Origin: Streptomyces sp. NBC_00237 | GTDB lineage: Bacteria; Actinomycetota; Actinomycetes; Streptomycetales; Streptomycetaceae | Reading direction: 5' to 3' | DNA length: 64,000 nucleotides | NCBI RefSeq assembly: GCF_026342435.1 | Contig: NZ_JAPEMT010000002.1 | Span: 1,922,001 to 1,986,000, forward strand | Shown here: piece by piece, positions 1-64,000 of the stretch | Layout: the number at the start of each line of letters is the position of its first letter | Numbering within the stretch: the first letter of the stretch is position 1 | Made by a program: the position numbers and the translations under genes | The notes under the pieces: model-generated | Database searches by the model: none | The model's input: the letters and a program-made list of their open reading frames with translations, nothing else | Told to the model about the DNA's origin: nothing

Positions 1-1142
1 TCCCGGGCGGACTCGCTGAGCCGGGCGGCCAGCGGCGCGACCGGGGCGATGCCCTCCGCGAGGGTGGGCAGCGGTACGTCGTGCCCGTCCTCGGCGTCGA
101 AGGGCGCGTCGAGCGGCGCCTCGGTGAAGTACCCGTACTCGTCAAAGGCCCCCGGGTCGGCGCGCAGCACGTCACGCTGCCGCAGCAGCGCCCCCGCCTG
201 CACGAACCTGAGCGGCAGCCCCTCCGACTCGAACCACAGATCACCGGCCCAGTTGGCCTCCTCGTCGGTGAGCGGCCGGTCGACGGCACGCTCCAGGAGC
301 TCCAGCGACGCCCCCCGCCCGAGCCCGCCGAGCAGCACCTCTTCGAGGAATCCGGCGGGCGTCTCGGCGGCGGCCTCGGGCGTGGTGGCGAGCAGGAACG
401 CGCACTCGGGCGTGGCGGCGAGCAGCTCCTCCAGGGCCTCCCCGCCGAACTCCAGGTCGTCCAGGACGACGATCGCGCCGATCTCGTGGACGTGGCCGAG
501 CAGTTCGTCCCGGTCGGGCCGGTGCAGCGGGGCCCGGAAGACGGCGGCGAACAGGTTCTGGAGCAGTTCGGCCGCCGTACGACGGTGACCGGAGAGCCGT
601 ACGACGCCGTCCGGCGCGAGCTCGGCGCACTCCTCGGCGACGGCGTCGAGCAGCGCCGTACGGCCCGATCCCGGCGAGCCGACGAGCCGCACGGAACGTC
701 CGCGCGACAGCAGCCCCACCAGTTGCTCGTGCTCCTCCTGCCGCTCCAGGAGCGGCAGTTCGGGCACGGCGGGGCCCGGCGGGACCGGCGGCTTGGCCGC
801 CCGCGCCAGTTCGGCGCGGTCGGCGGCCGGGCGGCGCACGGGAACGGCGGGCCGTTCACCGGGCGGGCAGGGTTCGATCTCGCTTCCGTCGACCGGATTG
901 ACGGTCAGCAGGAAGTCCCCCGAGGTGAACTGGATCGTGCGGGCGAGCGAAGGCGACGCGCTCGGACCCAGGTCGCGCGTCATGGGATCACGGCGTATCG
1001 GATCATGACCTGCCGGATCGCGGTGCGCCGGGTCGCGGTGCGCCGGGTCGCGCTCCCGCGCGCTGCCCGACGTGTCCCGCTCGTCGTGGTTGCGGATGTT
1101 GTCCTGACCGTGCTCTTCAGGTCCCCGGTTCATCGGGTCCAT
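1..1142 (-). CDS. P-loop ATP-binding regulatory protein (3' end outside window)
   Basis: This minus-strand frame is open from an ATG at 1142 to the window edge (380 codons visible, C-terminus missing). GGGGGG lies about 8 nt upstream of the ATG. The N-terminus is hydrophilic with a short repeat (DPAHRDP twice, then DPAGHDP). A Walker A motif GSPGSGRT lies near residues 154-161 and a Walker B-like IVVLDDLEF near 222-230, followed by Leu-rich helical sequence. This resembles the ATPase part of NB-ARC/LuxR-AfsR-type regulators, which bind nucleotide and change oligomeric state. Position next to a STAS gene matches SCO5387 in S. coelicolor as I recall it. The effector domain cannot be judged because the gene is cut off. 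High G+C third positions confirm this frame over its shadows. Confidence 0.8.
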   Translation of the reverse strand, partial: MDPMNRGPEEHGQDNIRNHDERDTSGSARERDPAHRDPAHRDPAGHDPIRRDPMTRDLGPSASPSLARTIQFTSGDFLLTVNPVDGSEIEPCPPGERPAVPVRRPAADRAELARAAKPPVPPGPAVPELPLLERQEEHEQLVGLLSRGRSVRLVGSPGSGRTALLDAVAEECAELAPDGVVRLSGHRRTAAELLQNLFAAVFRAPLHRPDRDELLGHVHEIGAIVVLDDLEFGGEALEELLAATPECAFLLATTPEAAAETPAGFLEEVLLGGLGRGASLELLERAVDRPLTDEEANWAGDLWFESEGLPLRFVQAGALLRQRDVLRADPGAFDEYGYFTEAPLDAPFDAEDGHDVPLPTLAEGIAPVAPLAARLSESAR

Positions 1143-1382
1143 GGTCAAAGCCCCCCAGATGCGTTGCGTGCTGACTGCCCCTCCCGGCCTTTCGCACGCT
1201 CGCTGTCGCTTCTGGTCCGGTGCCCGCCGACGTGGGTGCATCCATTGCGTGGGCTCGTCAAGCGGCAGGCGACCGAACCCTAGACCTTCGCACATTATCT
1301 ACGAATGCCGGGTGCCCCGGGTGCCCCGGCACGTCACAGTCCTGTGAGGATTGCGGCACCACGACCGAGGGGTGGGACGGGC

Positions 1383-1706
1383 TCAGACGCGCGGCAGCGA
1401 GTCCGCCGCGAGCCCGCCCTCGATCGCCAGGATCCGGTGCAGCCGGGTCGCCACGAGCAGCCGCTGCATCTGCGGCGGCACGCCGCGCAGGACGAGGCGT
1501 CGCCCGCACCGTCCGGCCCGCCGGTGGGCGCCCATGATGACGCCCAGTCCGGTGGCGTCCCACGAGTCCAGCTCGGTCAGGTCGAGCACGAGGTCGCCGG
1601 CGCCGTCGTCGACGGCCGAGTGCAGGACCGTACGGGCGTCCGCCGCGCTGCGGACGTCGAGGCGGCCCCCGACGACCAGCTCGACGTGATCGCCCCTGAT
1701 GTGCAT
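1383..1706 (-). CDS. STAS-domain anti-sigma-factor-antagonist-like protein
   Basis: The product is 107 aa from the ATG at 1706, which has GGGGAG 5 nt upstream; a longer frame to 1766 has no better ribosome site. It is a single STAS domain: an N-terminal strand (HIRGDHVELVVGGRLDV), then LVLDLTELDSWDATGLGV, then a C-terminal amphipathic half. STAS antagonists of the SpoIIAA/RsbV/BldG type bind HATPase anti-sigma factors and are controlled by phosphorylation of the Ser in D-S-[ST]-G. Here the motif reads D-A-T-G, so the usual acceptor is Ala and only the following Thr remains. It is probably a partner-switch protein; its partner is not obvious in the neighbourhood. Confidence 0.85.
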   Translation of the reverse strand: MHIRGDHVELVVGGRLDVRSAADARTVLHSAVDDGAGDLVLDLTELDSWDATGLGVIMGAHRRAGRCGRRLVLRGVPPQMQRLLVATRLHRILAIEGGLAADSLPRV

Positions 1707-1818
1707 GTGCGCTCCCCGAGAGTGCGTGTCCGTGACGTCTTCGTCGTCTTTATTTCTTTCCATCAACTGACTGCCGTGAGTGCAGAGAAGTTGCCGTCTG
1801 TAAGCGAATCGATACCGA

Positions 1819-1838
1819 GTTCACCCGTGTGGGTGAAC
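1819..1838. promoter_or_regulatory. Perfect 8-bp inverted repeat upstream of the STAS gene
   Basis: GTTCACCC (1819-1826) and GGGTGAAC (1831-1838) are separated by GTGT. It lies in the 224-bp gap between the 3-hydroxybutyryl-CoA dehydrogenase stop and the STAS start, about 115 nt upstream of the STAS ATG. It has no T-tract on either strand, so an operator is as likely as a weak terminator. Confidence 0.4.
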
Positions 1839-1930
1839 GCAATGACCGATATGACGCCCTTGCGCTCTACAGTCGTCGAACGTCAGTGCCCGCAGCCCGT
1901 CGGCGCTCGCAGTTCGCAGGCGCCTGCGGC

Positions 1931-2782
1931 TCAGCCGTGCTTGTAGAAGCCCTGGCCGCTCTTGCGGCCGATGTCGCCCGCGTCGACCATGCGGCGCATG
2001 AGCTCCGGCGGGGCGAACTTCTCGTCCTGCGACTCGGTGTAGATGTTGCCGGTGGCGTGCAGCAGGATGTCGACGCCGGTGAGGTCGGCGGTGGCGAGCG
2101 GCCCCATGGCGTGGCCGAAGCCCAGCTTGCAGGCGAGGTCGATGTCCTCGGCGCTGGCGACGCCCGACTCGTACAGCTTGGCGGCCTCGACGACCAGCGC
2201 GGAGATCAGACGGGTCGTCACGAATCCGGCCACGTCCCGGTTGACGACGATGCACGTCTTGCCGACCGACTCGGCGAACTCGCGCGTCTTCGCCAGCGTC
2301 TCGTCGCTCGTCTTGTAGCCGCGCACCAGCTCGCACAGCTGCATCATCGGGACCGGCGAGAAGAAGTGCGCGCCGACGACCCGCTCCGGACGCTCCGTCA
2401 CGGCCGCGATCTTGGTGATCGGAATGGCGGAGGTGTTGGAGGCGAGCACGGCGTCGTCCCGTACGAGCTTGTCCAGCGTGCGGAAGATCTCGTGCTTGAT
2501 CTCCAGCTTCTCGAAGACGGCCTCGACGACGATGTCGGCGTCCGCGACCGCGTCCAGGTCGGTGGTCGTGCTGATCCGCCCGAGCGCCGCCTCGGCGTCC
2601 TCGGCCGACAGCTTGCCCTTGCTCACGAACTTGTCGTACGACGCCTTGATGCCGTCCGTGCCACGGGTCAGGGCCGCGTCCGTCACGTCGCGCAGGACCA
2701 CCTCCCAGCCCGCCTGGGCCGAGACCTGGGCGATGCCCGATCCCATGAGACCGGCACCGATGACGGCGAGCTTCCTGGCCAC
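1931..2782 (-). CDS. 3-hydroxybutyryl-CoA dehydrogenase
   Basis: The 283-aa protein starts at GTG 2782, with AGAGGGAG about 8 nt upstream. The N-terminal Rossmann motif GAGLMGSGIA (residues 9-18) binds NAD(P). The family signatures follow: ASNTSAIPIT, then GAHFFSPVPMMQLCELV with the catalytic His, and NRDVAGFVTTRL. The C-terminal helical domain ends in GRKSGQGFY. Length is normal for the single-function enzyme (280-290 aa). It oxidises or reduces 3-hydroxybutyryl-CoA / acetoacetyl-CoA in butyryl-CoA and C4 metabolism. It is transcribed on the same strand as the TetR gene upstream, 184 bp away, but nothing ties the two functionally. Confidence 0.93.
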   Translation of the reverse strand: MARKLAVIGAGLMGSGIAQVSAQAGWEVVLRDVTDAALTRGTDGIKASYDKFVSKGKLSAEDAEAALGRISTTTDLDAVADADIVVEAVFEKLEIKHEIFRTLDKLVRDDAVLASNTSAIPITKIAAVTERPERVVGAHFFSPVPMMQLCELVRGYKTSDETLAKTREFAESVGKTCIVVNRDVAGFVTTRLISALVVEAAKLYESGVASAEDIDLACKLGFGHAMGPLATADLTGVDILLHATGNIYTESQDEKFAPPELMRRMVDAGDIGRKSGQGFYKHG

Positions 2783-2966
2783 TGCACACTCCCTCTGACT
2801 GACTACCGCGTGCTACCGCGTATTCGTTGTCCTGTGGCGGAGGCTATCGCCGGAAGGGGCCGCTGGGGCGGCGAAGAGATGCGCGTCACGTCTCAGATGA
2901 CGGACATCACACTGGTACGGGCCGGACCGCGCCCCGGCACGCACCGGCCCGCGACCCGGGTGCGCG

Positions 2967-3608
2967 TCAGCTCGCGTCCCGTACGGCGTAGTTGAGCACG
3001 TGCTCGCTCAACAGCCCCTCCATGTCGTCCAGGAGGACCAGCGCCTCCCGCGACACCTCGGCGGGCACGCGCCCCTTCACCATCTCGCGCCCGATCCACG
3101 CCATCAGCGTCGAGTGCACCCAGACGATCTGCCCGGCGACCAGCTCAGGCAGGTCGTCCCCGTCCTCGGCGCCGACGTCCTCCCGCAGCGCCTTCTCCAG
3201 GTTCTCCAGCGACTCCTGCTGGACGGACCAGAGCCGGGAGCGCAGCGTGTGCGCGCCATGCACGACCTCCAGGAAGCGGTCGTACCCCTCCATCAGCCCG
3301 ACCCGGGGCGAGACGGCCTCGACGTCGATGCGCAGCTCGCGCAGCACGGCCCGGGCCGCCGACTCGCCCTTCTCCCGCCCCCGCACACACCGGGCGAGCA
3401 GGTCGACGACGCCCGCGCTGCGGTCGAAGAAGAGGTCCTCCTTGGCCGGGAAGTAGTTGTAGACGGTGTTGACGGAGACGTCGCTGGCGGCGGCGATCTC
3501 GGCGATCGTCACCGCGTCGAAGCCCTTCTCCAGGAACAGCCCGGTGGCCACGTCGGAGATGTACTGCCTGGTCTGGCGCTTCTTGCGCTCTCTCAGTCCC
3601 TCAGCCAT
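2967..3608 (-). CDS. TetR-family transcriptional regulator
   Basis: The product is 213 aa from ATG 3608. The N-terminal HTH spans about residues 8-55: RQYISDVATGLFLEKGFDAV, then IAEIAAASDVSVNTVYNYFP, the classic TetR recognition helix. The rest is an all-helical ligand/dimer domain. The frame extends to a GTG at 3653, but ATG 3608 is preceded by TACGAT (3615-3620) at 6 nt, a vegetative -10 placed as in leaderless Streptomyces mRNAs. The gene is divergent from the ABC exporter at 3710, so it very probably represses that exporter and itself. Confidence 0.88.
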   Translation of the reverse strand: MAEGLRERKKRQTRQYISDVATGLFLEKGFDAVTIAEIAAASDVSVNTVYNYFPAKEDLFFDRSAGVVDLLARCVRGREKGESAARAVLRELRIDVEAVSPRVGLMEGYDRFLEVVHGAHTLRSRLWSVQQESLENLEKALREDVGAEDGDDLPELVAGQIVWVHSTLMAWIGREMVKGRVPAEVSREALVLLDDMEGLLSEHVLNYAVRDAS

Positions 3609-3635
3609 CCCGCAATCGTACGCAGCGTCCTTGGC

Positions 3636-3689
3636 CTCACTGAATACTTGCACCCTCTTAATTTTTGGGGCGATTGCAAATTTGGTGAG
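3636..3689. promoter_or_regulatory. Divergent promoter/operator region between tetR and the ABC exporter
   Basis: The 101-bp space between the divergent starts holds a locally AT-rich stretch. CTCAC (3636-3640) and GTGAG (3685-3689) face each other, as do TTGCA (3648-3652) and TGCAA (3675-3679). The two pairs are one base off a common centre, so this is an imperfect operator candidate only. The minus-strand -10 TACGAT (3615-3620) lies just outside. Confidence 0.3.
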
Positions 3690-3709
3690 CCTCTGCTTTT
3701 CTATCCCTC

Positions 3710-4516
3710 ATGACAGCTCCCGAACCCCCGCCCCCGATCGTCAGCACCTCGAACCTGACCCGCACCTTCCCGACCCAGGCGGGCCCGGTCGAAGCCGTCC
3801 GGGGCATCGACCTGACCGTCCGCCCCGGCGAGATCCTCGGCTTCCTCGGCCCCAACGGCGCGGGCAAGACCACGACCCTGCGGATGCTCACCACGCTCCT
3901 CGCCCCGACCGGCGGCACCGCCACGGTCGCGGGCCACGACCTGCTGACCGACCCCACGGGCGTACGAAGCAAGATCGGTTACGTCGCCCAGTCGGGCGGC
4001 GTCGACCCGCACATCCCGGTGCGCGAGGAACTGGTCACGCAGGGCCGCCTCTACCGCCTCACCAAGTCCCAGGCGGCGGCCCGCGCGGACGAACTGGCCG
4101 AAGCCCTGGACCTCACCGCCTTCCTGGACCGCAACTGCTCCGCCCTCTCCGGCGGCCAGCGGCGACGGCTCGACATCGCGATGGGGCTCACCCACCGCCC
4201 GGAGGTCCTCTTCCTCGACGAGCCGACGACCGGCCTGGACCCGGCCAGCCGCAGCGACCTCTGGGACCTGGTCCGCCGCCTGCGCAGCGCGTTCGGCACG
4301 ACGGTCGTCCTCACCACCCACTACCTCGACGAGGCCGACGCGCTCTCCGACCGGCTCGTGATCATCGACAAGGGCAAGGTCGTCGCGGACGGCACCCCGC
4401 ACGCGCTCAAGCTCCGTCACACGGGTTCGCCCGACGCCTCCCTCCAGGACACCTTCCTGGCCATCACCGGACGCGCCGCCCCGGCGCCGAAGGACAACAC
4501 GCCCGTAGCGGTCTAG
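3710..4516 (+). CDS. ABC transporter ATP-binding protein, DrrA-type
   Basis: The product is 268 aa. Walker A GPNGAGKT is at residues 47-54, the signature LSGGQRRRLDIAMGL near 145, Walker B VLFLDEPTTGLD near 166-177, and the H-loop TTHYLDEAD follows. The C-terminal tail is the short DrrA-like extension. This family energises ABC-2 permeases that export drugs or lipids. ATG 3710 has no clear Shine-Dalgarno, so a leaderless transcript is possible. The permease gene begins 10 nt after the stop, and a TetR gene is divergent upstream: the standard layout of an inducible efflux cassette. The substrate is unknown. Confidence 0.93.
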   Translation: MTAPEPPPPIVSTSNLTRTFPTQAGPVEAVRGIDLTVRPGEILGFLGPNGAGKTTTLRMLTTLLAPTGGTATVAGHDLLTDPTGVRSKIGYVAQSGGVDPHIPVREELVTQGRLYRLTKSQAAARADELAEALDLTAFLDRNCSALSGGQRRRLDIAMGLTHRPEVLFLDEPTTGLDPASRSDLWDLVRRLRSAFGTTVVLTTHYLDEADALSDRLVIIDKGKVVADGTPHALKLRHTGSPDASLQDTFLAITGRAAPAPKDNTPVAV

Positions 4517-4526
4517 GGACTCCCCC

Positions 4527-5282
4527 ATGCCATCTCTGCTCTCCGACACCTCCCTCATCCTGGGCCGGTACCTGCGCCAGACGCTGCGCTCGAAGTTCCA
4601 GATCTTCTTCGGCGTGCTGATGCCCCTGCTCTACCTGCTCTTCTTCGGCCCGCTCCTGACCGACCTGCCGCTGTCGTCGAAGGGCGACTCCTGGCAGGTG
4701 CTGGTCCCCGGCCTGCTCCTCCAACTCGGCCTGTTCGGGGCGTCGTTCGCGGGCTTCGCGCTCATCCTCGACAAGGGCACGGGGGTGGTGGAGCGGATGC
4801 GGGTCACCCCCGTCAGCCGCCTCGCCCTGCTCCTGGGGCGGGTGCTGCGGGACGCCGTCCTCTTCGTCTTCCAGGCCGTACTGCTGGTGGCGGCGGCCCT
4901 GCTGATGGGCCTGCGCGCCCCGCTGCCCGGCATCCTGATCGGCTTCGCCTTCGTCGCCGTACTGACGATCGCGCTCGCCTCGCTCTCGTACCTCCTGGCG
5001 ATGAAGGTCTCGACGCCGCAGGGCTTCGGGCCCGTGGTCAACGCGGTCTCGATGCCCGCGATCCTGCTCTCCGGCCTGATGCTGCCGATGGCCCTGGCCC
5101 CGACCTGGCTGGACGTCCTGTCCCACTTCATGCCGTTCCGCTACCTGGTGGACGCGGTGCGATCCGCGTACGTCGGGGAGTACGCGAACAGCACGATGCT
5201 GTACGGGGTGCTGGTGGCGGTCGCCTTCACGGGTCTCGCGGTGTACGCGGGCACCCGCGAGTTCCGCCGGGCCGGGGCCTGA
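4527..5282 (+). CDS. ABC-2 type transporter permease, DrrB-type
   Basis: The 251-aa membrane protein has about six hydrophobic segments: one near residues 23-43, the rest between about 60 and 235. The pattern matches ABC-2 permeases, including a cytoplasmic N-terminus, the RMRVTPVSR loop after the second segment, and a final segment before a basic tail. It starts 10 nt after the ATPase gene and is surely co-transcribed with it. Together they form a homodimeric exporter in the cytoplasmic membrane. Confidence 0.92.
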   Translation: MPSLLSDTSLILGRYLRQTLRSKFQIFFGVLMPLLYLLFFGPLLTDLPLSSKGDSWQVLVPGLLLQLGLFGASFAGFALILDKGTGVVERMRVTPVSRLALLLGRVLRDAVLFVFQAVLLVAAALLMGLRAPLPGILIGFAFVAVLTIALASLSYLLAMKVSTPQGFGPVVNAVSMPAILLSGLMLPMALAPTWLDVLSHFMPFRYLVDAVRSAYVGEYANSTMLYGVLVAVAFTGLAVYAGTREFRRAGA

Positions 5283-5298
5283 TCGCTACGCTCTGGGC

Positions 5299-5871
5299 AT
5301 GGTCAATCTGACGCGCATCTACACCCGTACCGGCGACAAGGGCACCACGGCGCTGGGCGACATGAGCCGTACGGCGAAGACGGATCTGCGGATCTCGGCG
5401 TACGCGGACGCCAACGAGGCGAACGCGGTGATCGGGACGGCGATCGCCCTGGGCAATCTGGAGGAGGACGTGGTCGCCGTCCTCACCCGCATCCAGAACG
5501 ACCTCTTCGACGTGGGGGCGGATCTGTCGACTCCGGTGGTCGAGGACCCGAAGTACCCGCCCCTTCGCGTGGAGCAGTCGTACATCGACAAGCTGGAGGC
5601 CGACTGCGACACCTACCTGGCGGAACTGGAGAAGCTCCGCTCCTTCATCCTCCCGGCGGGAACACCGGGCGCGGCCCTGCTGCACCAGGCGTGCACGGTG
5701 GTGCGGCGGGCGGAGAGGTCGACGTGGGCGGCCTTCGAGGTGCACGGCGACACGATGAACCCGCTCACCGCGACGTACCTGAACCGGCTCTCGGACCTGC
5801 TTTTCATCCTGGCCAGGACGGCCAACAAGTCGGTGGGCGACGTCCTGTGGGTCCCGGGCGGGGAGCGGTAG
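5299..5871 (+). CDS. Cob(I)yrinic acid a,c-diamide adenosyltransferase, PduO type
   Basis: The 190-aa protein carries the PduO-type signature: IYTRTGDKGTTALGD at residues 6-20 (ATP-binding loop), DANEANAVIG in the middle, and the helical C-terminal half with VRRAERSTWA and NRLSDLLFILAR. These enzymes transfer the adenosyl group of ATP to Co(I) corrinoids to make adenosylcobalamin. Length is typical (about 190 aa). It starts 16 nt after the ABC permease, possibly by read-through, but no functional tie is apparent. A strong hairpin follows the stop. Confidence 0.93.
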   Translation: MVNLTRIYTRTGDKGTTALGDMSRTAKTDLRISAYADANEANAVIGTAIALGNLEEDVVAVLTRIQNDLFDVGADLSTPVVEDPKYPPLRVEQSYIDKLEADCDTYLAELEKLRSFILPAGTPGAALLHQACTVVRRAERSTWAAFEVHGDTMNPLTATYLNRLSDLLFILARTANKSVGDVLWVPGGER

Positions 5872-5898
5872 CAACCATCAGCCTCGCCGACGTTTGAG

Positions 5899-5965
5899 GG
5901 GCCTGGGGCGGGCTCCGCCCCCACCCGGGTACGGCACGGATGGGGGCGGAGCCCGCCCCAGGCCC
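5899..5965. terminator. Bidirectional terminator between convergent genes
   Basis: A perfect 25-bp inverted repeat: left arm 5899-5923, right arm 5941-5965, 17-nt loop. It sits in the 135-bp gap between two converging genes (stops at 5871 and 6007). There is no T-tract, which is usual in Streptomyces. Confidence 0.75.
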
Positions 5966-6006
5966 GCCCCCACCCGCCCCTCGCAAAGCCGAAGCGGAGC
6001 CCCGGA

Positions 6007-6606
6007 TCACCGCTTGGTGAAGACCCCCGGCCTCTCCACCACCCCAGGCACGGCCCCCCGCCCCGGCTCCTCCGGAGCCCCCTGCTTCGGGAACACCACG
6101 TAACACGCCGCGATCACCGCGTTGATCCCCGCCACGAGCCCCATCCTCATCTGCCACTCCCGCAGGGAGCCGACCTCACCGCCCGACCCCACCATCCACA
6201 CCGCCGCCTGCAACAGCCCCGCCGCGATCGCGCACGCCAGGATCCACCGCCCCGCCGTCCGCAGCTCGTGCTTCGTCCGCGCCCACCCGTACTTCGGCGG
6301 CTTCACCGGCTCCGGCCCCCCGGCGTACCGATGGGCGAAGCGCACGTCCAGCCAGCGGATCGTGCGGTGCGCCATGACCACCGTGAAGCCGATGTAGACC
6401 GCCGCCAGCCCGTGCTTCCAGTCCGGCTGCGCCCCGTTGCGCAGGTCGATCACGGTGACGACCAGCAGCACGACCTCCAGCAGCGGCTCGCACAGCAGCA
6501 CCGCCGCCCCCAGCCTCGGCATCTTCGCCAGGTACCGCAGCGCCAGCCCGGCGAACAACAGCACCCAGAAAGCCACTTCACACGCGACGACCAGCGCGAC
6601 GACCAC
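6007..6606 (-). CDS. Integral membrane protein of unknown function
   Basis: The product is 199 aa from GTG 6606, which has GGGAGGAG about 8 nt upstream. The frame stays open to 7059, but that would run into the divergent histidine kinase gene. About four or five hydrophobic helices are visible: residues 1-20, 30-50, 65-82, 115-135 and a last one near 165-180. A basic loop KPPKYGWARTKHE lies between helices. I do not recognise a family beyond streptomycete integral membrane proteins of this locus. It is divergent from chiS and converges on the adenosyltransferase gene. No catalytic motif is seen. Confidence 0.7.
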   Translation of the reverse strand: MVVALVVACEVAFWVLLFAGLALRYLAKMPRLGAAVLLCEPLLEVVLLVVTVIDLRNGAQPDWKHGLAAVYIGFTVVMAHRTIRWLDVRFAHRYAGGPEPVKPPKYGWARTKHELRTAGRWILACAIAAGLLQAAVWMVGSGGEVGSLREWQMRMGLVAGINAVIAACYVVFPKQGAPEEPGRGAVPGVVERPGVFTKR

Positions 6607-6766
6607 GACCCGACTCCTCCCGTACGCACTCTGCCGAGCGCATCCCCATGATCGCCCGCCCTCCCCCGCCGCCGCATCGTCGCCAGTGACGAACCCCCGC
6701 TGCATCCTTCGATGTACCGCCGCTTCCGCCCGCGCGGGGAGGACGCCCGCCCGCGAGCCGTATTGA

Positions 6767-7990
6767 ATGGGAAGCGTGCCCCTCCGCCTCCCCGTCTTCC
6801 GCCCCCACCGCGACGACATCCTGCTCTCGGCGGGCAGCTGGCTGGCCGGCCTGCTGCTGTGGAAGCTGGGCCTGTTCAACCAGGGCAACCGCGACCTGAT
6901 GCCCAGCTGGGTGACCCTGGTCCCGATGACCCTGCTCGCCGGGGTGGAGCTGATCCGCAGGACCTCCCCGCAGCTCGCGCTCACCCTCGCCACCCTCGGG
7001 GTGGTCGCCGACCAGTTCACCTGGGGCAACCTCGCCACCGTGATCATGTTCGCGGACATCGTGTACGCGGCCGTCGTCTACGGCACTCCCTCGGCGGCCC
7101 GGCGCATCCCGATCACCACCGGCATGGTCACCCTCGCGGCCACCATCGGCTTCCTCGCCTGGTTCAAGAAGCCGGACGCCCTGCTGTTCGGCCTGATCGT
7201 CGGCGCGGTCAGCTTCGGGCCCGCCATGACCGGCGTCACCCTGCGCAACCACCGGCAGGCGGCCGAGGCCGCCCGGCTGCGCGCCGAGCAGACGGCCCTG
7301 CTCGCCGAGATCGACCACAACCAGGCCGTCCTGGCCGAACGGACCCGGATGGCCCGCGAGTTGCACGACATGGTGGCCAACCACCTCTCCGCCATCGCCA
7401 TCCACTCCACCGCCGCGCTCTCCATAGACACCCCCGAAACGTCCTCCCGCGCCCTCGCCGTCATCCGCGAGAACAGCGTCCAGGGCCTGGCCGAAATGCG
7501 CCGCCTGATCGGGCTGCTGCGGGCGGGCAACGAACACGAGGAGCCCTCCGCCGCGCCCACCCTCGACGGGCTCGACGCGCTGCTGGAACAGTCCCGGGCC
7601 TTCGTCGCCGACACCGGGCTGACCTTCGTGCTCGACGACGCCCGCCCCGCCGCGCTCAAGCTGCCGACCCCGGTGGAGCTGGCCGCGTACCGCATCGTGC
7701 AGGAGTCCCTGACCAACGCCCTCAAGCACGCCTCCCCCGGCCCGGTCACCGTCGCGCTCGCCCATGCCGACGGCACCCTGACCGTGACCGTGACCAGCCG
7801 GTTCGGCAGCGATCGCCCGGGGCCGAGGGCACCCGGCTCCGGGGCGGGCCTGGTGGGCATGGAGGAGCGGGTGACCCTCCTGGACGGCACGCTCGAAGCG
7901 GGTCCCGTCACCAGGGCGGACGACACCAAGATCTGGCAGGTACGGGCAGAGCTGCCCGCCGAGGACGACAGCAAGGAGCTGCCCATATGA
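6767..7990 (+). CDS. chiS: Sensor histidine kinase, NarL/HisKA_3 type (ChiS-like)
   Basis: The 407-aa kinase has four or five N-terminal hydrophobic segments (about residues 14-155) with almost no extracytoplasmic loop. A helical linker follows, then the HisKA_3 dimerisation domain with phospho-acceptor His200 in MARELHDMVANHL, and a HATPase with N-box RIVQESLTNALKHA and G-box GAGLVGMEERV. The stop overlaps the regulator start (ATGA). The start is uncertain: ATG 6767 is used here; GTG 6776 is the alternative. Directly upstream of a response regulator and chitinase C, it matches ChiS of S. coelicolor (SCO5378 as I recall), which senses a chitin-derived signal. Confidence 0.85.
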   Translation: MGSVPLRLPVFRPHRDDILLSAGSWLAGLLLWKLGLFNQGNRDLMPSWVTLVPMTLLAGVELIRRTSPQLALTLATLGVVADQFTWGNLATVIMFADIVYAAVVYGTPSAARRIPITTGMVTLAATIGFLAWFKKPDALLFGLIVGAVSFGPAMTGVTLRNHRQAAEAARLRAEQTALLAEIDHNQAVLAERTRMARELHDMVANHLSAIAIHSTAALSIDTPETSSRALAVIRENSVQGLAEMRRLIGLLRAGNEHEEPSAAPTLDGLDALLEQSRAFVADTGLTFVLDDARPAALKLPTPVELAAYRIVQESLTNALKHASPGPVTVALAHADGTLTVTVTSRFGSDRPGPRAPGSGAGLVGMEERVTLLDGTLEAGPVTRADDTKIWQVRAELPAEDDSKELPI

Positions 7991-8661
7991 ACGACGGAGC
8001 GACGACGAGCAGAGCGATCCGGGTGCTCGTCGCCGAGGACCAGTCGGCGGTACGGGCCGGGCTCGTGCTCATTCTCGGCAGCGCCCCCGACATCGAGGTC
8101 GTCGGCGAGGCGGCGGACGGCGAGGAGGCGGTGCGCCTGGCCCGTGAACTCCGCCCGGACATCGTGCTGATGGACCTCCAGATGCCCCGCCTGGACGGCG
8201 TGACCGCGACGCAGCAGGTGGTCGACGCGGGGCACGCCGACGTCCTGGTCCTGACCACCTTCGACCTCGACGCGTACGTCTTCGGCGCGCTGCGCGCCGG
8301 AGCGGCGGGCTTCCTGCTCAAGAACACCGAGGCCAAGGACCTGCTCGAAGCCGTACGGACGGTGGCCCGGGGCGAGGGCCTGATCGCCCCCGCCGTCACC
8401 CGCCGTCTGATCGCGGAGTTCGCCGCACCCGCCCCCGCGCGGAAGGCCAGCGGCGCGGACCTGTCCATCCTCGACCCGCTGACCCGGCGCGAGCGCGAGG
8501 TCCTCGCCCGGCTCGGCGAGGGGCTGTCCAACGCGGAGATCGCCGTACGTCTCGACATGGCGGAGGCCACCGTCAAGACGCATGTCAGCCGACTTCTGGG
8601 CAAGCTCGGGATGCGCAGCAGGGTCCAAGCGGCCGTCCTGGCTCAGGAATTGGGCATCTGA
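7987..8661 (+). CDS. chiR: LuxR-family response regulator (ChiR-like)
   Basis: The 224-aa protein has a receiver domain (residues 12-130) with acidic pocket E17/D18, phospho-acceptor D63 in VLMDLQMP and Lys in GFLLKNTEA. A C-terminal LuxR HTH follows (LTRREREVLARLGEG, then ATVKTHVSRLLGKLGM). ATG 7987 overlaps the chiS stop by 4 nt, so translation is probably coupled. ChiR regulators activate the neighbouring chitinase gene in other streptomycetes; the target repeats at 8723-8755 fit that. Confidence 0.9.
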   Translation: MNDGATTSRAIRVLVAEDQSAVRAGLVLILGSAPDIEVVGEAADGEEAVRLARELRPDIVLMDLQMPRLDGVTATQQVVDAGHADVLVLTTFDLDAYVFGALRAGAAGFLLKNTEAKDLLEAVRTVARGEGLIAPAVTRRLIAEFAAPAPARKASGADLSILDPLTRREREVLARLGEGLSNAEIAVRLDMAEATVKTHVSRLLGKLGMRSRVQAAVLAQELGI

Positions 8662-8680
8662 GAGGACCCGGAAGAACTCT

Positions 8681-8725
8681 CCAGAGAAGGGGAGGTGTCC
8701 CGAACGGGCACTTCCCCTTCTCTGG
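8681..8725 (+). terminator. Hairpin terminator after chiR
   Basis: A 17-bp stem with one G.U pair (8681-8697 and 8709-8725) and an 11-nt loop sits 19 nt after the chiR stop. Its right arm ends inside the first chiC promoter repeat, so chiC is probably insulated from chiSR and has its own promoter. Confidence 0.65.
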
Positions 8726-8764
8726 TCCAGACCTCTTGACGATTGGTCCAGACCTTGGCACGCT
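8723..8764 (+). promoter_or_regulatory. chiC promoter with paired 12-bp direct repeats
   Basis: TGGTCCAGACCT occurs at 8723-8734 and again at 8744-8755, 21 bp apart (two helical turns). TTGACG (8736-8741) between them is the likely -35; a 17-nt spacer leads to a weak -10 CACGCT (8759-8764). Paired 12-bp repeats of this sequence are the known hallmark of Streptomyces chitinase promoters. They also match the DasR-responsive element (TGGTCTAGACCA core), so induction via ChiSR and repression by DasR both read out here. Confidence 0.85.
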
Positions 8765-8875
8765 CACCGCACCGCAGTGGTGAGCACGCCCCGCTATGCC
8801 TCCCCTGATGAGCGTGCTCACCGCGCGGCGCACAGGTCCCACCCCGTCATGCCGGACCTCTCTCGGGAGCAACCC

Positions 8876-10735
<1,860 letters not shown>

Positions 10736-10764
10736 CCCCCCACGCACGACTCCCCCCATGGGAG

Positions 10765-10805
10765 AAGCCGGGGGAGACGGGATCACTCCCCGTCTCCCCC
10801 GGCTT
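10765..10805 (+). terminator. chiC terminator
   Basis: A perfect 17-bp stem (10765-10781 and 10789-10805) with a 7-nt loop starts 30 nt after the chiC stop and is followed by TCGTCC. Confidence 0.8.
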
Positions 10806-10897
10806 TCGTCCGTACGAAGTACGTCGCCGAGGTCACGCCACGTTGACCCTCCCCCAGACTTCGTCCGGGGGTACCCCCTGCCAACGAAAAAGCCTAC

Positions 10898-11344
10898 TTA
10901 AGCGACATTGACTCGTTGCCCCGGAGGGGCCGCCTCCAGCCACGCGAGGAAGCCGGTGAGCGCGTCCTCGCTCATCGCCAGCTCCAGCCGCGTACCGCGG
11001 TGGACGCAGCCCAGGATGTGCGCGTCGGACAGCAGCGCCAGCTCCTCCTCGCCCTGCGGCGAGCGGCGCGTGACGACCTCGATGGCCGAACGCTCCAGGA
11101 CGCGGCGCGGCTTCGGAGCGTACGAGAAGACCCGGAACCAGGCGATCCGGTCACCGCTGTAGCGGGCCACGCCGTACACCCAGCCCTTGCCGGACGTGTC
11201 CAGCTCCTCGGGGGTGTCCCAGCGCAGCGAACAGTCGAAGGTGCCGCCGGAGCGCTGGATCAGCCTCCGGCGCAGCCCGAAGACGAACAGTCCCACCAGC
11301 ACCAGCAGGACGACAGAGCCGCACACAAGCAGAGCGAGGATCAT
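10898..11344 (-). CDS. DUF2550 membrane-anchored protein
   Basis: The 148-aa protein runs from ATG 11344 (GTGGGAG just upstream; an upstream extension to 11440 lacks a start context). One N-terminal transmembrane helix (MILALLVCGSVVLLVLVGLFVFG) is followed by a basic stretch and a soluble beta-rich domain with FDCSLRW and GVARYSGDRIAWFRVFS. This is the DUF2550 family, which in actinobacteria sits next to atpC (for example Rv1312 beside Rv1311). Function is unknown; the fixed neighbourhood suggests an envelope-linked role related to ATP synthase expression. It is the last gene of the minus-strand atp block. Confidence 0.85.
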   Translation of the reverse strand: MILALLVCGSVVLLVLVGLFVFGLRRRLIQRSGGTFDCSLRWDTPEELDTSGKGWVYGVARYSGDRIAWFRVFSYAPKPRRVLERSAIEVVTRRSPQGEEELALLSDAHILGCVHRGTRLELAMSEDALTGFLAWLEAAPPGQRVNVA

Positions 11345-11445
11345 CTCCCACGACCTCCTCGCCTCATCCAGTACCGCTACGGAAATGAACTTCAGCACTA
11401 CAGCACTACAACGCCGCGCCCGCGCGAGCGCTTGACGCATCGCGT

Positions 11446-11489
11446 CAGCCGCGACCCGTCCTGGAAGTATCCAGTACGAGCCGCGGCTG
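11446..11489 (-). terminator. Possible hairpin between atpC and the DUF2550 gene
   Basis: CAGCCGCG (11446-11453) pairs with CGCGGCTG (11482-11489); a smaller CTGG/CCAG hairpin (11461-11474) nests in the loop. It lies 30 nt past the atpC stop and may partly end the atp transcript. Confidence 0.4.
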
Positions 11490-11518
11490 AGGGCAAATCA
11501 CGTGGGGTGAGGCAGGAC

Positions 11519-11893
11519 TCAGTGTCCCGCCACCGCACGCAGACGAACGTCGGCGCGACGCTCGGCGGCGGAGTCCTCCGCCTCCTTCGCCGCTTCCAGC
11601 GCACGCTCGGCGCGCGCCGTGTCGATCTCGTCGGCCAGCTCGGCGATCTCCGCGAGCAGCGACAGCTTGTTGTCGGCGAACGAGATGAAACCGCCGTGGA
11701 CGGCGGCGACGACGGTGCCGCCCTCGCTCGTACGGATGGTCACCGGGCCCGATTCCAGCACACCCAGAAGCGGCTGGTGACCGGGCATGACGCCGATGTC
11801 GCCGGACGTGGTGCGCGCGACGACCAGGGTGGCCTCGCCGGACCAGACGTTGCGGTCCGCAGCGACCAGCTCGACGTGCAGCTCAGCAGCCAA
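11519..11893 (-). CDS. atpC: ATP synthase epsilon subunit (F1)
   Basis: The 124-aa protein starts at TTG 11893 with GAGGAG 6-9 nt upstream. The N-terminal beta-sandwich (ELHVELVAADRNVWSG, then GDIGVMPGHQPLLGVLESG) is followed by two C-terminal helices (SLLAEIAELADEIDTARAE). Epsilon sits on the central stalk and its C-terminal helices restrain ATP hydrolysis. It is the last gene of the atp operon, 131 bp after atpD, with two stem-loops in between. Confidence 0.97.
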   Translation of the reverse strand: MAAELHVELVAADRNVWSGEATLVVARTTSGDIGVMPGHQPLLGVLESGPVTIRTSEGGTVVAAVHGGFISFADNKLSLLAEIAELADEIDTARAERALEAAKEAEDSAAERRADVRLRAVAGH

Positions 11894-11912
11894 GGGTGGC
11901 TCCTCGGGTCAC

Positions 11913-11992
11913 CACCCGGCAGCAGCTGCCGGGTGTTGGGTCAAAGTCTAGGGGGTGTACGGAGAGAGGGGCGGGGCGGGCCCGCCCCTCTC
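11913..11992 (-). other. Two stem-loops in the atpD-atpC gap
   Basis: A 23-bp perfect palindrome (11913-11935, central base A) and a second hairpin with 12-bp arms GAGAGGGGCGGG / CCCGCCCCTCTC (11964-11975, 11981-11992, 5-nt loop) fill most of the 131-bp gap. These could act as a partial terminator or an mRNA-processing signal that sets the lower epsilon dose. Confidence 0.6.
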
Positions 11993-12023
11993 ACGCGTAC
12001 GGCACTACGAGTGGGGCCTGGCG

Positions 12024-14383
<2,360 letters not shown>

Positions 14384-14403
14384 GAGTCAGGTCCCTTCCG
14401 TCG

Positions 14404-15999
14404 TCACTTGGAGACGTTGACGGCCGGTGCGTCCTCGCCCAGGGACTTGCCGTCCGAGGTCTCGAACCGTCCCTTGAACGTGGTGATCGCCTCGGCGATG
14501 GACTGCATGGTGTCGTCGGACATCTTCGCGCCCTCGGCGATCGAGGTGAGGAGTTCCTTGCGCTCGCGGCGCAGGTAGTCCAGCAGCTCGCTCTCGAAGC
14601 GGCGGATGTCCTCGACCGGGACCTCGTCCATCTTGCCGGTGGTGCCGGCCCAGACGGAGACGACCTGCTCCTCGACGGGCATCGGCTGGTACTGGCCCTG
14701 CTTCAGCAGCTCGACCAGACGCTTGCCGCGCTCCAGCGAAGACTTGGAGGCCGCGTCCAGGTCGGAACCGAAGGCGGCGAACGCCTCCAGCTCGCGGTAC
14801 TGGGCGAGGTCCAGACGCAGTCGGCCGGAGACCTGACGCATCGCCTTGTGCTGGGCGGAACCACCGACACGCGACACCGAGATACCGACGTTGAGCGCCG
14901 GACGCTGGTTGGCGTTGAAGAGGTCCGACTCCAGGAAGCACTGGCCGTCGGTGATGGAGATGACGTTGGTCGGGATGAACGCCGACACGTCGTTCGCCTT
15001 GGTCTCGACGATCGGCAGACCCGTCATCGAACCGGCGCCCATCTCGTCCGACAGCTTCGCGCAACGCTCAAGGAGACGCGAGTGCAAGTAGAAGACGTCG
15101 CCCGGGTACGCCTCGCGGCCCGGCGGACGGCGCAGCAGCAGCGACACGGCGCGGTAGGCGTCGGCCTGCTTCGACAGGTCGTCGAAGATGATGAGGACGT
15201 GCTTGCCGTCGTACATCCAGTGCTGGCCGATGGCCGAACCGGTGTACGGCGCCAGGTACTTGAAGCCGGCCGGGTCGGACGCCGGGGCGGCGACGATCGT
15301 CGTGTACTCGAGCGCGCCGGCCTCCTGGAGCGCACCACGCACGGAGGCGATGGTGGAGCCCTTCTGACCGATGGCGACGTAGATGCAGCGGACCTGCTTC
15401 TTCGGGTCGCCCGAGCGCCAGTTGTCACGCTGGTTGATGATCGTGTCGACGGCCAGCGCGGTCTTGCCGGTCTGACGGTCGCCGATGACCAGCTGACGCT
15501 GGCCACGGCCGATCGGCACCATCGCGTCGATGGCCTTGTAGCCGGTCTGCATGGGCTCGTGCACCGACTTGCGGACCATGACGCCCGGAGCCTGAAGCTC
15601 CAGGGCGCGGCGGCCCTCGGTCTCGATCTCGCCGAGGCCGTCGATCGGGTTGCCGAGCGGGTCGACGACGCGGCCGAGGTAGCCCTCGCCGACGCCGACG
15701 GAGAGCACCTCACCGGTGCGCTGCACCGGCTGGCCCTCCTCGATACCGCTGAACTCGCCGAGGACGATCGCGCCGATTTCGCGCTCTTCGAGGTTCAGGG
15801 CGAGACCGAGGGTCCCGTCCTCGAACTTCAGCAGCTCGTTCGCCATGGCCGAGGGAAGACCCTCGATCTTCGCGATGCCGTCGCCGGCAACGCTGACAGT
15901 TCCGACCTCCTCGCGAGAGGCCGCGTCCGGCTGGTACGACTGGACGAAGTTCTCCAGTGCGTCCCGGATCTCCTCCGGCCGGATCGTGAGCTCCGCCAT
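14404..15999 (-). CDS. atpA: ATP synthase alpha subunit (F1)
   Basis: The 531-aa protein has the P-loop [10 protein letters not shown] (about residues 170-179) and the nucleotide-binding signature [14 protein letters not shown] in its variant [14 protein letters not shown]. Alpha alternates with beta in the hexamer and holds the non-catalytic sites; the first 25 residues contact delta. ATG 15999 has AGGGAAC 5-6 nt upstream. A 143-bp gap with a small CTGGGG/CCCCAG hairpin separates it from atpH. Confidence 0.98.
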
Positions 16000-16142
16000 C
16001 TGGGTTCCCTGCTCTCCTTGTTGGGCCCGAAGTTTTCTAGGGGTCTGGGGTCGGCCCCCAGGAATCCTCTGCGGCCCAACCGGGCCGCTGGCAATGCGTA
16101 CTACTGGCAGTGCTTGGTGCTGCGATGCGTGGGTGACAGGCG

Positions 16143-16958
16143 TCAGCCGGCCATGCGCCGGGAGACCTCGTCGAGGCGCTCCGCAACGGTCCCGTTGATG
16201 AACTCGTCGCCGACGCGAACCTGGATGCCGCCGAGGACCGAGGGGTCCACGTCGAGGTTCAGGTGCATCTCGCGACCGTAGATCTTCGCGAGGGCCGCGC
16301 CGAGGCGCTGCTTCTGCTGGTCGGTGAGGGGCACCGCTGAGGTGACCTCCGCGACCATCCGGTTGCGGCGCTCCGCGGCGAGCTTGGAGAGGGAGTCGAG
16401 TCCCGCTTCCAGGCTACGTCCACGGGGCTGCGTGACGAGACGGACGACCAGACGCTCGGTGACCTGCTCGGCCCGACCCCCGAGCAGGCTGCGGAGCAGC
16501 TCGCTCTTGGCGGCGGTGGTGGCCGCCTTGTCGGTGAGCGCGGAACGGAGCGCGGCGTTCGACGAGACGATCCGGCCGAAGCGGAACAGCTCGTCCTCGA
16601 CGTTGTCGAGGGAACCGGCCTGCTGGGCGGCGGTGAGGTCGGCGGTGTTCGCCAGCTCCTCCGCCGTGTCGACCAGATCGCGCGACTGCGACCAGCGGGA
16701 CCGGACCATGCCCTTGACCAGGTCGACGGCGGCACCGTCCACCTGACCGGTGAGCAGACGCCCGGCCAGCTCGGCCTTGGCCTCGCCGGACTGCGACGGG
16801 TCGGTCAGGACCCGGCGCAGCGAGACCTCACGGTCGAGCAGCGCGGTGACGGCGGCCAGGTCGCCGGCCAGCTTCGTCGCGTCGACGGACGGCGTGTCCG
16901 TCAGCGCGTCGAGGCTGCTCCGGGCGTTGCCCAGGGCCTCGCGGCTCGCGCCGTTCAT
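16143..16958 (-). CDS. atpH: ATP synthase delta subunit (F1, OSCP-like)
   Basis: The 271-aa protein is longer than the usual 180-aa delta, as in other streptomycetes. The helical N-terminal domain (to about 180) carries the extra sequence; the C-terminal conserved part reads [17 protein letters not shown], then [26 protein letters not shown]. It links F1 to the peripheral stalk. ATG 16958 overlaps the atpF stop by 4 nt. Confidence 0.96.
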
Positions 16959-17500
16959 CGGGCCGCCTCGGCCTTCTCCTCAAGCTCGTTGAGGAAGCGG
17001 TCGATGGTGCGGCTCTGGCGGGCGGAGTCCTCGAGGGACTCGCCGACCAGCTTGCCGGCCAGGTCGGTGGCGAGCTTGCCGACGTCCTGACGCAGAGTCA
17101 GAGCAGCCTGCTTGCGGTCGGCCTCGATCTGGGCGTGACCGGCAGCGATGATTTCCTCACGCTGCCGCTGGCCCTCTGCGCGCAGGTCTTCCTTGAGCGC
17201 AGTGCCCTGCTCCAGCGCCTCCTGGCGCAGGCGCGCGGCCTCGTGGCGGGCCTCGGCGAGCTGAGCCTTGTACTGCTCCAGGACGCTCTCGGCTTCGATC
17301 CGGGCCTCATCGGCCTTCTCGATACCGCCTTCGATGGCCTCGCGGCGCTCTTCCAGAACCTTGTTGATGTTCGGGAGGAGCTTCTTGGCGAGGAAGCCGA
17401 AGACGATGACGAAGGCGATCAGACCGATGACCAGCTCGTCGAGATGCGGGACCAGAGGATTCTGAGGCTCCTCAGCCGCCGCAAGGAACAGAGCGTTCAC
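16955..17500 (-). CDS. atpF: ATP synthase b subunit (Fo, peripheral stalk)
   Basis: The 181-aa protein starts at GTG 17500 (GGAAGG 8 nt upstream). One transmembrane helix near residues 22-45 (LVIGLIAFVIVFGFLAKKLL) is followed by a long charged coiled coil rich in Glu, Ala, Arg and Gln. It dimerises and ties delta to subunit a. Its stop overlaps atpH by 4 nt. Confidence 0.97.
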   Translation of the reverse strand: MNALFLAAAEEPQNPLVPHLDELVIGLIAFVIVFGFLAKKLLPNINKVLEERREAIEGGIEKADEARIEAESVLEQYKAQLAEARHEAARLRQEALEQGTALKEDLRAEGQRQREEIIAAGHAQIEADRKQAALTLRQDVGKLATDLAGKLVGESLEDSARQSRTIDRFLNELEEKAEAAR

Positions 17501-17542
17501 ATCAGTGCCTTCCGTGAAAGGTAGTTGGCTGTCGGTCCGGGC

Positions 17543-18720
<1,178 letters not shown>

Positions 18721-18966
18721 CGCGGGCTCCTTCAGCGTGGCGCATAGGTACGGCAACCTCGTTGTGTCGGCGCGGCAGGAAGCCGCGGGTCGGCACTGGA
18801 CTGGTGGTCTTTGTCTTACGACTGGGCTGGAAATGCTGGGCGGGGCGGTTCGGCAACGAGCCTCGCGCTGGGACAGGCGTCAGCTCGGATGCCCGCGCCC
18901 GCAGTGCCGCAGTTGGCACCGGACGATAGCAGCATCTCGAACGGCCATTTATCCCGGCCCTACCCT

Positions 18967-19404
18967 TCACGTCGCGGACCCGGTCTTCTGGGGCTTCTCG
19001 GCCTCGGACGAATCGGGGTCGACGTAAAAGATCTTGGCCTTCATGTAGGCGCGCGCCTGGGCGGCGACCCACACGAGGGTGACGGCGAGCAGCGTGAAAC
19101 CGAACGCCTTGAAGTCGAACAGCTCTGTTCCCTTGAACACTGCCAGGAAGACGAACAGCAGCAGCAGTTGCAGGACGTAGAGCAGGAGCCCCATGGCCTG
19201 AAAGAGCTGCGGCAGCCGCTTCGCGGTGCGCTGGAGTGCCACCAGCCCACCCCCCATGAAAACGAGCGAGACCGCCGCGCCGACGAGTGCCCCGAGCGCA
19301 CCTTCGCCGCCCCCGACCAACGCGCTGACCAGCACGGCGACAGCGCCGACGGCAGCGGAAGGTACGGCGGTTCGAAGGAGTGTCCGGACGTCGTTGGACG
19401 GCAT
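18967..19404 (-). CDS. atpI: AtpI-like membrane protein of the ATP synthase operon
   Basis: The product is 145 aa from ATG 19404 (GGAG 8 nt upstream); ATG 19449 is an in-frame alternative with no ribosome site. Four hydrophobic helices are seen (about residues 12-30, 33-50, 65-88, 95-115), then an acidic C-terminal tail ending near EAEKPQKTGS. AtpI proteins lead atp operons and help c-ring assembly or Mg2+ supply. A 246-bp gap precedes atpB, so an extra promoter for the Fo-F1 genes may lie there. Confidence 0.8.
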   Translation of the reverse strand: MPSNDVRTLLRTAVPSAAVGAVAVLVSALVGGGEGALGALVGAAVSLVFMGGGLVALQRTAKRLPQLFQAMGLLLYVLQLLLLFVFLAVFKGTELFDFKAFGFTLLAVTLVWVAAQARAYMKAKIFYVDPDSSEAEKPQKTGSAT

Positions 19405-19683
19405 GGCGGCAGCTCCGCTTTGCTTGGTGGGGGCAGTGGGTGTCGTCATGGACGAGCGTAAGCCCGGATCGAGAAGGGTCCTCGGGCCGATGGGCCCTCG
19501 CACCGGGGCCCTTCGGCTCTGTCGCCGGGTCTCGTGAACCGTATCACAAACTATTTGATGCAGTCTTTACCCGGAAAGTGTGGTTGCTGTCACACATGAG
19601 AGTGACCCCGCCCGTGTGTGCAGTGCACGCCATCGCTTTGTCTGGTAATGGGCTCCACTGAGGCAATCGTCAACGTGGAGACA

Positions 19684-21015
19684 TCAGTTGAAACGCGAAC
19701 GGGTGCCCACCGCAGTCGACCCGTTGACGCCCGCCGCGACCGGCGCCCGGTCCCCTTCGTCGCTTCCGTCGCTCTCTTCCTCCGTCGCCCCAGCAGCCTC
19801 CTGGGCCCCCGTGGACGCCTCTGCGGAGGACGCCACCGCCTGCCTGCCGCTACGCCGGTAGCGGGGCGGCACGAAGGCTTCCATCCACCGCGGAGCACGC
19901 GGGGTGAAGCGCGGCAGGAGCAGCAGGACGAGACCCAGCGCGCTCAGCCCGACGACCACCAGCACGATCCACATGCTGGCCGAGTTCACCGAGTACGCGA
20001 CCATGCCGAACGCGATCAGCGCCGACCAGAAGTACATGATCAGCACCGCCCGGCTGTGCGAGTGGCCGATCTCCAGCAGACGGTGGTGCAGGTGCCCGCG
20101 GTCCGCCGCGAACGGCGACTTCCCCTGCCAGGTCCTGCGCATGATCGCCAGCATCAGGTCGGCGAACGGGATCGCGATGATCGTCAGCGGCAGCAGCAGC
20201 GGGATGAACACGGGCAGCATGGCGTGCGTCGCCGCCCGCTCGCCGCCGACGAAGAGGTTCAGCACGTCCGAGTCGACCTGCCCGGTGATGGAGATCGCCC
20301 CGGCCGCGAGCACCAGCCCGATCAGCATCGACCCGGAGTCGCCCATGAAGATCCGGGCCGGATGCATGTTGTGCGGCAGGAAGCCCACACACATGCCGAT
20401 CAGGATCGCCGCGAACAGCGTCGCGGGGGCCGCCTCCTCGATCCCGTACCGGAACCACATCCGGTACGCGTACAGGAAGAACGCGGTGGCCGCGATGCAC
20501 ACCATGCCGGCGGCGAGGCCGTCGAGCCCGTCCACGAAGTTCACCGCGTTGATGGTGATGACGACGAGCGCGACCGTCAGCAGATTGCCCTGCCAGGGGG
20601 TGAGCGAGACCGGACCGACCCCGGGAACCGGCAGGTACAGCACGGTGAGCCCCTGCATCACCATCACACCGGCGGCGATGAACTGTCCGCCCAGCTTGAT
20701 CAGGGCGTCGATCTCGAACTTGTCGTCGAGCACGCCGATCAGCCAGATCACGGCGGCGCCCGACAGCAGCGCCCGTGGCTCGTTCGACAGGTCGAAGACA
20801 CCGTTGAGGCTCTCCAGGTGGTCCGCCACCAGCAGCCCCGCACACAGACCGCCGAACATGGCGATCCCGCCGAGCCGCGGTGTCGGCTCCCGGTGGACGT
20901 CGCGGGCGCGGATCTCCGGCATCGCTCCGGAGGCGATGGCGAACTTCCGCACCGGCCCCGTCAGCAGATAGGTCACCGCGGCCGTGACGCAGAGCGTCAA
21001 CAGGTATTCACGCAC
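19684..21015 (-). CDS. MraY/WecA-type UDP-sugar:undecaprenyl-phosphate sugar-1-phosphate transferase
   Basis: The product is 443 aa from GTG 21015 (GGGG 6-7 nt upstream); the frame opens at GTG 21054. About ten or eleven transmembrane helices carry the family's cytoplasmic motifs: REPTPRLGG, LDDKFEIDALIKL, NFVDGLDGLAAG (Mg2+-binding Asp pair) and FMGDSGSMLIG. A hydrophilic tail of about 80 residues, acidic and Ala/Glu/Ser-rich, ends the protein. WecA/TagO enzymes start teichoic acid, arabinogalactan or O-antigen-type polymers by loading GlcNAc-1-P on the lipid carrier. An LCP-type ligase at 26,432 could act downstream in the same wall-polymer pathway. Confidence 0.9.
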   Translation of the reverse strand: MREYLLTLCVTAAVTYLLTGPVRKFAIASGAMPEIRARDVHREPTPRLGGIAMFGGLCAGLLVADHLESLNGVFDLSNEPRALLSGAAVIWLIGVLDDKFEIDALIKLGGQFIAAGVMVMQGLTVLYLPVPGVGPVSLTPWQGNLLTVALVVITINAVNFVDGLDGLAAGMVCIAATAFFLYAYRMWFRYGIEEAAPATLFAAILIGMCVGFLPHNMHPARIFMGDSGSMLIGLVLAAGAISITGQVDSDVLNLFVGGERAATHAMLPVFIPLLLPLTIIAIPFADLMLAIMRRTWQGKSPFAADRGHLHHRLLEIGHSHSRAVLIMYFWSALIAFGMVAYSVNSASMWIVLVVVGLSALGLVLLLLPRFTPRAPRWMEAFVPPRYRRSGRQAVASSAEASTGAQEAAGATEEESDGSDEGDRAPVAAGVNGSTAVGTRSRFN

Positions 21016-21154
21016 GGGCTGCCCCACAGTTATCGCTGGCCATCTCAGCCCCACACCCTAGCTTCGCGGCTGCGGGGTTGAGGACACTCGGGTGCGGCGG
21101 ACGGTTCCACACCGCCCGTTCGCCCCCGGTAAGCCCCGGTAAGGACGAACTCTT

Positions 21155-22417
21155 TCACCCTCGATACGGGGGAAAGCGCCTCGCCAGCGCGCGTACCTCC
21201 GTGGCCGCATTCCGCTCCCCCCTCAGCGCCAGCGCGAACAGTGCCACCACGCGGGCCATCTCCGCCTCGCCCATGCCCTGCGTGGTCACGGCGGCCGTGC
21301 CCAGCCGCAGCCCCCGCCGCTCCGGATCCCCGTACGGCAACGCACACGTGTCGAGCACGACACCCGCCGCCGCCAGCAGCCCCTTGGCCTCGCGCCCGTC
21401 CATCCCCAGCGGAGCCGGGTCGACGGTGATGAGATGCGTGTCGGTCCCCCCTGTCGTCAGCGCGAACCCCTCCGCCGCCAGCCCTTCCGCCAGCACGCGC
21501 GCGTTGGAAACCACCTGATGGGCGTACGCGGTGAACGCCGGCCCTGCCGCCTCCCCGAAGGCCACCGCCTTCGCCGCGATGGTGTGCATCTGCGCGCCCC
21601 CCTGGGTGAACGGGAACACCGCCCGGTCGACGCGCTCCGCCAGTTCCTCCCCGCACAGCAGCATCCCGCCGCGCGGCCCCCTGAGTACCTTGTGCGTCGT
21701 CGCGCAGACGACGTCCGCGTACGGAACGGGATTGGGCGCCGCTCCCCCGGCCACCAGCCCGATGGGATGCGCGGCGTCGGCCACCAGATACGCCCCGACG
21801 TCGTCGGCGATGCCCCGGAAGGCCGCGTAGTCCGGATGCCGGGGGTACGAGATGGACCCCACCACGATCGCGCGCGGCCGGTGCTTGCGCGCCAGCGCCC
21901 ACACCTGCTCGTAGTCGATGAGCCCGGTCCCGGCGTCGACCCCGTACCCGACGACGTCGAACCACCGCCCGGAGAAGTTGCTCGGCGACCCGTGGGTGAG
22001 GTGCCCGCCGGACGGCAGCCCCATGGCCAGCAGCGTGTCCCCCGGCTTGAGCAGCGCGGCGTACGCGGCGAGCACCGCGGCCGACCCCGAATGCGGCTGC
22101 ACATTGGCGTGCGCGGCCCCGAAGAGCCCCTTCGCCCGGTCGACGGCGATCCGCTCCGCCGCGTCGACGACCTCGCACCCGCCGTGGTGGCGGGCCCCCG
22201 GGTATCCCTCGGCGTACTTGTTGGCCAGCACCGAGCCGAGCGCGGCCAGTACGGCGGGCGAGGTGAAGTTCTCGGCGGCGACGAGCTGGAGCCCCTGGGC
22301 CTCGCGCTGTGCCTCGGCCCTCACGATGTCGGCGATCTCCGGATCGAGCCGTGCGAGGGCGTCGAAGTCGGCGCCCGGGTGCTCGGGGGCGGGGGGACGC
22401 TCATCGACGACGGACAT
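21155..22417 (-). CDS. glyA: Serine hydroxymethyltransferase
   Basis: The product is 420 aa from ATG 22417, with GGAG about 7 nt upstream. The PLP-binding lysine lies in CATTHKVLRGPRGG; GYPGARHHGGC and ANVQPHSGSAA are substrate and cofactor loops of fold-type I SHMT. The enzyme interconverts serine and glycine with tetrahydrofolate. S. coelicolor carries two glyA genes as I recall; this locus is the one next to wecA. Confidence 0.93.
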   Translation of the reverse strand: MSVVDERPPAPEHPGADFDALARLDPEIADIVRAEAQREAQGLQLVAAENFTSPAVLAALGSVLANKYAEGYPGARHHGGCEVVDAAERIAVDRAKGLFGAAHANVQPHSGSAAVLAAYAALLKPGDTLLAMGLPSGGHLTHGSPSNFSGRWFDVVGYGVDAGTGLIDYEQVWALARKHRPRAIVVGSISYPRHPDYAAFRGIADDVGAYLVADAAHPIGLVAGGAAPNPVPYADVVCATTHKVLRGPRGGMLLCGEELAERVDRAVFPFTQGGAQMHTIAAKAVAFGEAAGPAFTAYAHQVVSNARVLAEGLAAEGFALTTGGTDTHLITVDPAPLGMDGREAKGLLAAAGVVLDTCALPYGDPERRGLRLGTAAVTTQGMGEAEMARVVALFALALRGERNAATEVRALARRFPPYRG

Positions 22418-22529
22418 CTCTGACTCCGGGCCTGCGGTGAGGGAACCTGAGTGACGTGTCCCCCAATGTAGGCCCACCACACCCTTGCCGCGCGGCGTTC
22501 GGGAGCGCGGCCCAAGGCCCGCCGGACGC

Positions 22530-23177
22530 TCAGTCCTTGCCCGGCACTCCGGTCAGCGCCGTCACCACCGGATCCAGCGCCACACTGATCTCCTCGCCGA
22601 TCGACCGGAAGAACGTGATCGGCGCCCCGTACGGGTCGTACACCTCGTCCGCCTCCTCCGTGGGAGCCAGCAGCCACCCGCGCAGGGCCGCCGCCGCCCG
22701 CACCAGCGCCCGCGCCCGCTCGACCACCCCGCACTCGACCGGATCGGGCAGGGTCAGCGGGTCTATGGCCCGTACGAGCCGGTTGAACTCCTTCAGCGTG
22801 AAGGTCCGCAGCCCCGCCGAGTGCCCCATCGAGATGACCTGCGCCCGGTGGTCCCGCGTGGCGGTCAGCACCAGATCGGCCCGGATGACGTGCTCGTCCA
22901 GCAGCTCACGCCCCACGAAACCCGAGGCGTCCGCCCCGAAGTCCGCGAGGACGGCCGCGGCGTTGGCCTCCATGGGCGCACCCTCGTGCCCCCACGTACC
23001 GGCGCTCTCGACGACGAGGCCACCGCAGAGCGGATCCCCGAGCCGCTCCCCCAGGGCATGCCGGGTCAGCCGCTCGGTGATCGGCGAGCGGCACACGTTG
23101 CCGGTGCTGACGTGGAGGATACGGAAGGTGGTCCCCGATATGCCTTCTGCTGTGCCACGCCCGTCAAGGGCGGTCAA
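22530..23177 (-). CDS. Low-molecular-weight protein tyrosine phosphatase-like protein with Cys-to-Ser active site
   Basis: The 215-aa protein has the LMW-PTP fold signature ILHVSTGNVCRSPITE (residues 20-35) and the acid-loop LPDPV near 145. In the family the P-loop reads V-C-x-G-N-x-C-R-S and the first Cys is the nucleophile; here that position is Ser, while the second Cys and the Arg are kept. As written it should not form the phosphocysteine intermediate, though it could still bind phosphotyrosine or phosphoarginine. The start overlaps the Sua5 gene stop by 4 nt, so the two are co-translated. Length exceeds the usual 150 aa because of a C-terminal helical extension (ALRGWLLAPTEEADEVYDP). 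Confidence 0.85.
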   Translation of the reverse strand: MTALDGRGTAEGISGTTFRILHVSTGNVCRSPITERLTRHALGERLGDPLCGGLVVESAGTWGHEGAPMEANAAAVLADFGADASGFVGRELLDEHVIRADLVLTATRDHRAQVISMGHSAGLRTFTLKEFNRLVRAIDPLTLPDPVECGVVERARALVRAAAALRGWLLAPTEEADEVYDPYGAPITFFRSIGEEISVALDPVVTALTGVPGKD

Positions 23178-23821
23178 CTCGCCACCTCAAGATCGGGCAC
23201 GACCTTGCGGAGCTCCTCCGCACTGAGCACTCCCGCACGCAGCAGCACCGGCACCGGGCCGGTCACGTCGACGATCGAGGACGGCAGGTTGCCGGGGGTG
23301 GGGCCGCCGTCCAGGTACACCGAAACGGAGTCGCCCAGCATGTCGAGGGCGGCGTCGCAGGTCTCGGGCGACGGGTGCCCGGTGAGGTTTCCCGAGGAGA
23401 CGGCCATCGGGCCGACCTCGGTGAGCAGCTCGATGGCGATCGGGTGCAGCGGCATCCGGATGGCGACGGTGCCCCGGGTGTCGCCCAGGTCCCACTGCAA
23501 CGACGGCTGGTGCCTGGCGACGAGCGTCAGCCCGCCGGGCCAGAAGGCGTCGACGAGCTCCCACGCCTGCTCGGAGAAGTCCGTGACCAGGCCGTGCAGC
23601 GTGTTCGGGGAGCCGATCAGCACGGGGCTCGGCATGTTGCGCCCGCGTCCCTTGGCCTCCAGCAGGTCGCCGACGGCCTCGCTGCTGAAGGCGTCCGCAC
23701 CGATCCCGTAGACGGTGTCGGTGGGCAGGACGACCAGCTCGCCCCGGCGGACGGCCGAGGCGGCTTCGCGCAGACCGGTCTTGCGGTCGGTCGCGTCGTT
23801 GCAGTCGTATCGCCGTGCCAT
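23174..23821 (-). CDS. L-threonylcarbamoyladenylate synthase (Sua5/YrdC/TsaC family)
   Basis: The 215-aa protein is a single YrdC domain without the Sua5 C-terminal extension. Motifs: LPTDTVYGIGADAFS (substrate entry), KGRGRNMPSPVLIGS (Lys/Arg nucleotide contacts), VAIRMPLHPI and SSGNLTGHPSP. It makes threonylcarbamoyl-AMP from Thr, bicarbonate and ATP, the first step of t6A37 tRNA modification. ATG 23821 is preceded by GGGGGTCC. It lies 50 nt after prmC in the same orientation. Confidence 0.93.
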   Translation of the reverse strand: MARRYDCNDATDRKTGLREAASAVRRGELVVLPTDTVYGIGADAFSSEAVGDLLEAKGRGRNMPSPVLIGSPNTLHGLVTDFSEQAWELVDAFWPGGLTLVARHQPSLQWDLGDTRGTVAIRMPLHPIAIELLTEVGPMAVSSGNLTGHPSPETCDAALDMLGDSVSVYLDGGPTPGNLPSSIVDVTGPVPVLLRAGVLSAEELRKVVPDLEVAS

Positions 23822-23871
23822 TTAACGGACCCCCTCGGGCAGGAACTTCTTGTTGTACGACATCGAACTGG

Positions 23872-24717
23872 TCACGGCATCGCCTTGCGGGCGGTGGCGA
23901 AGCGCGGCCGGTTGTTGAGGTCCGGGTGGTCGGCGGCGTCCGCCCAGCCCCGCTCCTCGGTGAAGATCCACGGGACCTGGCCGCCCTGGGTGTCGGCGTG
24001 CTCGATGACGACGACGCCGCCGGGGCGCAGCAGGCGGTGGGCGGTGCGCTCGATGCCCCGGATCAGGTCGAGGCCGTCCTCGCCGGAGAACAGCGCCATC
24101 TCGGGGTCGTGGTCGCGGGCCTCGGGGGCGACGTACTCCCACTCGGTGAGCGGGATGTACGGCGGATTGGAGATGACGAGGTCGACCTGGCCGTCCAGCT
24201 CGGGCAGCGCGGTGCGCGCGTCGCCGTGGTGGAGGACGACCCGCGACCCGTCAACGTTCTTCCGGGTCCACTTCAGGGCGCCCTCGTCCAGCTCCACGGC
24301 GTGCACGCGCGAGCGCGGCACCTCCTGGGCCAGGGCGAGCGCGATGGCGCCGGAGCCGGTGCACAGGTCGATGATCAGCGGCTCGACGACGTCCATGGCG
24401 CGTACGGCGTCTATCGCCCAGCTGACGACCGACTCGGTCTCCGGCCTCGGCACGAACACGCCTGGTCCGACCTGGAGCTCCAGGTAGCGGAAGAAGGCGC
24501 GTCCGGTGATGTGCTGGAGCGGTTCGCGGGCCTCGCGGCGGGCGATGGCCTCCCAGTAGCGGGCGTCGAAGTCGCTGTCGGGGACCCGGTGCAGCTCTCC
24601 CCGCTTGACGCCGTGGACGAACGAGGCGAGCTCCTCCGCGTCGAAGCGCGGTGAGGGCACGCCGGCGTCGGCCAGCCGCTGGGTGGCCTGCGCCACCTCG
24701 GCGAGCAGCAGATTCAT
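23872..24717 (-). CDS. prmC: Peptide chain release factor N5-glutamine methyltransferase
   Basis: The 281-aa protein starts at ATG 24717 (GGAGGAA, 5 nt spacing). The N-terminal helical domain contacts release factors. The SAM-binding motif [16 protein letters not shown] is near residues 118-133 and the catalytic [11 protein letters not shown] near 178-188. It methylates Gln of the GGQ motif in RF1/RF2. It follows prfA by 74 bp, the usual pairing. Confidence 0.96.
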
Positions 24718-24791
24718 CCGGTTCCTCCGGCTTGCAGGGACAGCTGGGTGTCAGGCTCTTTCGTCCGTACGGGTCGCGTACGGACGCGTGC

Positions 24792-25871
24792 TTACTGCGC
24801 GGCGGCGAGCTTCGCCGCGGAGTCGGCGTCGACGAGGGCCTGGATGACGGCGGTGAGGTCGCCGTCGAGGACCTGGTCCAAGTTGTACGCCTTGAAGTTG
24901 ACGCGGTGGTCGGAGATCCGGTTTTCCGGGAAGTTGTACGTCCGGATCTTCTCGGAGCGGTCGACCGTACGCACCTGGCTGCGACGCACGTCCGAGGCTT
25001 CGCGCTCGGCGGCCTCCTGGGCGGCGGCCAGCAGGCGGGAGCGCAGGATGCGCATGGCCTGCTCCTTGTTCTGGAGCTGGCTCTTCTCGTTCTGGCAGGA
25101 GGCGACGACACCGGTCGGCAGGTGCGTGATGCGCACGGCGGAGTCGGTGGTGTTGACGGACTGGCCGCCGGGGCCGGACGAGCGGTAGACGTCGATGCGC
25201 AGGTCGTTCATGTTGACCTCGACCTCGACCTCCTCGGCCTCGGGCGTGACGAGCACGCCGGCGGCGGAGGTGTGGATGCGGCCCTGCGACTCGGTGGAGG
25301 GCACGCGCTGCACGCGGTGCACGCCGCCCTCGTACTTGAGGCGGGCCCACACGCCCTGGCCGGGCTCGGTGGCGCCGTTGCCGCCCTTGGTCTTGACGGC
25401 GACCTGGACGTCCTTGTAGCCGCCCAGCTCGGACTCGGTGGCGTCGATGATCTCGGTCTTCCAGCCGACGCGCTCCGCGTACCTGAGGTACATGCGCAGC
25501 AGGTCACCGGCGAACAGGGCGGACTCGTCGCCGCCCGCGCCCGCCTTGACCTCAAGGATGACGTCCTTGTCGTCGTTGGGGTCCCGGGGGACGAGGAGGA
25601 GCCGCAGCTTCTCGGTGATCTCCTCGCGCTGCTTCTCCAGGTCCTTGACCTCGGCGGCGAAGTCGGGGTCGTCCGCCATGAACTCGCGGGCGGTCTCGAT
25701 GTCCTCGCCGGTCTGCTTCCATGCCTTGTAGGTGCCGATGATCGGGGTGAGTTCGGCATAGCGCTTGTTGAGCTTGCGCGCGTTCGCCTGGTCCGAGTGG
25801 ACCGACGGGTCGGCCAGCTTCTTCTCAAGATCGACGTGCTCGCCGATCAGGTCCTCGACCGCCTCGAACAT
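24792..25871 (-). CDS. prfA: Peptide chain release factor 1
   Basis: The 359-aa protein has the GGQ loop in [19 protein letters not shown] and the C-terminal domain [19 protein letters not shown]1 reads UAA and UAG stop codons. ATG 25871 has AGGAG 7 nt upstream. A terminator for rpmE (25,936-25,982) lies just upstream, so prfA-prmC-Sua5-PTP probably start from their own promoter. Confidence 0.97.
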
Positions 25872-25935
25872 CTTCGGGCTCCTGGGTTCGCTAATTCGCT
25901 AAGTAGTGAAGATTGAGCGCCTGCGTCACGACAAA

Positions 25936-25982
25936 GCGCCGGTCCTCCTCCGCTCCGGTGGGGAGCGGTCGAGGACCGGCGC
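25936..25982 (-). terminator. rpmE terminator
   Basis: Outer 12-bp stem GCGCCGGTCCTC / GAGGACCGGCGC (25936-25947, 25971-25982) and inner 7-bp stem CCGCTCC / GGAGCGG (25950-25956, 25962-25968), followed on the minus strand by TTTGTC. Confidence 0.8.
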
Positions 25983-25991
25983 GATGACTCG

Positions 25992-26213
25992 CTACTTCGC
26001 GGCGGAGCCGGCCTTGCCGAAGCGGGCCTCGAAGCGGGCCACGCGGCCACCGGTGTCGAGGATCTTCTGCTTGCCCGTGTAGAACGGGTGGCACTCGGAG
26101 CAGACCTCGGCACGGATGGTGCCTTCGGTCAGGGTGCTACGGGTGGTGAACGACGCGCCACAGGTGCAGCTGACCTGGGTCTCGACGTACTCGGGGTGAA
26201 CATCGCGCTTCAA
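25992..26213 (-). CDS. rpmE: 50S ribosomal protein L31, zinc-binding (C+) form
   Basis: The product is 73 aa from TTG 26213, with AGGAG 6 nt upstream; the frame stays open further but the family starts MKRDVHPEY. Two Cys pairs, SCTCGASF and [12 protein letters not shown], make the zinc site of the C+ paralogue, which is normally replaced by the C- form under zinc starvation through Zur. No C- paralogue is in the window. Confidence 0.96.
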
Positions 26214-26431
26214 GGTGACTCCTAGAGTTTCGGGAGGGCACCGGGTCGCATCCGCGGATTTGCGGGTACGTGAACCGGGGCCGACGGACCAGTCTGCCAG
26301 GGCTGGCCCCCGCTTCAAAATTCGAAGGCAATGGTCTCAACGGGGAGGGCCCCCGATGTATTCCACGCCACGGGGGGACGGCTGTTTCCGGCCGCCGCCC
26401 CCGGCGACGCCCCGATCGGCGCCGACGGTCC

Positions 26432-27535
26432 TCAGCCGCCGCTGACGATCTTCCCGGCGTCGCCCTTGTCGCCCGCCGAGCCCTCGGTGACGGACGCGGG
26501 GATGGGCAGGTCGGCCCTGAGCGCCCGCCAGAGCTCCTGGGACTGCTTGTCCAGGGGGACCACGCGGTTGGGGTCCCGGGGGTCGTACTGGACGGGCAGG
26601 GTGACCATCTTCATGTCCTCGGCGCCGATGCCCTTGAGGCCGTTGGCGAAGGAGACGAGGCTGGACACGGAGGCCAGGTCGTTGTCGGTCGTCACGGCCT
26701 TGGTGGCCGCGTCCCCGAGGTCGTACAGCTTCTTGGGGTTGGTGAACACCCCGATGTCCTTGACCTGCGTGATCAGGGCCTTCATGAACGCCTGCTGAAG
26801 CTGGATGCGGCCGAGGTCGCTGCCGTCGCCGACGCTCTTCCGGGTGCGTACGAGTCCGAGGGACTGCTCGCCGTTGAGCTGGTGGGTGCCGGGCGGGAGG
26901 TCGAGGTGGCTCTTGGAGTCCTTGATCGCCTTGGTGGTGGTGACCGGGACGCCGCCGAGCTCGTCGATGAGCTTCTTGAAGCCGGTGAAGTCGACCTCGA
27001 CGTAGTGGTCCATGCGGATGCCGGACATCGTCTCGACGGTCTTCACCGCGCAGGCGGGGCCGCCGACCTCGTACGCCGTGTTGAACATCTGGCGGTCGGC
27101 CGCCGGGACCTTCGTCCTGCCGTCCTTGTCGGAGACGCACTCCGGGCGGGAGACGAGGGTGTCGCGCGGGATCGAGACGATGCTGGCCTTCTTGTGGCCC
27201 TCGTACACGTGCAGGATCATCGCCGTGTCGGAGCGGGCGCCGCCCTCGTCGGTCCCGTACTTGGCGTTGTCGCCGTGGCGGGAGTCGGAGCCGAGGACGA
27301 GGATGTCCTGCGATCCGTTGTCGACCTCGTCGGGACGGTCGGTGCCGAGGGCGCCGTTGATGTCGACGCCCTTGAGGTTGCCGTTGAGCTTGAAGTAGAC
27401 GGCGCCGAGGCCGCCGCCGCCGACCAGCACCACTCCTGCGGCCACCCATGCCAGGGTGGCGCCCTTCCGGCGCTTGCGCTCTGCCCGGCGCTTGCCGGTG
27501 GCCCGTATTCGGCCGCTCCTGCCCTGGTCGCTCAT
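26432..27535 (-). CDS. LytR-CpsA-Psr (LCP) family cell-wall glycopolymer ligase
   Basis: The product is 367 aa from ATG 27535 (GAGGAG 3 nt upstream; the frame extends upstream without support). A short basic cytoplasmic tail and one transmembrane helix (about 30-52) precede the extracellular LCP domain. Key motifs: ILVLGSDSRHGD, RSDTAMILHV, ASIVSIPRDTLV (catalytic Arg/Asp), ALGL-type LGLVRTRKSVGDGSDLGR. LCP enzymes move undecaprenyl-linked polymers onto peptidoglycan. The promoter region at 27,611-27,638 suggests envelope-stress control. Confidence 0.93.
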   Translation of the reverse strand: MSDQGRSGRIRATGKRRAERKRRKGATLAWVAAGVVLVGGGGLGAVYFKLNGNLKGVDINGALGTDRPDEVDNGSQDILVLGSDSRHGDNAKYGTDEGGARSDTAMILHVYEGHKKASIVSIPRDTLVSRPECVSDKDGRTKVPAADRQMFNTAYEVGGPACAVKTVETMSGIRMDHYVEVDFTGFKKLIDELGGVPVTTTKAIKDSKSHLDLPPGTHQLNGEQSLGLVRTRKSVGDGSDLGRIQLQQAFMKALITQVKDIGVFTNPKKLYDLGDAATKAVTTDNDLASVSSLVSFANGLKGIGAEDMKMVTLPVQYDPRDPNRVVPLDKQSQELWRALRADLPIPASVTEGSAGDKGDAGKIVSGG

Positions 27536-27610
27536 CTGCTCCTCAGTCCCTCGTGGATAACCCGCGTTCCCCCTGCCGTGGTGGATCAGGCACGGTTTGT
27601 CGACACTTGT

Positions 27611-27638
27611 CAGACGTTGAATTACCCAGAAGGGTTGC
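27611..27638 (-). promoter_or_regulatory. ECF (SigE-like) promoter for the LCP gene
   Basis: On the minus strand GCAACC (27633-27638), a 16-nt spacer, then CGTCTG (27611-27616). This matches the S. coelicolor sigma-E promoter layout as I remember it (GCAACC, 16 nt, CGTCT). The start codon is about 75 nt downstream. An LCP ligase is a plausible sigma-E target. Confidence 0.45.
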
Positions 27639-27880
27639 ACAGCGGTGCCGCGTGCCTGGCGCGGAAGAGGCTTGGCCCGCATGCTGCCGGACTCCTCTAA
27701 GAGGGCTTCTTATCTGCGCTGAGCTGCGCCTTCTCCGGTGCGGGTGCGGGGATATTTCATGATCACGCCGTGTGACGGGTGTGGCGCAAGTCTCGAACGG
27801 GTCACGGCTCGCGTAGCTCGGGTTCGCCTGCGGCGGGTGTCCTCCAACGCCGGACGGGCTGGTTCTACGGGAAACGCCAC

Positions 27881-27927
27881 GAGCCCGGGTGCGGGTCACT
27901 GGGAGAGTGACCCGCACCCGGGCTCGT
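27881..27927 (-). terminator. rho terminator
   Basis: A perfect 21-bp stem (27881-27901 and 27907-27927) with loop GGGAG starts 27 nt past the rho stop; the minus strand continues TGGCGTTTCCC. Confidence 0.85.
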
Positions 27928-27953
27928 ACGAGACCAGCTGCGCCCGAGGGCGA

Positions 27954-30086
27954 CTAGTCGTTGGAGTTGCCGTTGCCCGACGGAGTCGTCTTGGCGATCT
28001 GCATCAGGAACTCCGCGTTCGACTTCGTCTGCTTCATCTTGTCGAGCAGCAGCTCGATCGCCTGCTGCGAGTCGAGCGCGTGCAGCACCCGCCGCAGCTT
28101 CCAGACGATCGCCAGCTCCTCCGCGTTGAGGAGGATCTCTTCCTTACGCGTACCGGACGGGTCGACGTCCACCGCGGGGAAGATCCGCTTGTCGGCGAGC
28201 TTCCGGTCGAGCTTGAGCTCCATGTTGCCGGTGCCCTTGAACTCCTCGAAGATCACCTCGTCCATGCGGGACCCGGTGTCGACCAGCGCGGTGGCGAGGA
28301 TGGTCAGCGAGCCGCCGTCCTCGATGTTGCGCGCCGCACCGAAGAAGCGCTTCGGCGGGTAGAGCGCGGTCGAGTCGACACCACCGGAGAGGATGCGCCC
28401 GGAGGCCGGGGCCGCCAGGTTGTACGCACGGCCCAGGCGGGTGATGGAGTCCAGCAGAACGACGACGTCGTGGCCCAGCTCCACCAGACGCTTGGCGCGC
28501 TCGATGGCGAGCTCGGCGACCGTGGTGTGGTCCTCGGCGGGGCGGTCGAAGGTCGAGGAGATGACCTCGCCCTTCACCGACCGCTGCATGTCGGTGACCT
28601 CTTCCGGACGCTCGTCGACCAGGACGACCATCAGGTGGCACTCGGGGTTGTTGACCGTGATCGCGTTGGCGATGGCCTGCATGATCATGGTCTTGCCGGT
28701 CTTCGGCGGGGCCACGATCAGACCGCGCTGGCCCTTGCCGATCGGCGCGACGAGGTCGATGATCCGGGTCGTCAGGACGCCCGGGTCGGTCTCCAGGCGC
28801 AGCCGGTCCTGCGGGTAGAGCGGGGTGAGCTTCTGGAACTCGGGGCGGCCTCGGCCGCTCTCCGGCGCCATGCCGTTGACGGAGTCCAGGCGCACCAGCG
28901 CGTTGAACTTCTCGCGGCGCTCGCCGTCCTTGGGCTGGCGGACCGCACCCGTGGTGTGGTCGCCCTTGCGCAGGCCGTTCTTGCGGACCTGGGCGAGGGA
29001 GACGTACACGTCGTTCGGGCCCGGCAGGTAGCCGGACGTACGGATGAACGCGTAGTTGTCGAGGATGTCCAGGATGCCCGCGACGGGAATCAGAACGTCG
29101 TCGTCGTTGACCTGCGGCGGGGCGTCGCTGCCGAACTCGTCGCGGCCACGACGGCCACGGCGGTCGCGGTAGCGGCCACGACGGCCGCGACGGCCGCCCT
29201 CGAAGTCGTCGTCGTCCTGCGGACCATTGTCACGGTCACGGTCGCGGTCACGGTCGCGGCCCTGGTTGCCCTGGTTCCCGCCGCTGACCTGGCCGCCCTG
29301 GCTTCCGCCACCGGCTTGGCCCTGGCCCTGACCCTGGCCCTGGCGCTGCTGGCGGCCCTGGCCCTGGTCGTCGCCGCCCTTGTTCCCTCGGTCGCGGTCA
29401 CGGTCGCGGTCACGACGGCTCTGGCGGTCCTGGCGGTCGCCGCGACCCTGACGGTCGCCTCGGTTGCCTCGGTCACGGCGGCCCTCGGCGTTGTCGACCG
29501 CCTGGTCGGCCTTGGCGTCGGTCTTGACGTCCGTCTGCGCCTCGGCCTTGACCTCGGTCTTGACGTCACCCTTGGGCTCGGACTTCTGGCGGTCCGTCAC
29601 CTCACTGGCGGAGGTGGCCTGTTCGGGGCTTCCGGCCGCTGCGGTGGCGCGGCGGCGGCGGCGCTCGCCGACCGGCTGGTCGTCACTCGCGGGCTGGCCC
29701 GGAATGTCGATCTGCTGCTGCGCGACGGCCTTCTCGGCCTTCGCCGGAGCCTCGGCTTCCGGAGCGGCCTCGACGGCGCGGGACTTGGCGGTGGCGCGGC
29801 GCTTCGGCTTGGTCTCGGCCTCGGCCGGGGCGCTCTTGGCCGGGGCGGTGCCGCCGCCTGCCTGCGTCTCCTTGATGACCTCGATCAGCTGGCCCTTGCG
29901 CATGCGCGCGGTGCCCTTGATCCCGAGGCCGGACGCGACCTGCTGCAGCTCGGCCAGGACCATGCCGTCCAGGCCGGTGCCGGAGCGGCGGCGCCTTGGG
30001 GCACTGCCGGTGGCAGCACCTGCGTCGGACGCGTTGTCGACATTCTTGTCGGCAGTCACGCCCATCAGATCGGTGGTGTCGCTCAC
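27954..30086 (-). CDS. rho: Transcription termination factor Rho with long low-complexity insert
   Basis: The product is 710 aa from GTG 30086 (AAGGA 7 nt upstream). Residues about 28-60 are the Rho N-terminal helical domain ([21 protein letters not shown]). A low-complexity region of about 270 residues follows, first Ala/Glu/Lys-rich, then Arg/Asp/Gly/Gln-rich (many RDRD and QGQG runs). The OSBP RNA-binding domain starts near 330 ([20 protein letters not shown]). The ATPase has P-loop APPKTGKTM, Walker B-like [16 protein letters not shown] and the R-loop/Q-loop. Rho is an RNA-DNA helicase that ends untranslated transcripts. E. coli Rho is 419 aa; the insert accounts for the difference. Confidence 0.97.
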
Positions 30087-30464
30087 GAAGGGTCCTTCCC
30101 TGGAGCGGACGTCGGCCTGTCTGGCTCGGCGACCGGTTGTGCTGTGCCGGCGGTTCCCTAGGAAGAACCGTGCCGGGGCGGTGGTCCGCCGGATGTGGCG
30201 GAGAGATAAACGTGCGTGGGGTTCCGACCCGAAGTCCCCAGTTGCCCCCTCTGGGAAGAACGCGGGGTGTCGTGCCGGTTCCGGAGCGTGCTCAAAACTG
30301 CTCAGGCAGGCTGCTCAGGCAGTTTGGGGAGGCTCCCGGAAGAAGATGGTCCCGAAGGGGACACCATGCACCGCGCCGCAAGGGCGTCGGATGCAGACTT
30401 GAGATTAACACTACCGGCTCCAACAAACATTCCCCCTCTCTTCCACCGGCAATCGCTCGCGGCC
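30087..30464 (-). other. rho leader region (378 bp)
   Basis: The gap between thrB and rho holds a repeat cluster: CTGCTCAGGCAG twice (30298-30309, 30311-30322), flanked by AAACTG / CAGTTT (30295-30300, 30320-30325), so the RNA could fold in more than one way. A locally AT-rich stretch at 30,400-30,440 has a minus-strand TAGTGT that could be a -10. If transcription starts there, the rho 5' leader is about 300 nt. Confidence 0.4.
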
Positions 30465-31397
30465 CTATCCGGACACGTCCTGCGGTGCGAGCGGAAGCAC
30501 GCACGCCCCTACGGCGTCGAGGTTGAGCCGCGCCTCGGCCCATCCGTCGCCCGCCATCCGTACGACCTTGTCGGCCGTACCGTCCTCGGCCAGTGCGAGG
30601 ACCGTGGGGCCCGCACCGGAGATGACGGCGGGAACGCCGTCCGCGCGCAGCCGGGCCACCAGCGCGAGGCTCTCGGGCATCGCGGGGGTCCGGTAGTCCT
30701 GGTGGAGACGGTCCTCGGTGGCGGGCAGCAGCAGCTCGGGGCGCCTGGTCAGGGCCTCGACGAGCAGGGCGGCGCGGCCCGCGTTCACGCTTGCGTCCAC
30801 ATGGGGGACCGTACGGGGGAGAAGACCGCGGGCGGCCTCGGTGAGGACCGGCGTGGAGGGCACGAAGACCACCGGAACGATGGAATCCGCGGGGTCCATC
30901 CGGATCGCGCGCGCCGCTCCCGAGTCCATCCAGGCGAGGGTGAAGCCGCCGAGGAGGCAGGCGGCGACGTTGTCGGGGTGGCCCTCGATCTCGGTGGCGA
31001 GCTCCAGGAGGGCCTCGTCGTCCAGCTTGGCGTCGCCGCCTATGGTCACCGCGCGGGCGGCCATGATGCCCGCGCAGATCGCGGCGGAGGAGGAACCGAG
31101 GCCACGGCCGTGCGGGATGCGGTTGGCGCAGACGATCTCCAGGCCGCGCGGCTGGCCGCCGAGCACGTCGAAGGCGGTGCGCATGGCCCGTACGAGAAGG
31201 TGCCGTTCGTCGCGGGGCAGCGTCTCGGCGCCCTCGCCCGCGATGTCGATGTGCAGGCCGGAGTCGGCGACGCGTACGACCACGTCGTCGTACAAGCCGA
31301 CCGCCAGGCCGAAGGCGTCGAAGCCCGGCCCCAGGTTGGCACTGGTGGCGGGGACGCGCACGCGCACGGCGGCGGCTCGGAAAGCGGGACCGGCCAT
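30465..31397 (-). CDS. thrB: Homoserine kinase
   Basis: The product is 310 aa from ATG 31397 (AAGGAG 11 nt upstream); the open frame extends to 31730 without a start context. GHMP-kinase motifs: VPATSANLGPGFDAFG near the N-terminus and the ATP loop PHGRGLGSSSAAICAG near residue 100. It phosphorylates homoserine for threonine synthesis. Gene order hom-thrC-thrB is the actinobacterial arrangement, but a 423-bp gap separates thrB from thrC. Confidence 0.96.
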   Translation of the reverse strand: MAGPAFRAAAVRVRVPATSANLGPGFDAFGLAVGLYDDVVVRVADSGLHIDIAGEGAETLPRDERHLLVRAMRTAFDVLGGQPRGLEIVCANRIPHGRGLGSSSAAICAGIMAARAVTIGGDAKLDDEALLELATEIEGHPDNVAACLLGGFTLAWMDSGAARAIRMDPADSIVPVVFVPSTPVLTEAARGLLPRTVPHVDASVNAGRAALLVEALTRRPELLLPATEDRLHQDYRTPAMPESLALVARLRADGVPAVISGAGPTVLALAEDGTADKVVRMAGDGWAEARLNLDAVGACVLPLAPQDVSG

Positions 31398-31820
31398 CGC
31401 TCGACGATCTCCTTGTGTGGCTGGGGTGTTGGCGAGGTGGTGAGGACTTCGCTTCGAGGGCTTTCGGAACTCCGGGAACCGTGGTCCCGGGCCTGTACGG
31501 CAACGACGCCGCGCATATGCGGCGTGGCGGGTTCGGTACAGCCTATCGAAGGAAGGTTCCCTGGCGACATAGGGCGCACGTGTCGCTTGGGCGTGGGCCG
31601 CTTGGGCGCGGGCCGCAGGGGTTGGGCGGTCGCCCGGTTGGGGTGCGGGGTTCCGTGCGGGTCCGATGCGGCTGGTCGCGCCCACGCCGCGGAGCCGCAC
31701 ATCGATACAGCCCCGCGCCCCTTGGTGCATGGCCCGCGCCCGGTGAAAGGTGCGGTCCGCGCCCTGGCGGAAGACGTGGCCCGCGCCCCGGTGAGGAGGG
31801 CGGGCCGCGCCTCGGAGTGC
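31398..31820 (-). other. 423-bp gap between thrC and thrB
   Basis: A palindrome ACGCCGC-GCATAT-GCGGCGT (31506-31525) and an imperfect one around CCGGGAACC/GGTCCCGG (31473-31491) lie near thrB. Close to thrC there are imperfect GC-rich direct repeats around GTGGCCCGCGCCC (about 31,727-31,810). No open frame with support; probably thrC terminator and thrB promoter. Confidence 0.4.
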
Positions 31821-32891
31821 TTACGCCAGGCCGAGCTTTTCGGCGGCGGTGGCGGCGTCGACCGGGACCGTGACCGGCTGGGGGGCGCCCGCGACGGCCC
31901 AGTCGGGGTCCTTGAGCCCGTTGCCCGTGACGGTGCAGACGATGCGCTGGCCCTTGTCGACCTTGCCCTCTTCGGCGGCCTTCAGGAGACCGGCGACCGA
32001 CGCGGCCGACGCGGGCTCCACGAAGACGCCCTCCTGGGAGGCCAACAGGCGGTAGGCCGACAGGATTTGACGGTCCGTCACCTCGTCGATGTGGCCGCCC
32101 GACTCATCCCGCGCGGCGAGCGCGAAGTCCCAGGAGGCCGGGTTGCCGATGCGGATCGCGGTGGCGACCGTCGAGGGGTCCTTGACGATCTCGCCGCGCA
32201 CGATCGGCGCGGAGCCGGATGCCTGGTAGCCCCACATCCGGGGGGTGTGCGTGGCGAGCTTGTCGGCCGCGTACTCCCGGTAGCCCTTCCAGTACGCGGT
32301 GATGTTGCCCGCGTTGCCGACCGGGAGGACGTGGATGTCCGGGGCGTCGCCGAGCGCGTCGACGATCTCGAAGGCGGCCGTCTTCTGGCCCTCGATGCGT
32401 ACCGGGTTGACCGAGTTGACCAGCGCCACCGGGTAGTTGTCGGAGAGCGAGCGGGCCAGGGTCAGGCAGTCGTCGAAGTTTCCGTCGACCTGGAGGATCT
32501 TCGCGCCGTGGACCAGTGCCTGGCCCATCTTGCCAAGCGCGATCTTGCCCTGCGGGACCAGTACGGCGCAGACCATGCCCGCGCGCACCGCGTAGGCGGC
32601 GGCCGAGGCGGAGGTGTTGCCGGTGGAGGCGCAGATGACGGCCTTCGCGCCCTCCTCCTTGGCCCGCGTGATCGCCATGGTCATGCCTCGGTCCTTGAAG
32701 GACCCGGTCGGGTTGGCGCCCTCGACCTTGAGGTACACCTCGCAGCCCGTGCGCTCGGAAAGGACCTGCGCGCGGACGAGCGGCGTGCCGCCCTCGCCGA
32801 GCGAGACGACCGGCGTCGTGGCCGTCACCGGGAGCCGGTCCCGGTACTCCTCGATGATGCCGCGCCACTGGTGGGTGCCCTGGATGGTCAT
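31821..32891 (-). CDS. thrC: Threonine synthase
   Basis: The 356-aa PLP enzyme (fold-type II, short class) has the Schiff-base Lys in [14 protein letters not shown] near residue 60, the phosphate-binding loop [13 protein letters not shown] and the family entry [13 protein letters not shown]. It converts phosphohomoserine to threonine. ATG 32891 has AAGGA 4 nt upstream. It follows hom by 6 nt and is co-transcribed with it. Confidence 0.97.
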
Positions 32892-32897
32892 GGGTCC

Positions 32898-34190
32898 TTA
32901 CTCCCCTTCAACACGCATGATGCTGGCGACACCTCTGACGGTGTCGAGCTTGCGCAGTGCCTCGACGGTCCCGGAAAGGGCGGCGTCGGGCGCGCGGTGG
33001 GTGACGACGACGAGGGACGCCTCGCCGTCCTTCCCCGACTGGCGGACGGTGTCGATCGACACGTCGTGTTCGGCGAAGACCGTCGCGACCTGGGCGAGCA
33101 CGCCCGGCTTGTCGGCCACGTCGAGGCTGATGTGGTAGCGGGTGACGACGTCGCCCATGGGGCTGACGGGCAGCCGCGTGTAGGCGGACTCGCCGGGTCC
33201 CGTGGTCTCGCTCAGCTTGTTGCGGCAGACCGCCACGAGGTCGCCGAGTACGGCGGACGCGGTGGGCGCGCCGCCCGCTCCGGGTCCGTAGAACATGAGC
33301 TGACCGGCCGCCTCCGCTTCCACGAAGACCGCGTTGTACGCCTCGCGGACGGAGGCCAGCGGGTGGGTCAGCGGGATCATCGCGGGGTGCACGCGAGCGG
33401 TGACGGACCGGCCGTCGGCGGCGCGCTCGCAGATGGCGAGGAGCTTGACGGTGCAGCCCATCCGCTTTGCGGATGCGATGTCCGCGGCGGTTACCTCGGT
33501 GAGGCCCTCGCGGTGCACGTCGCCGATCTTGACCCGGGTGTGGAAGGCGATCCCGGCGAGGATGGCGGCCTTGGCGGCGGCGTCGAAGCCCTCGACGTCG
33601 GCGGTCGGGTCGGCCTCGGCGTACCCGAGGGCGGTGGCCTCGTCGAGCGCCTCGGAGTAACCGGCTCCGGACGAGTCCATCTTGTCGAGGATGAAGTTCG
33701 TGGTGCCGTTGACGATGCCCAGGACCCGGTTGACCTTGTCGCCCGCGAGGGACTCACGCAGCGGCCGTACGAGCGGAATGGCGCCCGCGACGGCCGCCTC
33801 GTAGTACAGATCCCGGCCGTGCTCCTCGGCGGCGGCGTGCAGGGCCGCGCCGTCCTCGGCGAGGAGCGCCTTGTTCGCGGAGACGACGGAAGCACCGTGC
33901 TCGAAGGCGGTGGTGATGAGGGTGCGGGCGGGCTCGATGCCGCCGATGACCTCGATCACGACGTCAATGTCACCCCGTTTGACCAGGGCTTTCGCGTCGG
34001 TGGTGATGAGTGCGGGGTCGATGCCCGCACGCACCTTGGAGGGCTGGCGGACGGCGACTCCGACGAGCTCGACGGGCGCGCCGATGCGCGCCGTGAGGTC
34101 GTCGGCGTGCGTCGTCATGATGCGTGCGACTTCCGAGCCGACCACACCACAGCCCAGCAGCGCCACCTTCAGCGGACGCGTACGCATCAT
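32898..34190 (-). CDS. hom: Homoserine dehydrogenase with C-terminal ACT domain
   Basis: The 430-aa protein has an N-terminal NAD(P) fold (VALLGCGVVGSEV), the catalytic core (NGTTNFILDKM, then EALDEATALGYAEADPTADVEG) and a C-terminal ACT domain (SLDVADKPGVLAQVATVF, about 350-430), the usual site of threonine feedback. It reduces aspartate semialdehyde to homoserine. It starts 96 bp after lysA on the same strand. No aspartokinase domain is fused. Confidence 0.97.
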   Translation of the reverse strand: MMRTRPLKVALLGCGVVGSEVARIMTTHADDLTARIGAPVELVGVAVRQPSKVRAGIDPALITTDAKALVKRGDIDVVIEVIGGIEPARTLITTAFEHGASVVSANKALLAEDGAALHAAAEEHGRDLYYEAAVAGAIPLVRPLRESLAGDKVNRVLGIVNGTTNFILDKMDSSGAGYSEALDEATALGYAEADPTADVEGFDAAAKAAILAGIAFHTRVKIGDVHREGLTEVTAADIASAKRMGCTVKLLAICERAADGRSVTARVHPAMIPLTHPLASVREAYNAVFVEAEAAGQLMFYGPGAGGAPTASAVLGDLVAVCRNKLSETTGPGESAYTRLPVSPMGDVVTRYHISLDVADKPGVLAQVATVFAEHDVSIDTVRQSGKDGEASLVVVTHRAPDAALSGTVEALRKLDTVRGVASIMRVEGE

Positions 34191-34286
34191 CCGACCTCAT
34201 TCCTCATACTTCTTACGGTGTTGACCAGTCTCACCCACCGGACGGGAGTTTCTATCCCCCGTCCAGTGACTGAGACGAGGATTCCA

Positions 34287-35678
34287 TTACCCGACATCGA
34301 GCCGCAGGAGATCTTCCTCGGTCTCGCGCCGTACGATCACCCGCGCCGCGCCGTCCTTGACGGCGACGACGGGCGGGCGGAGCGCGTGGTTGTAGTTGCT
34401 CGCCATGGAACGGCAGTAAGCGCCGGTCGCGGGCACCGCGAGCAGGTCACCGGGGGCGGTGTCGGCGGGCAGGAACGCGTCCCGCACGACGATGTCGCCG
34501 CTCTCGCAGTGCTTGCCGACCACACGCACCAGCATCGGCTCCGCGTCCGAGCGGCGCGAGACGAGGGCCACGCTGTACTCGGCGTCGTACAGGGCGGTGC
34601 GGATGTTGTCCGACATGCCGCCGTCGACGCTCACGTACGTCCGCAGCCCCTCCAGGGGCTTGACGGTCCCGACCTCGTACAGCGTGAAGGCGGTCGGGCC
34701 GACGATGGCGCGGCCCGGCTCGACGGAGATCCGGGGGGTCCTCAGCCTTGCCGCTTCGCATTCGCGAGTGACGATCTCGGTCAGCGCCTTGGCGATGTCC
34801 TGGGGCTCGCGGGGGTCGTCCTCGGGGGTGTACGCGATGCCGAGGCCGCCGCCGAGGTCGATCTCGGGCAGCTCCACCCCGTGCTCGTCGCGCACCTCCG
34901 CGAGGAGCTGGACGACACGCCGTGCGGAGACCTCGAAGCCCGCCATGTCGAAGATCTGCGAGCCGATGTGGGAGTGAATCCCGATGAGCTCGAGCCCGTC
35001 GAGCTTCAGCGCCCGCCGCACGGCCTCCGCCGCCTGTCCCCCGGCCAGTGCGATGCCGAACTTCTGGTCCTCGTGGGCGGTGGCGATGAACTCGTGCGTG
35101 TGCGCCTCGACGCCGACCGTCACCCGGATCTGCACGCGCTGGCGCTTGCCCAGCTCCTGCGCGATGTGCGCGACCCGGGCGATCTCCTGGAAGGAGTCGA
35201 GCACGATCCGCCCGACGCCGATTTCGACGGCCCTGCGGATCTCGCTCTCGCTCTTGTTGTTGCCGTGGAAGGCGATGCGCTCGGCGGGCATCCCGGCGTC
35301 GAGCGCGGTGGTCAGCTCGCCCCCGGAGCACACGTCGAGATTCAGCCCCTCCTCCTTCAGCCAGCGCACGATCGCGCGCGACAGGAACGCCTTCCCGGCG
35401 TAGAAGACGTCGGCCTCGGTGCCGAAGGCGTCGGCCCAGGCGCGGCACCGGGCCCGGAAGTCGGCCTCGTCGAGGAAGTAGGCCGGAGTCCCGAACTCCT
35501 CGGCCAGCCGGGTGACTTCGATCCCCCCGACGCGTACGACACCCCGCGCATCACGCTCGACGGTCCGCGCCCAGACCTTCTCGTCGAGGGCGTTGAGGTC
35601 GTCGGCGGGGGCGGTGTAGTGGCCTTCCGGGAAAACGTCGGCGTGACGGGGCCCGGCGGGGTGGGCGGAACGGCTCAT
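34287..35678 (-). CDS. lysA: Diaminopimelate decarboxylase
   Basis: The 463-aa fold-type III PLP enzyme has the PLP Lys in [12 protein letters not shown] near residue 85, the glycine-rich phosphate loop [16 protein letters not shown], and the partner-subunit Cys in [11 protein letters not shown]. The first 40 residues are a longer lead than in E. coli LysA. It makes lysine from meso-DAP, the last step of the aspartate-family branch beside hom-thrC-thrB. The start is 13 nt from the argS-related gene stop. Confidence 0.96.
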
Positions 35679-35691
35679 GGTTCTCTCTCAC

Positions 35692-36552
35692 TCACAGGTG
35701 GTCGGGTGCGCTGACGCCGAGCTGGGACAGGCCGCCGGCCAGCACCGTCCCGGCGGCTTCGGCGACTGCCAGCCGGGAACGGTGGGCGGCCGAGGGTTTC
35801 TCGTCGCCGAGCGGCAGCACCCGGTGCGTGTCGTGGAAGCGGAAGAAGGCGTCGGCGACGGCGACGAGGTGCCGGGCGATGCGCTCGGGGGCGGCGCGTC
35901 GTACGGCGGCTTCGAGCTCGACGGCGTACCCGCCGAGGAGACCGATCAGCTCGGGCGCGTCGACGCCCGTGTCGGTGACGGTATCGATGGCCGTGTCGAT
36001 GGCTGTGTCGTACGAGGCGTCGAACCCGAGGTCGGCGGCGTTACGGGTCAGCGCGCGGGTCCGGGAGTACGCGTAGCGCACCCGGAACAGTGGATTCCGC
36101 TCGTGCTGGGCGAGGAGCTCGGCGTCGGGGGCGGCGAGCAGCATCCCCCAGACGGCGGCGTCCCGCCCGAGCCTGGCGACGGCTGCGGCCGGGGGCTCGG
36201 GCGCGGCGAGCGCTTCCTCCCGTACCAGACCGTGCTCCAGGAGCTCTCGTACGATCAGGTCCTGGGTCTCGTCCGCCAGGGTGAAGCTGAGGAATCCGGG
36301 GCCGGTGATGTCGACGGCGGCGATCCCGGGCGTGCCGTCGATCCGCTCCTTCAGCAGCGCGGCGACCTCGCGCGGGCTCTGCCCCGCCTGCTTGGCCAGC
36401 CGGAGCGCCACATTGCTGGCCCAGTCGCCGGTGCCCCCCGGGCGGGTGCGCTCGACGGCGGCCCGTTCGGGCACCGGAGCGGACAACACGTCCTCCTCGA
36501 CGGCACGGCGCACGGCGCGCAGCACGGTACGGGAGAGCTCTGCGGGGGTCAC
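35692..36552 (-). CDS. nrtL: ArgRS-related anticodon-binding protein without catalytic core
   Basis: The product is 286 aa from GTG 36552. The N-terminal part resembles the Add-1 domain of arginyl-tRNA synthetase (PGGTGDWASNVALRLAKQAG, then GPGFLSFTLAD). The C-terminal half is a DALR-type anticodon-binding helix bundle (NPLFRVRYAYSRTRAL, then ARHLVAVADAFFRFHDTHRVLP). The Rossmann catalytic domain with HIGH and KMSKS is absent, so it cannot charge tRNA. A short repeat DTAIDTAIDTVTDT is near residue 195. NCBI uses the name NrtL for this actinobacterial family as I recall. It immediately precedes lysA. A minus-strand TAGGCT lies 6 nt before the GTG, as in leaderless mRNAs. Confidence 0.8.
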   Translation of the reverse strand: MTPAELSRTVLRAVRRAVEEDVLSAPVPERAAVERTRPGGTGDWASNVALRLAKQAGQSPREVAALLKERIDGTPGIAAVDITGPGFLSFTLADETQDLIVRELLEHGLVREEALAAPEPPAAAVARLGRDAAVWGMLLAAPDAELLAQHERNPLFRVRYAYSRTRALTRNAADLGFDASYDTAIDTAIDTVTDTGVDAPELIGLLGGYAVELEAAVRRAAPERIARHLVAVADAFFRFHDTHRVLPLGDEKPSAAHRSRLAVAEAAGTVLAGGLSQLGVSAPDHL

Positions 36553-36648
36553 GGGGCAAGCCTAGGCGAGGAGGGGGGTCCCCCCGCCAACCGGTTTCAG
36601 CATGCGGGCGGCGGGGCAGGGCGCCGGGCGGGTCGCAGGGGGCGGGTC

Positions 36649-37107
36649 CTACGGGGTCGGCGGGCATCCCCTCGTACGACTCGTATGACGGACGCACTCA
36701 CCCACATGGTCGCCGTCGGCTGACGGCGGATCCTCCTGACCCGCCAGCCTGCGCACGAGCCGCACCAGTTCGGCGGGCTCGAAGGGCTTCGAGAGGAAGG
36801 CGTCCACTCCAGCGGCGAGGCCGCTCTCCACTTCGTACTGCGTACAGGCGCTGACGATCGCGACCGGCAGATGGCTCGTGCGCGGGTCGGCGCGCAGGCG
36901 GGCGGCGGTGCTGAGGCCGTCGAGGCGGGGCATCACCACGTCGAGGGTGATCACGTCGGGGCAGATGCGGTGCACGATCTCCAGGCATTCGGCACCGTCG
37001 GACGCGGTCACGACCTCGAAACCCTCCAGTTCGAGATTGACCGTGATCAGCTGGCGGATGACCTTGTTGTCGTCGACGACAAGGACCCGGCCAAAGGTGC
37101 CTGGCAC
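36649..37107 (-). CDS. Single-domain response regulator
   Basis: The product is 152 aa from GTG 37107; the frame extends to 37155. The receiver domain has VLVVDDNKVIRQL (acidic pocket), phospho-acceptor Asp in DVITLDVVMPRLDG and Lys in AFLSKPFEPAEL. No output domain: the last 30 residues are a charged, disordered tail. A TACTCT -10 lies 6 nt upstream of the GTG with a GAC-core -35 (CGGACG) 18 nt further, consistent with a leaderless transcript. No cognate kinase is nearby. It corresponds to SCO5351 by position. Confidence 0.85.
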   Translation of the reverse strand: MPGTFGRVLVVDDNKVIRQLITVNLELEGFEVVTASDGAECLEIVHRICPDVITLDVVMPRLDGLSTAARLRADPRTSHLPVAIVSACTQYEVESGLAAGVDAFLSKPFEPAELVRLVRRLAGQEDPPSADGDHVGECVRHTSRTRGCPPTP

Positions 37108-37278
37108 TCTTCGAGAGTAGGTCTGACTCCCGCACCGCGTCCGGGTTTTGCCCACTTAGGCCCCGTGCGGGGGAAGCGCTTGCTGACGGCTGACGTGCGG
37201 AGGTGCAGATATCTGTTCACGGGCACGGGGCGGGAGCTGGTAAGGTTCACCACGTCGCCGACACACGCCGGACGACAC

Positions 37279-37350
37279 GCCCCCGTAGCTCAGGGGATAG
37301 AGCATCGGCCTCCGGAGCCGGGTGCGCAGGTTCGAATCCTGCCGGGGGCA
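37279..37350 (+). tRNA. tRNA-Arg (anticodon CCG)
   Basis: A 72-nt cloverleaf: acceptor GCCCCCG/CGGGGGC, D-arm GCTC/GAGC, anticodon stem TCGGC/GCCGG with loop CTCCGGA (anticodon CCG, reads CGG), variable GTGC, T-arm GCAGG-TTCGAAT-CCTGC, discriminator A. CCA is not encoded. The gene is intact and not flanked by a repeated 3' end. Confidence 0.97.
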
Positions 37351-37395
37351 CTCAGCCACTGTTCGTTTCGAGCAGGGCGAAGTGCCGAGTACAGA

Positions 37396-37430
37396 GGGTC
37401 GGACTCAGTTTTCACTGGGTCCGGCCCTTT
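37396..37430 (+). terminator. tRNA-Arg terminator
   Basis: Stem GGGTCGGACTCAG / CTGGGTCCGGCCC (two G.U pairs, 37396-37408 and 37415-37427) with a 6-nt loop, followed by TTTGTC. Confidence 0.75.
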
Positions 37431-37631
37431 GTCGTATGTCGGGGCGTCCGGTGTCCGGGTGTCCGGGCGGGTGCCGCGCGTGAGGGCTTCGGTGGGCTCC
37501 GCCATGTGGGGGTCATTTCGGGGCATGGGGCTGGCAAAGAGGGGTGGGGTGGGGCGGAGGGGGTCCGTACGCTTCGCGCGGGTCCGCGTCACGGGCCTCA
37601 AGTGGCGTGCGGGACATGGGGGTTGCGAGCG

Positions 37632-38315
37632 ATGAAGTCCGTGGTGCTGAACTGGGGGCCGACGCTGTTGTTCAGCGTCCTGTTGCCGTGGGTGACGTAC
37701 GGGATGCTGACGGACGGCGGGGTGGAGCCGGTCGCGGCGCTGTTCCTGATTGCCTTGTGGCCGTTGGCCGAGGTGGGGATCTTCTACGGGTTGAATCGGC
37801 GGGTGGACGAGTTCGGCGTGATGATTCTGATCGTGCTGGTGCTCGGGGCTGTCAGTGCGCTTGTTTTCCAGAGCGAAAAGATGGTCTTCGTGAAGGACTC
37901 CGCGGTGACGGGGTTGTTGGGGCTGGCGTTTCTGGTGACGTTGTGGCTGGAGCGGCCGATGATGTTCTATTTCGGGCGGAAGTTCGCGACCGACGGGTCG
38001 GCTGCGGGGGTCGCCCGGTGGAATGGGCTGTGGGACGCGTTTCCCGGATTCCGGTCGAGTCAGCGGAAGTTGACCGTGGTGTGGGGGGTGGCCTTCCTGG
38101 TGGAGGCCGGGGTGCGGGTCGCGCTCACCTTTGCGCTGGACACGTCGACCATGGTCGGGGTGTCGGGGATCATGCCGTTCGTGGTGCTGGCGGGGTTGTT
38201 GACGTACACGATCCAGATGGGGAAGAAGGGGCGGGCGAGGATGGCTACTGCTCCGGCAGGTGATTCGCCCGCCGGTTCTTCGGCTGCCGGGTCCGCTGCT
38301 GACGCAGCCGGGTGA
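37632..38315 (+). CDS. VC0807-like integral membrane protein
   Basis: The product is 227 aa from ATG 37632 (GGGGG 10 nt upstream). About six hydrophobic segments span residues 5-205 with the middle loop FYFGRKFATDG and a soluble loop WDAFPGFRSSQRK; the tail is Ala/Gly/Ser-rich. The spacing and FYFGR motif resemble the VC0807 family of unknown function. Base use is less G/C-skewed in the third position (many GGG/TTG codons) than the core upstream. It is the last gene before the island and converges on the stranded ku tail. Confidence 0.7.
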   Translation: MKSVVLNWGPTLLFSVLLPWVTYGMLTDGGVEPVAALFLIALWPLAEVGIFYGLNRRVDEFGVMILIVLVLGAVSALVFQSEKMVFVKDSAVTGLLGLAFLVTLWLERPMMFYFGRKFATDGSAAGVARWNGLWDAFPGFRSSQRKLTVVWGVAFLVEAGVRVALTFALDTSTMVGVSGIMPFVVLAGLLTYTIQMGKKGRARMATAPAGDSPAGSSAAGSAADAAG

Positions 38316-38345
38316 CGGGCGGGTAATTGGGGGGCGTAGTGCCTC

Positions 38346-38404
38346 GGTCAGGCAGGGGTTCGCTTGCGGGCGGGCGCCTTCTTGGCCGGGGCTTTTTTGG
38401 TGGT
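38346..38404. repeat. Left 59-bp direct repeat (stranded ku 3' end)
   Basis: Identical in all 59 positions to 61,879-61,937. On the minus strand it reads the last 18 codons of ku (TTKKAPAKKAPARKRTPA) plus stop; the upstream ku frame is absent here and the sequence departs at 38,405. Interpreted as one junction of the island. Confidence 0.9.
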
Positions 38405-38616
38405 GGCGACCTTGCTTGGGGTGCATGCTGCCCTAGCTCCCAAGACTATGGCACCGGAACCACATGGCGCGGGAATCAGCGTCTCCGTGCATTGCGGCTG
38501 TGAACTCGCTTGACAGCTCAACAAATTGCGGGGCGTCAGGGACGATGCCGACATGCAACAAGTGGCATGCTCTGTAGGCGATTTGAGATGGACGCAGAGG
38601 ATGAGGAGTAGCTGGT
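38405..38616 (+). promoter_or_regulatory. Island left-edge non-coding region with candidate promoter
   Basis: Lower G+C than the core. TTGACA (38510-38515) is a consensus -35; no good -10 follows at 17 nt. CATGC-N8-GCATG (38552-38569) is an inverted repeat close upstream of the gene at 38,617. Together with 38,316-38,404 the gene-free stretch is 301 bp. Confidence 0.35.
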
Positions 38617-39798
38617 ATGGACCTGTTGCAGTACCCGTGGAGCAGCGAATCAGATGCGCTGGGGCACTTCTTCGCCTACCAGCGCGCTGAGGCAGCACTG
38701 CTCACACGCCACCCCGAGCTGAGTGGCCGCATAGAAATGCACTCGCCCTTGAACTCATTGCCCGCCATGCTCACCGTGCGGGTCAGTGGCGGGGGCAGAG
38801 TTCTCTTGTGGCTGACACGTTTCGCGAAGCCGCATGGCTTCTATCCGTTCTGGCTGATCATCGGGCCCGCCGACAAGGGTCATCCGCGGATGTGGGACGC
38901 CTTGACCGACGCGGACGTGCTGGCCGACGCCGTAGGAGAACGTGTCAGGGCGTACGAAGAACAGCGTGCAGAGCTCAGCCCGTGGAAATGGGATGAGCCG
39001 GACAGCAAAGTGCCGATCGTCAGGTTGGCCGATGCGCTGGAAGCCCGAGGGCACGACGTCCGCCTCGTGGTATCCGCGAACCGGATACGTACCACGGAGA
39101 CCGTGAAGGGCATCGAGGCCTTTCCCTACCGGGCTCATGAGGGTGACTTCGTGGCGATCGGGATGGGCCGGAGTTCGGTTCGTATCTCCCGGAAGCCGAA
39201 GATCGGTTGGCTTGTGGATGTTCATGAGGAGGCACGGGGCATCCAGTGGCGTCCGGATGTCCACTCCCTTTTCCGCGGGGAAGCCGGAGTCGTCCCCGGT
39301 AGCGAACTCACCGACGAGATGCTCGATGAACTGCACGGTGTCATCGAGAGAGCTTTGCGGGAAGGCCCTCCGGAAGAGCGCCTGGTCGTGCCCCGTCACA
39401 AGGGGGAGATGCCTCGGGCGCGAAGTACGCAGGATCAGCGGCACACCTCACATCCGGCATCACGATCCACCGTCCGGGAACTTCGTACCCTTGGGTTCGG
39501 TGACGTGGTCGAAGTCGATGCCGGTGCGGAGTCTCCGGCGTCGCTGTCGTCCGAGTCACTGGCCATTGTCCGGTGGGAGCGCGACAAGGCTCTGGGGCTT
39601 GCGGACATCAAGATGATGTATGCCGATGCCACCGTTTCCGGAAAGCGGCTGTTGGTGCTGCTTCGGAGGAGCATGACGCGCCCCGCAAGCGACTTTGCGG
39701 ACCAGGCGAATGTCTTTGCGTACTGGGCCGACGAATCAACCGGGAGCATCACTCCGTACAGCAGAGCAGCCCAGGAGGCCGCTTTCGCCGAGGTGTAG
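38617..39798 (+). CDS. Uncharacterised island protein, possible nuclease-like C-terminal domain
   Basis: The product is 393 aa from ATG 38617, with GAGGAG 8 nt upstream. I do not recognise the N-terminal 270 residues: no signal peptide or membrane segment, mixed alpha/beta, with WLTRFAKPHGFYPFWLIIGP near 70 and a charged middle. After a Ser/Arg-rich linker the last 110 residues (VRELRTLGFGDVVEVDAG, then AIVRWERDKALGLADIKMM, GKRLLVLLRRSMTRPASDFA, then FAYWADE) follow the strand-helix order of Mrr-like endonuclease domains, but no D-xK triad is clear. It converges on the RelE/UvrD gene. Confidence 0.7.
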   Translation: MDLLQYPWSSESDALGHFFAYQRAEAALLTRHPELSGRIEMHSPLNSLPAMLTVRVSGGGRVLLWLTRFAKPHGFYPFWLIIGPADKGHPRMWDALTDADVLADAVGERVRAYEEQRAELSPWKWDEPDSKVPIVRLADALEARGHDVRLVVSANRIRTTETVKGIEAFPYRAHEGDFVAIGMGRSSVRISRKPKIGWLVDVHEEARGIQWRPDVHSLFRGEAGVVPGSELTDEMLDELHGVIERALREGPPEERLVVPRHKGEMPRARSTQDQRHTSHPASRSTVRELRTLGFGDVVEVDAGAESPASLSSESLAIVRWERDKALGLADIKMMYADATVSGKRLLVLLRRSMTRPASDFADQANVFAYWADESTGSITPYSRAAQEAAFAEV

Positions 39799-39856
39799 TT
39801 CCGAGTGGTGTGGGGCCGCCGGGGCACGTCGGCCCCACACCGTCCGGCTGGTGCCG

Positions 39857-41995
39857 TCAGACAGCCCCGGCATCCGTCAGGAACGGGCTCGGTGTGCCCC
39901 GCCAGGAGACGTAGAGGCCGTCGCGGGCCCGGGTGCAGGCGACGAAGAGCAGGCAGCGCTCGGCTGTCATGTCCGCTTCGTACTGGAGTCGGTCCACGTC
40001 GGCAGAAGTGATTGCTCCGGGGTACGGCACTGCGCCGTCGTGCGCTCCGATGACCGCTACGCAGCGGAATTCCAGGCCCTTGAAGGAGTGCATGGTGCCG
40101 ACGCGTACCGCGTCCACTTCGTCCGGGGCGTTCGCCCGGAGGCGCACCGCGGGGAGGCCGGCGGCACGCAGCCGATCGGCGGCCTGGTCGCAGGTTTTGT
40201 TGAAGCGGGCGCTCACTCCGATGTCGCCGGGCGGAATCCCCCCGCCCACCCAGCGTCGAACCCGCTCGACCAGTGCATCGAGTTCGCCTTCCTCGGAGGC
40301 CGCAGCATGTACCTCGGGGCCGTTGCCGTGTAGCGCCGAGCGATAACCGAGCAGGGTTTCGTTCCGGGCATCGTCTGCAAGCTGTTCGAAGGGACGGCCG
40401 ACGAGGAGAGCGGTGGACCAGCTGAGGATCTCGTGCGTGCTGCGGTAGTTCTTGCGCATCTTGGTGGAGCGGCCGGCGACGTTGATGTCGAGGGCCTTCA
40501 GGGAGACCTTGGAGTCGTAGATGCGCTGGTGCGGATCTCCCGCGATGAACAGGTCGTCCGGGCGGGCCGGGGCCGCGGCACGCAGCAGACGCCACTGCGC
40601 CGGGTGGAGGTCCTGGGCTTCGTCGACGACGATGTGCCGGTAGCGGGGGCCGTCGGCCCTCAGCTTGTCGGCTGCCTCCGCGCAGGTTCCGAGGTAGGTG
40701 CGCAGTCCGTCGGCGGCCAGTCTTCCGGTGAACTGTTCGACGGTGCGCCACACCAACGCGCGCTCAGCGACGGGGAGCGCGCTGCCGCGGCCCTTGCGTT
40801 CCGCCGCTTCGTATTCCTGGAGTGTGCGGAGGTTCTGAGCGAGCACCACGTGCTTGTACTCCTGCGCCAGGAACTGCGCCGTGCCGGTGAAGCCGGTGGC
40901 GCGGGCCGCTTGTTCCCAGCGGGTCTGCTCCTCTCCGCCGTGCAGCGGTTTGCGCGCGGTGGAGAGGGTCCGGCCGGCGAAGGCGTCGACCGTCATGACG
41001 TCGACCCTCGCGCGCAGGTCCGCGTCCTCGACGAGCGAAGCGAGGCCGCTGCGCAGTGCCGCCACGAGTGCGTTGGTGTACGTGGTCAGCAGGATGCGGT
41101 CCCCGTCGCGCAGGTGGCGCAGCAAGTGCCGTACGCGGTGCAGGGCGACTACCGTCTTTCCGGTGCCAGGACCGCCCGTGACCTGGGCAGGGCCGGAGTA
41201 GGAAGCGCGGTAGGCCATCTTGTGCTGGGAGGGGTGGAGGAAGATCCGCCAGGCCGCGAACGGCTTCTCCAGGATCTCCCGGAGCTCGTCGGAGGCGGTG
41301 ACGAAGGCGATACGGGTGGAAGTGGCGCGGATCGCGGCGTCGTAGTCCTTCGGGTCCACCGGCTCCGCGGTGTGCGCGGTGGGGGCGAGGCTGACCGAAA
41401 CCAGGTCGCGCCACACCTCCTCCACAGTGAAGCCCGAGGCCAGATACTCCAGGACTTCGCGCTGATCCTGCGGGAAGTGCGGCGCGAACACCTCCAGTTG
41501 TTCCTGGTTGGTCAGCACGCGGGCCTGGCGCAGGGTGGTCCCGTCGATGCCGAGGGCCGCCATGTCGCCGTCGGAGATCTTGGCGAACAGCCTTTGGTCG
41601 GGGGCGGGTGCGATGCGCTCGTACGCGGGCGTGAGTTGGTCGAGCACCTCGATGTCGCGGATCTCGACCGCCCGGGTGACCGTGTTGATGCTCGCCGTCT
41701 GTTTGACCGCCCAGGCGATGGCCTTGTCGTGGGGCATCACCCGCAGGAGTACGTAGGTCTGCCCGCTGGCCGGTGCGAGGACGACACCCCGAGTGCCCTG
41801 GGCGATGCGGATCGTACGAATGTGAGGGTCGCGGGCCTGCTTCAGGGACTCCAGTTTCAGCCCCGGGTCCTTGAAGAGCTGGTCCAGGGTGAGCCGTTCG
41901 AACTTTTCCCACGCGTCGAACACCCCTTGCCTGACAGGCCCCTGCAACTTGCTGAGCTGGGCGCAGAAGGCGATGTCGAAGGCGAGGTGGGGCAT
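39857..41995 (-). CDS. UvrD/Rep-type helicase with N-terminal RelE-like domain
   Basis: The product is 712 aa from ATG 41995 (GGAAGAAG 10 nt upstream). Residues 1-95 resemble a RelE/ParE toxin fold: RTIRIAQGTRGVVLAP, then YVLLRVMPHDKAIAWA. Residues 240-700 are an SF1A helicase: Walker A GGPGTGKTVVAL near 274, Walker B HIVVDEAQDLHP near 450, motif III GDPHQRIYDS, motif V VGTMHSFKGLEF and motif VI FVACTRARDGLYVSW. The helicase unwinds DNA or RNA with ATP; the RelE-like part could cut or bind RNA. It is last in a minus-strand run with AIPR and kinase genes, 77 bp after the AIPR stop. Confidence 0.88.
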   Translation of the reverse strand: MPHLAFDIAFCAQLSKLQGPVRQGVFDAWEKFERLTLDQLFKDPGLKLESLKQARDPHIRTIRIAQGTRGVVLAPASGQTYVLLRVMPHDKAIAWAVKQTASINTVTRAVEIRDIEVLDQLTPAYERIAPAPDQRLFAKISDGDMAALGIDGTTLRQARVLTNQEQLEVFAPHFPQDQREVLEYLASGFTVEEVWRDLVSVSLAPTAHTAEPVDPKDYDAAIRATSTRIAFVTASDELREILEKPFAAWRIFLHPSQHKMAYRASYSGPAQVTGGPGTGKTVVALHRVRHLLRHLRDGDRILLTTYTNALVAALRSGLASLVEDADLRARVDVMTVDAFAGRTLSTARKPLHGGEEQTRWEQAARATGFTGTAQFLAQEYKHVVLAQNLRTLQEYEAAERKGRGSALPVAERALVWRTVEQFTGRLAADGLRTYLGTCAEAADKLRADGPRYRHIVVDEAQDLHPAQWRLLRAAAPARPDDLFIAGDPHQRIYDSKVSLKALDINVAGRSTKMRKNYRSTHEILSWSTALLVGRPFEQLADDARNETLLGYRSALHGNGPEVHAAASEEGELDALVERVRRWVGGGIPPGDIGVSARFNKTCDQAADRLRAAGLPAVRLRANAPDEVDAVRVGTMHSFKGLEFRCVAVIGAHDGAVPYPGAITSADVDRLQYEADMTAERCLLFVACTRARDGLYVSWRGTPSPFLTDAGAV

Positions 41996-42072
41996 GGTCG
42001 TCGCTTCTTCCTGGGGTGCGGGGTGCCGTGGCCGGGTTGAGCGGGAGGAACGGAACGGGGCTGCCGGGCGCC

Positions 42073-44235
42073 TCAGTCGGCCGCCGCTTCGCCCTCGGGT
42101 GTCTCCTCCAGAGCATCGAGCGCCCGCCAGGCCAGGTCGGCGAGCGTCTCTCCGGCGGAGGTCTTCCACCGGGCGGTCCCCTGGTTGGCCACGGGCCGCT
42201 TCTTCCAGCCGGCCAGCTCCCACATGTGACTGACGAGACCGGACGGCGAGTACTGCTGGCCGTCGGCCGCCCACAGGACCGGCTTGGAGCGGTGATTGAC
42301 CCAGGTCCCCCGCGCTCGCCGTTCGTCCTCCGCCAGCCACTCCTGCAAGGCGTCCACTTCGATCGGGTAAGGGCAGTGGAGGAAGAGCGGCGTCCCGTTC
42401 TCCAGAAGCCCTTGATCGATGAGCACCGAGACCGCATTGGGCCTGCGGCGCTTGCGCTGGGTCCGGCTACGACGGTACGTGTCGGGCACGCTGCGGCCCT
42501 TGGGTGCCGTCAGGATGCCGATGGTGTCGTCGGTGACTTCGCGGCAGCGTACGGGGTCCGCGCACACGGCACGGATCTGCGACCGCGCCGTGTACCGCTC
42601 GTCGATCACGGCGGCCAGGACCGGCAGCAGCTGCTCGACGAGGACCGGTACTTGTTCCGTAGCGGTGGTGCACCACTCCAGCTCCGGGTCGGGTTCATCG
42701 ATGGCTTCCGTGTCCAGCAGACGGAAGACGAGATGGGTCAGCAGGTAGACGCCGTGCTCGGTCAGGGCCGCTCCGCGCCCCTCGTACCGCGAACGCAGCC
42801 GGTGAAGCGTCCGTCGCACGGCACGCAGTATCTGTACCGCGTTCCACAGGAGGTAGGCGCTCGGCTGGGGGCGGAAGAGGATGTCGTAGATGCCCTGCGA
42901 ACCCCGCTCCCACAGTACGTCGAGGGTGACGGCCATCCGGGCCGCGTACTGGCTGTCCACATGCGCGCAGGCCAGTGCGCAGGCCGCCTCCACCACGGAG
43001 CAGCCAATCTCCTCCTGCGGTTCGAGTTCGCTTCGCCTGACGCTGTACTCAAGGCCCAGTTCGGCCCGCATCTCCTCCATGATCGATGCCTGTACGGGGT
43101 CGAGCGCGATGAAGTCACGGGGCTCGACACGGTTCTGCCGGTTCGTCGCCTGAGTGACTTCCTTGGCGAACTCCTGCCTGCCTCCCGTCACGATGATGCG
43201 CACTCCGACTTGTGCCGACGCGGCATCCTCGTCGTGTTCCAACGCCTCTGCGACCGAGCGGACGGTCTGTGCCCCGTTCACCACGCTGGCGTTGCGCAGG
43301 GTGAGACCGAGAGGGAACCGTTCGGGGGCTCGCATGGACTGGTGCGTCTTCTCGACGGATTCGCACAGCACGGTGACGCCGTTGTTGAAGTACCAGAAGT
43401 TCGCGGGTTCCTCGACGAGGGTTCCGGTGAGCGCGTTGTTGATCGGCGTCCTGCCCAAGGGGTTGCGGATGTTGAGGTTGAACAGGTCCGCACCGTGCTC
43501 CATCCACTGCGCCACGCACTCCGCCGGGACAATCCCCTGGTAGGACTCGTAGGGCGAGCTCACGGAGAACCAGGGGTGGAGTTCCACGGTGAGATCGACG
43601 GACTTGGGAGCGAGGTCCTGGCGTACGGACGCCCACACCTCCGGACCCAGGATGAGACGGTGGTCGAGGACGTCCCCGTTGCGATTGAACTCGCGCTCCC
43701 CCACGTCCAGCGCCTGCCGGAACCCGTCGGTGACGTCGTCGGCGCGCATGAGGACGATGACTTGAGTGACAGGGACGGGCCCGCTCGACATCACCGTCTT
43801 GGCGTGCTCGGCCAGTTGCCGGCCGCGCGGGTTGAACTCGGCGAAGTCCTCGTCGTCGATGAGGCGCAGGCCGGTGAGCAACTCCTGGACGGCCGCCCGG
43901 TCGCAGGAGGCCCGGCCGTTCTTGCTCCACTTCGCCTGTACCAGGTAGACGTGCTTCTGCGGCCCGTCCACAACGGCAATGGCGTCGATGCCCTGATCAG
44001 CCATTCCGTCAATGACGGTGAACGCCGCTTCCTGGGGGCTGAATCCGGTGACGATTCGGACGGCCTGCGCGGTCAGCGCACGGGAGAGCAGGCGCGGGTC
44101 GCGTTCCTGCGGCGGCCGGCCCTCCAAGTCGCTGACGTCGAGCAGGTGCTCGTACGTGGTGCGCAAGGCCCTCTCCACCTGGCGCACCTGCAAGGTCACA
44201 TCCGCTTCGTGACTACCGGTACTCGTTGTACTCAC
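42073..44235 (-). CDS. AIPR-family (abortive infection) protein with PD-(D/E)XK-like core
   Basis: The product is 720 aa from GTG 44235 (GGAGGGGGAC upstream). The N-terminal domain carries MADQGIDAIAVVDG with Asp84 and YLVQAKWSK with Gln100-x-Lys102, the D...QxK arrangement of Mrr/AIPR nucleases. The central AIPR region includes FWYFNNGVTVLCES, RNASVVNGAQTVRS and VTQATNRQNRVEPRDF. The last 100 residues (GTWVNHRSKPVLWAADGQQY, then ARWKTSAGETLADLAW) look like a DUF4357/RAMA-type module, uncertain. AIPR proteins are linked to abortive infection and R-M loci. It lies between the kinase and the RelE/UvrD gene. Confidence 0.88.
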   Translation of the reverse strand: MSTTSTGSHEADVTLQVRQVERALRTTYEHLLDVSDLEGRPPQERDPRLLSRALTAQAVRIVTGFSPQEAAFTVIDGMADQGIDAIAVVDGPQKHVYLVQAKWSKNGRASCDRAAVQELLTGLRLIDDEDFAEFNPRGRQLAEHAKTVMSSGPVPVTQVIVLMRADDVTDGFRQALDVGEREFNRNGDVLDHRLILGPEVWASVRQDLAPKSVDLTVELHPWFSVSSPYESYQGIVPAECVAQWMEHGADLFNLNIRNPLGRTPINNALTGTLVEEPANFWYFNNGVTVLCESVEKTHQSMRAPERFPLGLTLRNASVVNGAQTVRSVAEALEHDEDAASAQVGVRIIVTGGRQEFAKEVTQATNRQNRVEPRDFIALDPVQASIMEEMRAELGLEYSVRRSELEPQEEIGCSVVEAACALACAHVDSQYAARMAVTLDVLWERGSQGIYDILFRPQPSAYLLWNAVQILRAVRRTLHRLRSRYEGRGAALTEHGVYLLTHLVFRLLDTEAIDEPDPELEWCTTATEQVPVLVEQLLPVLAAVIDERYTARSQIRAVCADPVRCREVTDDTIGILTAPKGRSVPDTYRRSRTQRKRRRPNAVSVLIDQGLLENGTPLFLHCPYPIEVDALQEWLAEDERRARGTWVNHRSKPVLWAADGQQYSPSGLVSHMWELAGWKKRPVANQGTARWKTSAGETLADLAWRALDALEETPEGEAAAD

Positions 44236-44345
44236 TGCCCGTCCCCCTCCGTGCGGGGCTGCGGCATCCACGACACGTGCGCTCGCCCCTGGATCATTGA
44301 TGTTTGCACACAGTCACAGCCTGCCGAGTGCTTCTGGTCGAGTGG

Positions 44346-45944
44346 TCAGCCGCTCGTGGGGCCGTCGAGGTCGAGGCGTACGACAGCGAGGGTTTCCGCG
44401 ATCTCGACCGTCAGTTCGTCGTCCGACCCAAAGACCAGGAGGAGGTCGGCGTGCAGCGGCTCCAACAGCTCCAGCGCTTCGGCTGCGCGCCCCTGCGCGA
44501 GCAGGAGCATGGCGATGTCGCGACGCAGCACGACGGCGTCCTCACTGACGTCCCCTTCGACGACCCGTACGGCTGCGAGCACATCCCGCAGCGCGTGCAG
44601 CGCGTCGGTGGCCTGGCCGAGTTCGGCACGACAACGGGCGGCCTGCGCCCGGCAGTTGAGGGCCGACTTACTGGAGGGCCCACCCGTCCTTGCATAAGCA
44701 TCGGCGAGAGTCTCGAACTCGGGCAGCGCCGCCCGGAAGTCCCCGCCGAGCAACAAGCTCACTGCGCGGCGCATACGCAACCCCAGGACCACCTTGTTGT
44801 CACTGCCCAGGGGGCGAGCAGCGAGCTCGACCATTTCGCCGACCACCTCGGCGGCTTGGGAGAAGCGCTCCTCCTCCATCAACGCGTCGTAGTGCGCACG
44901 CACTTCCCTGATCTGCGCCCGCAATGCCTCCGGCAGCGGCGCGGGCGCTGCGGGCTGTTCCGGGACCGCGGCGGGCTGCGGCGCGGGCGCCTCGGCGCGA
45001 GGGCGGGGTGCGTACGGGCGGCGGAAGATGCCGGTGGGGTCGGGGACGTGGCGCGGCGCCTGTTCATGGGGCAGGGCCTGGTCACCGGGCACGGGCAGGA
45101 AGGGCTGGAGTCGCTCGTACACCTCCTGAATGTCCGCGGGCCGCTCCTCGGGGGCCTTGCGCAGCAGGTGCAGGACGAGGGCCTCCAAGGGCACCGGTAC
45201 GTCTTGGCGCAGTCGACGAAGAGGGGTCGGGGCCTCGTTGACGTGCTGGAACATCAGAAGGTATTCGCTCTCGGCAGCGAAGACCAAGTGTCCGCTGAGG
45301 AGTTCGTGCAGAACGCAGCCCAGTGCGTAGAGGTCGGCCTGCGGGGTGATCCGGCCGCCGCGCACCTGTTCCGGCGACATGTACTGGTAGGTGCCGATGG
45401 GACTGCCGGTCGCGGTGAGTTTGGTGATGTCGGTGCGCAGCATGGCGGCGATGCCGAAGTCGAGGACCTTCACCGTGCCGTCGCGGGCGACGAGGATGTT
45501 GCTCGGCTTCAGGTCGCGGTGGATCACCGGGACGTCGTGCGCCCAGGACAGCACGGTGGTCACCTGGGCGGCGACGGCGGCGGCCCAGCCGATGGGCAGT
45601 GGCTGGGCCTGCTGCCGGGGGTCGGCGGGGATGTAGGCGGTGAGCGGCACCCCGTCCACGAGCTCCATCACCAGATACAGGTGCTCGTACGTGTCGTCGA
45701 GTACGGCGTCGAACACCTGGGGTACACCGGGGTGCTGGATGCGGGCGGTGATGCGGGCCTCGCGCTTGAATCGCTTGGCGAACTCCTCGGCGAGCTCGGG
45801 CGAGGTGACCGACTGCTGCCGGACCAGTTTGACGGCGACGGGCCGATCGAGGACGGCGTCGTACCCTCGCCACACGTCGCCCATGCCGCCGTGGCTGAGT
45901 GGTTCCAGGAGTTCGTAGCGTCCCGCGATCGGCTTGTTCGGCAC
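44346..45944 (-). CDS. Cytosolic Ser/Thr protein kinase with C-terminal helical (TPR-like) region
   Basis: The product is 532 aa. The kinase domain (residues 8-275) is complete: Gly loop LSHGGMGDVW, Lys in VAVKLV, catalytic HRDLKPSNIL, DFG as DFGIAAML, and SPEQVRGG. A Pro/Ala-rich linker (290-340) follows, then an all-helical region with TPR-like spacing (RFSQAAEVVGEMVELA, DFRAALPEFETLADAYARTG, QATDALHALRDVLAAV). No transmembrane segment or PASTA domain, so it acts in the cytosol. In a defence setting the TPR part could recognise a phage product and the kinase pass the signal on. A 110-bp gap separates it from the AIPR gene. Confidence 0.9.
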   Translation of the reverse strand: MPNKPIAGRYELLEPLSHGGMGDVWRGYDAVLDRPVAVKLVRQQSVTSPELAEEFAKRFKREARITARIQHPGVPQVFDAVLDDTYEHLYLVMELVDGVPLTAYIPADPRQQAQPLPIGWAAAVAAQVTTVLSWAHDVPVIHRDLKPSNILVARDGTVKVLDFGIAAMLRTDITKLTATGSPIGTYQYMSPEQVRGGRITPQADLYALGCVLHELLSGHLVFAAESEYLLMFQHVNEAPTPLRRLRQDVPVPLEALVLHLLRKAPEERPADIQEVYERLQPFLPVPGDQALPHEQAPRHVPDPTGIFRRPYAPRPRAEAPAPQPAAVPEQPAAPAPLPEALRAQIREVRAHYDALMEEERFSQAAEVVGEMVELAARPLGSDNKVVLGLRMRRAVSLLLGGDFRAALPEFETLADAYARTGGPSSKSALNCRAQAARCRAELGQATDALHALRDVLAAVRVVEGDVSEDAVVLRRDIAMLLLAQGRAAEALELLEPLHADLLLVFGSDDELTVEIAETLAVVRLDLDGPTSG

Positions 45945-46076
45945 CGTGCCCCCGTCGAGCGTCTTCCCTGGCGCCTTGGGGTGGTGATCCTGCGGTGCCG
46001 GTCCGAGTTGACTCGTGTCTGGTCCTGATGTGTGTAGGGAACTAGTTTTGCGGGAGCAACGATCTTCCGTCCAGCC

Positions 46077-46658
46077 CTAGGAGGCAGAAGGATGGCGAGT
46101 TGGCTGGTTTGGGGTGGCGATGGAGGTGGGAACGGGGGTCGAGATGTGGGCGGCAGGGATGTGTGCGGTGACGGTGAGTTGTGCCCAGACCGTCTTGCCG
46201 GGTCCGCCGTCCGTACGGGGGTCGCAGCCCCAGCGGTCGGCGAGTGCCGCGACGAGGAGTAGGCCGCGGCCGTCGGGGCGGTCGGCCGTGGTTTCGGAGT
46301 CGATGTCGCGGCTGGCCGGTGCTGGGAGGCGGTCGCCGCGGGTGTCGGTGACCGCGATTCGGATGGTGGTGGAGGTGGTGGGCTCACCGTTCCCCTCTGT
46401 CGCCGTCAGGTCCACTCGGAAGTCCCGGCCGGAGACGTGGCCGTGCAGGACGGCGTTGGCACACAGCTCGGCCGTGATGAGGGTGAGGGAGTCGTGGGTG
46501 TCGGATCCGTATGCGATCCCCCAGGTCGCGAGGCGCTCCCCACAGAGGCGGCGGGCGAGGCGGGCGCCGCGCCTGGTTGAGCTGAAGCGCATTTGGAAGT
46601 GGTGGGTGGGAGTGGCGAGTTGGGTGGTTGTGGTGTTGTTCGCGGGATTGCTGGTCAT
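46077..46658 (-). CDS. HATPase-domain anti-sigma-like regulatory protein
   Basis: The product is 193 aa from ATG 46658 (the frame extends to 46799 but overlaps the divergent gene's start). A GHKL ATP-binding domain like RsbW/SpoIIAB: N-box ITAELCANAVLHG, G1 box AVTDTRGDRL, G2 PDGRGLLLVAALADRWG. The last 35 residues are Thr/Pro/Ser-rich. In Streptomyces such small ATPases commonly sit next to XRE/DUF397 pairs, as here (divergent), and are thought to act as their partners. It is upstream of the kinase on the same strand, 132 bp away. Confidence 0.85.
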   Translation of the reverse strand: MTSNPANNTTTTQLATPTHHFQMRFSSTRRGARLARRLCGERLATWGIAYGSDTHDSLTLITAELCANAVLHGHVSGRDFRVDLTATEGNGEPTTSTTIRIAVTDTRGDRLPAPASRDIDSETTADRPDGRGLLLVAALADRWGCDPRTDGGPGKTVWAQLTVTAHIPAAHISTPVPTSIATPNQPTRHPSAS

Positions 46659-46791
46659 GGCCCCACGCTGGCGGGTGGTGGCGTAGCGTGACCAGCGGTG
46701 ACGCGCGGTCGTGGGGCTGTTGTACGTAGCGGAGTGGGCGGCTGTACGTAACGCGGGGCGTGGCGGGACGAGTTCGGCGGAGGTGGAGAGC

Positions 46792-47658
46792 ATGACCACT
46801 CAGGACGAGGACCAGGGCGACGGCGAGCGGGCCGAGGTGGGGCAGCGGCCGGAGGACGACCCGGGTTCGGGCGTGGTGGTGGCGTTCGGGCGGCAGTTGA
46901 AGCTGTTGCGGATTCGGGCGGGGCTGGATCGGGTGGCGTTCGGGAAGCTTGTGGGGTACTCGCCGCAGTCGATCGCATCGATTGAACAGGGGCGACGGAT
47001 TCCACAGGAACTCTTCATCGACAAGGCGGACGAAGTGCTGGATGCCGGGGGCGTATTGAAGGCCCTCAAGGAGGAGATGGCGCGAGCACAGTATCCGGCG
47101 TTCTTCCGAGACATGGCCGGGCTGGAGGCCAAGGCGACGGCGGTGAACGTGTATGCCGTATACGCCATCCCGGGTCTGTTGCAGTCGGAGGAGTATGCGC
47201 GGGCGGTGTTCCAGATGCAGCGACCGTTGCTCTGCGAGGACATGGTTGAACAACGCTTGAACGCTCGCATGATCCGTCAGAGCATCTTCGAGCGTGACCC
47301 TGCACCTCTGATGAGCTTCGTCATCGAGGAAGCAGTTCTACGCAGGCCAATCGGCGGGCAGAAGGTAATGCGCGAGACACTGGAACAGATCCTGCTTACT
47401 GGACAGTGGCGGAACGTAGAAGTTCAGGTCATGCCGACGAGCCGTGAGGACAACGCCGCGCTGGGCGGCCCATTCACCTTGATCGATACGAACAAGGGGC
47501 ATCGCATCGCCTACGCGGAGGTACAGGGCGACAGCCGCCTCTACACCGACGTACACAAGGTGCGTGAACTCGAAGCACGCTATGGCATCCTCCGATCGCA
47601 GGCACTGTCCCCGCGAGAGTCGTCAGCGTTCATCACGCAACTGATCGGAGAAACATGA
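46792..47658 (+). CDS. XRE-family regulator with DUF5753
   Basis: The product is 288 aa from ATG 46792 (GGAG 5-10 nt upstream). The HTH (about residues 32-85: FGRQLKLLRIRAGLDRVAFG, then YSPQSIASIEQGRRIP) is followed by DUF5753 (100-285; YAIPGLLQSEEYARAV, then VLRRPIGG, VQVMP, GGPFTLID). This is the standard streptomycete regulator that pairs with a DUF397 protein. The next gene overlaps its stop by 4 nt. Confidence 0.92.
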   Translation: MTTQDEDQGDGERAEVGQRPEDDPGSGVVVAFGRQLKLLRIRAGLDRVAFGKLVGYSPQSIASIEQGRRIPQELFIDKADEVLDAGGVLKALKEEMARAQYPAFFRDMAGLEAKATAVNVYAVYAIPGLLQSEEYARAVFQMQRPLLCEDMVEQRLNARMIRQSIFERDPAPLMSFVIEEAVLRRPIGGQKVMRETLEQILLTGQWRNVEVQVMPTSREDNAALGGPFTLIDTNKGHRIAYAEVQGDSRLYTDVHKVRELEARYGILRSQALSPRESSAFITQLIGET

Positions 47659-47936
47659 TCGTTCACCGAAGCTATGTGGAAGCCGTACCGGAGAAAGCTT
47701 GGTTCAAGAGCAGCTACAGCACAGGGGACGGCGGCGAATGCGTCGAGGTCGCAGTCCCGGAACCTGCCTGGTGCAAAAGCAGCTACAGCGGTGCTGAGGG
47801 CGGACAATGCGTGGAGGTCGCCACCACCCCCGCCGCCATACTCGTACGCGACTCAAAGGTAACTACGGGTCCCGTGGTGGGAATTGGCGCGGCAGCCTGG
47901 GTTCGGTTCGTGACCTCGCTGGACGTCGGCCGCTGA
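47655..47936 (+). CDS. DUF397 protein with duplicated motif
   Basis: The 93-aa product has the DUF397 signature twice: AWFKSSYSTGDGGECVEVA (residues 15-33) and AWCKSSYSGAEGGQCVEVA (38-56), then ILVRDSKV. Single-domain members carry one copy in about 60 aa. The ATG overlaps the XRE gene stop by 4 nt. DUF397 proteins are small partners of XRE/DUF5753 regulators; their biochemical role is unproven. Confidence 0.9.
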   Translation: MIVHRSYVEAVPEKAWFKSSYSTGDGGECVEVAVPEPAWCKSSYSGAEGGQCVEVATTPAAILVRDSKVTTGPVVGIGAAAWVRFVTSLDVGR

Positions 47937-47996
47937 GACCCCGCTGTGCGCTTGTCCGCCATCGACAGGCGCACAGCGGGCCCCTCTCCCCGCCCG

Positions 47997-50900
47997 CTAC
48001 TCGTCCAAACCCTCTTCGTCGCGGATCATCCGCCACGCCGCCCGCCGCGCACTGCGGTCGAGGTTGGACTTGAAGCCGCGGTCGGCGCCGAAGTAGCGCT
48101 TGCCGAGGGTGTCGACGGTGGAGACGTGATCCATCATGTAGCCATTGAACGCCTTGTCGAAGACGACGCCGAAGTTCTCCTCGTCGTTGACGACGGCCGC
48201 GGCGCGGACCTTCGGGTCGTTCTTCGCCGCGTTGAAGGCGGGGAGGACGTCCTCCTCCGTGAACTCGGTGCCGTACTTCGAGTTGAACTTGTCGATCAGC
48301 TCGGACAGCAGCGACTTCTCCGCCTCCTTCGCCCCGCCCGTACCGTCGCCGAAGCCCTTCAGCTCGACCGGACCCTCAGCGTTCAGGGACACATCGTGCT
48401 CGCCGGTCTTCTCGACGCGAAGATGGCTGAGATCCACCTCGCCGATGTCGACCCCGCCGTCGGCGCGGCGAGGGAGGCGGTTGAGGAGGTAGCGCCCGTA
48501 GAGGTGCAGCCGTTCCAGGTCGGGGTCGTGGTACGGCACGATCTGGGCGAGGAAGCCGTACTTGCGGACGTAGTCGTTGAGGTCGGCGCGGAAGTCCTCC
48601 GCGACCGCGATGCTGTCCTCGTCGTCCTCGTCGGCGATCAGGTCCGCGAAGCGCGCCACCGCCGGGGAGAGCATCCGATACAGCTCGGCGTGCAGCTTCT
48701 CCCACCTGGCCTGGGACCCGGCCGCCTTCTCCTTGGCCGCGAAGTAGGCCGCCGCGAACTCGTCCATCTCCTGTTCCGCGATGACCGGGGCCGACATGAC
48801 GCGGCTCTGCGCGGTGTAGAGAAGGTTCGGGTCCGAGGGAAGCGTCGTCGCCTCCTCGAAGTACGGGCGGAACGCCTCCTTGATGTCCTCGGCGTCGTTG
48901 ACGAAGTCCAGAACGGCAAGGTCTGCCTGGGACTTGCGGTCGGCGGTGCGGTTGAGGCGGGAGAGGGTCTGGACGGCGGCGATGCCGGTCAGTGTCTTGT
49001 TCACGTACATCGTCGTGAGCAGGGGCTGGTCGAAACCGGTCTGGTACTTCTCCGCGACGACGAGGATCTTGTACTCGGGCTGGCCCTTGCCTCCTGCCTT
49101 CACCGCCTTGTCGTCGGCGCGGACGTACGCGAAAGCCTTGGGCAGCGCACTCTCGGAGAGGCCGCCGTTCTCCTTCGGTTCGGTGGTCTCCTCGTCGTCG
49201 ATGGTGAGGGCCCCGGAGAAGGCGACCAGGACGCCCAGGTCCGGGTATTTGGTGTCGTACTCGCGGTCCTGGATGTAGCTCTTGATGGCGCGGGCCATCT
49301 GCACGGCGGAGTGGCGGGAAGCCGTGACCACCATGGACTTGGCACGCCCGCCGAGCCGGCCGCGGGTGTGGGCGAGGAAGTGCTCCACGATCACGATGGC
49401 CTGCTGGGAGACGGTGTGCTCGTGAGTGAGGGCGAACCGGGCGAGGAGACTGTTGGCCTTGGAGGGGTCCACCTCCTTCTCGTCGGGGTTCTGGTTCACC
49501 AGCTTCCAGTAGGTGTTGTACGTGACGTAGTTGCGCAGCGGGTCGAGGATGAAGCCCTCCTCGATGGCCTGGCGCATGGAGTAGGTGTGGAAGGGGCGGT
49601 AGACGTCCTTGCCGTTCTCCGTGGCTGGGGTGCCGAAGAGTTCGAGGGTCTTGGCCTTGGGGGTGGCGGTGAAGGCGAAGTAGGAGAGGTTGTCTGCGTG
49701 TGAACGCTCCTCGGCCTGCTTCTTCAACTGGCCGTTGACCGCGGTCGTGACCGCGCCCGCGTCGTCCGAGTCGGAGTCCAGGCCGAGGCCACGCAAGGCG
49801 GCCTTGACGCCCTTCGCCGCGTCACCGGACTGGGAGGAGTGCGCCTCGTCGATGACGATCGCGAAGCGGCTGCCGCTGATCTCGGTGGGGTTGCGCTTGA
49901 GGTAGTTGAGCAGTGCCGGGAAGGTGTGCAGGGTGACGGTGACGATCTTGCCGGTGTCACGGGAGAGGGCACGGGCGAGCTGTTCGCTCTTGGCGCCGTG
50001 CTTCTCGTCGATCTTGACGACCAGGCCCTCGGTCTGGGAGAAGCTGCCGACGGTTTCCCGGAGTTGGGCGTCCAGGTTGCGGCGGTCGGTGATGACGATG
50101 ACCTTGTCGAAGACCGGTTCGCCGGGACTGATGCGGCCTGCGGTCAGCGCCTGCTGGTCGAGGGCGCGGGGGTCGGTGTCCGCGTGGAGGTCGGAGAGGC
50201 GGTGGACGAGCCACCCGATGGTGTTCGACTTTCCGGAACCGGCGGAGGCCATGATCAGATAGTTCTCGCCGGCGCCGTGGGTGGCGGCGTGGGCGGTGAG
50301 CTTCTTGACCACGTCCCACTGGTGGTAGCGGGGGAAGATGGTGGTTCGGGTGGTGGTGCTGCCCGGGGTGGCCTTCTGCTTCTGCTGGTGGGCGAAGCGC
50401 TGGAGGAGGTCGAGCCAGTTGTCGCGGGCCCAGACGTTTTCCCAGAGATAACTGGTGGCGTACTTACCGAAGGCAGTGGGGGCGGGGTTGCCCGAACCGC
50501 CGGGCAGGCCGGGGCCGTTGGAGCCGGTGTTGAAGGGGAGGAAGCGGGTGTTGCGGCCCTTCAGCTGGGTCGCGACGAAGACCAGGTCCGTGTCTATGGC
50601 GAAGTTGGCGATAACCCGGCGGGTGAAGATGAGCTCGGTGGGGTCGCGGTCGGTGCGGTACTGCTCCTTGGCCTGCTCTGCACCCTGGCCGGTGAGCGGG
50701 TTCTTCAACTCGGCTGTGGCGACAGGAATTCCGTTGAGGAACAGGGTCAGGTCGAGCCGGTGGCCCCAGTCGGCCTGCTTGGTGGCGTAAGGGAGTTCGC
50801 GGACGACGGTGAGGCGGTTGGCCTTGTAGCCGTCGAGGGCGGAGGCGTCTACGACGAGGTTGGGCTTGAAGAAGGCGACGCGGAGGCGAACGCCCTGGTC

Positions 50901-51179
50901 TTTCACGCCGTTGCGGAGGACGTTGAGGACGCCTTCGTCGGCGATGGCACGGTCAAGGCGCTTGGCGAAGCCGCGTTGGGCTTCTTCCTGGGTGCCGTAG
51001 ATGCCGCAGAGTTCGTACCACTCTTCGGCCTGGGTGCGGCCGATGAAGGTGAAGAGCTCGTTGGTGTCGAGGCCGAGGTCGGGTCGGTAGTCCTCAGGGT
51101 TGGCCTCGCGCCAGCCGTTGTCGCGGAGGGCGGCGACTATGGCGGTGCCGAAGGCGTGCTCGTCGTATACGGGGCTCAT
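47997..51179 (-). CDS. hsdR: Type I restriction endonuclease, R (HsdR) subunit
   Basis: The 1060-aa subunit has the N-terminal nuclease domain (residues 100-260) with DLTLFLNGIPVATAELKNP, the PD-(D/E)XK ELK. A SF2 translocase follows: Walker A ASAGSGKSNTI near 312, VIVITDRRNLDAQLRETVG, Walker B VIDEAHSS near 440, and motif VI QTLSRLNRTADRKSQ. The helical C-terminal region binds the methylase core. It cuts unmodified DNA after ATP-driven translocation. ATG 51179 is 2 nt after the hsdS stop, in one operon. Confidence 0.97.
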   Translation of the reverse strand: MSPVYDEHAFGTAIVAALRDNGWREANPEDYRPDLGLDTNELFTFIGRTQAEEWYELCGIYGTQEEAQRGFAKRLDRAIADEGVLNVLRNGVKDQGVRLRVAFFKPNLVVDASALDGYKANRLTVVRELPYATKQADWGHRLDLTLFLNGIPVATAELKNPLTGQGAEQAKEQYRTDRDPTELIFTRRVIANFAIDTDLVFVATQLKGRNTRFLPFNTGSNGPGLPGGSGNPAPTAFGKYATSYLWENVWARDNWLDLLQRFAHQQKQKATPGSTTTRTTIFPRYHQWDVVKKLTAHAATHGAGENYLIMASAGSGKSNTIGWLVHRLSDLHADTDPRALDQQALTAGRISPGEPVFDKVIVITDRRNLDAQLRETVGSFSQTEGLVVKIDEKHGAKSEQLARALSRDTGKIVTVTLHTFPALLNYLKRNPTEISGSRFAIVIDEAHSSQSGDAAKGVKAALRGLGLDSDSDDAGAVTTAVNGQLKKQAEERSHADNLSYFAFTATPKAKTLELFGTPATENGKDVYRPFHTYSMRQAIEEGFILDPLRNYVTYNTYWKLVNQNPDEKEVDPSKANSLLARFALTHEHTVSQQAIVIVEHFLAHTRGRLGGRAKSMVVTASRHSAVQMARAIKSYIQDREYDTKYPDLGVLVAFSGALTIDDEETTEPKENGGLSESALPKAFAYVRADDKAVKAGGKGQPEYKILVVAEKYQTGFDQPLLTTMYVNKTLTGIAAVQTLSRLNRTADRKSQADLAVLDFVNDAEDIKEAFRPYFEEATTLPSDPNLLYTAQSRVMSAPVIAEQEMDEFAAAYFAAKEKAAGSQARWEKLHAELYRMLSPAVARFADLIADEDDEDSIAVAEDFRADLNDYVRKYGFLAQIVPYHDPDLERLHLYGRYLLNRLPRRADGGVDIGEVDLSHLRVEKTGEHDVSLNAEGPVELKGFGDGTGGAKEAEKSLLSELIDKFNSKYGTEFTEEDVLPAFNAAKNDPKVRAAAVVNDEENFGVVFDKAFNGYMMDHVSTVDTLGKRYFGADRGFKSNLDRSARRAAWRMIRDEEGLDE

Positions 51180-51181
51180 GG

Positions 51182-52438
51182 TCAGTGGACTCCGTCCGTT
51201 ACGTTGCGGCCGCTGGCGGTGGTGACGTCGAATTGGCCGGTTACGGCGGCGGTGATGAGGGCTTGGCGGCGTTCGGTGAGGAGGTCCAGTTGCCGGTTAA
51301 CCTTCCCCCGCATCACTTCAAGAATGTCGCCCTGAGTGGATACACGCGCAACTAGCGCTTGCTGCTGCGCCAGGTTGGCATCAGGCAAAGGCCACTGCTT
51401 CACTTCCTCGAATCGGATATTTGCCATAGATTGCGAGGCGCCATTCGACACAACAGCACAGAGATTTCGAGTACGTCGGCCTCGGGCGACCAGTTCCACG
51501 AACTTTGGCAATACTCGGCCATCCAACCTGACGCGGAAGATTTTATCTGACAATAGAAGCTTGCCACGCACTTCTCGCACGACCGCGGTTGACCCAACTA
51601 GCTGGGGAGTATTCGCCCGAGTAATAAGCAAATCCCCTTCCCGCACTACATTAGTGCGGTCTGGCGAGACATCATCCGGAAGACGCTTATTCTCCTCGGG
51701 AGCGAATCTGCCCGGCCTCAGGGCACTTACCTTCAGAACACCCCATTCGTCTAGCTTCGCAGGTACGTTGTCGCACTGAGGACTACTCCCTTGCTGTACA
51801 CCCAGCAGATACCTGCGTAGGGGCACAGCTCCATAATTGCCAGTGATCTCATCGATGGCCAGGTCTAGCTGGGCTTGCTCCCGCTCGTCCAGCCTCAGCA
51901 TCACTTGCGCCTGAAGGAAGGAGAGTCTATCGATGCGGGCGGTCTCGGCGTCAAGGAAATCGGCGATACGCCGCTGCTCCTCGACAGCGGGGGCCTGAAG
52001 TTGAATATTGGCATACCTCTCAGCATTAAAGTTTTGAATCGTCGACGCGACGGATTCGGAGTGAATTGTATGCTGGAATGGTGCACTTCTGGCCACGTAG
52101 CCAAGGAACCTAGGTTCCGTATCAAAAGCGGGGCGGAACCTGACCAAGTATCCAGCGAAAGTGGCTCCGGAGTCGATGGCGCGTACAAGGTACGACTGCC
52201 CTGGCGGAGTACCGCTCCGCGAAAGGAGCAAGTCCCCTTCTTTGAGGGTAAACTTCTCCTCTGGAGGCTCAGCGATGAAGACACCCTGAGCGCTTGACGT
52301 GAGCGTTCCGCTACTGATATCCGTAGTGCGGAGTAGGCGCGTCCCCGAGTCAGCATAAGTCTCTGCCGAAACGCCGATACCGTACTGCCCTGCATCAACA
52401 CAGAGATTCTTCAGGCGAACCATTCTCCATTCAGTCAC
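51182..52438 (-). CDS. hsdS: Type I R-M specificity (HsdS) subunit
   Basis: The product is 418 aa from GTG 52438, overlapping the hsdM stop (GTGA). Two target-recognition domains (about residues 1-155 and 205-360) are each followed by a conserved helix (EQRRIADFLDAETARIDRL at 155-173, and AQQQALVARVSTQGDIL near 370). The TRD stretches use AT-richer codons (TTG, CTA, ATT, AAA) than the spacer helices and than hsdM/hsdR, the usual sign of TRD exchange. The recognised site cannot be predicted. Confidence 0.95.
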   Translation of the reverse strand: MTEWRMVRLKNLCVDAGQYGIGVSAETYADSGTRLLRTTDISSGTLTSSAQGVFIAEPPEEKFTLKEGDLLLSRSGTPPGQSYLVRAIDSGATFAGYLVRFRPAFDTEPRFLGYVARSAPFQHTIHSESVASTIQNFNAERYANIQLQAPAVEEQRRIADFLDAETARIDRLSFLQAQVMLRLDEREQAQLDLAIDEITGNYGAVPLRRYLLGVQQGSSPQCDNVPAKLDEWGVLKVSALRPGRFAPEENKRLPDDVSPDRTNVVREGDLLITRANTPQLVGSTAVVREVRGKLLLSDKIFRVRLDGRVLPKFVELVARGRRTRNLCAVVSNGASQSMANIRFEEVKQWPLPDANLAQQQALVARVSTQGDILEVMRGKVNRQLDLLTERRQALITAAVTGQFDVTTASGRNVTDGVH

Positions 52439-54447
52439 TGAGTAACCTTCCCAAACAGCGCCTGAATCTCAGCTTCCAGAGCCTTCAGCTCCGCGTCGAT
52501 TTCCGCCAACGGCCGCGGGGGCTCATACACATAGAAATGCCGCGTGAACGGAATCTCGTAACCCACCTTCGTCTTGCTGTGGTCGATCCACGCATCCGAC
52601 ACATGCGGGTGGACCTCCCGTTTCAGGTAGTCCTCGACCTCCTCCCCCAACGGCACGTTCTCGTAGTCCCGCAGCTCCGGGTCAGGCTCGGGCTCGCCCT
52701 TGATGCGCTGGACCTCGCCCTTCGGGTCACGTACGCCCACTACGTCCCGTACCGCCTTCGCGAAAGGTCCGCCCGACGGCCACAGCAGGCCGGCCGCTAC
52801 CACCGCGTCCTTGAGCGCCACGAGCGCCTCGGACTTCGTCTCCCACGTCGAGCCGAGTAGCGTGCGTACGGCCGCCATGAAGTCCTCGCTCTGCTCCAGC
52901 TTCTGCACCGGCTTTGCAACAGCCAGCGCCGATGCCGTCGCCTCCGTCACCTCGAAGCGGAGCTTCAGCGGGCGTTCCACCGTGATGCGCTGGTAGCCGA
53001 AGTCCTCATTCTGGAAGACCTTGATCTTCGCGTGCATCGGGTGGTTCTCGTCGCGGGCGGCTTCCATCGCCTCGCCGTACAGGCGTGTCACATCCGCGAT
53101 GTGGTTGGGCTTGCCGTTCTTGCCGTCGCCCATTTCCTTGCGCTTGTCGCCGAGCGACTTTCGCATCTTCACCCACTGGTCCCGCGCGTCCAGCAGGACC
53201 ACCTTGCCCTTGTGGTCCGGTGCCTTCCGGTTCGTGAGGATCCAGAAGTACGTGGAGATTCCCGTGTTGTAGAAGAGCTGGTCGGGGAGGGCGACGATTG
53301 CTTCCAGCCAGTCGTTCTCCAGAATCCATCGGCGGATTTCGGACTCGCCGGACCCCGCCGCGCCCGTGAAGAGGGGCGAACCGTTGAAGACGATCGCGAT
53401 GCGCGAGCCGCCTCCGCCGTTCACGTCCACCGGCTTCATCATCGAAATCATGTGCTGGAGGAACAGGAGCGAACCGTCGTTGATACGCGGCAGGCCCGCA
53501 CCGAAGCGGCCCGCGTCACCGAGGCTCTTGTGCTCGTATTCGACCTCTTCCTTGACCTTCTTCCACTCCACCCCAAACGGCGGGTTAGCCAGGAGGTAGT
53601 CAAACTTCTTGCGAGTGAAGGCTGGATCGGAGAAGGAGTTACCGAAGGCAATATTGTCCGGGTCCTGCCCCTTGATCATGAGGTCGGAGCGGCAGACAGC
53701 CCACGACTCGGGGTTGAGTTCCTGCCCGAACACCTCTACCACAGCGTCCGAGTTGAACTCCGTGATGTAGTCATCTGTCGCCGATAGCATTCCTCCCGTG
53801 CCACATGCCGGGTCCATGACCGTGCGGACCGTGCCGGGGACTGTCAGAGCATCGCCGTCAGGAGCGATCAGGAGGTTCACCATGAGCTTGATGACCTCGC
53901 GCGGGGTGAAGTGTTCGCCAGCCGTTTCGTTCGACTGCTCCGACCAACGGCGAATCAGTTCCTCGAAGATGTAACCCATGTTGTGGTTGGGAACGTTGCT
54001 CGGATGCAGGTCCAGTGCGGTGAATACCTCGATCACCTTGTAGAGCTGTCCGGCACCATCGATTCGCTTTACATGCCGACCGAATTCGTAGGTCTCCAGA
54101 ACCTCTCTGGCGTTCTCCGAGAACCCACTCATGTAGGCCAGAAGGTTCTGTGCGGCGTGCTGCGGGTCTGCTGCAATCTTCTTCAAAGTCAGACGGGTCT
54201 TGTTGTAGAAGTCATGACCCGAAGCCTTGCGAAGAAATGGCTCTGCATTGAAGTCGTCGTTGTCCTTGTACTTCTCAGCGAGGGCCGCTGTCTCCTCCCG
54301 GGTGGGTTCGAGTACGCACTCCAGTCGTCGCAGCAGAGTGAACGGGAGAATGACCCGGCCATACTCCGACTGCTTGTAGTCACCGCGCAGGAGTTCGGCG
54401 ACGGACCACGCGGTGTTCACCAGCTCTGTGTGCTTGCTGTTATTCAA
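52435..54447 (-). CDS. hsdM: Type I R-M DNA adenine methylase (HsdM) subunit
   Basis: The product is 670 aa from TTG 54447 (GGGGAAG upstream; the family starts with N-N-x-K-H-T-E-L); ATG 54486 is the longer alternative. The N-terminal helical domain (WSVAELLRGDYKQSEYGRVI) is followed by motif I MDPACGTGGML near 210 and motif IV LLANPPFGVEW near 288. A long C-terminal region (500-670) with charged helices exceeds the 480-540 aa of EcoKI-type HsdM. It methylates adenine in the HsdS target. Confidence 0.95.
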   Translation of the reverse strand: MNNSKHTELVNTAWSVAELLRGDYKQSEYGRVILPFTLLRRLECVLEPTREETAALAEKYKDNDDFNAEPFLRKASGHDFYNKTRLTLKKIAADPQHAAQNLLAYMSGFSENAREVLETYEFGRHVKRIDGAGQLYKVIEVFTALDLHPSNVPNHNMGYIFEELIRRWSEQSNETAGEHFTPREVIKLMVNLLIAPDGDALTVPGTVRTVMDPACGTGGMLSATDDYITEFNSDAVVEVFGQELNPESWAVCRSDLMIKGQDPDNIAFGNSFSDPAFTRKKFDYLLANPPFGVEWKKVKEEVEYEHKSLGDAGRFGAGLPRINDGSLLFLQHMISMMKPVDVNGGGGSRIAIVFNGSPLFTGAAGSGESEIRRWILENDWLEAIVALPDQLFYNTGISTYFWILTNRKAPDHKGKVVLLDARDQWVKMRKSLGDKRKEMGDGKNGKPNHIADVTRLYGEAMEAARDENHPMHAKIKVFQNEDFGYQRITVERPLKLRFEVTEATASALAVAKPVQKLEQSEDFMAAVRTLLGSTWETKSEALVALKDAVVAAGLLWPSGGPFAKAVRDVVGVRDPKGEVQRIKGEPEPDPELRDYENVPLGEEVEDYLKREVHPHVSDAWIDHSKTKVGYEIPFTRHFYVYEPPRPLAEIDAELKALEAEIQALFGKVTQ

Positions 54448-54536
54448 GGTCTTCCCCGGTTTCTTTCCAGGCCGTACCGCCCTCATCGGGCGTATGCGGT
54501 CCAGTGTGGTGGGCGGTAGTGGTGCGAGTGGTGTGT

Positions 54537-56849
54537 TCAGGAGGAGTGGGCAGCCGAGGCCGGTGCGACGGGTGGTGGCAGCAGGGCCCCAGCTGTCAGG
54601 CCGGTGGTCAAGGTGGACGCCAAACCCGTTGCCAACTCGCCTGCTTCGCGCGCCGCTTGGCGTAGTTCGTGTACGCGGCGGAAGGCGTCCCCGTACCGCC
54701 TCTGCTGTTCCAGCGGCATCAGGGGGACCCGCAGGCGCCCCGGGTTGACGTGGACGAGTGAGCTCGTGCCTGTGGAGGCGGCGGCGATGTTGTCCTCCGC
54801 TCCCAGGAAGCCCGCCAGGAACCACGCGTCCAGGCGAGCCGGGTCCGGGCGGAGGAGGTGGAGCATCGGGCCGAGCAAGGCCCCGGCGTCGCGGTCGTCG
54901 GCGACCCGGGACATCGCGCTGTGCCCGGCTTCCGGCACCCCCCCGGTCTGGCCTCCCTGCGGAGCCGTACCGCACAGCACCACGTCGCCCGCCGTGACGA
55001 CGGTCTGCGGCGCCGAACCCGGTCGGACGCCCTCGGCCGTACCCGAAGGCGGGTTCCCGGCGGCGACGTCCAGGAGGCGCAGTACCAGGCGGTCGTCCAC
55101 CGCACCGTCCGTCTCCTCTGTCGGCGCCTTGCCGCTCGCGGTGTCCCGAGGCGCAGTCAGTGCCCCGCGCAGCAGGGCGAGCGCGCCGCCCCGGGCCAGG
55201 TCCGAGACCGTCGCCGTACGCCACGCGTCTGGCGAAGAAGAAGCATCGGACGGCTGCCAGTCCCCCGACGAGCCGGTGACGGCGGCCAGCTCCCCCATCC
55301 GGGCGGTGAGCTGTGAGCGCAGGTCCGCCACCCGCCCCGCCAGCACCTCGGGGGCGATGTCCGACGCCGTGGACCGGACGTGGCGTGCGGGAGAGAGGTC
55401 GACGGTCTCGCCGATCAGGTCGACCATGGGAACGGCCCGGGACACTCCCGGCTCATCGCCGAACGCATCGGGATCGGACGAGAACGCCGTCCACTGGTCA
55501 AGAACGCGTTTCGTCAAGCCCGGCCAGTTGAGTGGGGGTTGAGGACCACGGCTGGCCCCGCGCGTGCTGCGCACCGATGTACCAGTCGTGGCCGCGTCGC
55601 GCGCACCCCCCTGCCCGCCGCTCTCCGCGTTGACGAACAGCACCGACTTCCGCTCCGCACCCCCCGGTTCCGGGCGTTGCAGCACCCAAATGTGCAGGCC
55701 GATGTGGAGTGGGTGCGCCGCCCCCTGCGGCAACGAGACCACCGCGCGCAGGGCTCCGCTACGTACGAGATCGGCGCGAATGCGGCGGCCCGAGGTGCGG
55801 AAGGCCGCTCCGGGCGGGAGCAGCATGATCACGAGGCCGCCCGGGCGGGTGTGGGAGAGGGCGTGCTGCACCCAGGCCAGTTCGGATTCCATGCGCGGCG
55901 GGACTCCGTAGGCCCATCGCGGGTCGTACGCGAGCTCGTCGTGGCCCCAGTCGCGGTCACCGAAGGGTGGGTTGCAAAGGACCGCGTCCACAGTGAGACC
56001 GGGGAACGCGTCATCGCGCAGGCTGTCGCCGAGGCGGATCTGCACCGCGGATTCGGATTCGGCACCCACAGCACCCGGCGAAGACGGCGAGGACAGCGGG
56101 CTCGGCAAGTCGGCTTCCAGCAGCAGTCGTACGGCCGAACGCTGGCCCTGCACCGCCAGCGTGTCCTGCCCGTACAGACTGCTCGCACCACACCCAGCGG
56201 CAGCAGCAAGCAGCGCACCGCTTCCGCAAGCCGGGTCGAGGACAGTGGTGACGCCCTCGGGGAGGAGCCGCGCCATCAGCGTGGCCAGGCCCTCAGGGGT
56301 GAGGTAGGCGCCGGTGGCCCCGCTCTCCTCCAGCTCTCGTTCGGCGAGGACGCCGAGGGTCGCCTGAGGTCCGGCCTCCTGTACGCAGTGCAGCAGAGCG
56401 CGGACTGCCGGGGCTTCCCCTGCGCCGTAGCGAATCTGCTCGACGAGGGGCACCGCGTCCGGGAGGCGACCAGCCGCGACGTCGGCCCGGGAGACCAGCT
56501 GCTCGTCGGAAGTGTCGACGGGCGAGGCGAGCTGCGCCATCTCTTCCGGGGTGAGGCGGGAGGCAGCCAGCACCAAGGGGATCAGGCGTGCGGCGACTCC
56601 GGCACCGACGCCGTAGAGGCGCAGCGCGGTCCGCAACGCTTCCTCGGGCGAAGCCTCGGAGGTGTGCCCGCGCTCGTTCAGCCAGTTCTGCACGGCCTGG
56701 AGGTCGTACAGCGGGCTGCTGTCCGTACCGCCCGCGGGGACGGGGAAGTCGTCGTGGCGGCGGCGCCAATTGCTGACGGTGGCGCGGGTGACTCCTGCGA
56801 TGCGGGAGATCTCCGCCGCCGTGACCTGGGCGGGTGGCTGATGGGGCAT
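54537..56849 (-). CDS. HTH-N6-adenine methylase-TRD fusion protein
   Basis: The 770-aa protein begins with an HTH (residues 10-40, ITAAEISRIAGV-like: AAEISRIAGVTRATVSNWRR). A helical region follows, then a type I-like methylase core with motif I LDPACGSGALL near 203 and VLCNPPFGDRDW near 291. The C-terminal 330 residues resemble a single HsdS half (VSDLARGGALALLRGALT, then GRLRVPLMPLEQQRRYGDAFR). No nuclease or translocase domain is seen. It heads the minus-strand operon, 89 bp before hsdM, so it is a second methylase or an autoregulator. AT position 56,880 an operator-like palindrome overlaps its promoter. Confidence 0.85.
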   Translation of the reverse strand: MPHQPPAQVTAAEISRIAGVTRATVSNWRRRHDDFPVPAGGTDSSPLYDLQAVQNWLNERGHTSEASPEEALRTALRLYGVGAGVAARLIPLVLAASRLTPEEMAQLASPVDTSDEQLVSRADVAAGRLPDAVPLVEQIRYGAGEAPAVRALLHCVQEAGPQATLGVLAERELEESGATGAYLTPEGLATLMARLLPEGVTTVLDPACGSGALLAAAAGCGASSLYGQDTLAVQGQRSAVRLLLEADLPSPLSSPSSPGAVGAESESAVQIRLGDSLRDDAFPGLTVDAVLCNPPFGDRDWGHDELAYDPRWAYGVPPRMESELAWVQHALSHTRPGGLVIMLLPPGAAFRTSGRRIRADLVRSGALRAVVSLPQGAAHPLHIGLHIWVLQRPEPGGAERKSVLFVNAESGGQGGARDAATTGTSVRSTRGASRGPQPPLNWPGLTKRVLDQWTAFSSDPDAFGDEPGVSRAVPMVDLIGETVDLSPARHVRSTASDIAPEVLAGRVADLRSQLTARMGELAAVTGSSGDWQPSDASSSPDAWRTATVSDLARGGALALLRGALTAPRDTASGKAPTEETDGAVDDRLVLRLLDVAAGNPPSGTAEGVRPGSAPQTVVTAGDVVLCGTAPQGGQTGGVPEAGHSAMSRVADDRDAGALLGPMLHLLRPDPARLDAWFLAGFLGAEDNIAAASTGTSSLVHVNPGRLRVPLMPLEQQRRYGDAFRRVHELRQAAREAGELATGLASTLTTGLTAGALLPPPVAPASAAHSS

Positions 56850-56879
56850 GGCCTGGGGTCCTCTGCCTCTGCGAAGTGA

Positions 56880-56927
56880 ACTGTTAACACAGTACAGCGC
56901 TCGTCAAACTCGTCAAGCCGTTTGACA
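56880..56927. promoter_or_regulatory. Divergent promoter/operator between the HTH-methylase and the DndB-like gene
   Basis: Minus strand: -35 TTGACG (56911-56916), 16-nt spacer, -10 TACTGT (56889-56894). The inverted repeat ACTGT-TAAC-ACAGT (56880-56893) covers the -10. GTCAA occurs at 56903 and 56912 and inverted at 56920 (GTTTGAC). Plus strand: TTGACA (56922-56927) faces the DndB-like gene, with only a weak -10 near 56,946. Confidence 0.55.
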
Positions 56928-57017
56928 GTGCTTTCATCGCCATGCTTACGTGTGCTTGCTTGCAACTGGAAGCGCTGAACGCCCGTACCCATCCGAGCCG
57001 CCCCACCGGGAGCACCC

Positions 57018-58250
57018 ATGCGCCTCACCATGCCCACCACCGTCATCGAGGGCACCCAGATCACCGTCATGCCGTTCCGCGAAGACGCCGTCATCGGGAC
57101 GGTCTCGCTGGCCGCACTCCTCCAGATCGTTCCTTCGCCGCGTCGCGAGGAGGACCAGAAGTCACTGAAGACCGCCTCCGGCCAGCTCCGCCAGCATGCG
57201 GAGATCCGTGCCCAGGTCCAGCGCACCCTGAAGACGACGGGCAAGGGCAAGAACGCCACCTCGTACGCCGAGTACATCGCCGCGGGGCTCAACGGTGTGT
57301 GGGGCGACGCCTGGTCGCTGCCGCCGATCACCTTCTGGCACGCGGACGCGATCGCTGCGATCAGCGACGAGCTGCTGCCCGGCACCGGGCTGCGTACCCT
57401 CACCATCGCGCCCGGGGCGACCGTCGTCGCCGTCGACGGCGAGACGCAGCTGACGGCCTGGCACGACCTGTTCGACGCACCGGAGAAGTTCGGGGTGACC
57501 TACCAGCAGCTGACGGCCGTCCGGATTCCGTTCGAGATGTACGTCGGGCTCAGCCCGGCCGATGCGCGGCAGATCTTCCACGACCGCAACGTCCTGGGCA
57601 TCGACGTGTCCAAGAACCTCTCCATGTCCATGGACCAGCGCGACCTGGCCACGCGTCTGACCCACCGGGTCGCCGAATCCGTCAAGATCGAGCTCGACGG
57701 CAAGATCGTGCCCTTCAGCAAGCTCGTCAACGCGACCAAGCGGCAGGTCAGCGCGTCGGACATTGAGGTCGTCACGCTCTCGGCGCTGCGTGCCCTGGTC
57801 GTCGCCACTCTCTTCGGCCGCTCCGGGCTGAACCTGTCGTCCGAGACCATCCACGAGGATGACCTGCCCGCCGGTACGAGTGCCGAGCTCGTCGAGCGCA
57901 CCATCGTCCCGCTGCTGGCCGGGCTGATCACCGAGCACCTGGCCGCGTTCACCTCGCGCGGTGCCATCACCGCCCCCGCCGTGATCGCCGGTATCGGTGT
58001 CGCCGCACATCATGCGATGCCCTGGGCGGATGCCTTCCAGAACGTGGGTGCCGACGACCTGCGCCGTCTGCTCGCCGAGATCCGCTGGGAGCGCGAGGCC
58101 GCGTACTGGGACGGCATCGCTGCCAAGACCGGCACCACGGGCCGCCTCAACTTCAGCGGCGGCGTCAAGGACTCCGGTGGACGGGTCGCCGACGCCATCC
58201 TCTACCCGGCGACGGAGGCGGGGCGCCGTATCCGGGGGCTTCAGGGATAG
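57018..58250 (+). CDS. DndB-like (DGQHR-family) protein
   Basis: The product is 410 aa from ATG 57018 (GGGAG 5 nt upstream). The DndB/DGQHR-type core is seen as VVAVDGETQLTAWHDL (residues 135-150) and FHDRNVLGIDVSKNLSMSMD (about 192-211), the second being well conserved in the family. The DGQHR signature is degenerate here (DGETQ). DndB represses phosphorothioation genes and recruits the Dnd proteins, but no dndA/C/D/E is in the window. Divergent from the HTH-methylase gene, it may act with the R-M operon. Confidence 0.7.
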   Translation: MRLTMPTTVIEGTQITVMPFREDAVIGTVSLAALLQIVPSPRREEDQKSLKTASGQLRQHAEIRAQVQRTLKTTGKGKNATSYAEYIAAGLNGVWGDAWSLPPITFWHADAIAAISDELLPGTGLRTLTIAPGATVVAVDGETQLTAWHDLFDAPEKFGVTYQQLTAVRIPFEMYVGLSPADARQIFHDRNVLGIDVSKNLSMSMDQRDLATRLTHRVAESVKIELDGKIVPFSKLVNATKRQVSASDIEVVTLSALRALVVATLFGRSGLNLSSETIHEDDLPAGTSAELVERTIVPLLAGLITEHLAAFTSRGAITAPAVIAGIGVAAHHAMPWADAFQNVGADDLRRLLAEIRWEREAAYWDGIAAKTGTTGRLNFSGGVKDSGGRVADAILYPATEAGRRIRGLQG

Positions 58251-58313
58251 GCGGTGCAGCCGCAGGCAGCACGTCCGCGGCCGGCGGCGCCAGCCCTTCG
58301 CCATGTGCCCTGC

Positions 58314-61300
58314 TCAGCGCCGCCCCTTCCGCCGGAACTGGACATCCATGATCCAGGCCCGATCTCCCCGTCTGGCCGGACACGTCCGGTTGAAGCACCT
58401 CCAGTACCAGAGCCCGTTCTTGCGTCTACGCAGGTCCACCTCGTCCTTATGGCACCCACCGCACTTCGGCGGGCTCGCAAAAATCTCCGCATGTTCGTGA
58501 GTGAGGATCTTGCGTGCGAAGTGGCTTCCCCTGATGGTCAGCATGACTTCGCGCGAGCGGCTCTGCGAGAGGGAGTTGAGACTGCCGAGCAGGACAGTCT
58601 GTTCGTCGATGACGACGATCTTCTGGTGCATGACGTTGACGGGGACGACGGTCGGCACCACCGACCGCAGCTGTCTGACCAGGTCGGCCTGCTTCTCCTG
58701 GCCCTTGTCGGACGGATCCCGGACGAAGATCGTCACGCGGACTCCGCGGTTCACCGCGTCCGCGAGTACCGGGAGCAATCCGATCAGTCTCTTCGCGGTC
58801 CAGGGGGACCAGATCCACAGAGACGTACGGGCTTCGGCGAGGCGGTCGGCGAACGTCTCGTAGAAGGAGATCTCGTCGTCGACGTCGGACACCTCGACGT
58901 GGCGCGAGAGCACATCGGCAAGGCGGCCACCGAACATGCCGAGCGAGGTGTCGTGCTGTGTGCCGGGTGAGATGAGTCCGGTGGCGGGTACCGAGCGGGC
59001 TCGCCTGTCCTGGCTGAGTGCGGCCAGTTTCCCCATGGCCGTCTGCTCGCCCGCGGCGAGGATGCGGCTACGGCTGCCGATCACGTACAGCCTGGTCTGT
59101 ACGCGGGTGACGGCGACGTTGAAGAGGCGTACGCCGTTGCGAGCCCACGGGGTCGCGTCGGGGGCTCGGGAAGCCTGCGACATCCACAGGCCGTCGCCGT
59201 AGTCGTCCTCCACCAAGTCGAAGATCACCACGGGGAACTCCCGCCCCTGGAAGCGGTGCACCGTCCCCACCTCGGCCAGTCGGCTGCCGGCCGCTTCGCT
59301 GTCCCGGAGGGCTTCCAGGGTGGCTTCCGCCTGCACCGGGTACGGCGTGACGACACCGGCCTCCTCACCGTCCTCCGCGTGCAGATCGACCAGCGCCCGC
59401 GCGAGCAGTGCACCGGCGGGCCACCAGCCCTTGCGGCGGCCGGTGCGGCGGACCTGAGCGAGGCTCTGCAACCCGTCCGTATCGATGATGACGATCTCTG
59501 GGTCGTTCACGTCGTGTGCGCGCCGCGCGACTCCGGGACCGGGCTTCAGCACGCCGTCGTACGCGAGGGAGTTCGCGAGGCCCATGACGGCATGGCCGAA
59601 TCGGTGCTGGACGTCCAGCACGATGCAGCCTTCGTGGTTCACGGCAGCCGCGGGCGACTCGACGCCGAAGTGTTCGTAGACCTCGCGCAGGATCCATCGG
59701 GCAACGTCAGGCCGCTTCCTGCCGTCCAGGTCCGGAAGGATGGGGCCGAGCTGCATGAAGTCGCCCAGCAACACGGCGGTCGTCTTCGCCCTGCCCACGG
59801 CCAGCAGGACCTCGGGCAGGGTCGCGGCTCCGGCCTCGTCGACCAGTACGACGTCGTACTCGCCCTCGAACACCGACTTGGTGGTGCGGAAGCGGGCGAG
59901 GGTGGTCGCCACGGCCTTCGCTCTGCGGATGATCTCGCCCTGGGCGTCGCGGGCAAGTTTGTCGTACTCCTCCTGAAGCTCGCGGTGGCGGCGTTCGAGC
60001 GCGGGACGGTCCTTCTCGTCGGCGGTGACCTTGGGTTTCAAAGAGGCTGCAGCGGCGTGCCGTTCGGGGTGTCCGAGGCGATCGGTCTCCGCGACACGGG
60101 ATGCAGCCTCCTTCGAGAGGCCGAGTTCGCGGGCGAGCGAAGCAAGAAGGGCGTCGGCGGCCCGATGAGCACGCTTCGCCCGGTCCAGGTCGCGCTGCAC
60201 TTCGCGGGAGGTCGTCTGCCGGTACTCGATTTCCTCTTTGGTGAAGGGCACCAGCCTGCGGAACTCCTCAAGCGGGCCGATCAGGGCTTCCTCGTTGCGG
60301 GTGAGGATGGATCGAGCGGCCTCTGCCTTCTCCTCGGCCTTCTCGGCCTGGTTGCGGACCGTTTCCAGGTTGGCGGCGGCCCGTCCCCTTTCTTGCTTGG
60401 CGCGACGCTTCGCAAGACCTCTCAGCTTCTCCAGGCCCTCCAGGAGTTCCTGCGCGTCCCCCAGAGCGCTGTCGGCAAGCAGAGCCTTCGCCTCCAGTTC
60501 AGTGACCACGGAACGCAGCTGGGCAAGCTCCCCCATCTTCTCGTCGTGCTGCTTCCAGGCGTCCTGGGCCTGCTCCGTGGCGCGTACGGCTTCGACCGCC
60601 ACTTCGCACGCCACGCCCAGGTCCGCAGCTGCTTTCTCCGCCGTCTGCGCCTCCCGGCGCGCCTGGGTCCGGGCACGCACCAGGGCATCGGGGGCACGGG
60701 TGGGATCGTCGAGCCGGATGCGGTCGGACGTATACGCCACAGGGTCGAAGCCTGTGAGACTGCGTTCCAGATCGTCCAGCAGCCGGGCCCGCTCGCGGGC
60801 CTCCAACAGTTGACCGGCGACGCTGCGACGCCGTTCGTCGGCGTTGGCCAACTGTTGACGAACCCTCAGCGTGAGGCAGACATTCGGGTCCTCCGCGACC
60901 TCCCGCAGGTGGGGCGGTCCCACGCGGACGACCTCTCCGTCCTGGTGCCGACGCTCCTTGATCACGCCCAACAGGGCGTTGTCCACAGCAATGTTGGTAG
61001 CCGAAACCAGCAGGACGCGCTTGCCCGACGCAATGAGATCACCGATGGCCCGTTTGAGGACTGTGGTCTTGCCTGTCCCGGGCGGTCCCCACACCAACCA
61101 CAGACCCTCACCCATGCACGCGCGGTAGGCGAGACTCTGCGCCGGCAGCAGCACGCTCGGCGGCGGTCCGACCTCGGCGAGGCGCCCGGTACCCGCCTCG
61201 CCCCGGGCCATCAGATGGGCAAGAGGGGCGTCGGTCAGTGCCGCCAGACCTTCGCGCAGGGCCTTCACCAGGAATCCCATGGGCTGCGGCTTCATCCACA

Positions 61301-61604
61301 GATGCGGATCGGCCGGATCCGCGAACTCCGGGACGCGCACCCGCAGTGCCGTGCCGTCCTTGAACACATCAAGCACCGAATGCCCGGCGTCGACGCCGCT
61401 CTCGTCGGGCCCGGCCAGCCTCAGGCTGTCACCCTGGAGCTGGTCCGTCCCGATGTCAGAGCCACGTATGTCGACCACGAACTCCCCGGGTTTCGCAGCC
61501 CGTACCGCTCGCCCGAGAGGGCGCCACCTGGGTTCGCGGGCCGGGACGCCCTCGTGCGCTACCCATGCGTCCAGCGCCGAAACCACTTCTTCCTGCCAGC
61601 CCAC
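58314..61604 (-). CDS. UPF1-like helicase-coiled coil-PLD-zinc finger protein (Mokosh type II-like)
   Basis: The product is 1096 aa from GTG 61604 (GGGGGAAC just upstream). Walker A WGPPGTGKTTVL near 172, then a coiled-coil insert (about 240-560, Glu/Ala/Arg/Leu-rich), motif II VVLVDEAGAATLPE near 586, motif III LLGDFMQLGPIL and motif V/VI VGTVHRFQGREF and FNVAVTRVQTRLYVIG. A PLD module follows with one HKD motif, HQKIVVID near 990, and a C-terminal Cys4 zinc finger (CGGCHKDEV ... CFNRTCPA, about 1045-1075). Helicase of this class plus PLD in one chain is the described layout of Mokosh type II (MkoC) defence. It is the last gene before ku. Confidence 0.8.
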   Translation of the reverse strand: MGWQEEVVSALDAWVAHEGVPAREPRWRPLGRAVRAAKPGEFVVDIRGSDIGTDQLQGDSLRLAGPDESGVDAGHSVLDVFKDGTALRVRVPEFADPADPHLWMKPQPMGFLVKALREGLAALTDAPLAHLMARGEAGTGRLAEVGPPPSVLLPAQSLAYRACMGEGLWLVWGPPGTGKTTVLKRAIGDLIASGKRVLLVSATNIAVDNALLGVIKERRHQDGEVVRVGPPHLREVAEDPNVCLTLRVRQQLANADERRRSVAGQLLEARERARLLDDLERSLTGFDPVAYTSDRIRLDDPTRAPDALVRARTQARREAQTAEKAAADLGVACEVAVEAVRATEQAQDAWKQHDEKMGELAQLRSVVTELEAKALLADSALGDAQELLEGLEKLRGLAKRRAKQERGRAAANLETVRNQAEKAEEKAEAARSILTRNEEALIGPLEEFRRLVPFTKEEIEYRQTTSREVQRDLDRAKRAHRAADALLASLARELGLSKEAASRVAETDRLGHPERHAAAASLKPKVTADEKDRPALERRHRELQEEYDKLARDAQGEIIRRAKAVATTLARFRTTKSVFEGEYDVVLVDEAGAATLPEVLLAVGRAKTTAVLLGDFMQLGPILPDLDGRKRPDVARWILREVYEHFGVESPAAAVNHEGCIVLDVQHRFGHAVMGLANSLAYDGVLKPGPGVARRAHDVNDPEIVIIDTDGLQSLAQVRRTGRRKGWWPAGALLARALVDLHAEDGEEAGVVTPYPVQAEATLEALRDSEAAGSRLAEVGTVHRFQGREFPVVIFDLVEDDYGDGLWMSQASRAPDATPWARNGVRLFNVAVTRVQTRLYVIGSRSRILAAGEQTAMGKLAALSQDRRARSVPATGLISPGTQHDTSLGMFGGRLADVLSRHVEVSDVDDEISFYETFADRLAEARTSLWIWSPWTAKRLIGLLPVLADAVNRGVRVTIFVRDPSDKGQEKQADLVRQLRSVVPTVVPVNVMHQKIVVIDEQTVLLGSLNSLSQSRSREVMLTIRGSHFARKILTHEHAEIFASPPKCGGCHKDEVDLRRRKNGLWYWRCFNRTCPARRGDRAWIMDVQFRRKGRR

Positions 61605-61880
61605 GTTCCCCCGTTACGACAGCGCTGCCCGGATCTTGTTCCTGTTATTAGCAACGAAACGGATCGATGACCAGCAGTTATCCCGCCATTGCGCACGAGA
61701 CCCACCAGCGCTGGAGCCTCGATGTCATCGTGGTGCCGCTGGTCGGGATCCCGGCCAACACCGGCCTCTGAGCGGCGCGCGGGCTCGCGTGTGCCCGCTT
61801 CACGCTGCCGTACCACTGAACACGTCGCCGATGGTGAGGTTTCGCCGGTGACGCCGTTCTTGTAGGTCGGGGTGTTTTGG
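61605..61880. other. Right-edge non-coding region of the island
   Basis: Between the Mokosh-like gene start and the ku stop. A small frame at 61,667-61,771 (34 codons, plus strand, starts MTSSYPAIAHETHQRW) has no ribosome site and no recognisable family; it may be a gene relic. No recombinase fragment is seen. Confidence 0.5.
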
Positions 61881-61937
61881 TCAGGCAGGGGTTCGCTTGC
61901 GGGCGGGCGCCTTCTTGGCCGGGGCTTTTTTGGTGGT
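61879..61937. repeat. Right 59-bp direct repeat (3' end of intact ku)
   Basis: Identical to 38,346-38,404. It covers the last 18 codons and the TGA of ku plus 2 bp beyond, and continues into the ku gene at 61,938. Confidence 0.9.
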
Positions 61938-62876
61938 CGTGGATTTGGAAGTGGCCTTGGCAGCCTTGGTGGTGGATTTGGCCGTAGGGGCTTTGGTGGT
62001 GAGGGCGGGCTTCGATGTGGCCTTCTTCGTGGTGGCCGCCTTCTTGCGGGGCTTGAGTTCGGTGACCTCGGCGGAGTGGTCGAGGTTCTCGCCTCGGGAG
62101 CTCTTCGCGGCGCGGACGCTGTTCTCCAGGGCGGCCATCAGGTCGATGACCTGGGCGTCGCCGCCGGACTTGTCGGGGTTGGTGGGGGAAAGCGCGCCGC
62201 CGTTCTCGGACTTGGTGGCGATGAGTTCCTCGACCGCCTCGCGGTAGTCGTCGTGGAGGGTGGCGAGGTCGACCTCGCCGAGGGTGTCCATCAGGGTGTC
62301 GGCCAGGTCGAGTTCGGCGTCGCGGACGGTGACCTTTCCTTCCGGGGCGATGCCCTCCGGCTGGCGGATCTCGTCGGGCCAGAGGAGGCCGTGCATGGCG
62401 ATGACGTCGTTCACGACGCGGAGCATGCCGAGACGTTCGCGGCCGCGCAGGGCGAATTTGGCGATGGCGACCTTCCGGCTGCGGGCGAGTGCCTCGCGCA
62501 GGAGGGTGTACGGCTTCGCGGCCGGGACTCCGTTGGCGGAGAGGTAGTACGCCTGGTCCATCTGGAGCGGATCGATGGAGGCCAGGGGGACGAAGGCCAC
62601 GATCTCGATGGTGCGGGCGGTGGGGAGCGGAAGGGCGGCCAGGTCGTCGTCCGTGATGGGGATGATCGAGCCGTCGGCGTCCTCGTAGCCCTTGCCGATG
62701 TCGGAGGACTGGACCTCCTGGTCGTCCAGTTCGCAGACCTTGCGGTAGCGGATGCGCCCGCCGTCGGCCGTGTGGATCTGGCGGAAGGAGATGGAGTGGT
62801 TCTCCGTCGCGTTGAAGAGCTTGATGGGGATGCTGACCAGTCCGAAGGAGATGTTGCCGTTCCAGATTGATCTCAT
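61881..62876 (-). CDS. ku: Ku protein of non-homologous end joining
   Basis: The product is 331 aa from ATG 62876 (AAAGGG about 10 nt upstream). The Ku bridge/beta-barrel core (residues 1-250) begins MRSIWNGNISFGLVSIPIKL and includes YRKVCELDDQEV and GRERLGMLRVVNDVIAMHGL. The last 65 residues are a Lys/Ala/Thr-rich basic tail (KKAPAKKAPARKR) as in other streptomycete Ku. Ku binds DNA ends and recruits LigD, which is divergent 33 nt away. The 3' end coincides with the island junction and its frame is intact. Confidence 0.97.
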   Translation of the reverse strand: MRSIWNGNISFGLVSIPIKLFNATENHSISFRQIHTADGGRIRYRKVCELDDQEVQSSDIGKGYEDADGSIIPITDDDLAALPLPTARTIEIVAFVPLASIDPLQMDQAYYLSANGVPAAKPYTLLREALARSRKVAIAKFALRGRERLGMLRVVNDVIAMHGLLWPDEIRQPEGIAPEGKVTVRDAELDLADTLMDTLGEVDLATLHDDYREAVEELIATKSENGGALSPTNPDKSGGDAQVIDLMAALENSVRAAKSSRGENLDHSAEVTELKPRKKAATTKKATSKPALTTKAPTAKSTTKAAKATSKSTTTKKAPAKKAPARKRTPA

Positions 62877-62909
62877 GCCCGTGATCCCTTTCGGTGGGAT
62901 TCTTATGTT

Positions 62910-63797
62910 ATGTCGCCCATCACGGAGGTGGAGGGTCGGAGGCTGGCCCTCAGCAATCTGGAGAAGGTGCTGTTTCCGGAGACGGGGACGACGAAAGGGG
63001 AACTGCTGCATTACGTCGCGACGACGGCGGGGGCGTTGTTGGCGCATGTGCATGATCGGCCGATGTCTTTTCTGCGCTTTCCGGACGGGGTGGGGGGCGA
63101 GGTCTTCTTCACGAAGAATCCGCCGCCCGGGAAGCCCGTTTGGGTGAAGACGGTGGAGGTGTCGAGGTCGGAGGGGGCGACTGCGCGGCAGGTGGTGGTG
63201 GGGGATTTGTCGACGCTGATGTGGGCGGCGAATTTGGTGGTGGAGTTCCATGTACCGCAGTGGCGGGTGGGGTCGGAGGGCGTGGCGGATCGGATGGTTT
63301 TCGATCTCGATCCTGGGGAGCCCGCAGGGATGGCGGAGTGTTGTGAGGTGGCGTTGTGGTTGAGGGCGAGGCTGGAGAGTGACGGGTTCGGGGTGTGGGT
63401 GAAGACGTCGGGGTCGAAGGGGCTGCACGTGCTGGTTCCGGTGGAGCCGACGGCTTCGGAGCGGGTGACCGCGTACGCGAAGGAGGTCGCGAAGGAGGCG
63501 GAGGCGGTGCTTCCGGGGGTCGTGGTGGCGCGAATGGCGCGGGCGGCTCGGGTGGGGCGGGTTTTTGTGGACTTCAGTCAGAACTCGGCTTCGAAGACGA
63601 CGGCGGCTGCTTATTCGGTGCGGGCGAGGAGGGGGGCGACGGTGTCCACTCCCGTGACGTGGGAGGAGGTGGAGGATCCGTCTCGTGAACTGGCGTTCGG
63701 CCTGGACGATGTCGTGGGGCGGCTGGAGCTGTACGGGGATCTACTCGGGCCTTTGCTCAACCCGAATCGGGCGAGAGGGGTGCCGGGGGTGGGGTGA
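62910..63797 (+). CDS. ligD: LigD polymerase/primase-domain protein
   Basis: The product is 295 aa, a stand-alone archaeo-eukaryotic primase-type polymerase domain (LigD-Pol). Motifs: LSNLEKVLFPETGTTKGEL, catalytic FDLDPGEP near 130 (Asp pair), and KTSGSKGLHVLVPV near 165. The ligase and 3'-phosphoesterase domains are not fused, and no separate ligase gene is in the window. It fills or extends ends at Ku-bound breaks. Divergent from ku with a 33-nt gap, so they share a promoter region. Codon use is richer in GGG/TTG than the core. Confidence 0.93.
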   Translation: MSPITEVEGRRLALSNLEKVLFPETGTTKGELLHYVATTAGALLAHVHDRPMSFLRFPDGVGGEVFFTKNPPPGKPVWVKTVEVSRSEGATARQVVVGDLSTLMWAANLVVEFHVPQWRVGSEGVADRMVFDLDPGEPAGMAECCEVALWLRARLESDGFGVWVKTSGSKGLHVLVPVEPTASERVTAYAKEVAKEAEAVLPGVVVARMARAARVGRVFVDFSQNSASKTTAAAYSVRARRGATVSTPVTWEEVEDPSRELAFGLDDVVGRLELYGDLLGPLLNPNRARGVPGVG

Positions 63798-64000
63798 GGG
63801 GCCCTTGCCCTGCACGGGCGGCGGCGGGGGGCTACCGAGGGGGCAGTGAGCAGCCCGGCGGGCGAGGTGCGGGTGGGCTGGGGGGCAGGCCGCTGCGCGG
63901 GGCGTTTCTCCCCTCCCCGCCCCTTCCCTCAAGCGCTGGCCGCGCGGCTCGTCCCGTTGCGTGCGGGTGCGTCGTGGCGGGGCGCGCCCGCGCGGCGGAG
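63798..64000. other. Right-end non-coding sequence
   Basis: The 203 bp after the polymerase gene are G/C-rich with no supported frame or hairpin; whatever follows is outside the window. Confidence 0.4.

Follow-up and report, generated by a model that had tools for sequence, protein, structure and literature searches.

The bacA islands of Streptomyces are gene-end insertions, situated at the 3′ end of bacA and accompanied by a 141-bp duplication of that gene (PMC4057263). Among them, PAISt has a tyrosine recombinase gene of its own, intSt, of which its sedentary relatives retain only a remnant (PMC4057263). Decayed AICEs of the same genus carry cargo between direct repeats and are devoid of a complete integrase, and accretion at tRNA-Arg has been described (PMC9513070). 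There are also documented hot spots that are free of integrases, exchange their content at the flanking core genes and tend to have a repair gene at the border (PMC5635113).

The locus described here lies in a window of 64 kb, the whole stretch of Streptomyces sp. NBC_00237 DNA that was analysed, and it resembles each of these systems in part. As with PAISt and its sedentary relatives (PMC4057263), a Streptomyces island occupies the 3′ end of a protein-coding gene and is flanked by a duplication of that end; the target, however, is ku instead of bacA, the cargo consists of defence genes, and no integrase remnant is present. As with decayed AICEs and cis-mobilisable cargo (PMC9513070), repeats flank cargo without a complete integrase and relatives have empty sites, whereas traB, rep and a partial integrase were not recognised here and the repeat derives from ku as opposed to a tRNA gene. 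The likeness to integrase-poor hot spots (PMC5635113) is that of a variable interval between conserved genes, with no integrase detected and a repair gene at the border. The ku island differs from these by its exact direct repeat of a gene end, a feature not accounted for by recombination at the flanks. An integrase-less island in a hot spot is of a kind already known. No report of ku as an insertion target was found in the mostly open-access literature that was searched, in which “Ku” is not usable as a lone term, and ku would join the short list of protein genes with an island at the 3′ end.

The 59-bp Repeat and the ku Gene

The first-pass annotation proposed that identical 59-bp copies of the ku 3′ end bracket the island and that only the right copy belongs to a ku gene. 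Both statements hold. The copies are in direct orientation, 23,533 bp apart (Table 1), and match at 59/59 positions, with the identity breaking off abruptly at both edges (38346/38404 and 61879/61937). This is the sole exact direct repeat of at least 24 bp within the window and, with up to three mismatches allowed, there are exactly two copies across the 9.2-Mb genome. The right copy contains the last 18 codons of ku, the stop codon and 2 nt downstream. The left copy, when the ku reading frame is followed inward, remains ku-like for at most six codons, and ku is single-copy in the genome. A search for an inverted-repeat core within the 59 bp found none, and an att core is not recognisable; inverted or direct repeats common to the two ends of the island were likewise searched for and are not detectable. 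Similarity of the repeat to the 3′ end of tRNA-Arg, which might lead a tRNA integrase to mis-target ku, was considered and rejected, as 42% of random 59-mers score equally high.

Table 1. Features of the island and its borders (window coordinates).
Feature	Position	Strand	Evidence
tRNA-Arg(CCG), 3′ end forming the other hot-spot border	37279..37351	+	ARAGORN; Rfam RF00005
Membrane-protein gene beside the insertion, adjoins ku in S. spiroverticillatus	37632..38315	+	90% aa match in L063
Left 59-bp repeat, detached ku 3′-end copy, putative attL	38346..38404	+	exact copy of 61879-61937
393-aa protein of unknown function, encoded at the island edge outside conserved locus	38617..39798	+	no Pfam, PADLOC, PHROG or NCBIfam match
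UvrD-like helicase	39857..42340 (ORF as listed; start probably near 42.0 kb)	-	PF00580 1.7e-23
AIPR / AbiU-like abortive-infection protein	42073..44271	-	PF10592 2.6e-32; AbiU 8.6e-30
Serine/threonine protein kinase with TPR	44346..45944	-	PF00069 1.7e-42
HATPase (anti-sigma-factor type) protein	46077..46799	-	PF13581 1.2e-10
XRE regulator with DUF5753	46711..47658	+	PF19054 4.6e-50, PF13560
DUF397 protein	47655..47936	+	PF04149 2.2e-27
HsdR, type I restriction subunit	47997..51179	-	PF04313, PF18766
HsdS, specificity subunit	51182..52438	-	PF01420
HsdM, N6-adenine methylase	52435..54510	-	PF02384 2.6e-55, PF12161
Second N6-methylase, N-terminal HTH	54537..56849	-	PF02384 1.2e-33; PDLC03037 2.4e-289
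DndB-like (DGQHR) protein	57018..58250	+	PF14072 7.7e-12
SF1 helicase-PLD nuclease fusion, encoded at the island edge outside conserved locus	58314..61604	-	PF13086, PF13087, PF13091
Right 59-bp repeat, intact ku 3′ end, putative attR	61879..61937	+	exact copy of 38346-38404
ku, non-homologous end joining protein	61881..62876	-	TIGR02772 3.1e-84

An Empty Site in a Close Relative

The GTDB collection was searched with the membrane protein, which yielded one close relative, Streptomyces spiroverticillatus JCM 4609 (L063). In this species the membrane-protein gene is followed directly by ku, by way of one repeat copy that is identical at 54/59 positions. The window and this relative share 84% nucleotide identity across ku-ligD. 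When the outer flanks of the window are joined over one repeat copy, they give a single alignment block of 2,660 bp at 83.6% identity. The empty site that had been predicted from the window, with one repeat and ku beside the membrane-protein gene, is therefore present and collinear in S. spiroverticillatus. None of the island genes was found in its tRNA-ku interval. Insertion at the 3′ end of ku, leaving the gene intact, is well supported.

The two copies in the window differ at 0/59 positions and the two species at 5/59. On this basis the insertion is probably younger than the split from S. spiroverticillatus, unless gene conversion has kept the copies alike. The identical copies would also argue for a young insertion over an old relic. 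The tails of ku are hypervariable between species; as the copies nonetheless match at 59/59 positions, the incoming one would have come from the same or a very near species.

The tRNA-Arg(CCG)-ku Interval

The tRNA-Arg(CCG) gene sits only 1 kb from the left repeat, and the stretch between it and ku covers window positions 37351-61881. In a sample of 100 other Streptomyces genomes, covering approximately 15 kb downstream of ku in each (L069-L108, L151-L210), this tRNA faces ku in 32, at distances of 79-13,615 bp from the ku stop codon. A block of response-regulator, argS-like, lysA and hom genes accompanies the facing tRNA in these genomes, as it does upstream of the tRNA in the window; in 28/32, lysA is situated no more than 6 kb past the tRNA. 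There is no tRNA-Arg within reach in 62/100 genomes, in which the interval may extend further or a rearrangement may have affected the locus. Across many Streptomyces, the gap from the 3′ end of ku to that of tRNA-Arg(CCG) ranges from 79 bp to more than 40 kb. Since its content and length vary between fixed flanks in many genomes, the interval is, as judged from these comparisons, a turnover hot spot, with the window insertion on its ku side. The earlier suggestion of ku as an unusual target is better replaced by that of an insertion on the ku side of this hot spot, the site not being an isolated ku target.

The S. spiroverticillatus tRNA-ku interval is approximately 42 kb and has only the membrane-protein gene in common with the window. 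Around 41 kb of it extends from tRNA-Arg to the membrane-protein gene (L063 225-10240; L258-L260), and neither direct repeats nor an integrase were detected in this DNA. Reading of the ORFs in its ku-proximal part indicated biosynthetic genes of the isochorismate/anthranilate-synthase type. The interval is a concrete hot spot, with defence genes here and in a second genome (G282, described below), and a biosynthetic cluster in S. spiroverticillatus. In two of the sampled regions, L194 and L183, copies of the tRNA-Arg(CCG) 3′ end (42 and 25 bp, respectively) flank inserted DNA between the tRNA and ku; an integrase was not detected in the L194 insert, which carries transposase-like ORFs.

In the same 100 ku-flanking regions of approximately 15 kb, a phmmer search with three of the genome's own integrases detected no tyrosine recombinase, nor did any region show a second ku tail at a distance. 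With hypervariable tails and 0/100 other ku ends found to be accompanied by either, there is no support for ku serving generally as an attachment site. In region L176, an exact copy of the 40 bp that end ku lies 306 bp further downstream; it is the sole exact local copy among the 100 regions. This genome (G068) was examined as a candidate second ku-tail duplication and rejected, as the copy lies within a local array of tandem repeats that stems from the end of ku.

Gene Content of the Island

The island is a 23.5-kb block of genes with predicted defence (anti-phage) functions (Table 1), in which the genes for HsdR, HsdS and HsdM of a type I restriction-modification system are found together. 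The first-pass annotation had found no recombinase encoded inside. This was borne out by the absence of a recombinase, transposase or recognisable remnant from both the main proteins and 400 stop-to-stop frames of at least 25 aa. Among the island proteins there was nothing recognisable as an integrase, a transposase, a relaxase or a phage structural protein, nor any product of the AICE set of traB, rep and integrase genes.

A locus that pairs type I-like methylases with a protein kinase is reminiscent of MADS (methylation-associated defence) systems, and there is weak similarity to the MAD2 and MAD6 models. The island differs from MADS in its DndB-like, HsdR and XRE/DUF397 genes and in their arrangement. 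Membership of MADS is not supported, as the scores lie far under the curated cut-offs, with the two methylases reaching 33 and 58 bits against 720 and the kinase 132 against 460.

The 393-aa edge protein has relatives that are only 28-33% identical, in 11/393 other Streptomyces genomes. At the limits used, no plasmid relatives were found for this protein, and neither plasmid nor phage relatives for the SF1-PLD protein.

A Defence Locus Conserved in Other Streptomyces

The DndB-like protein has relatives in 30/295 other Streptomyces genomes, approximately 10%. Seventeen neighbourhoods were picked by the DndB-like gene (L222-L249, L261-L273), some of them cut by contig ends. The genes for HsdR, HsdS, HsdM, the second methylase and the DndB-like protein occur in the same order in all 17, joined by the kinase in 16, the XRE regulator in 15, the UvrD-like helicase and the HATPase in 13 each, and the AIPR protein in 7. 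HsdS is the variable member, and the two edge genes, encoding the 393-aa and SF1-PLD proteins, are in 0/17. The gene order of window positions 39857-58250, UvrD-(AIPR)-kinase-HATPase-XRE-DUF397-HsdR-HsdS-HsdM-HTH/N6-methylase-DndB-like, recurs in 17/17, though not every gene is present in each. The locus occupies differing chromosomal positions across genomes. The cargo of the island thereby points to a conserved multi-gene defence locus in approximately 10% of the Streptomyces genomes searched. This locus is possibly one large unreported defence system; no report of it was found in the literature that could be searched.

Among the genomes examined, only G282 has the bulk of these genes, with their order kept, in the tRNA-Arg-ku interval. 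The first-pass annotation named the same gene content without the repeat in a relative as evidence against a ku-targeted insertion. G282 supplies this in part, having most of the genes in the same order and interval and no ku-tail repeat at the locus. Its divergent ku-ligD pair (L244, L223, L245), inverted relative to the usual arrangement, adjoins the same defence locus. The window DndB and HsdR proteins are nearer to their homologues in G314 than to the G282 proteins, and the 60 kb examined in G314 contain neither ku nor tRNA-Arg. This relationship speaks against simple vertical descent of the locus at this site.

Origin of the Insertion

A tyrosine recombinase acting on the end of a gene restores the gene and leaves a direct repeat, and an insertion with a 59-bp repeat extending two bases past the ku stop codon fits this outcome. 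By comparison, insertion by serine integrases or DDE transposases produces far shorter repeats. Precedents in Streptomyces are the bacA islands (PMC4057263) and the decayed AICEs with repeat-flanked cargo (PMC9513070). In the manner of site-specific islands, the direct repeat here is the end of the target gene, the target is restored and a relative has a one-copy empty site; in the manner of CIME-like elements, putative att sites flank cargo without a recombinase. On balance, the island probably goes back to a tyrosine recombinase that inserted it recently at the 3′ end of ku and that either acted in trans or was later lost. The ancestral order would have been tRNA-Arg, membrane-protein gene, ku. 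A circular form of the block would have carried the 59-bp ku end as attP, and a tyrosine recombinase would have joined this circle to the chromosomal ku end, resulting in attL at 38346 and attR inside ku. As none is found in the block, the recombinase would have been supplied by a helper element or lost without trace.

Several observations weaken this model. The seemingly young insertion holds no recombinase or remnant, hypervariable ku tails are a poor conserved target, and no second ku-linked insertion was found in 100 genomes within 15 kb. The repeat is without an inverted-repeat core, and in G282 most of the cargo sits in this interval with no ku repeats around it. In addition, the surroundings of the genome's own five tyrosine-recombinase-domain hits yielded no att-like site. 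As regards a helper element, this genome has no third copy of the repeat within three mismatches, and a search of phages, plasmids and viral contigs for an attP-like match gave only lysine-tail-like or short matches, or none. A trans-acting helper would reconcile the points against the model. It is doubtful, though conceivable, that the island represents a mobile defence element lacking its own recombinase, for which the end of ku, a double-strand-break repair gene, serves as attachment site, with an integrase acting in trans that recognises the lysine-rich ku tail of this lineage.

Other origins call for no dedicated recombinase. Foreign DNA with the defence locus could have replaced the content of the hot spot by homologous exchange at its conserved flanks, or a circular molecule with a short stretch of ku end could have entered by a single crossover, the repeat being the homology used. 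The interval is a hot spot with an integrase detected in 0/100 ku-flanking regions, G282 has most of the locus there without ku repeats, and integrase-free hot spots with core-gene exchange have precedent (PMC5635113). Double crossovers in the flanks alone, however, would not duplicate 59 bp exactly to the ku end; the fourfold-site divergence of the flanks gives no clear recombination signal. Such turnover is rather unlikely. Capture of foreign DNA at a staggered double-strand break is a further proposal, in which a break in the ku tail left a long overhang that was filled in as the DNA was joined. It would account for a duplicated target around an insert that needs no enzyme, and for island ends without detectable common repeats, inverted or direct. 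The gene-restoring position is not predicted by it, though, and a stagger of 59 nt is long for such a break, making this origin very unlikely.

It is comparably improbable that the island is old at this site and was lost from S. spiroverticillatus by recombination between the copies. Such an excision would give an identical single-copy junction, and the presence of the same locus in the tRNA-Arg-ku interval of G282 is in keeping with it. Against it, no difference separates the two copies, compared with 5/59 positions between the species, and the window DndB and HsdR are nearer to G314, without ku or tRNA-Arg within the 60 kb examined, than to G282. Chance similarity of lysine-rich gene tails is scarcely credible as the source of the repeat. 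Lysine- and alanine-rich tails do yield partial matches of 30-38 bp in many genomes, but the 59/59 identity spans the stop codon and 2 nt beyond, with only two copies in the genome, and the empty site with one copy at the same junction rules this explanation out. Under the preferred reading, of insertion by a tyrosine recombinase, the block would be lost when its two repeats recombine, leaving one restored ku end, and the identical 59-bp ends make excision directly testable.

A minor similarity was noted at the right end of the island, where 47 bp (window 61751-61797) match, at 85% identity, a piece of intergenic DNA from a plasmid of Streptomyces anthocyanicus.
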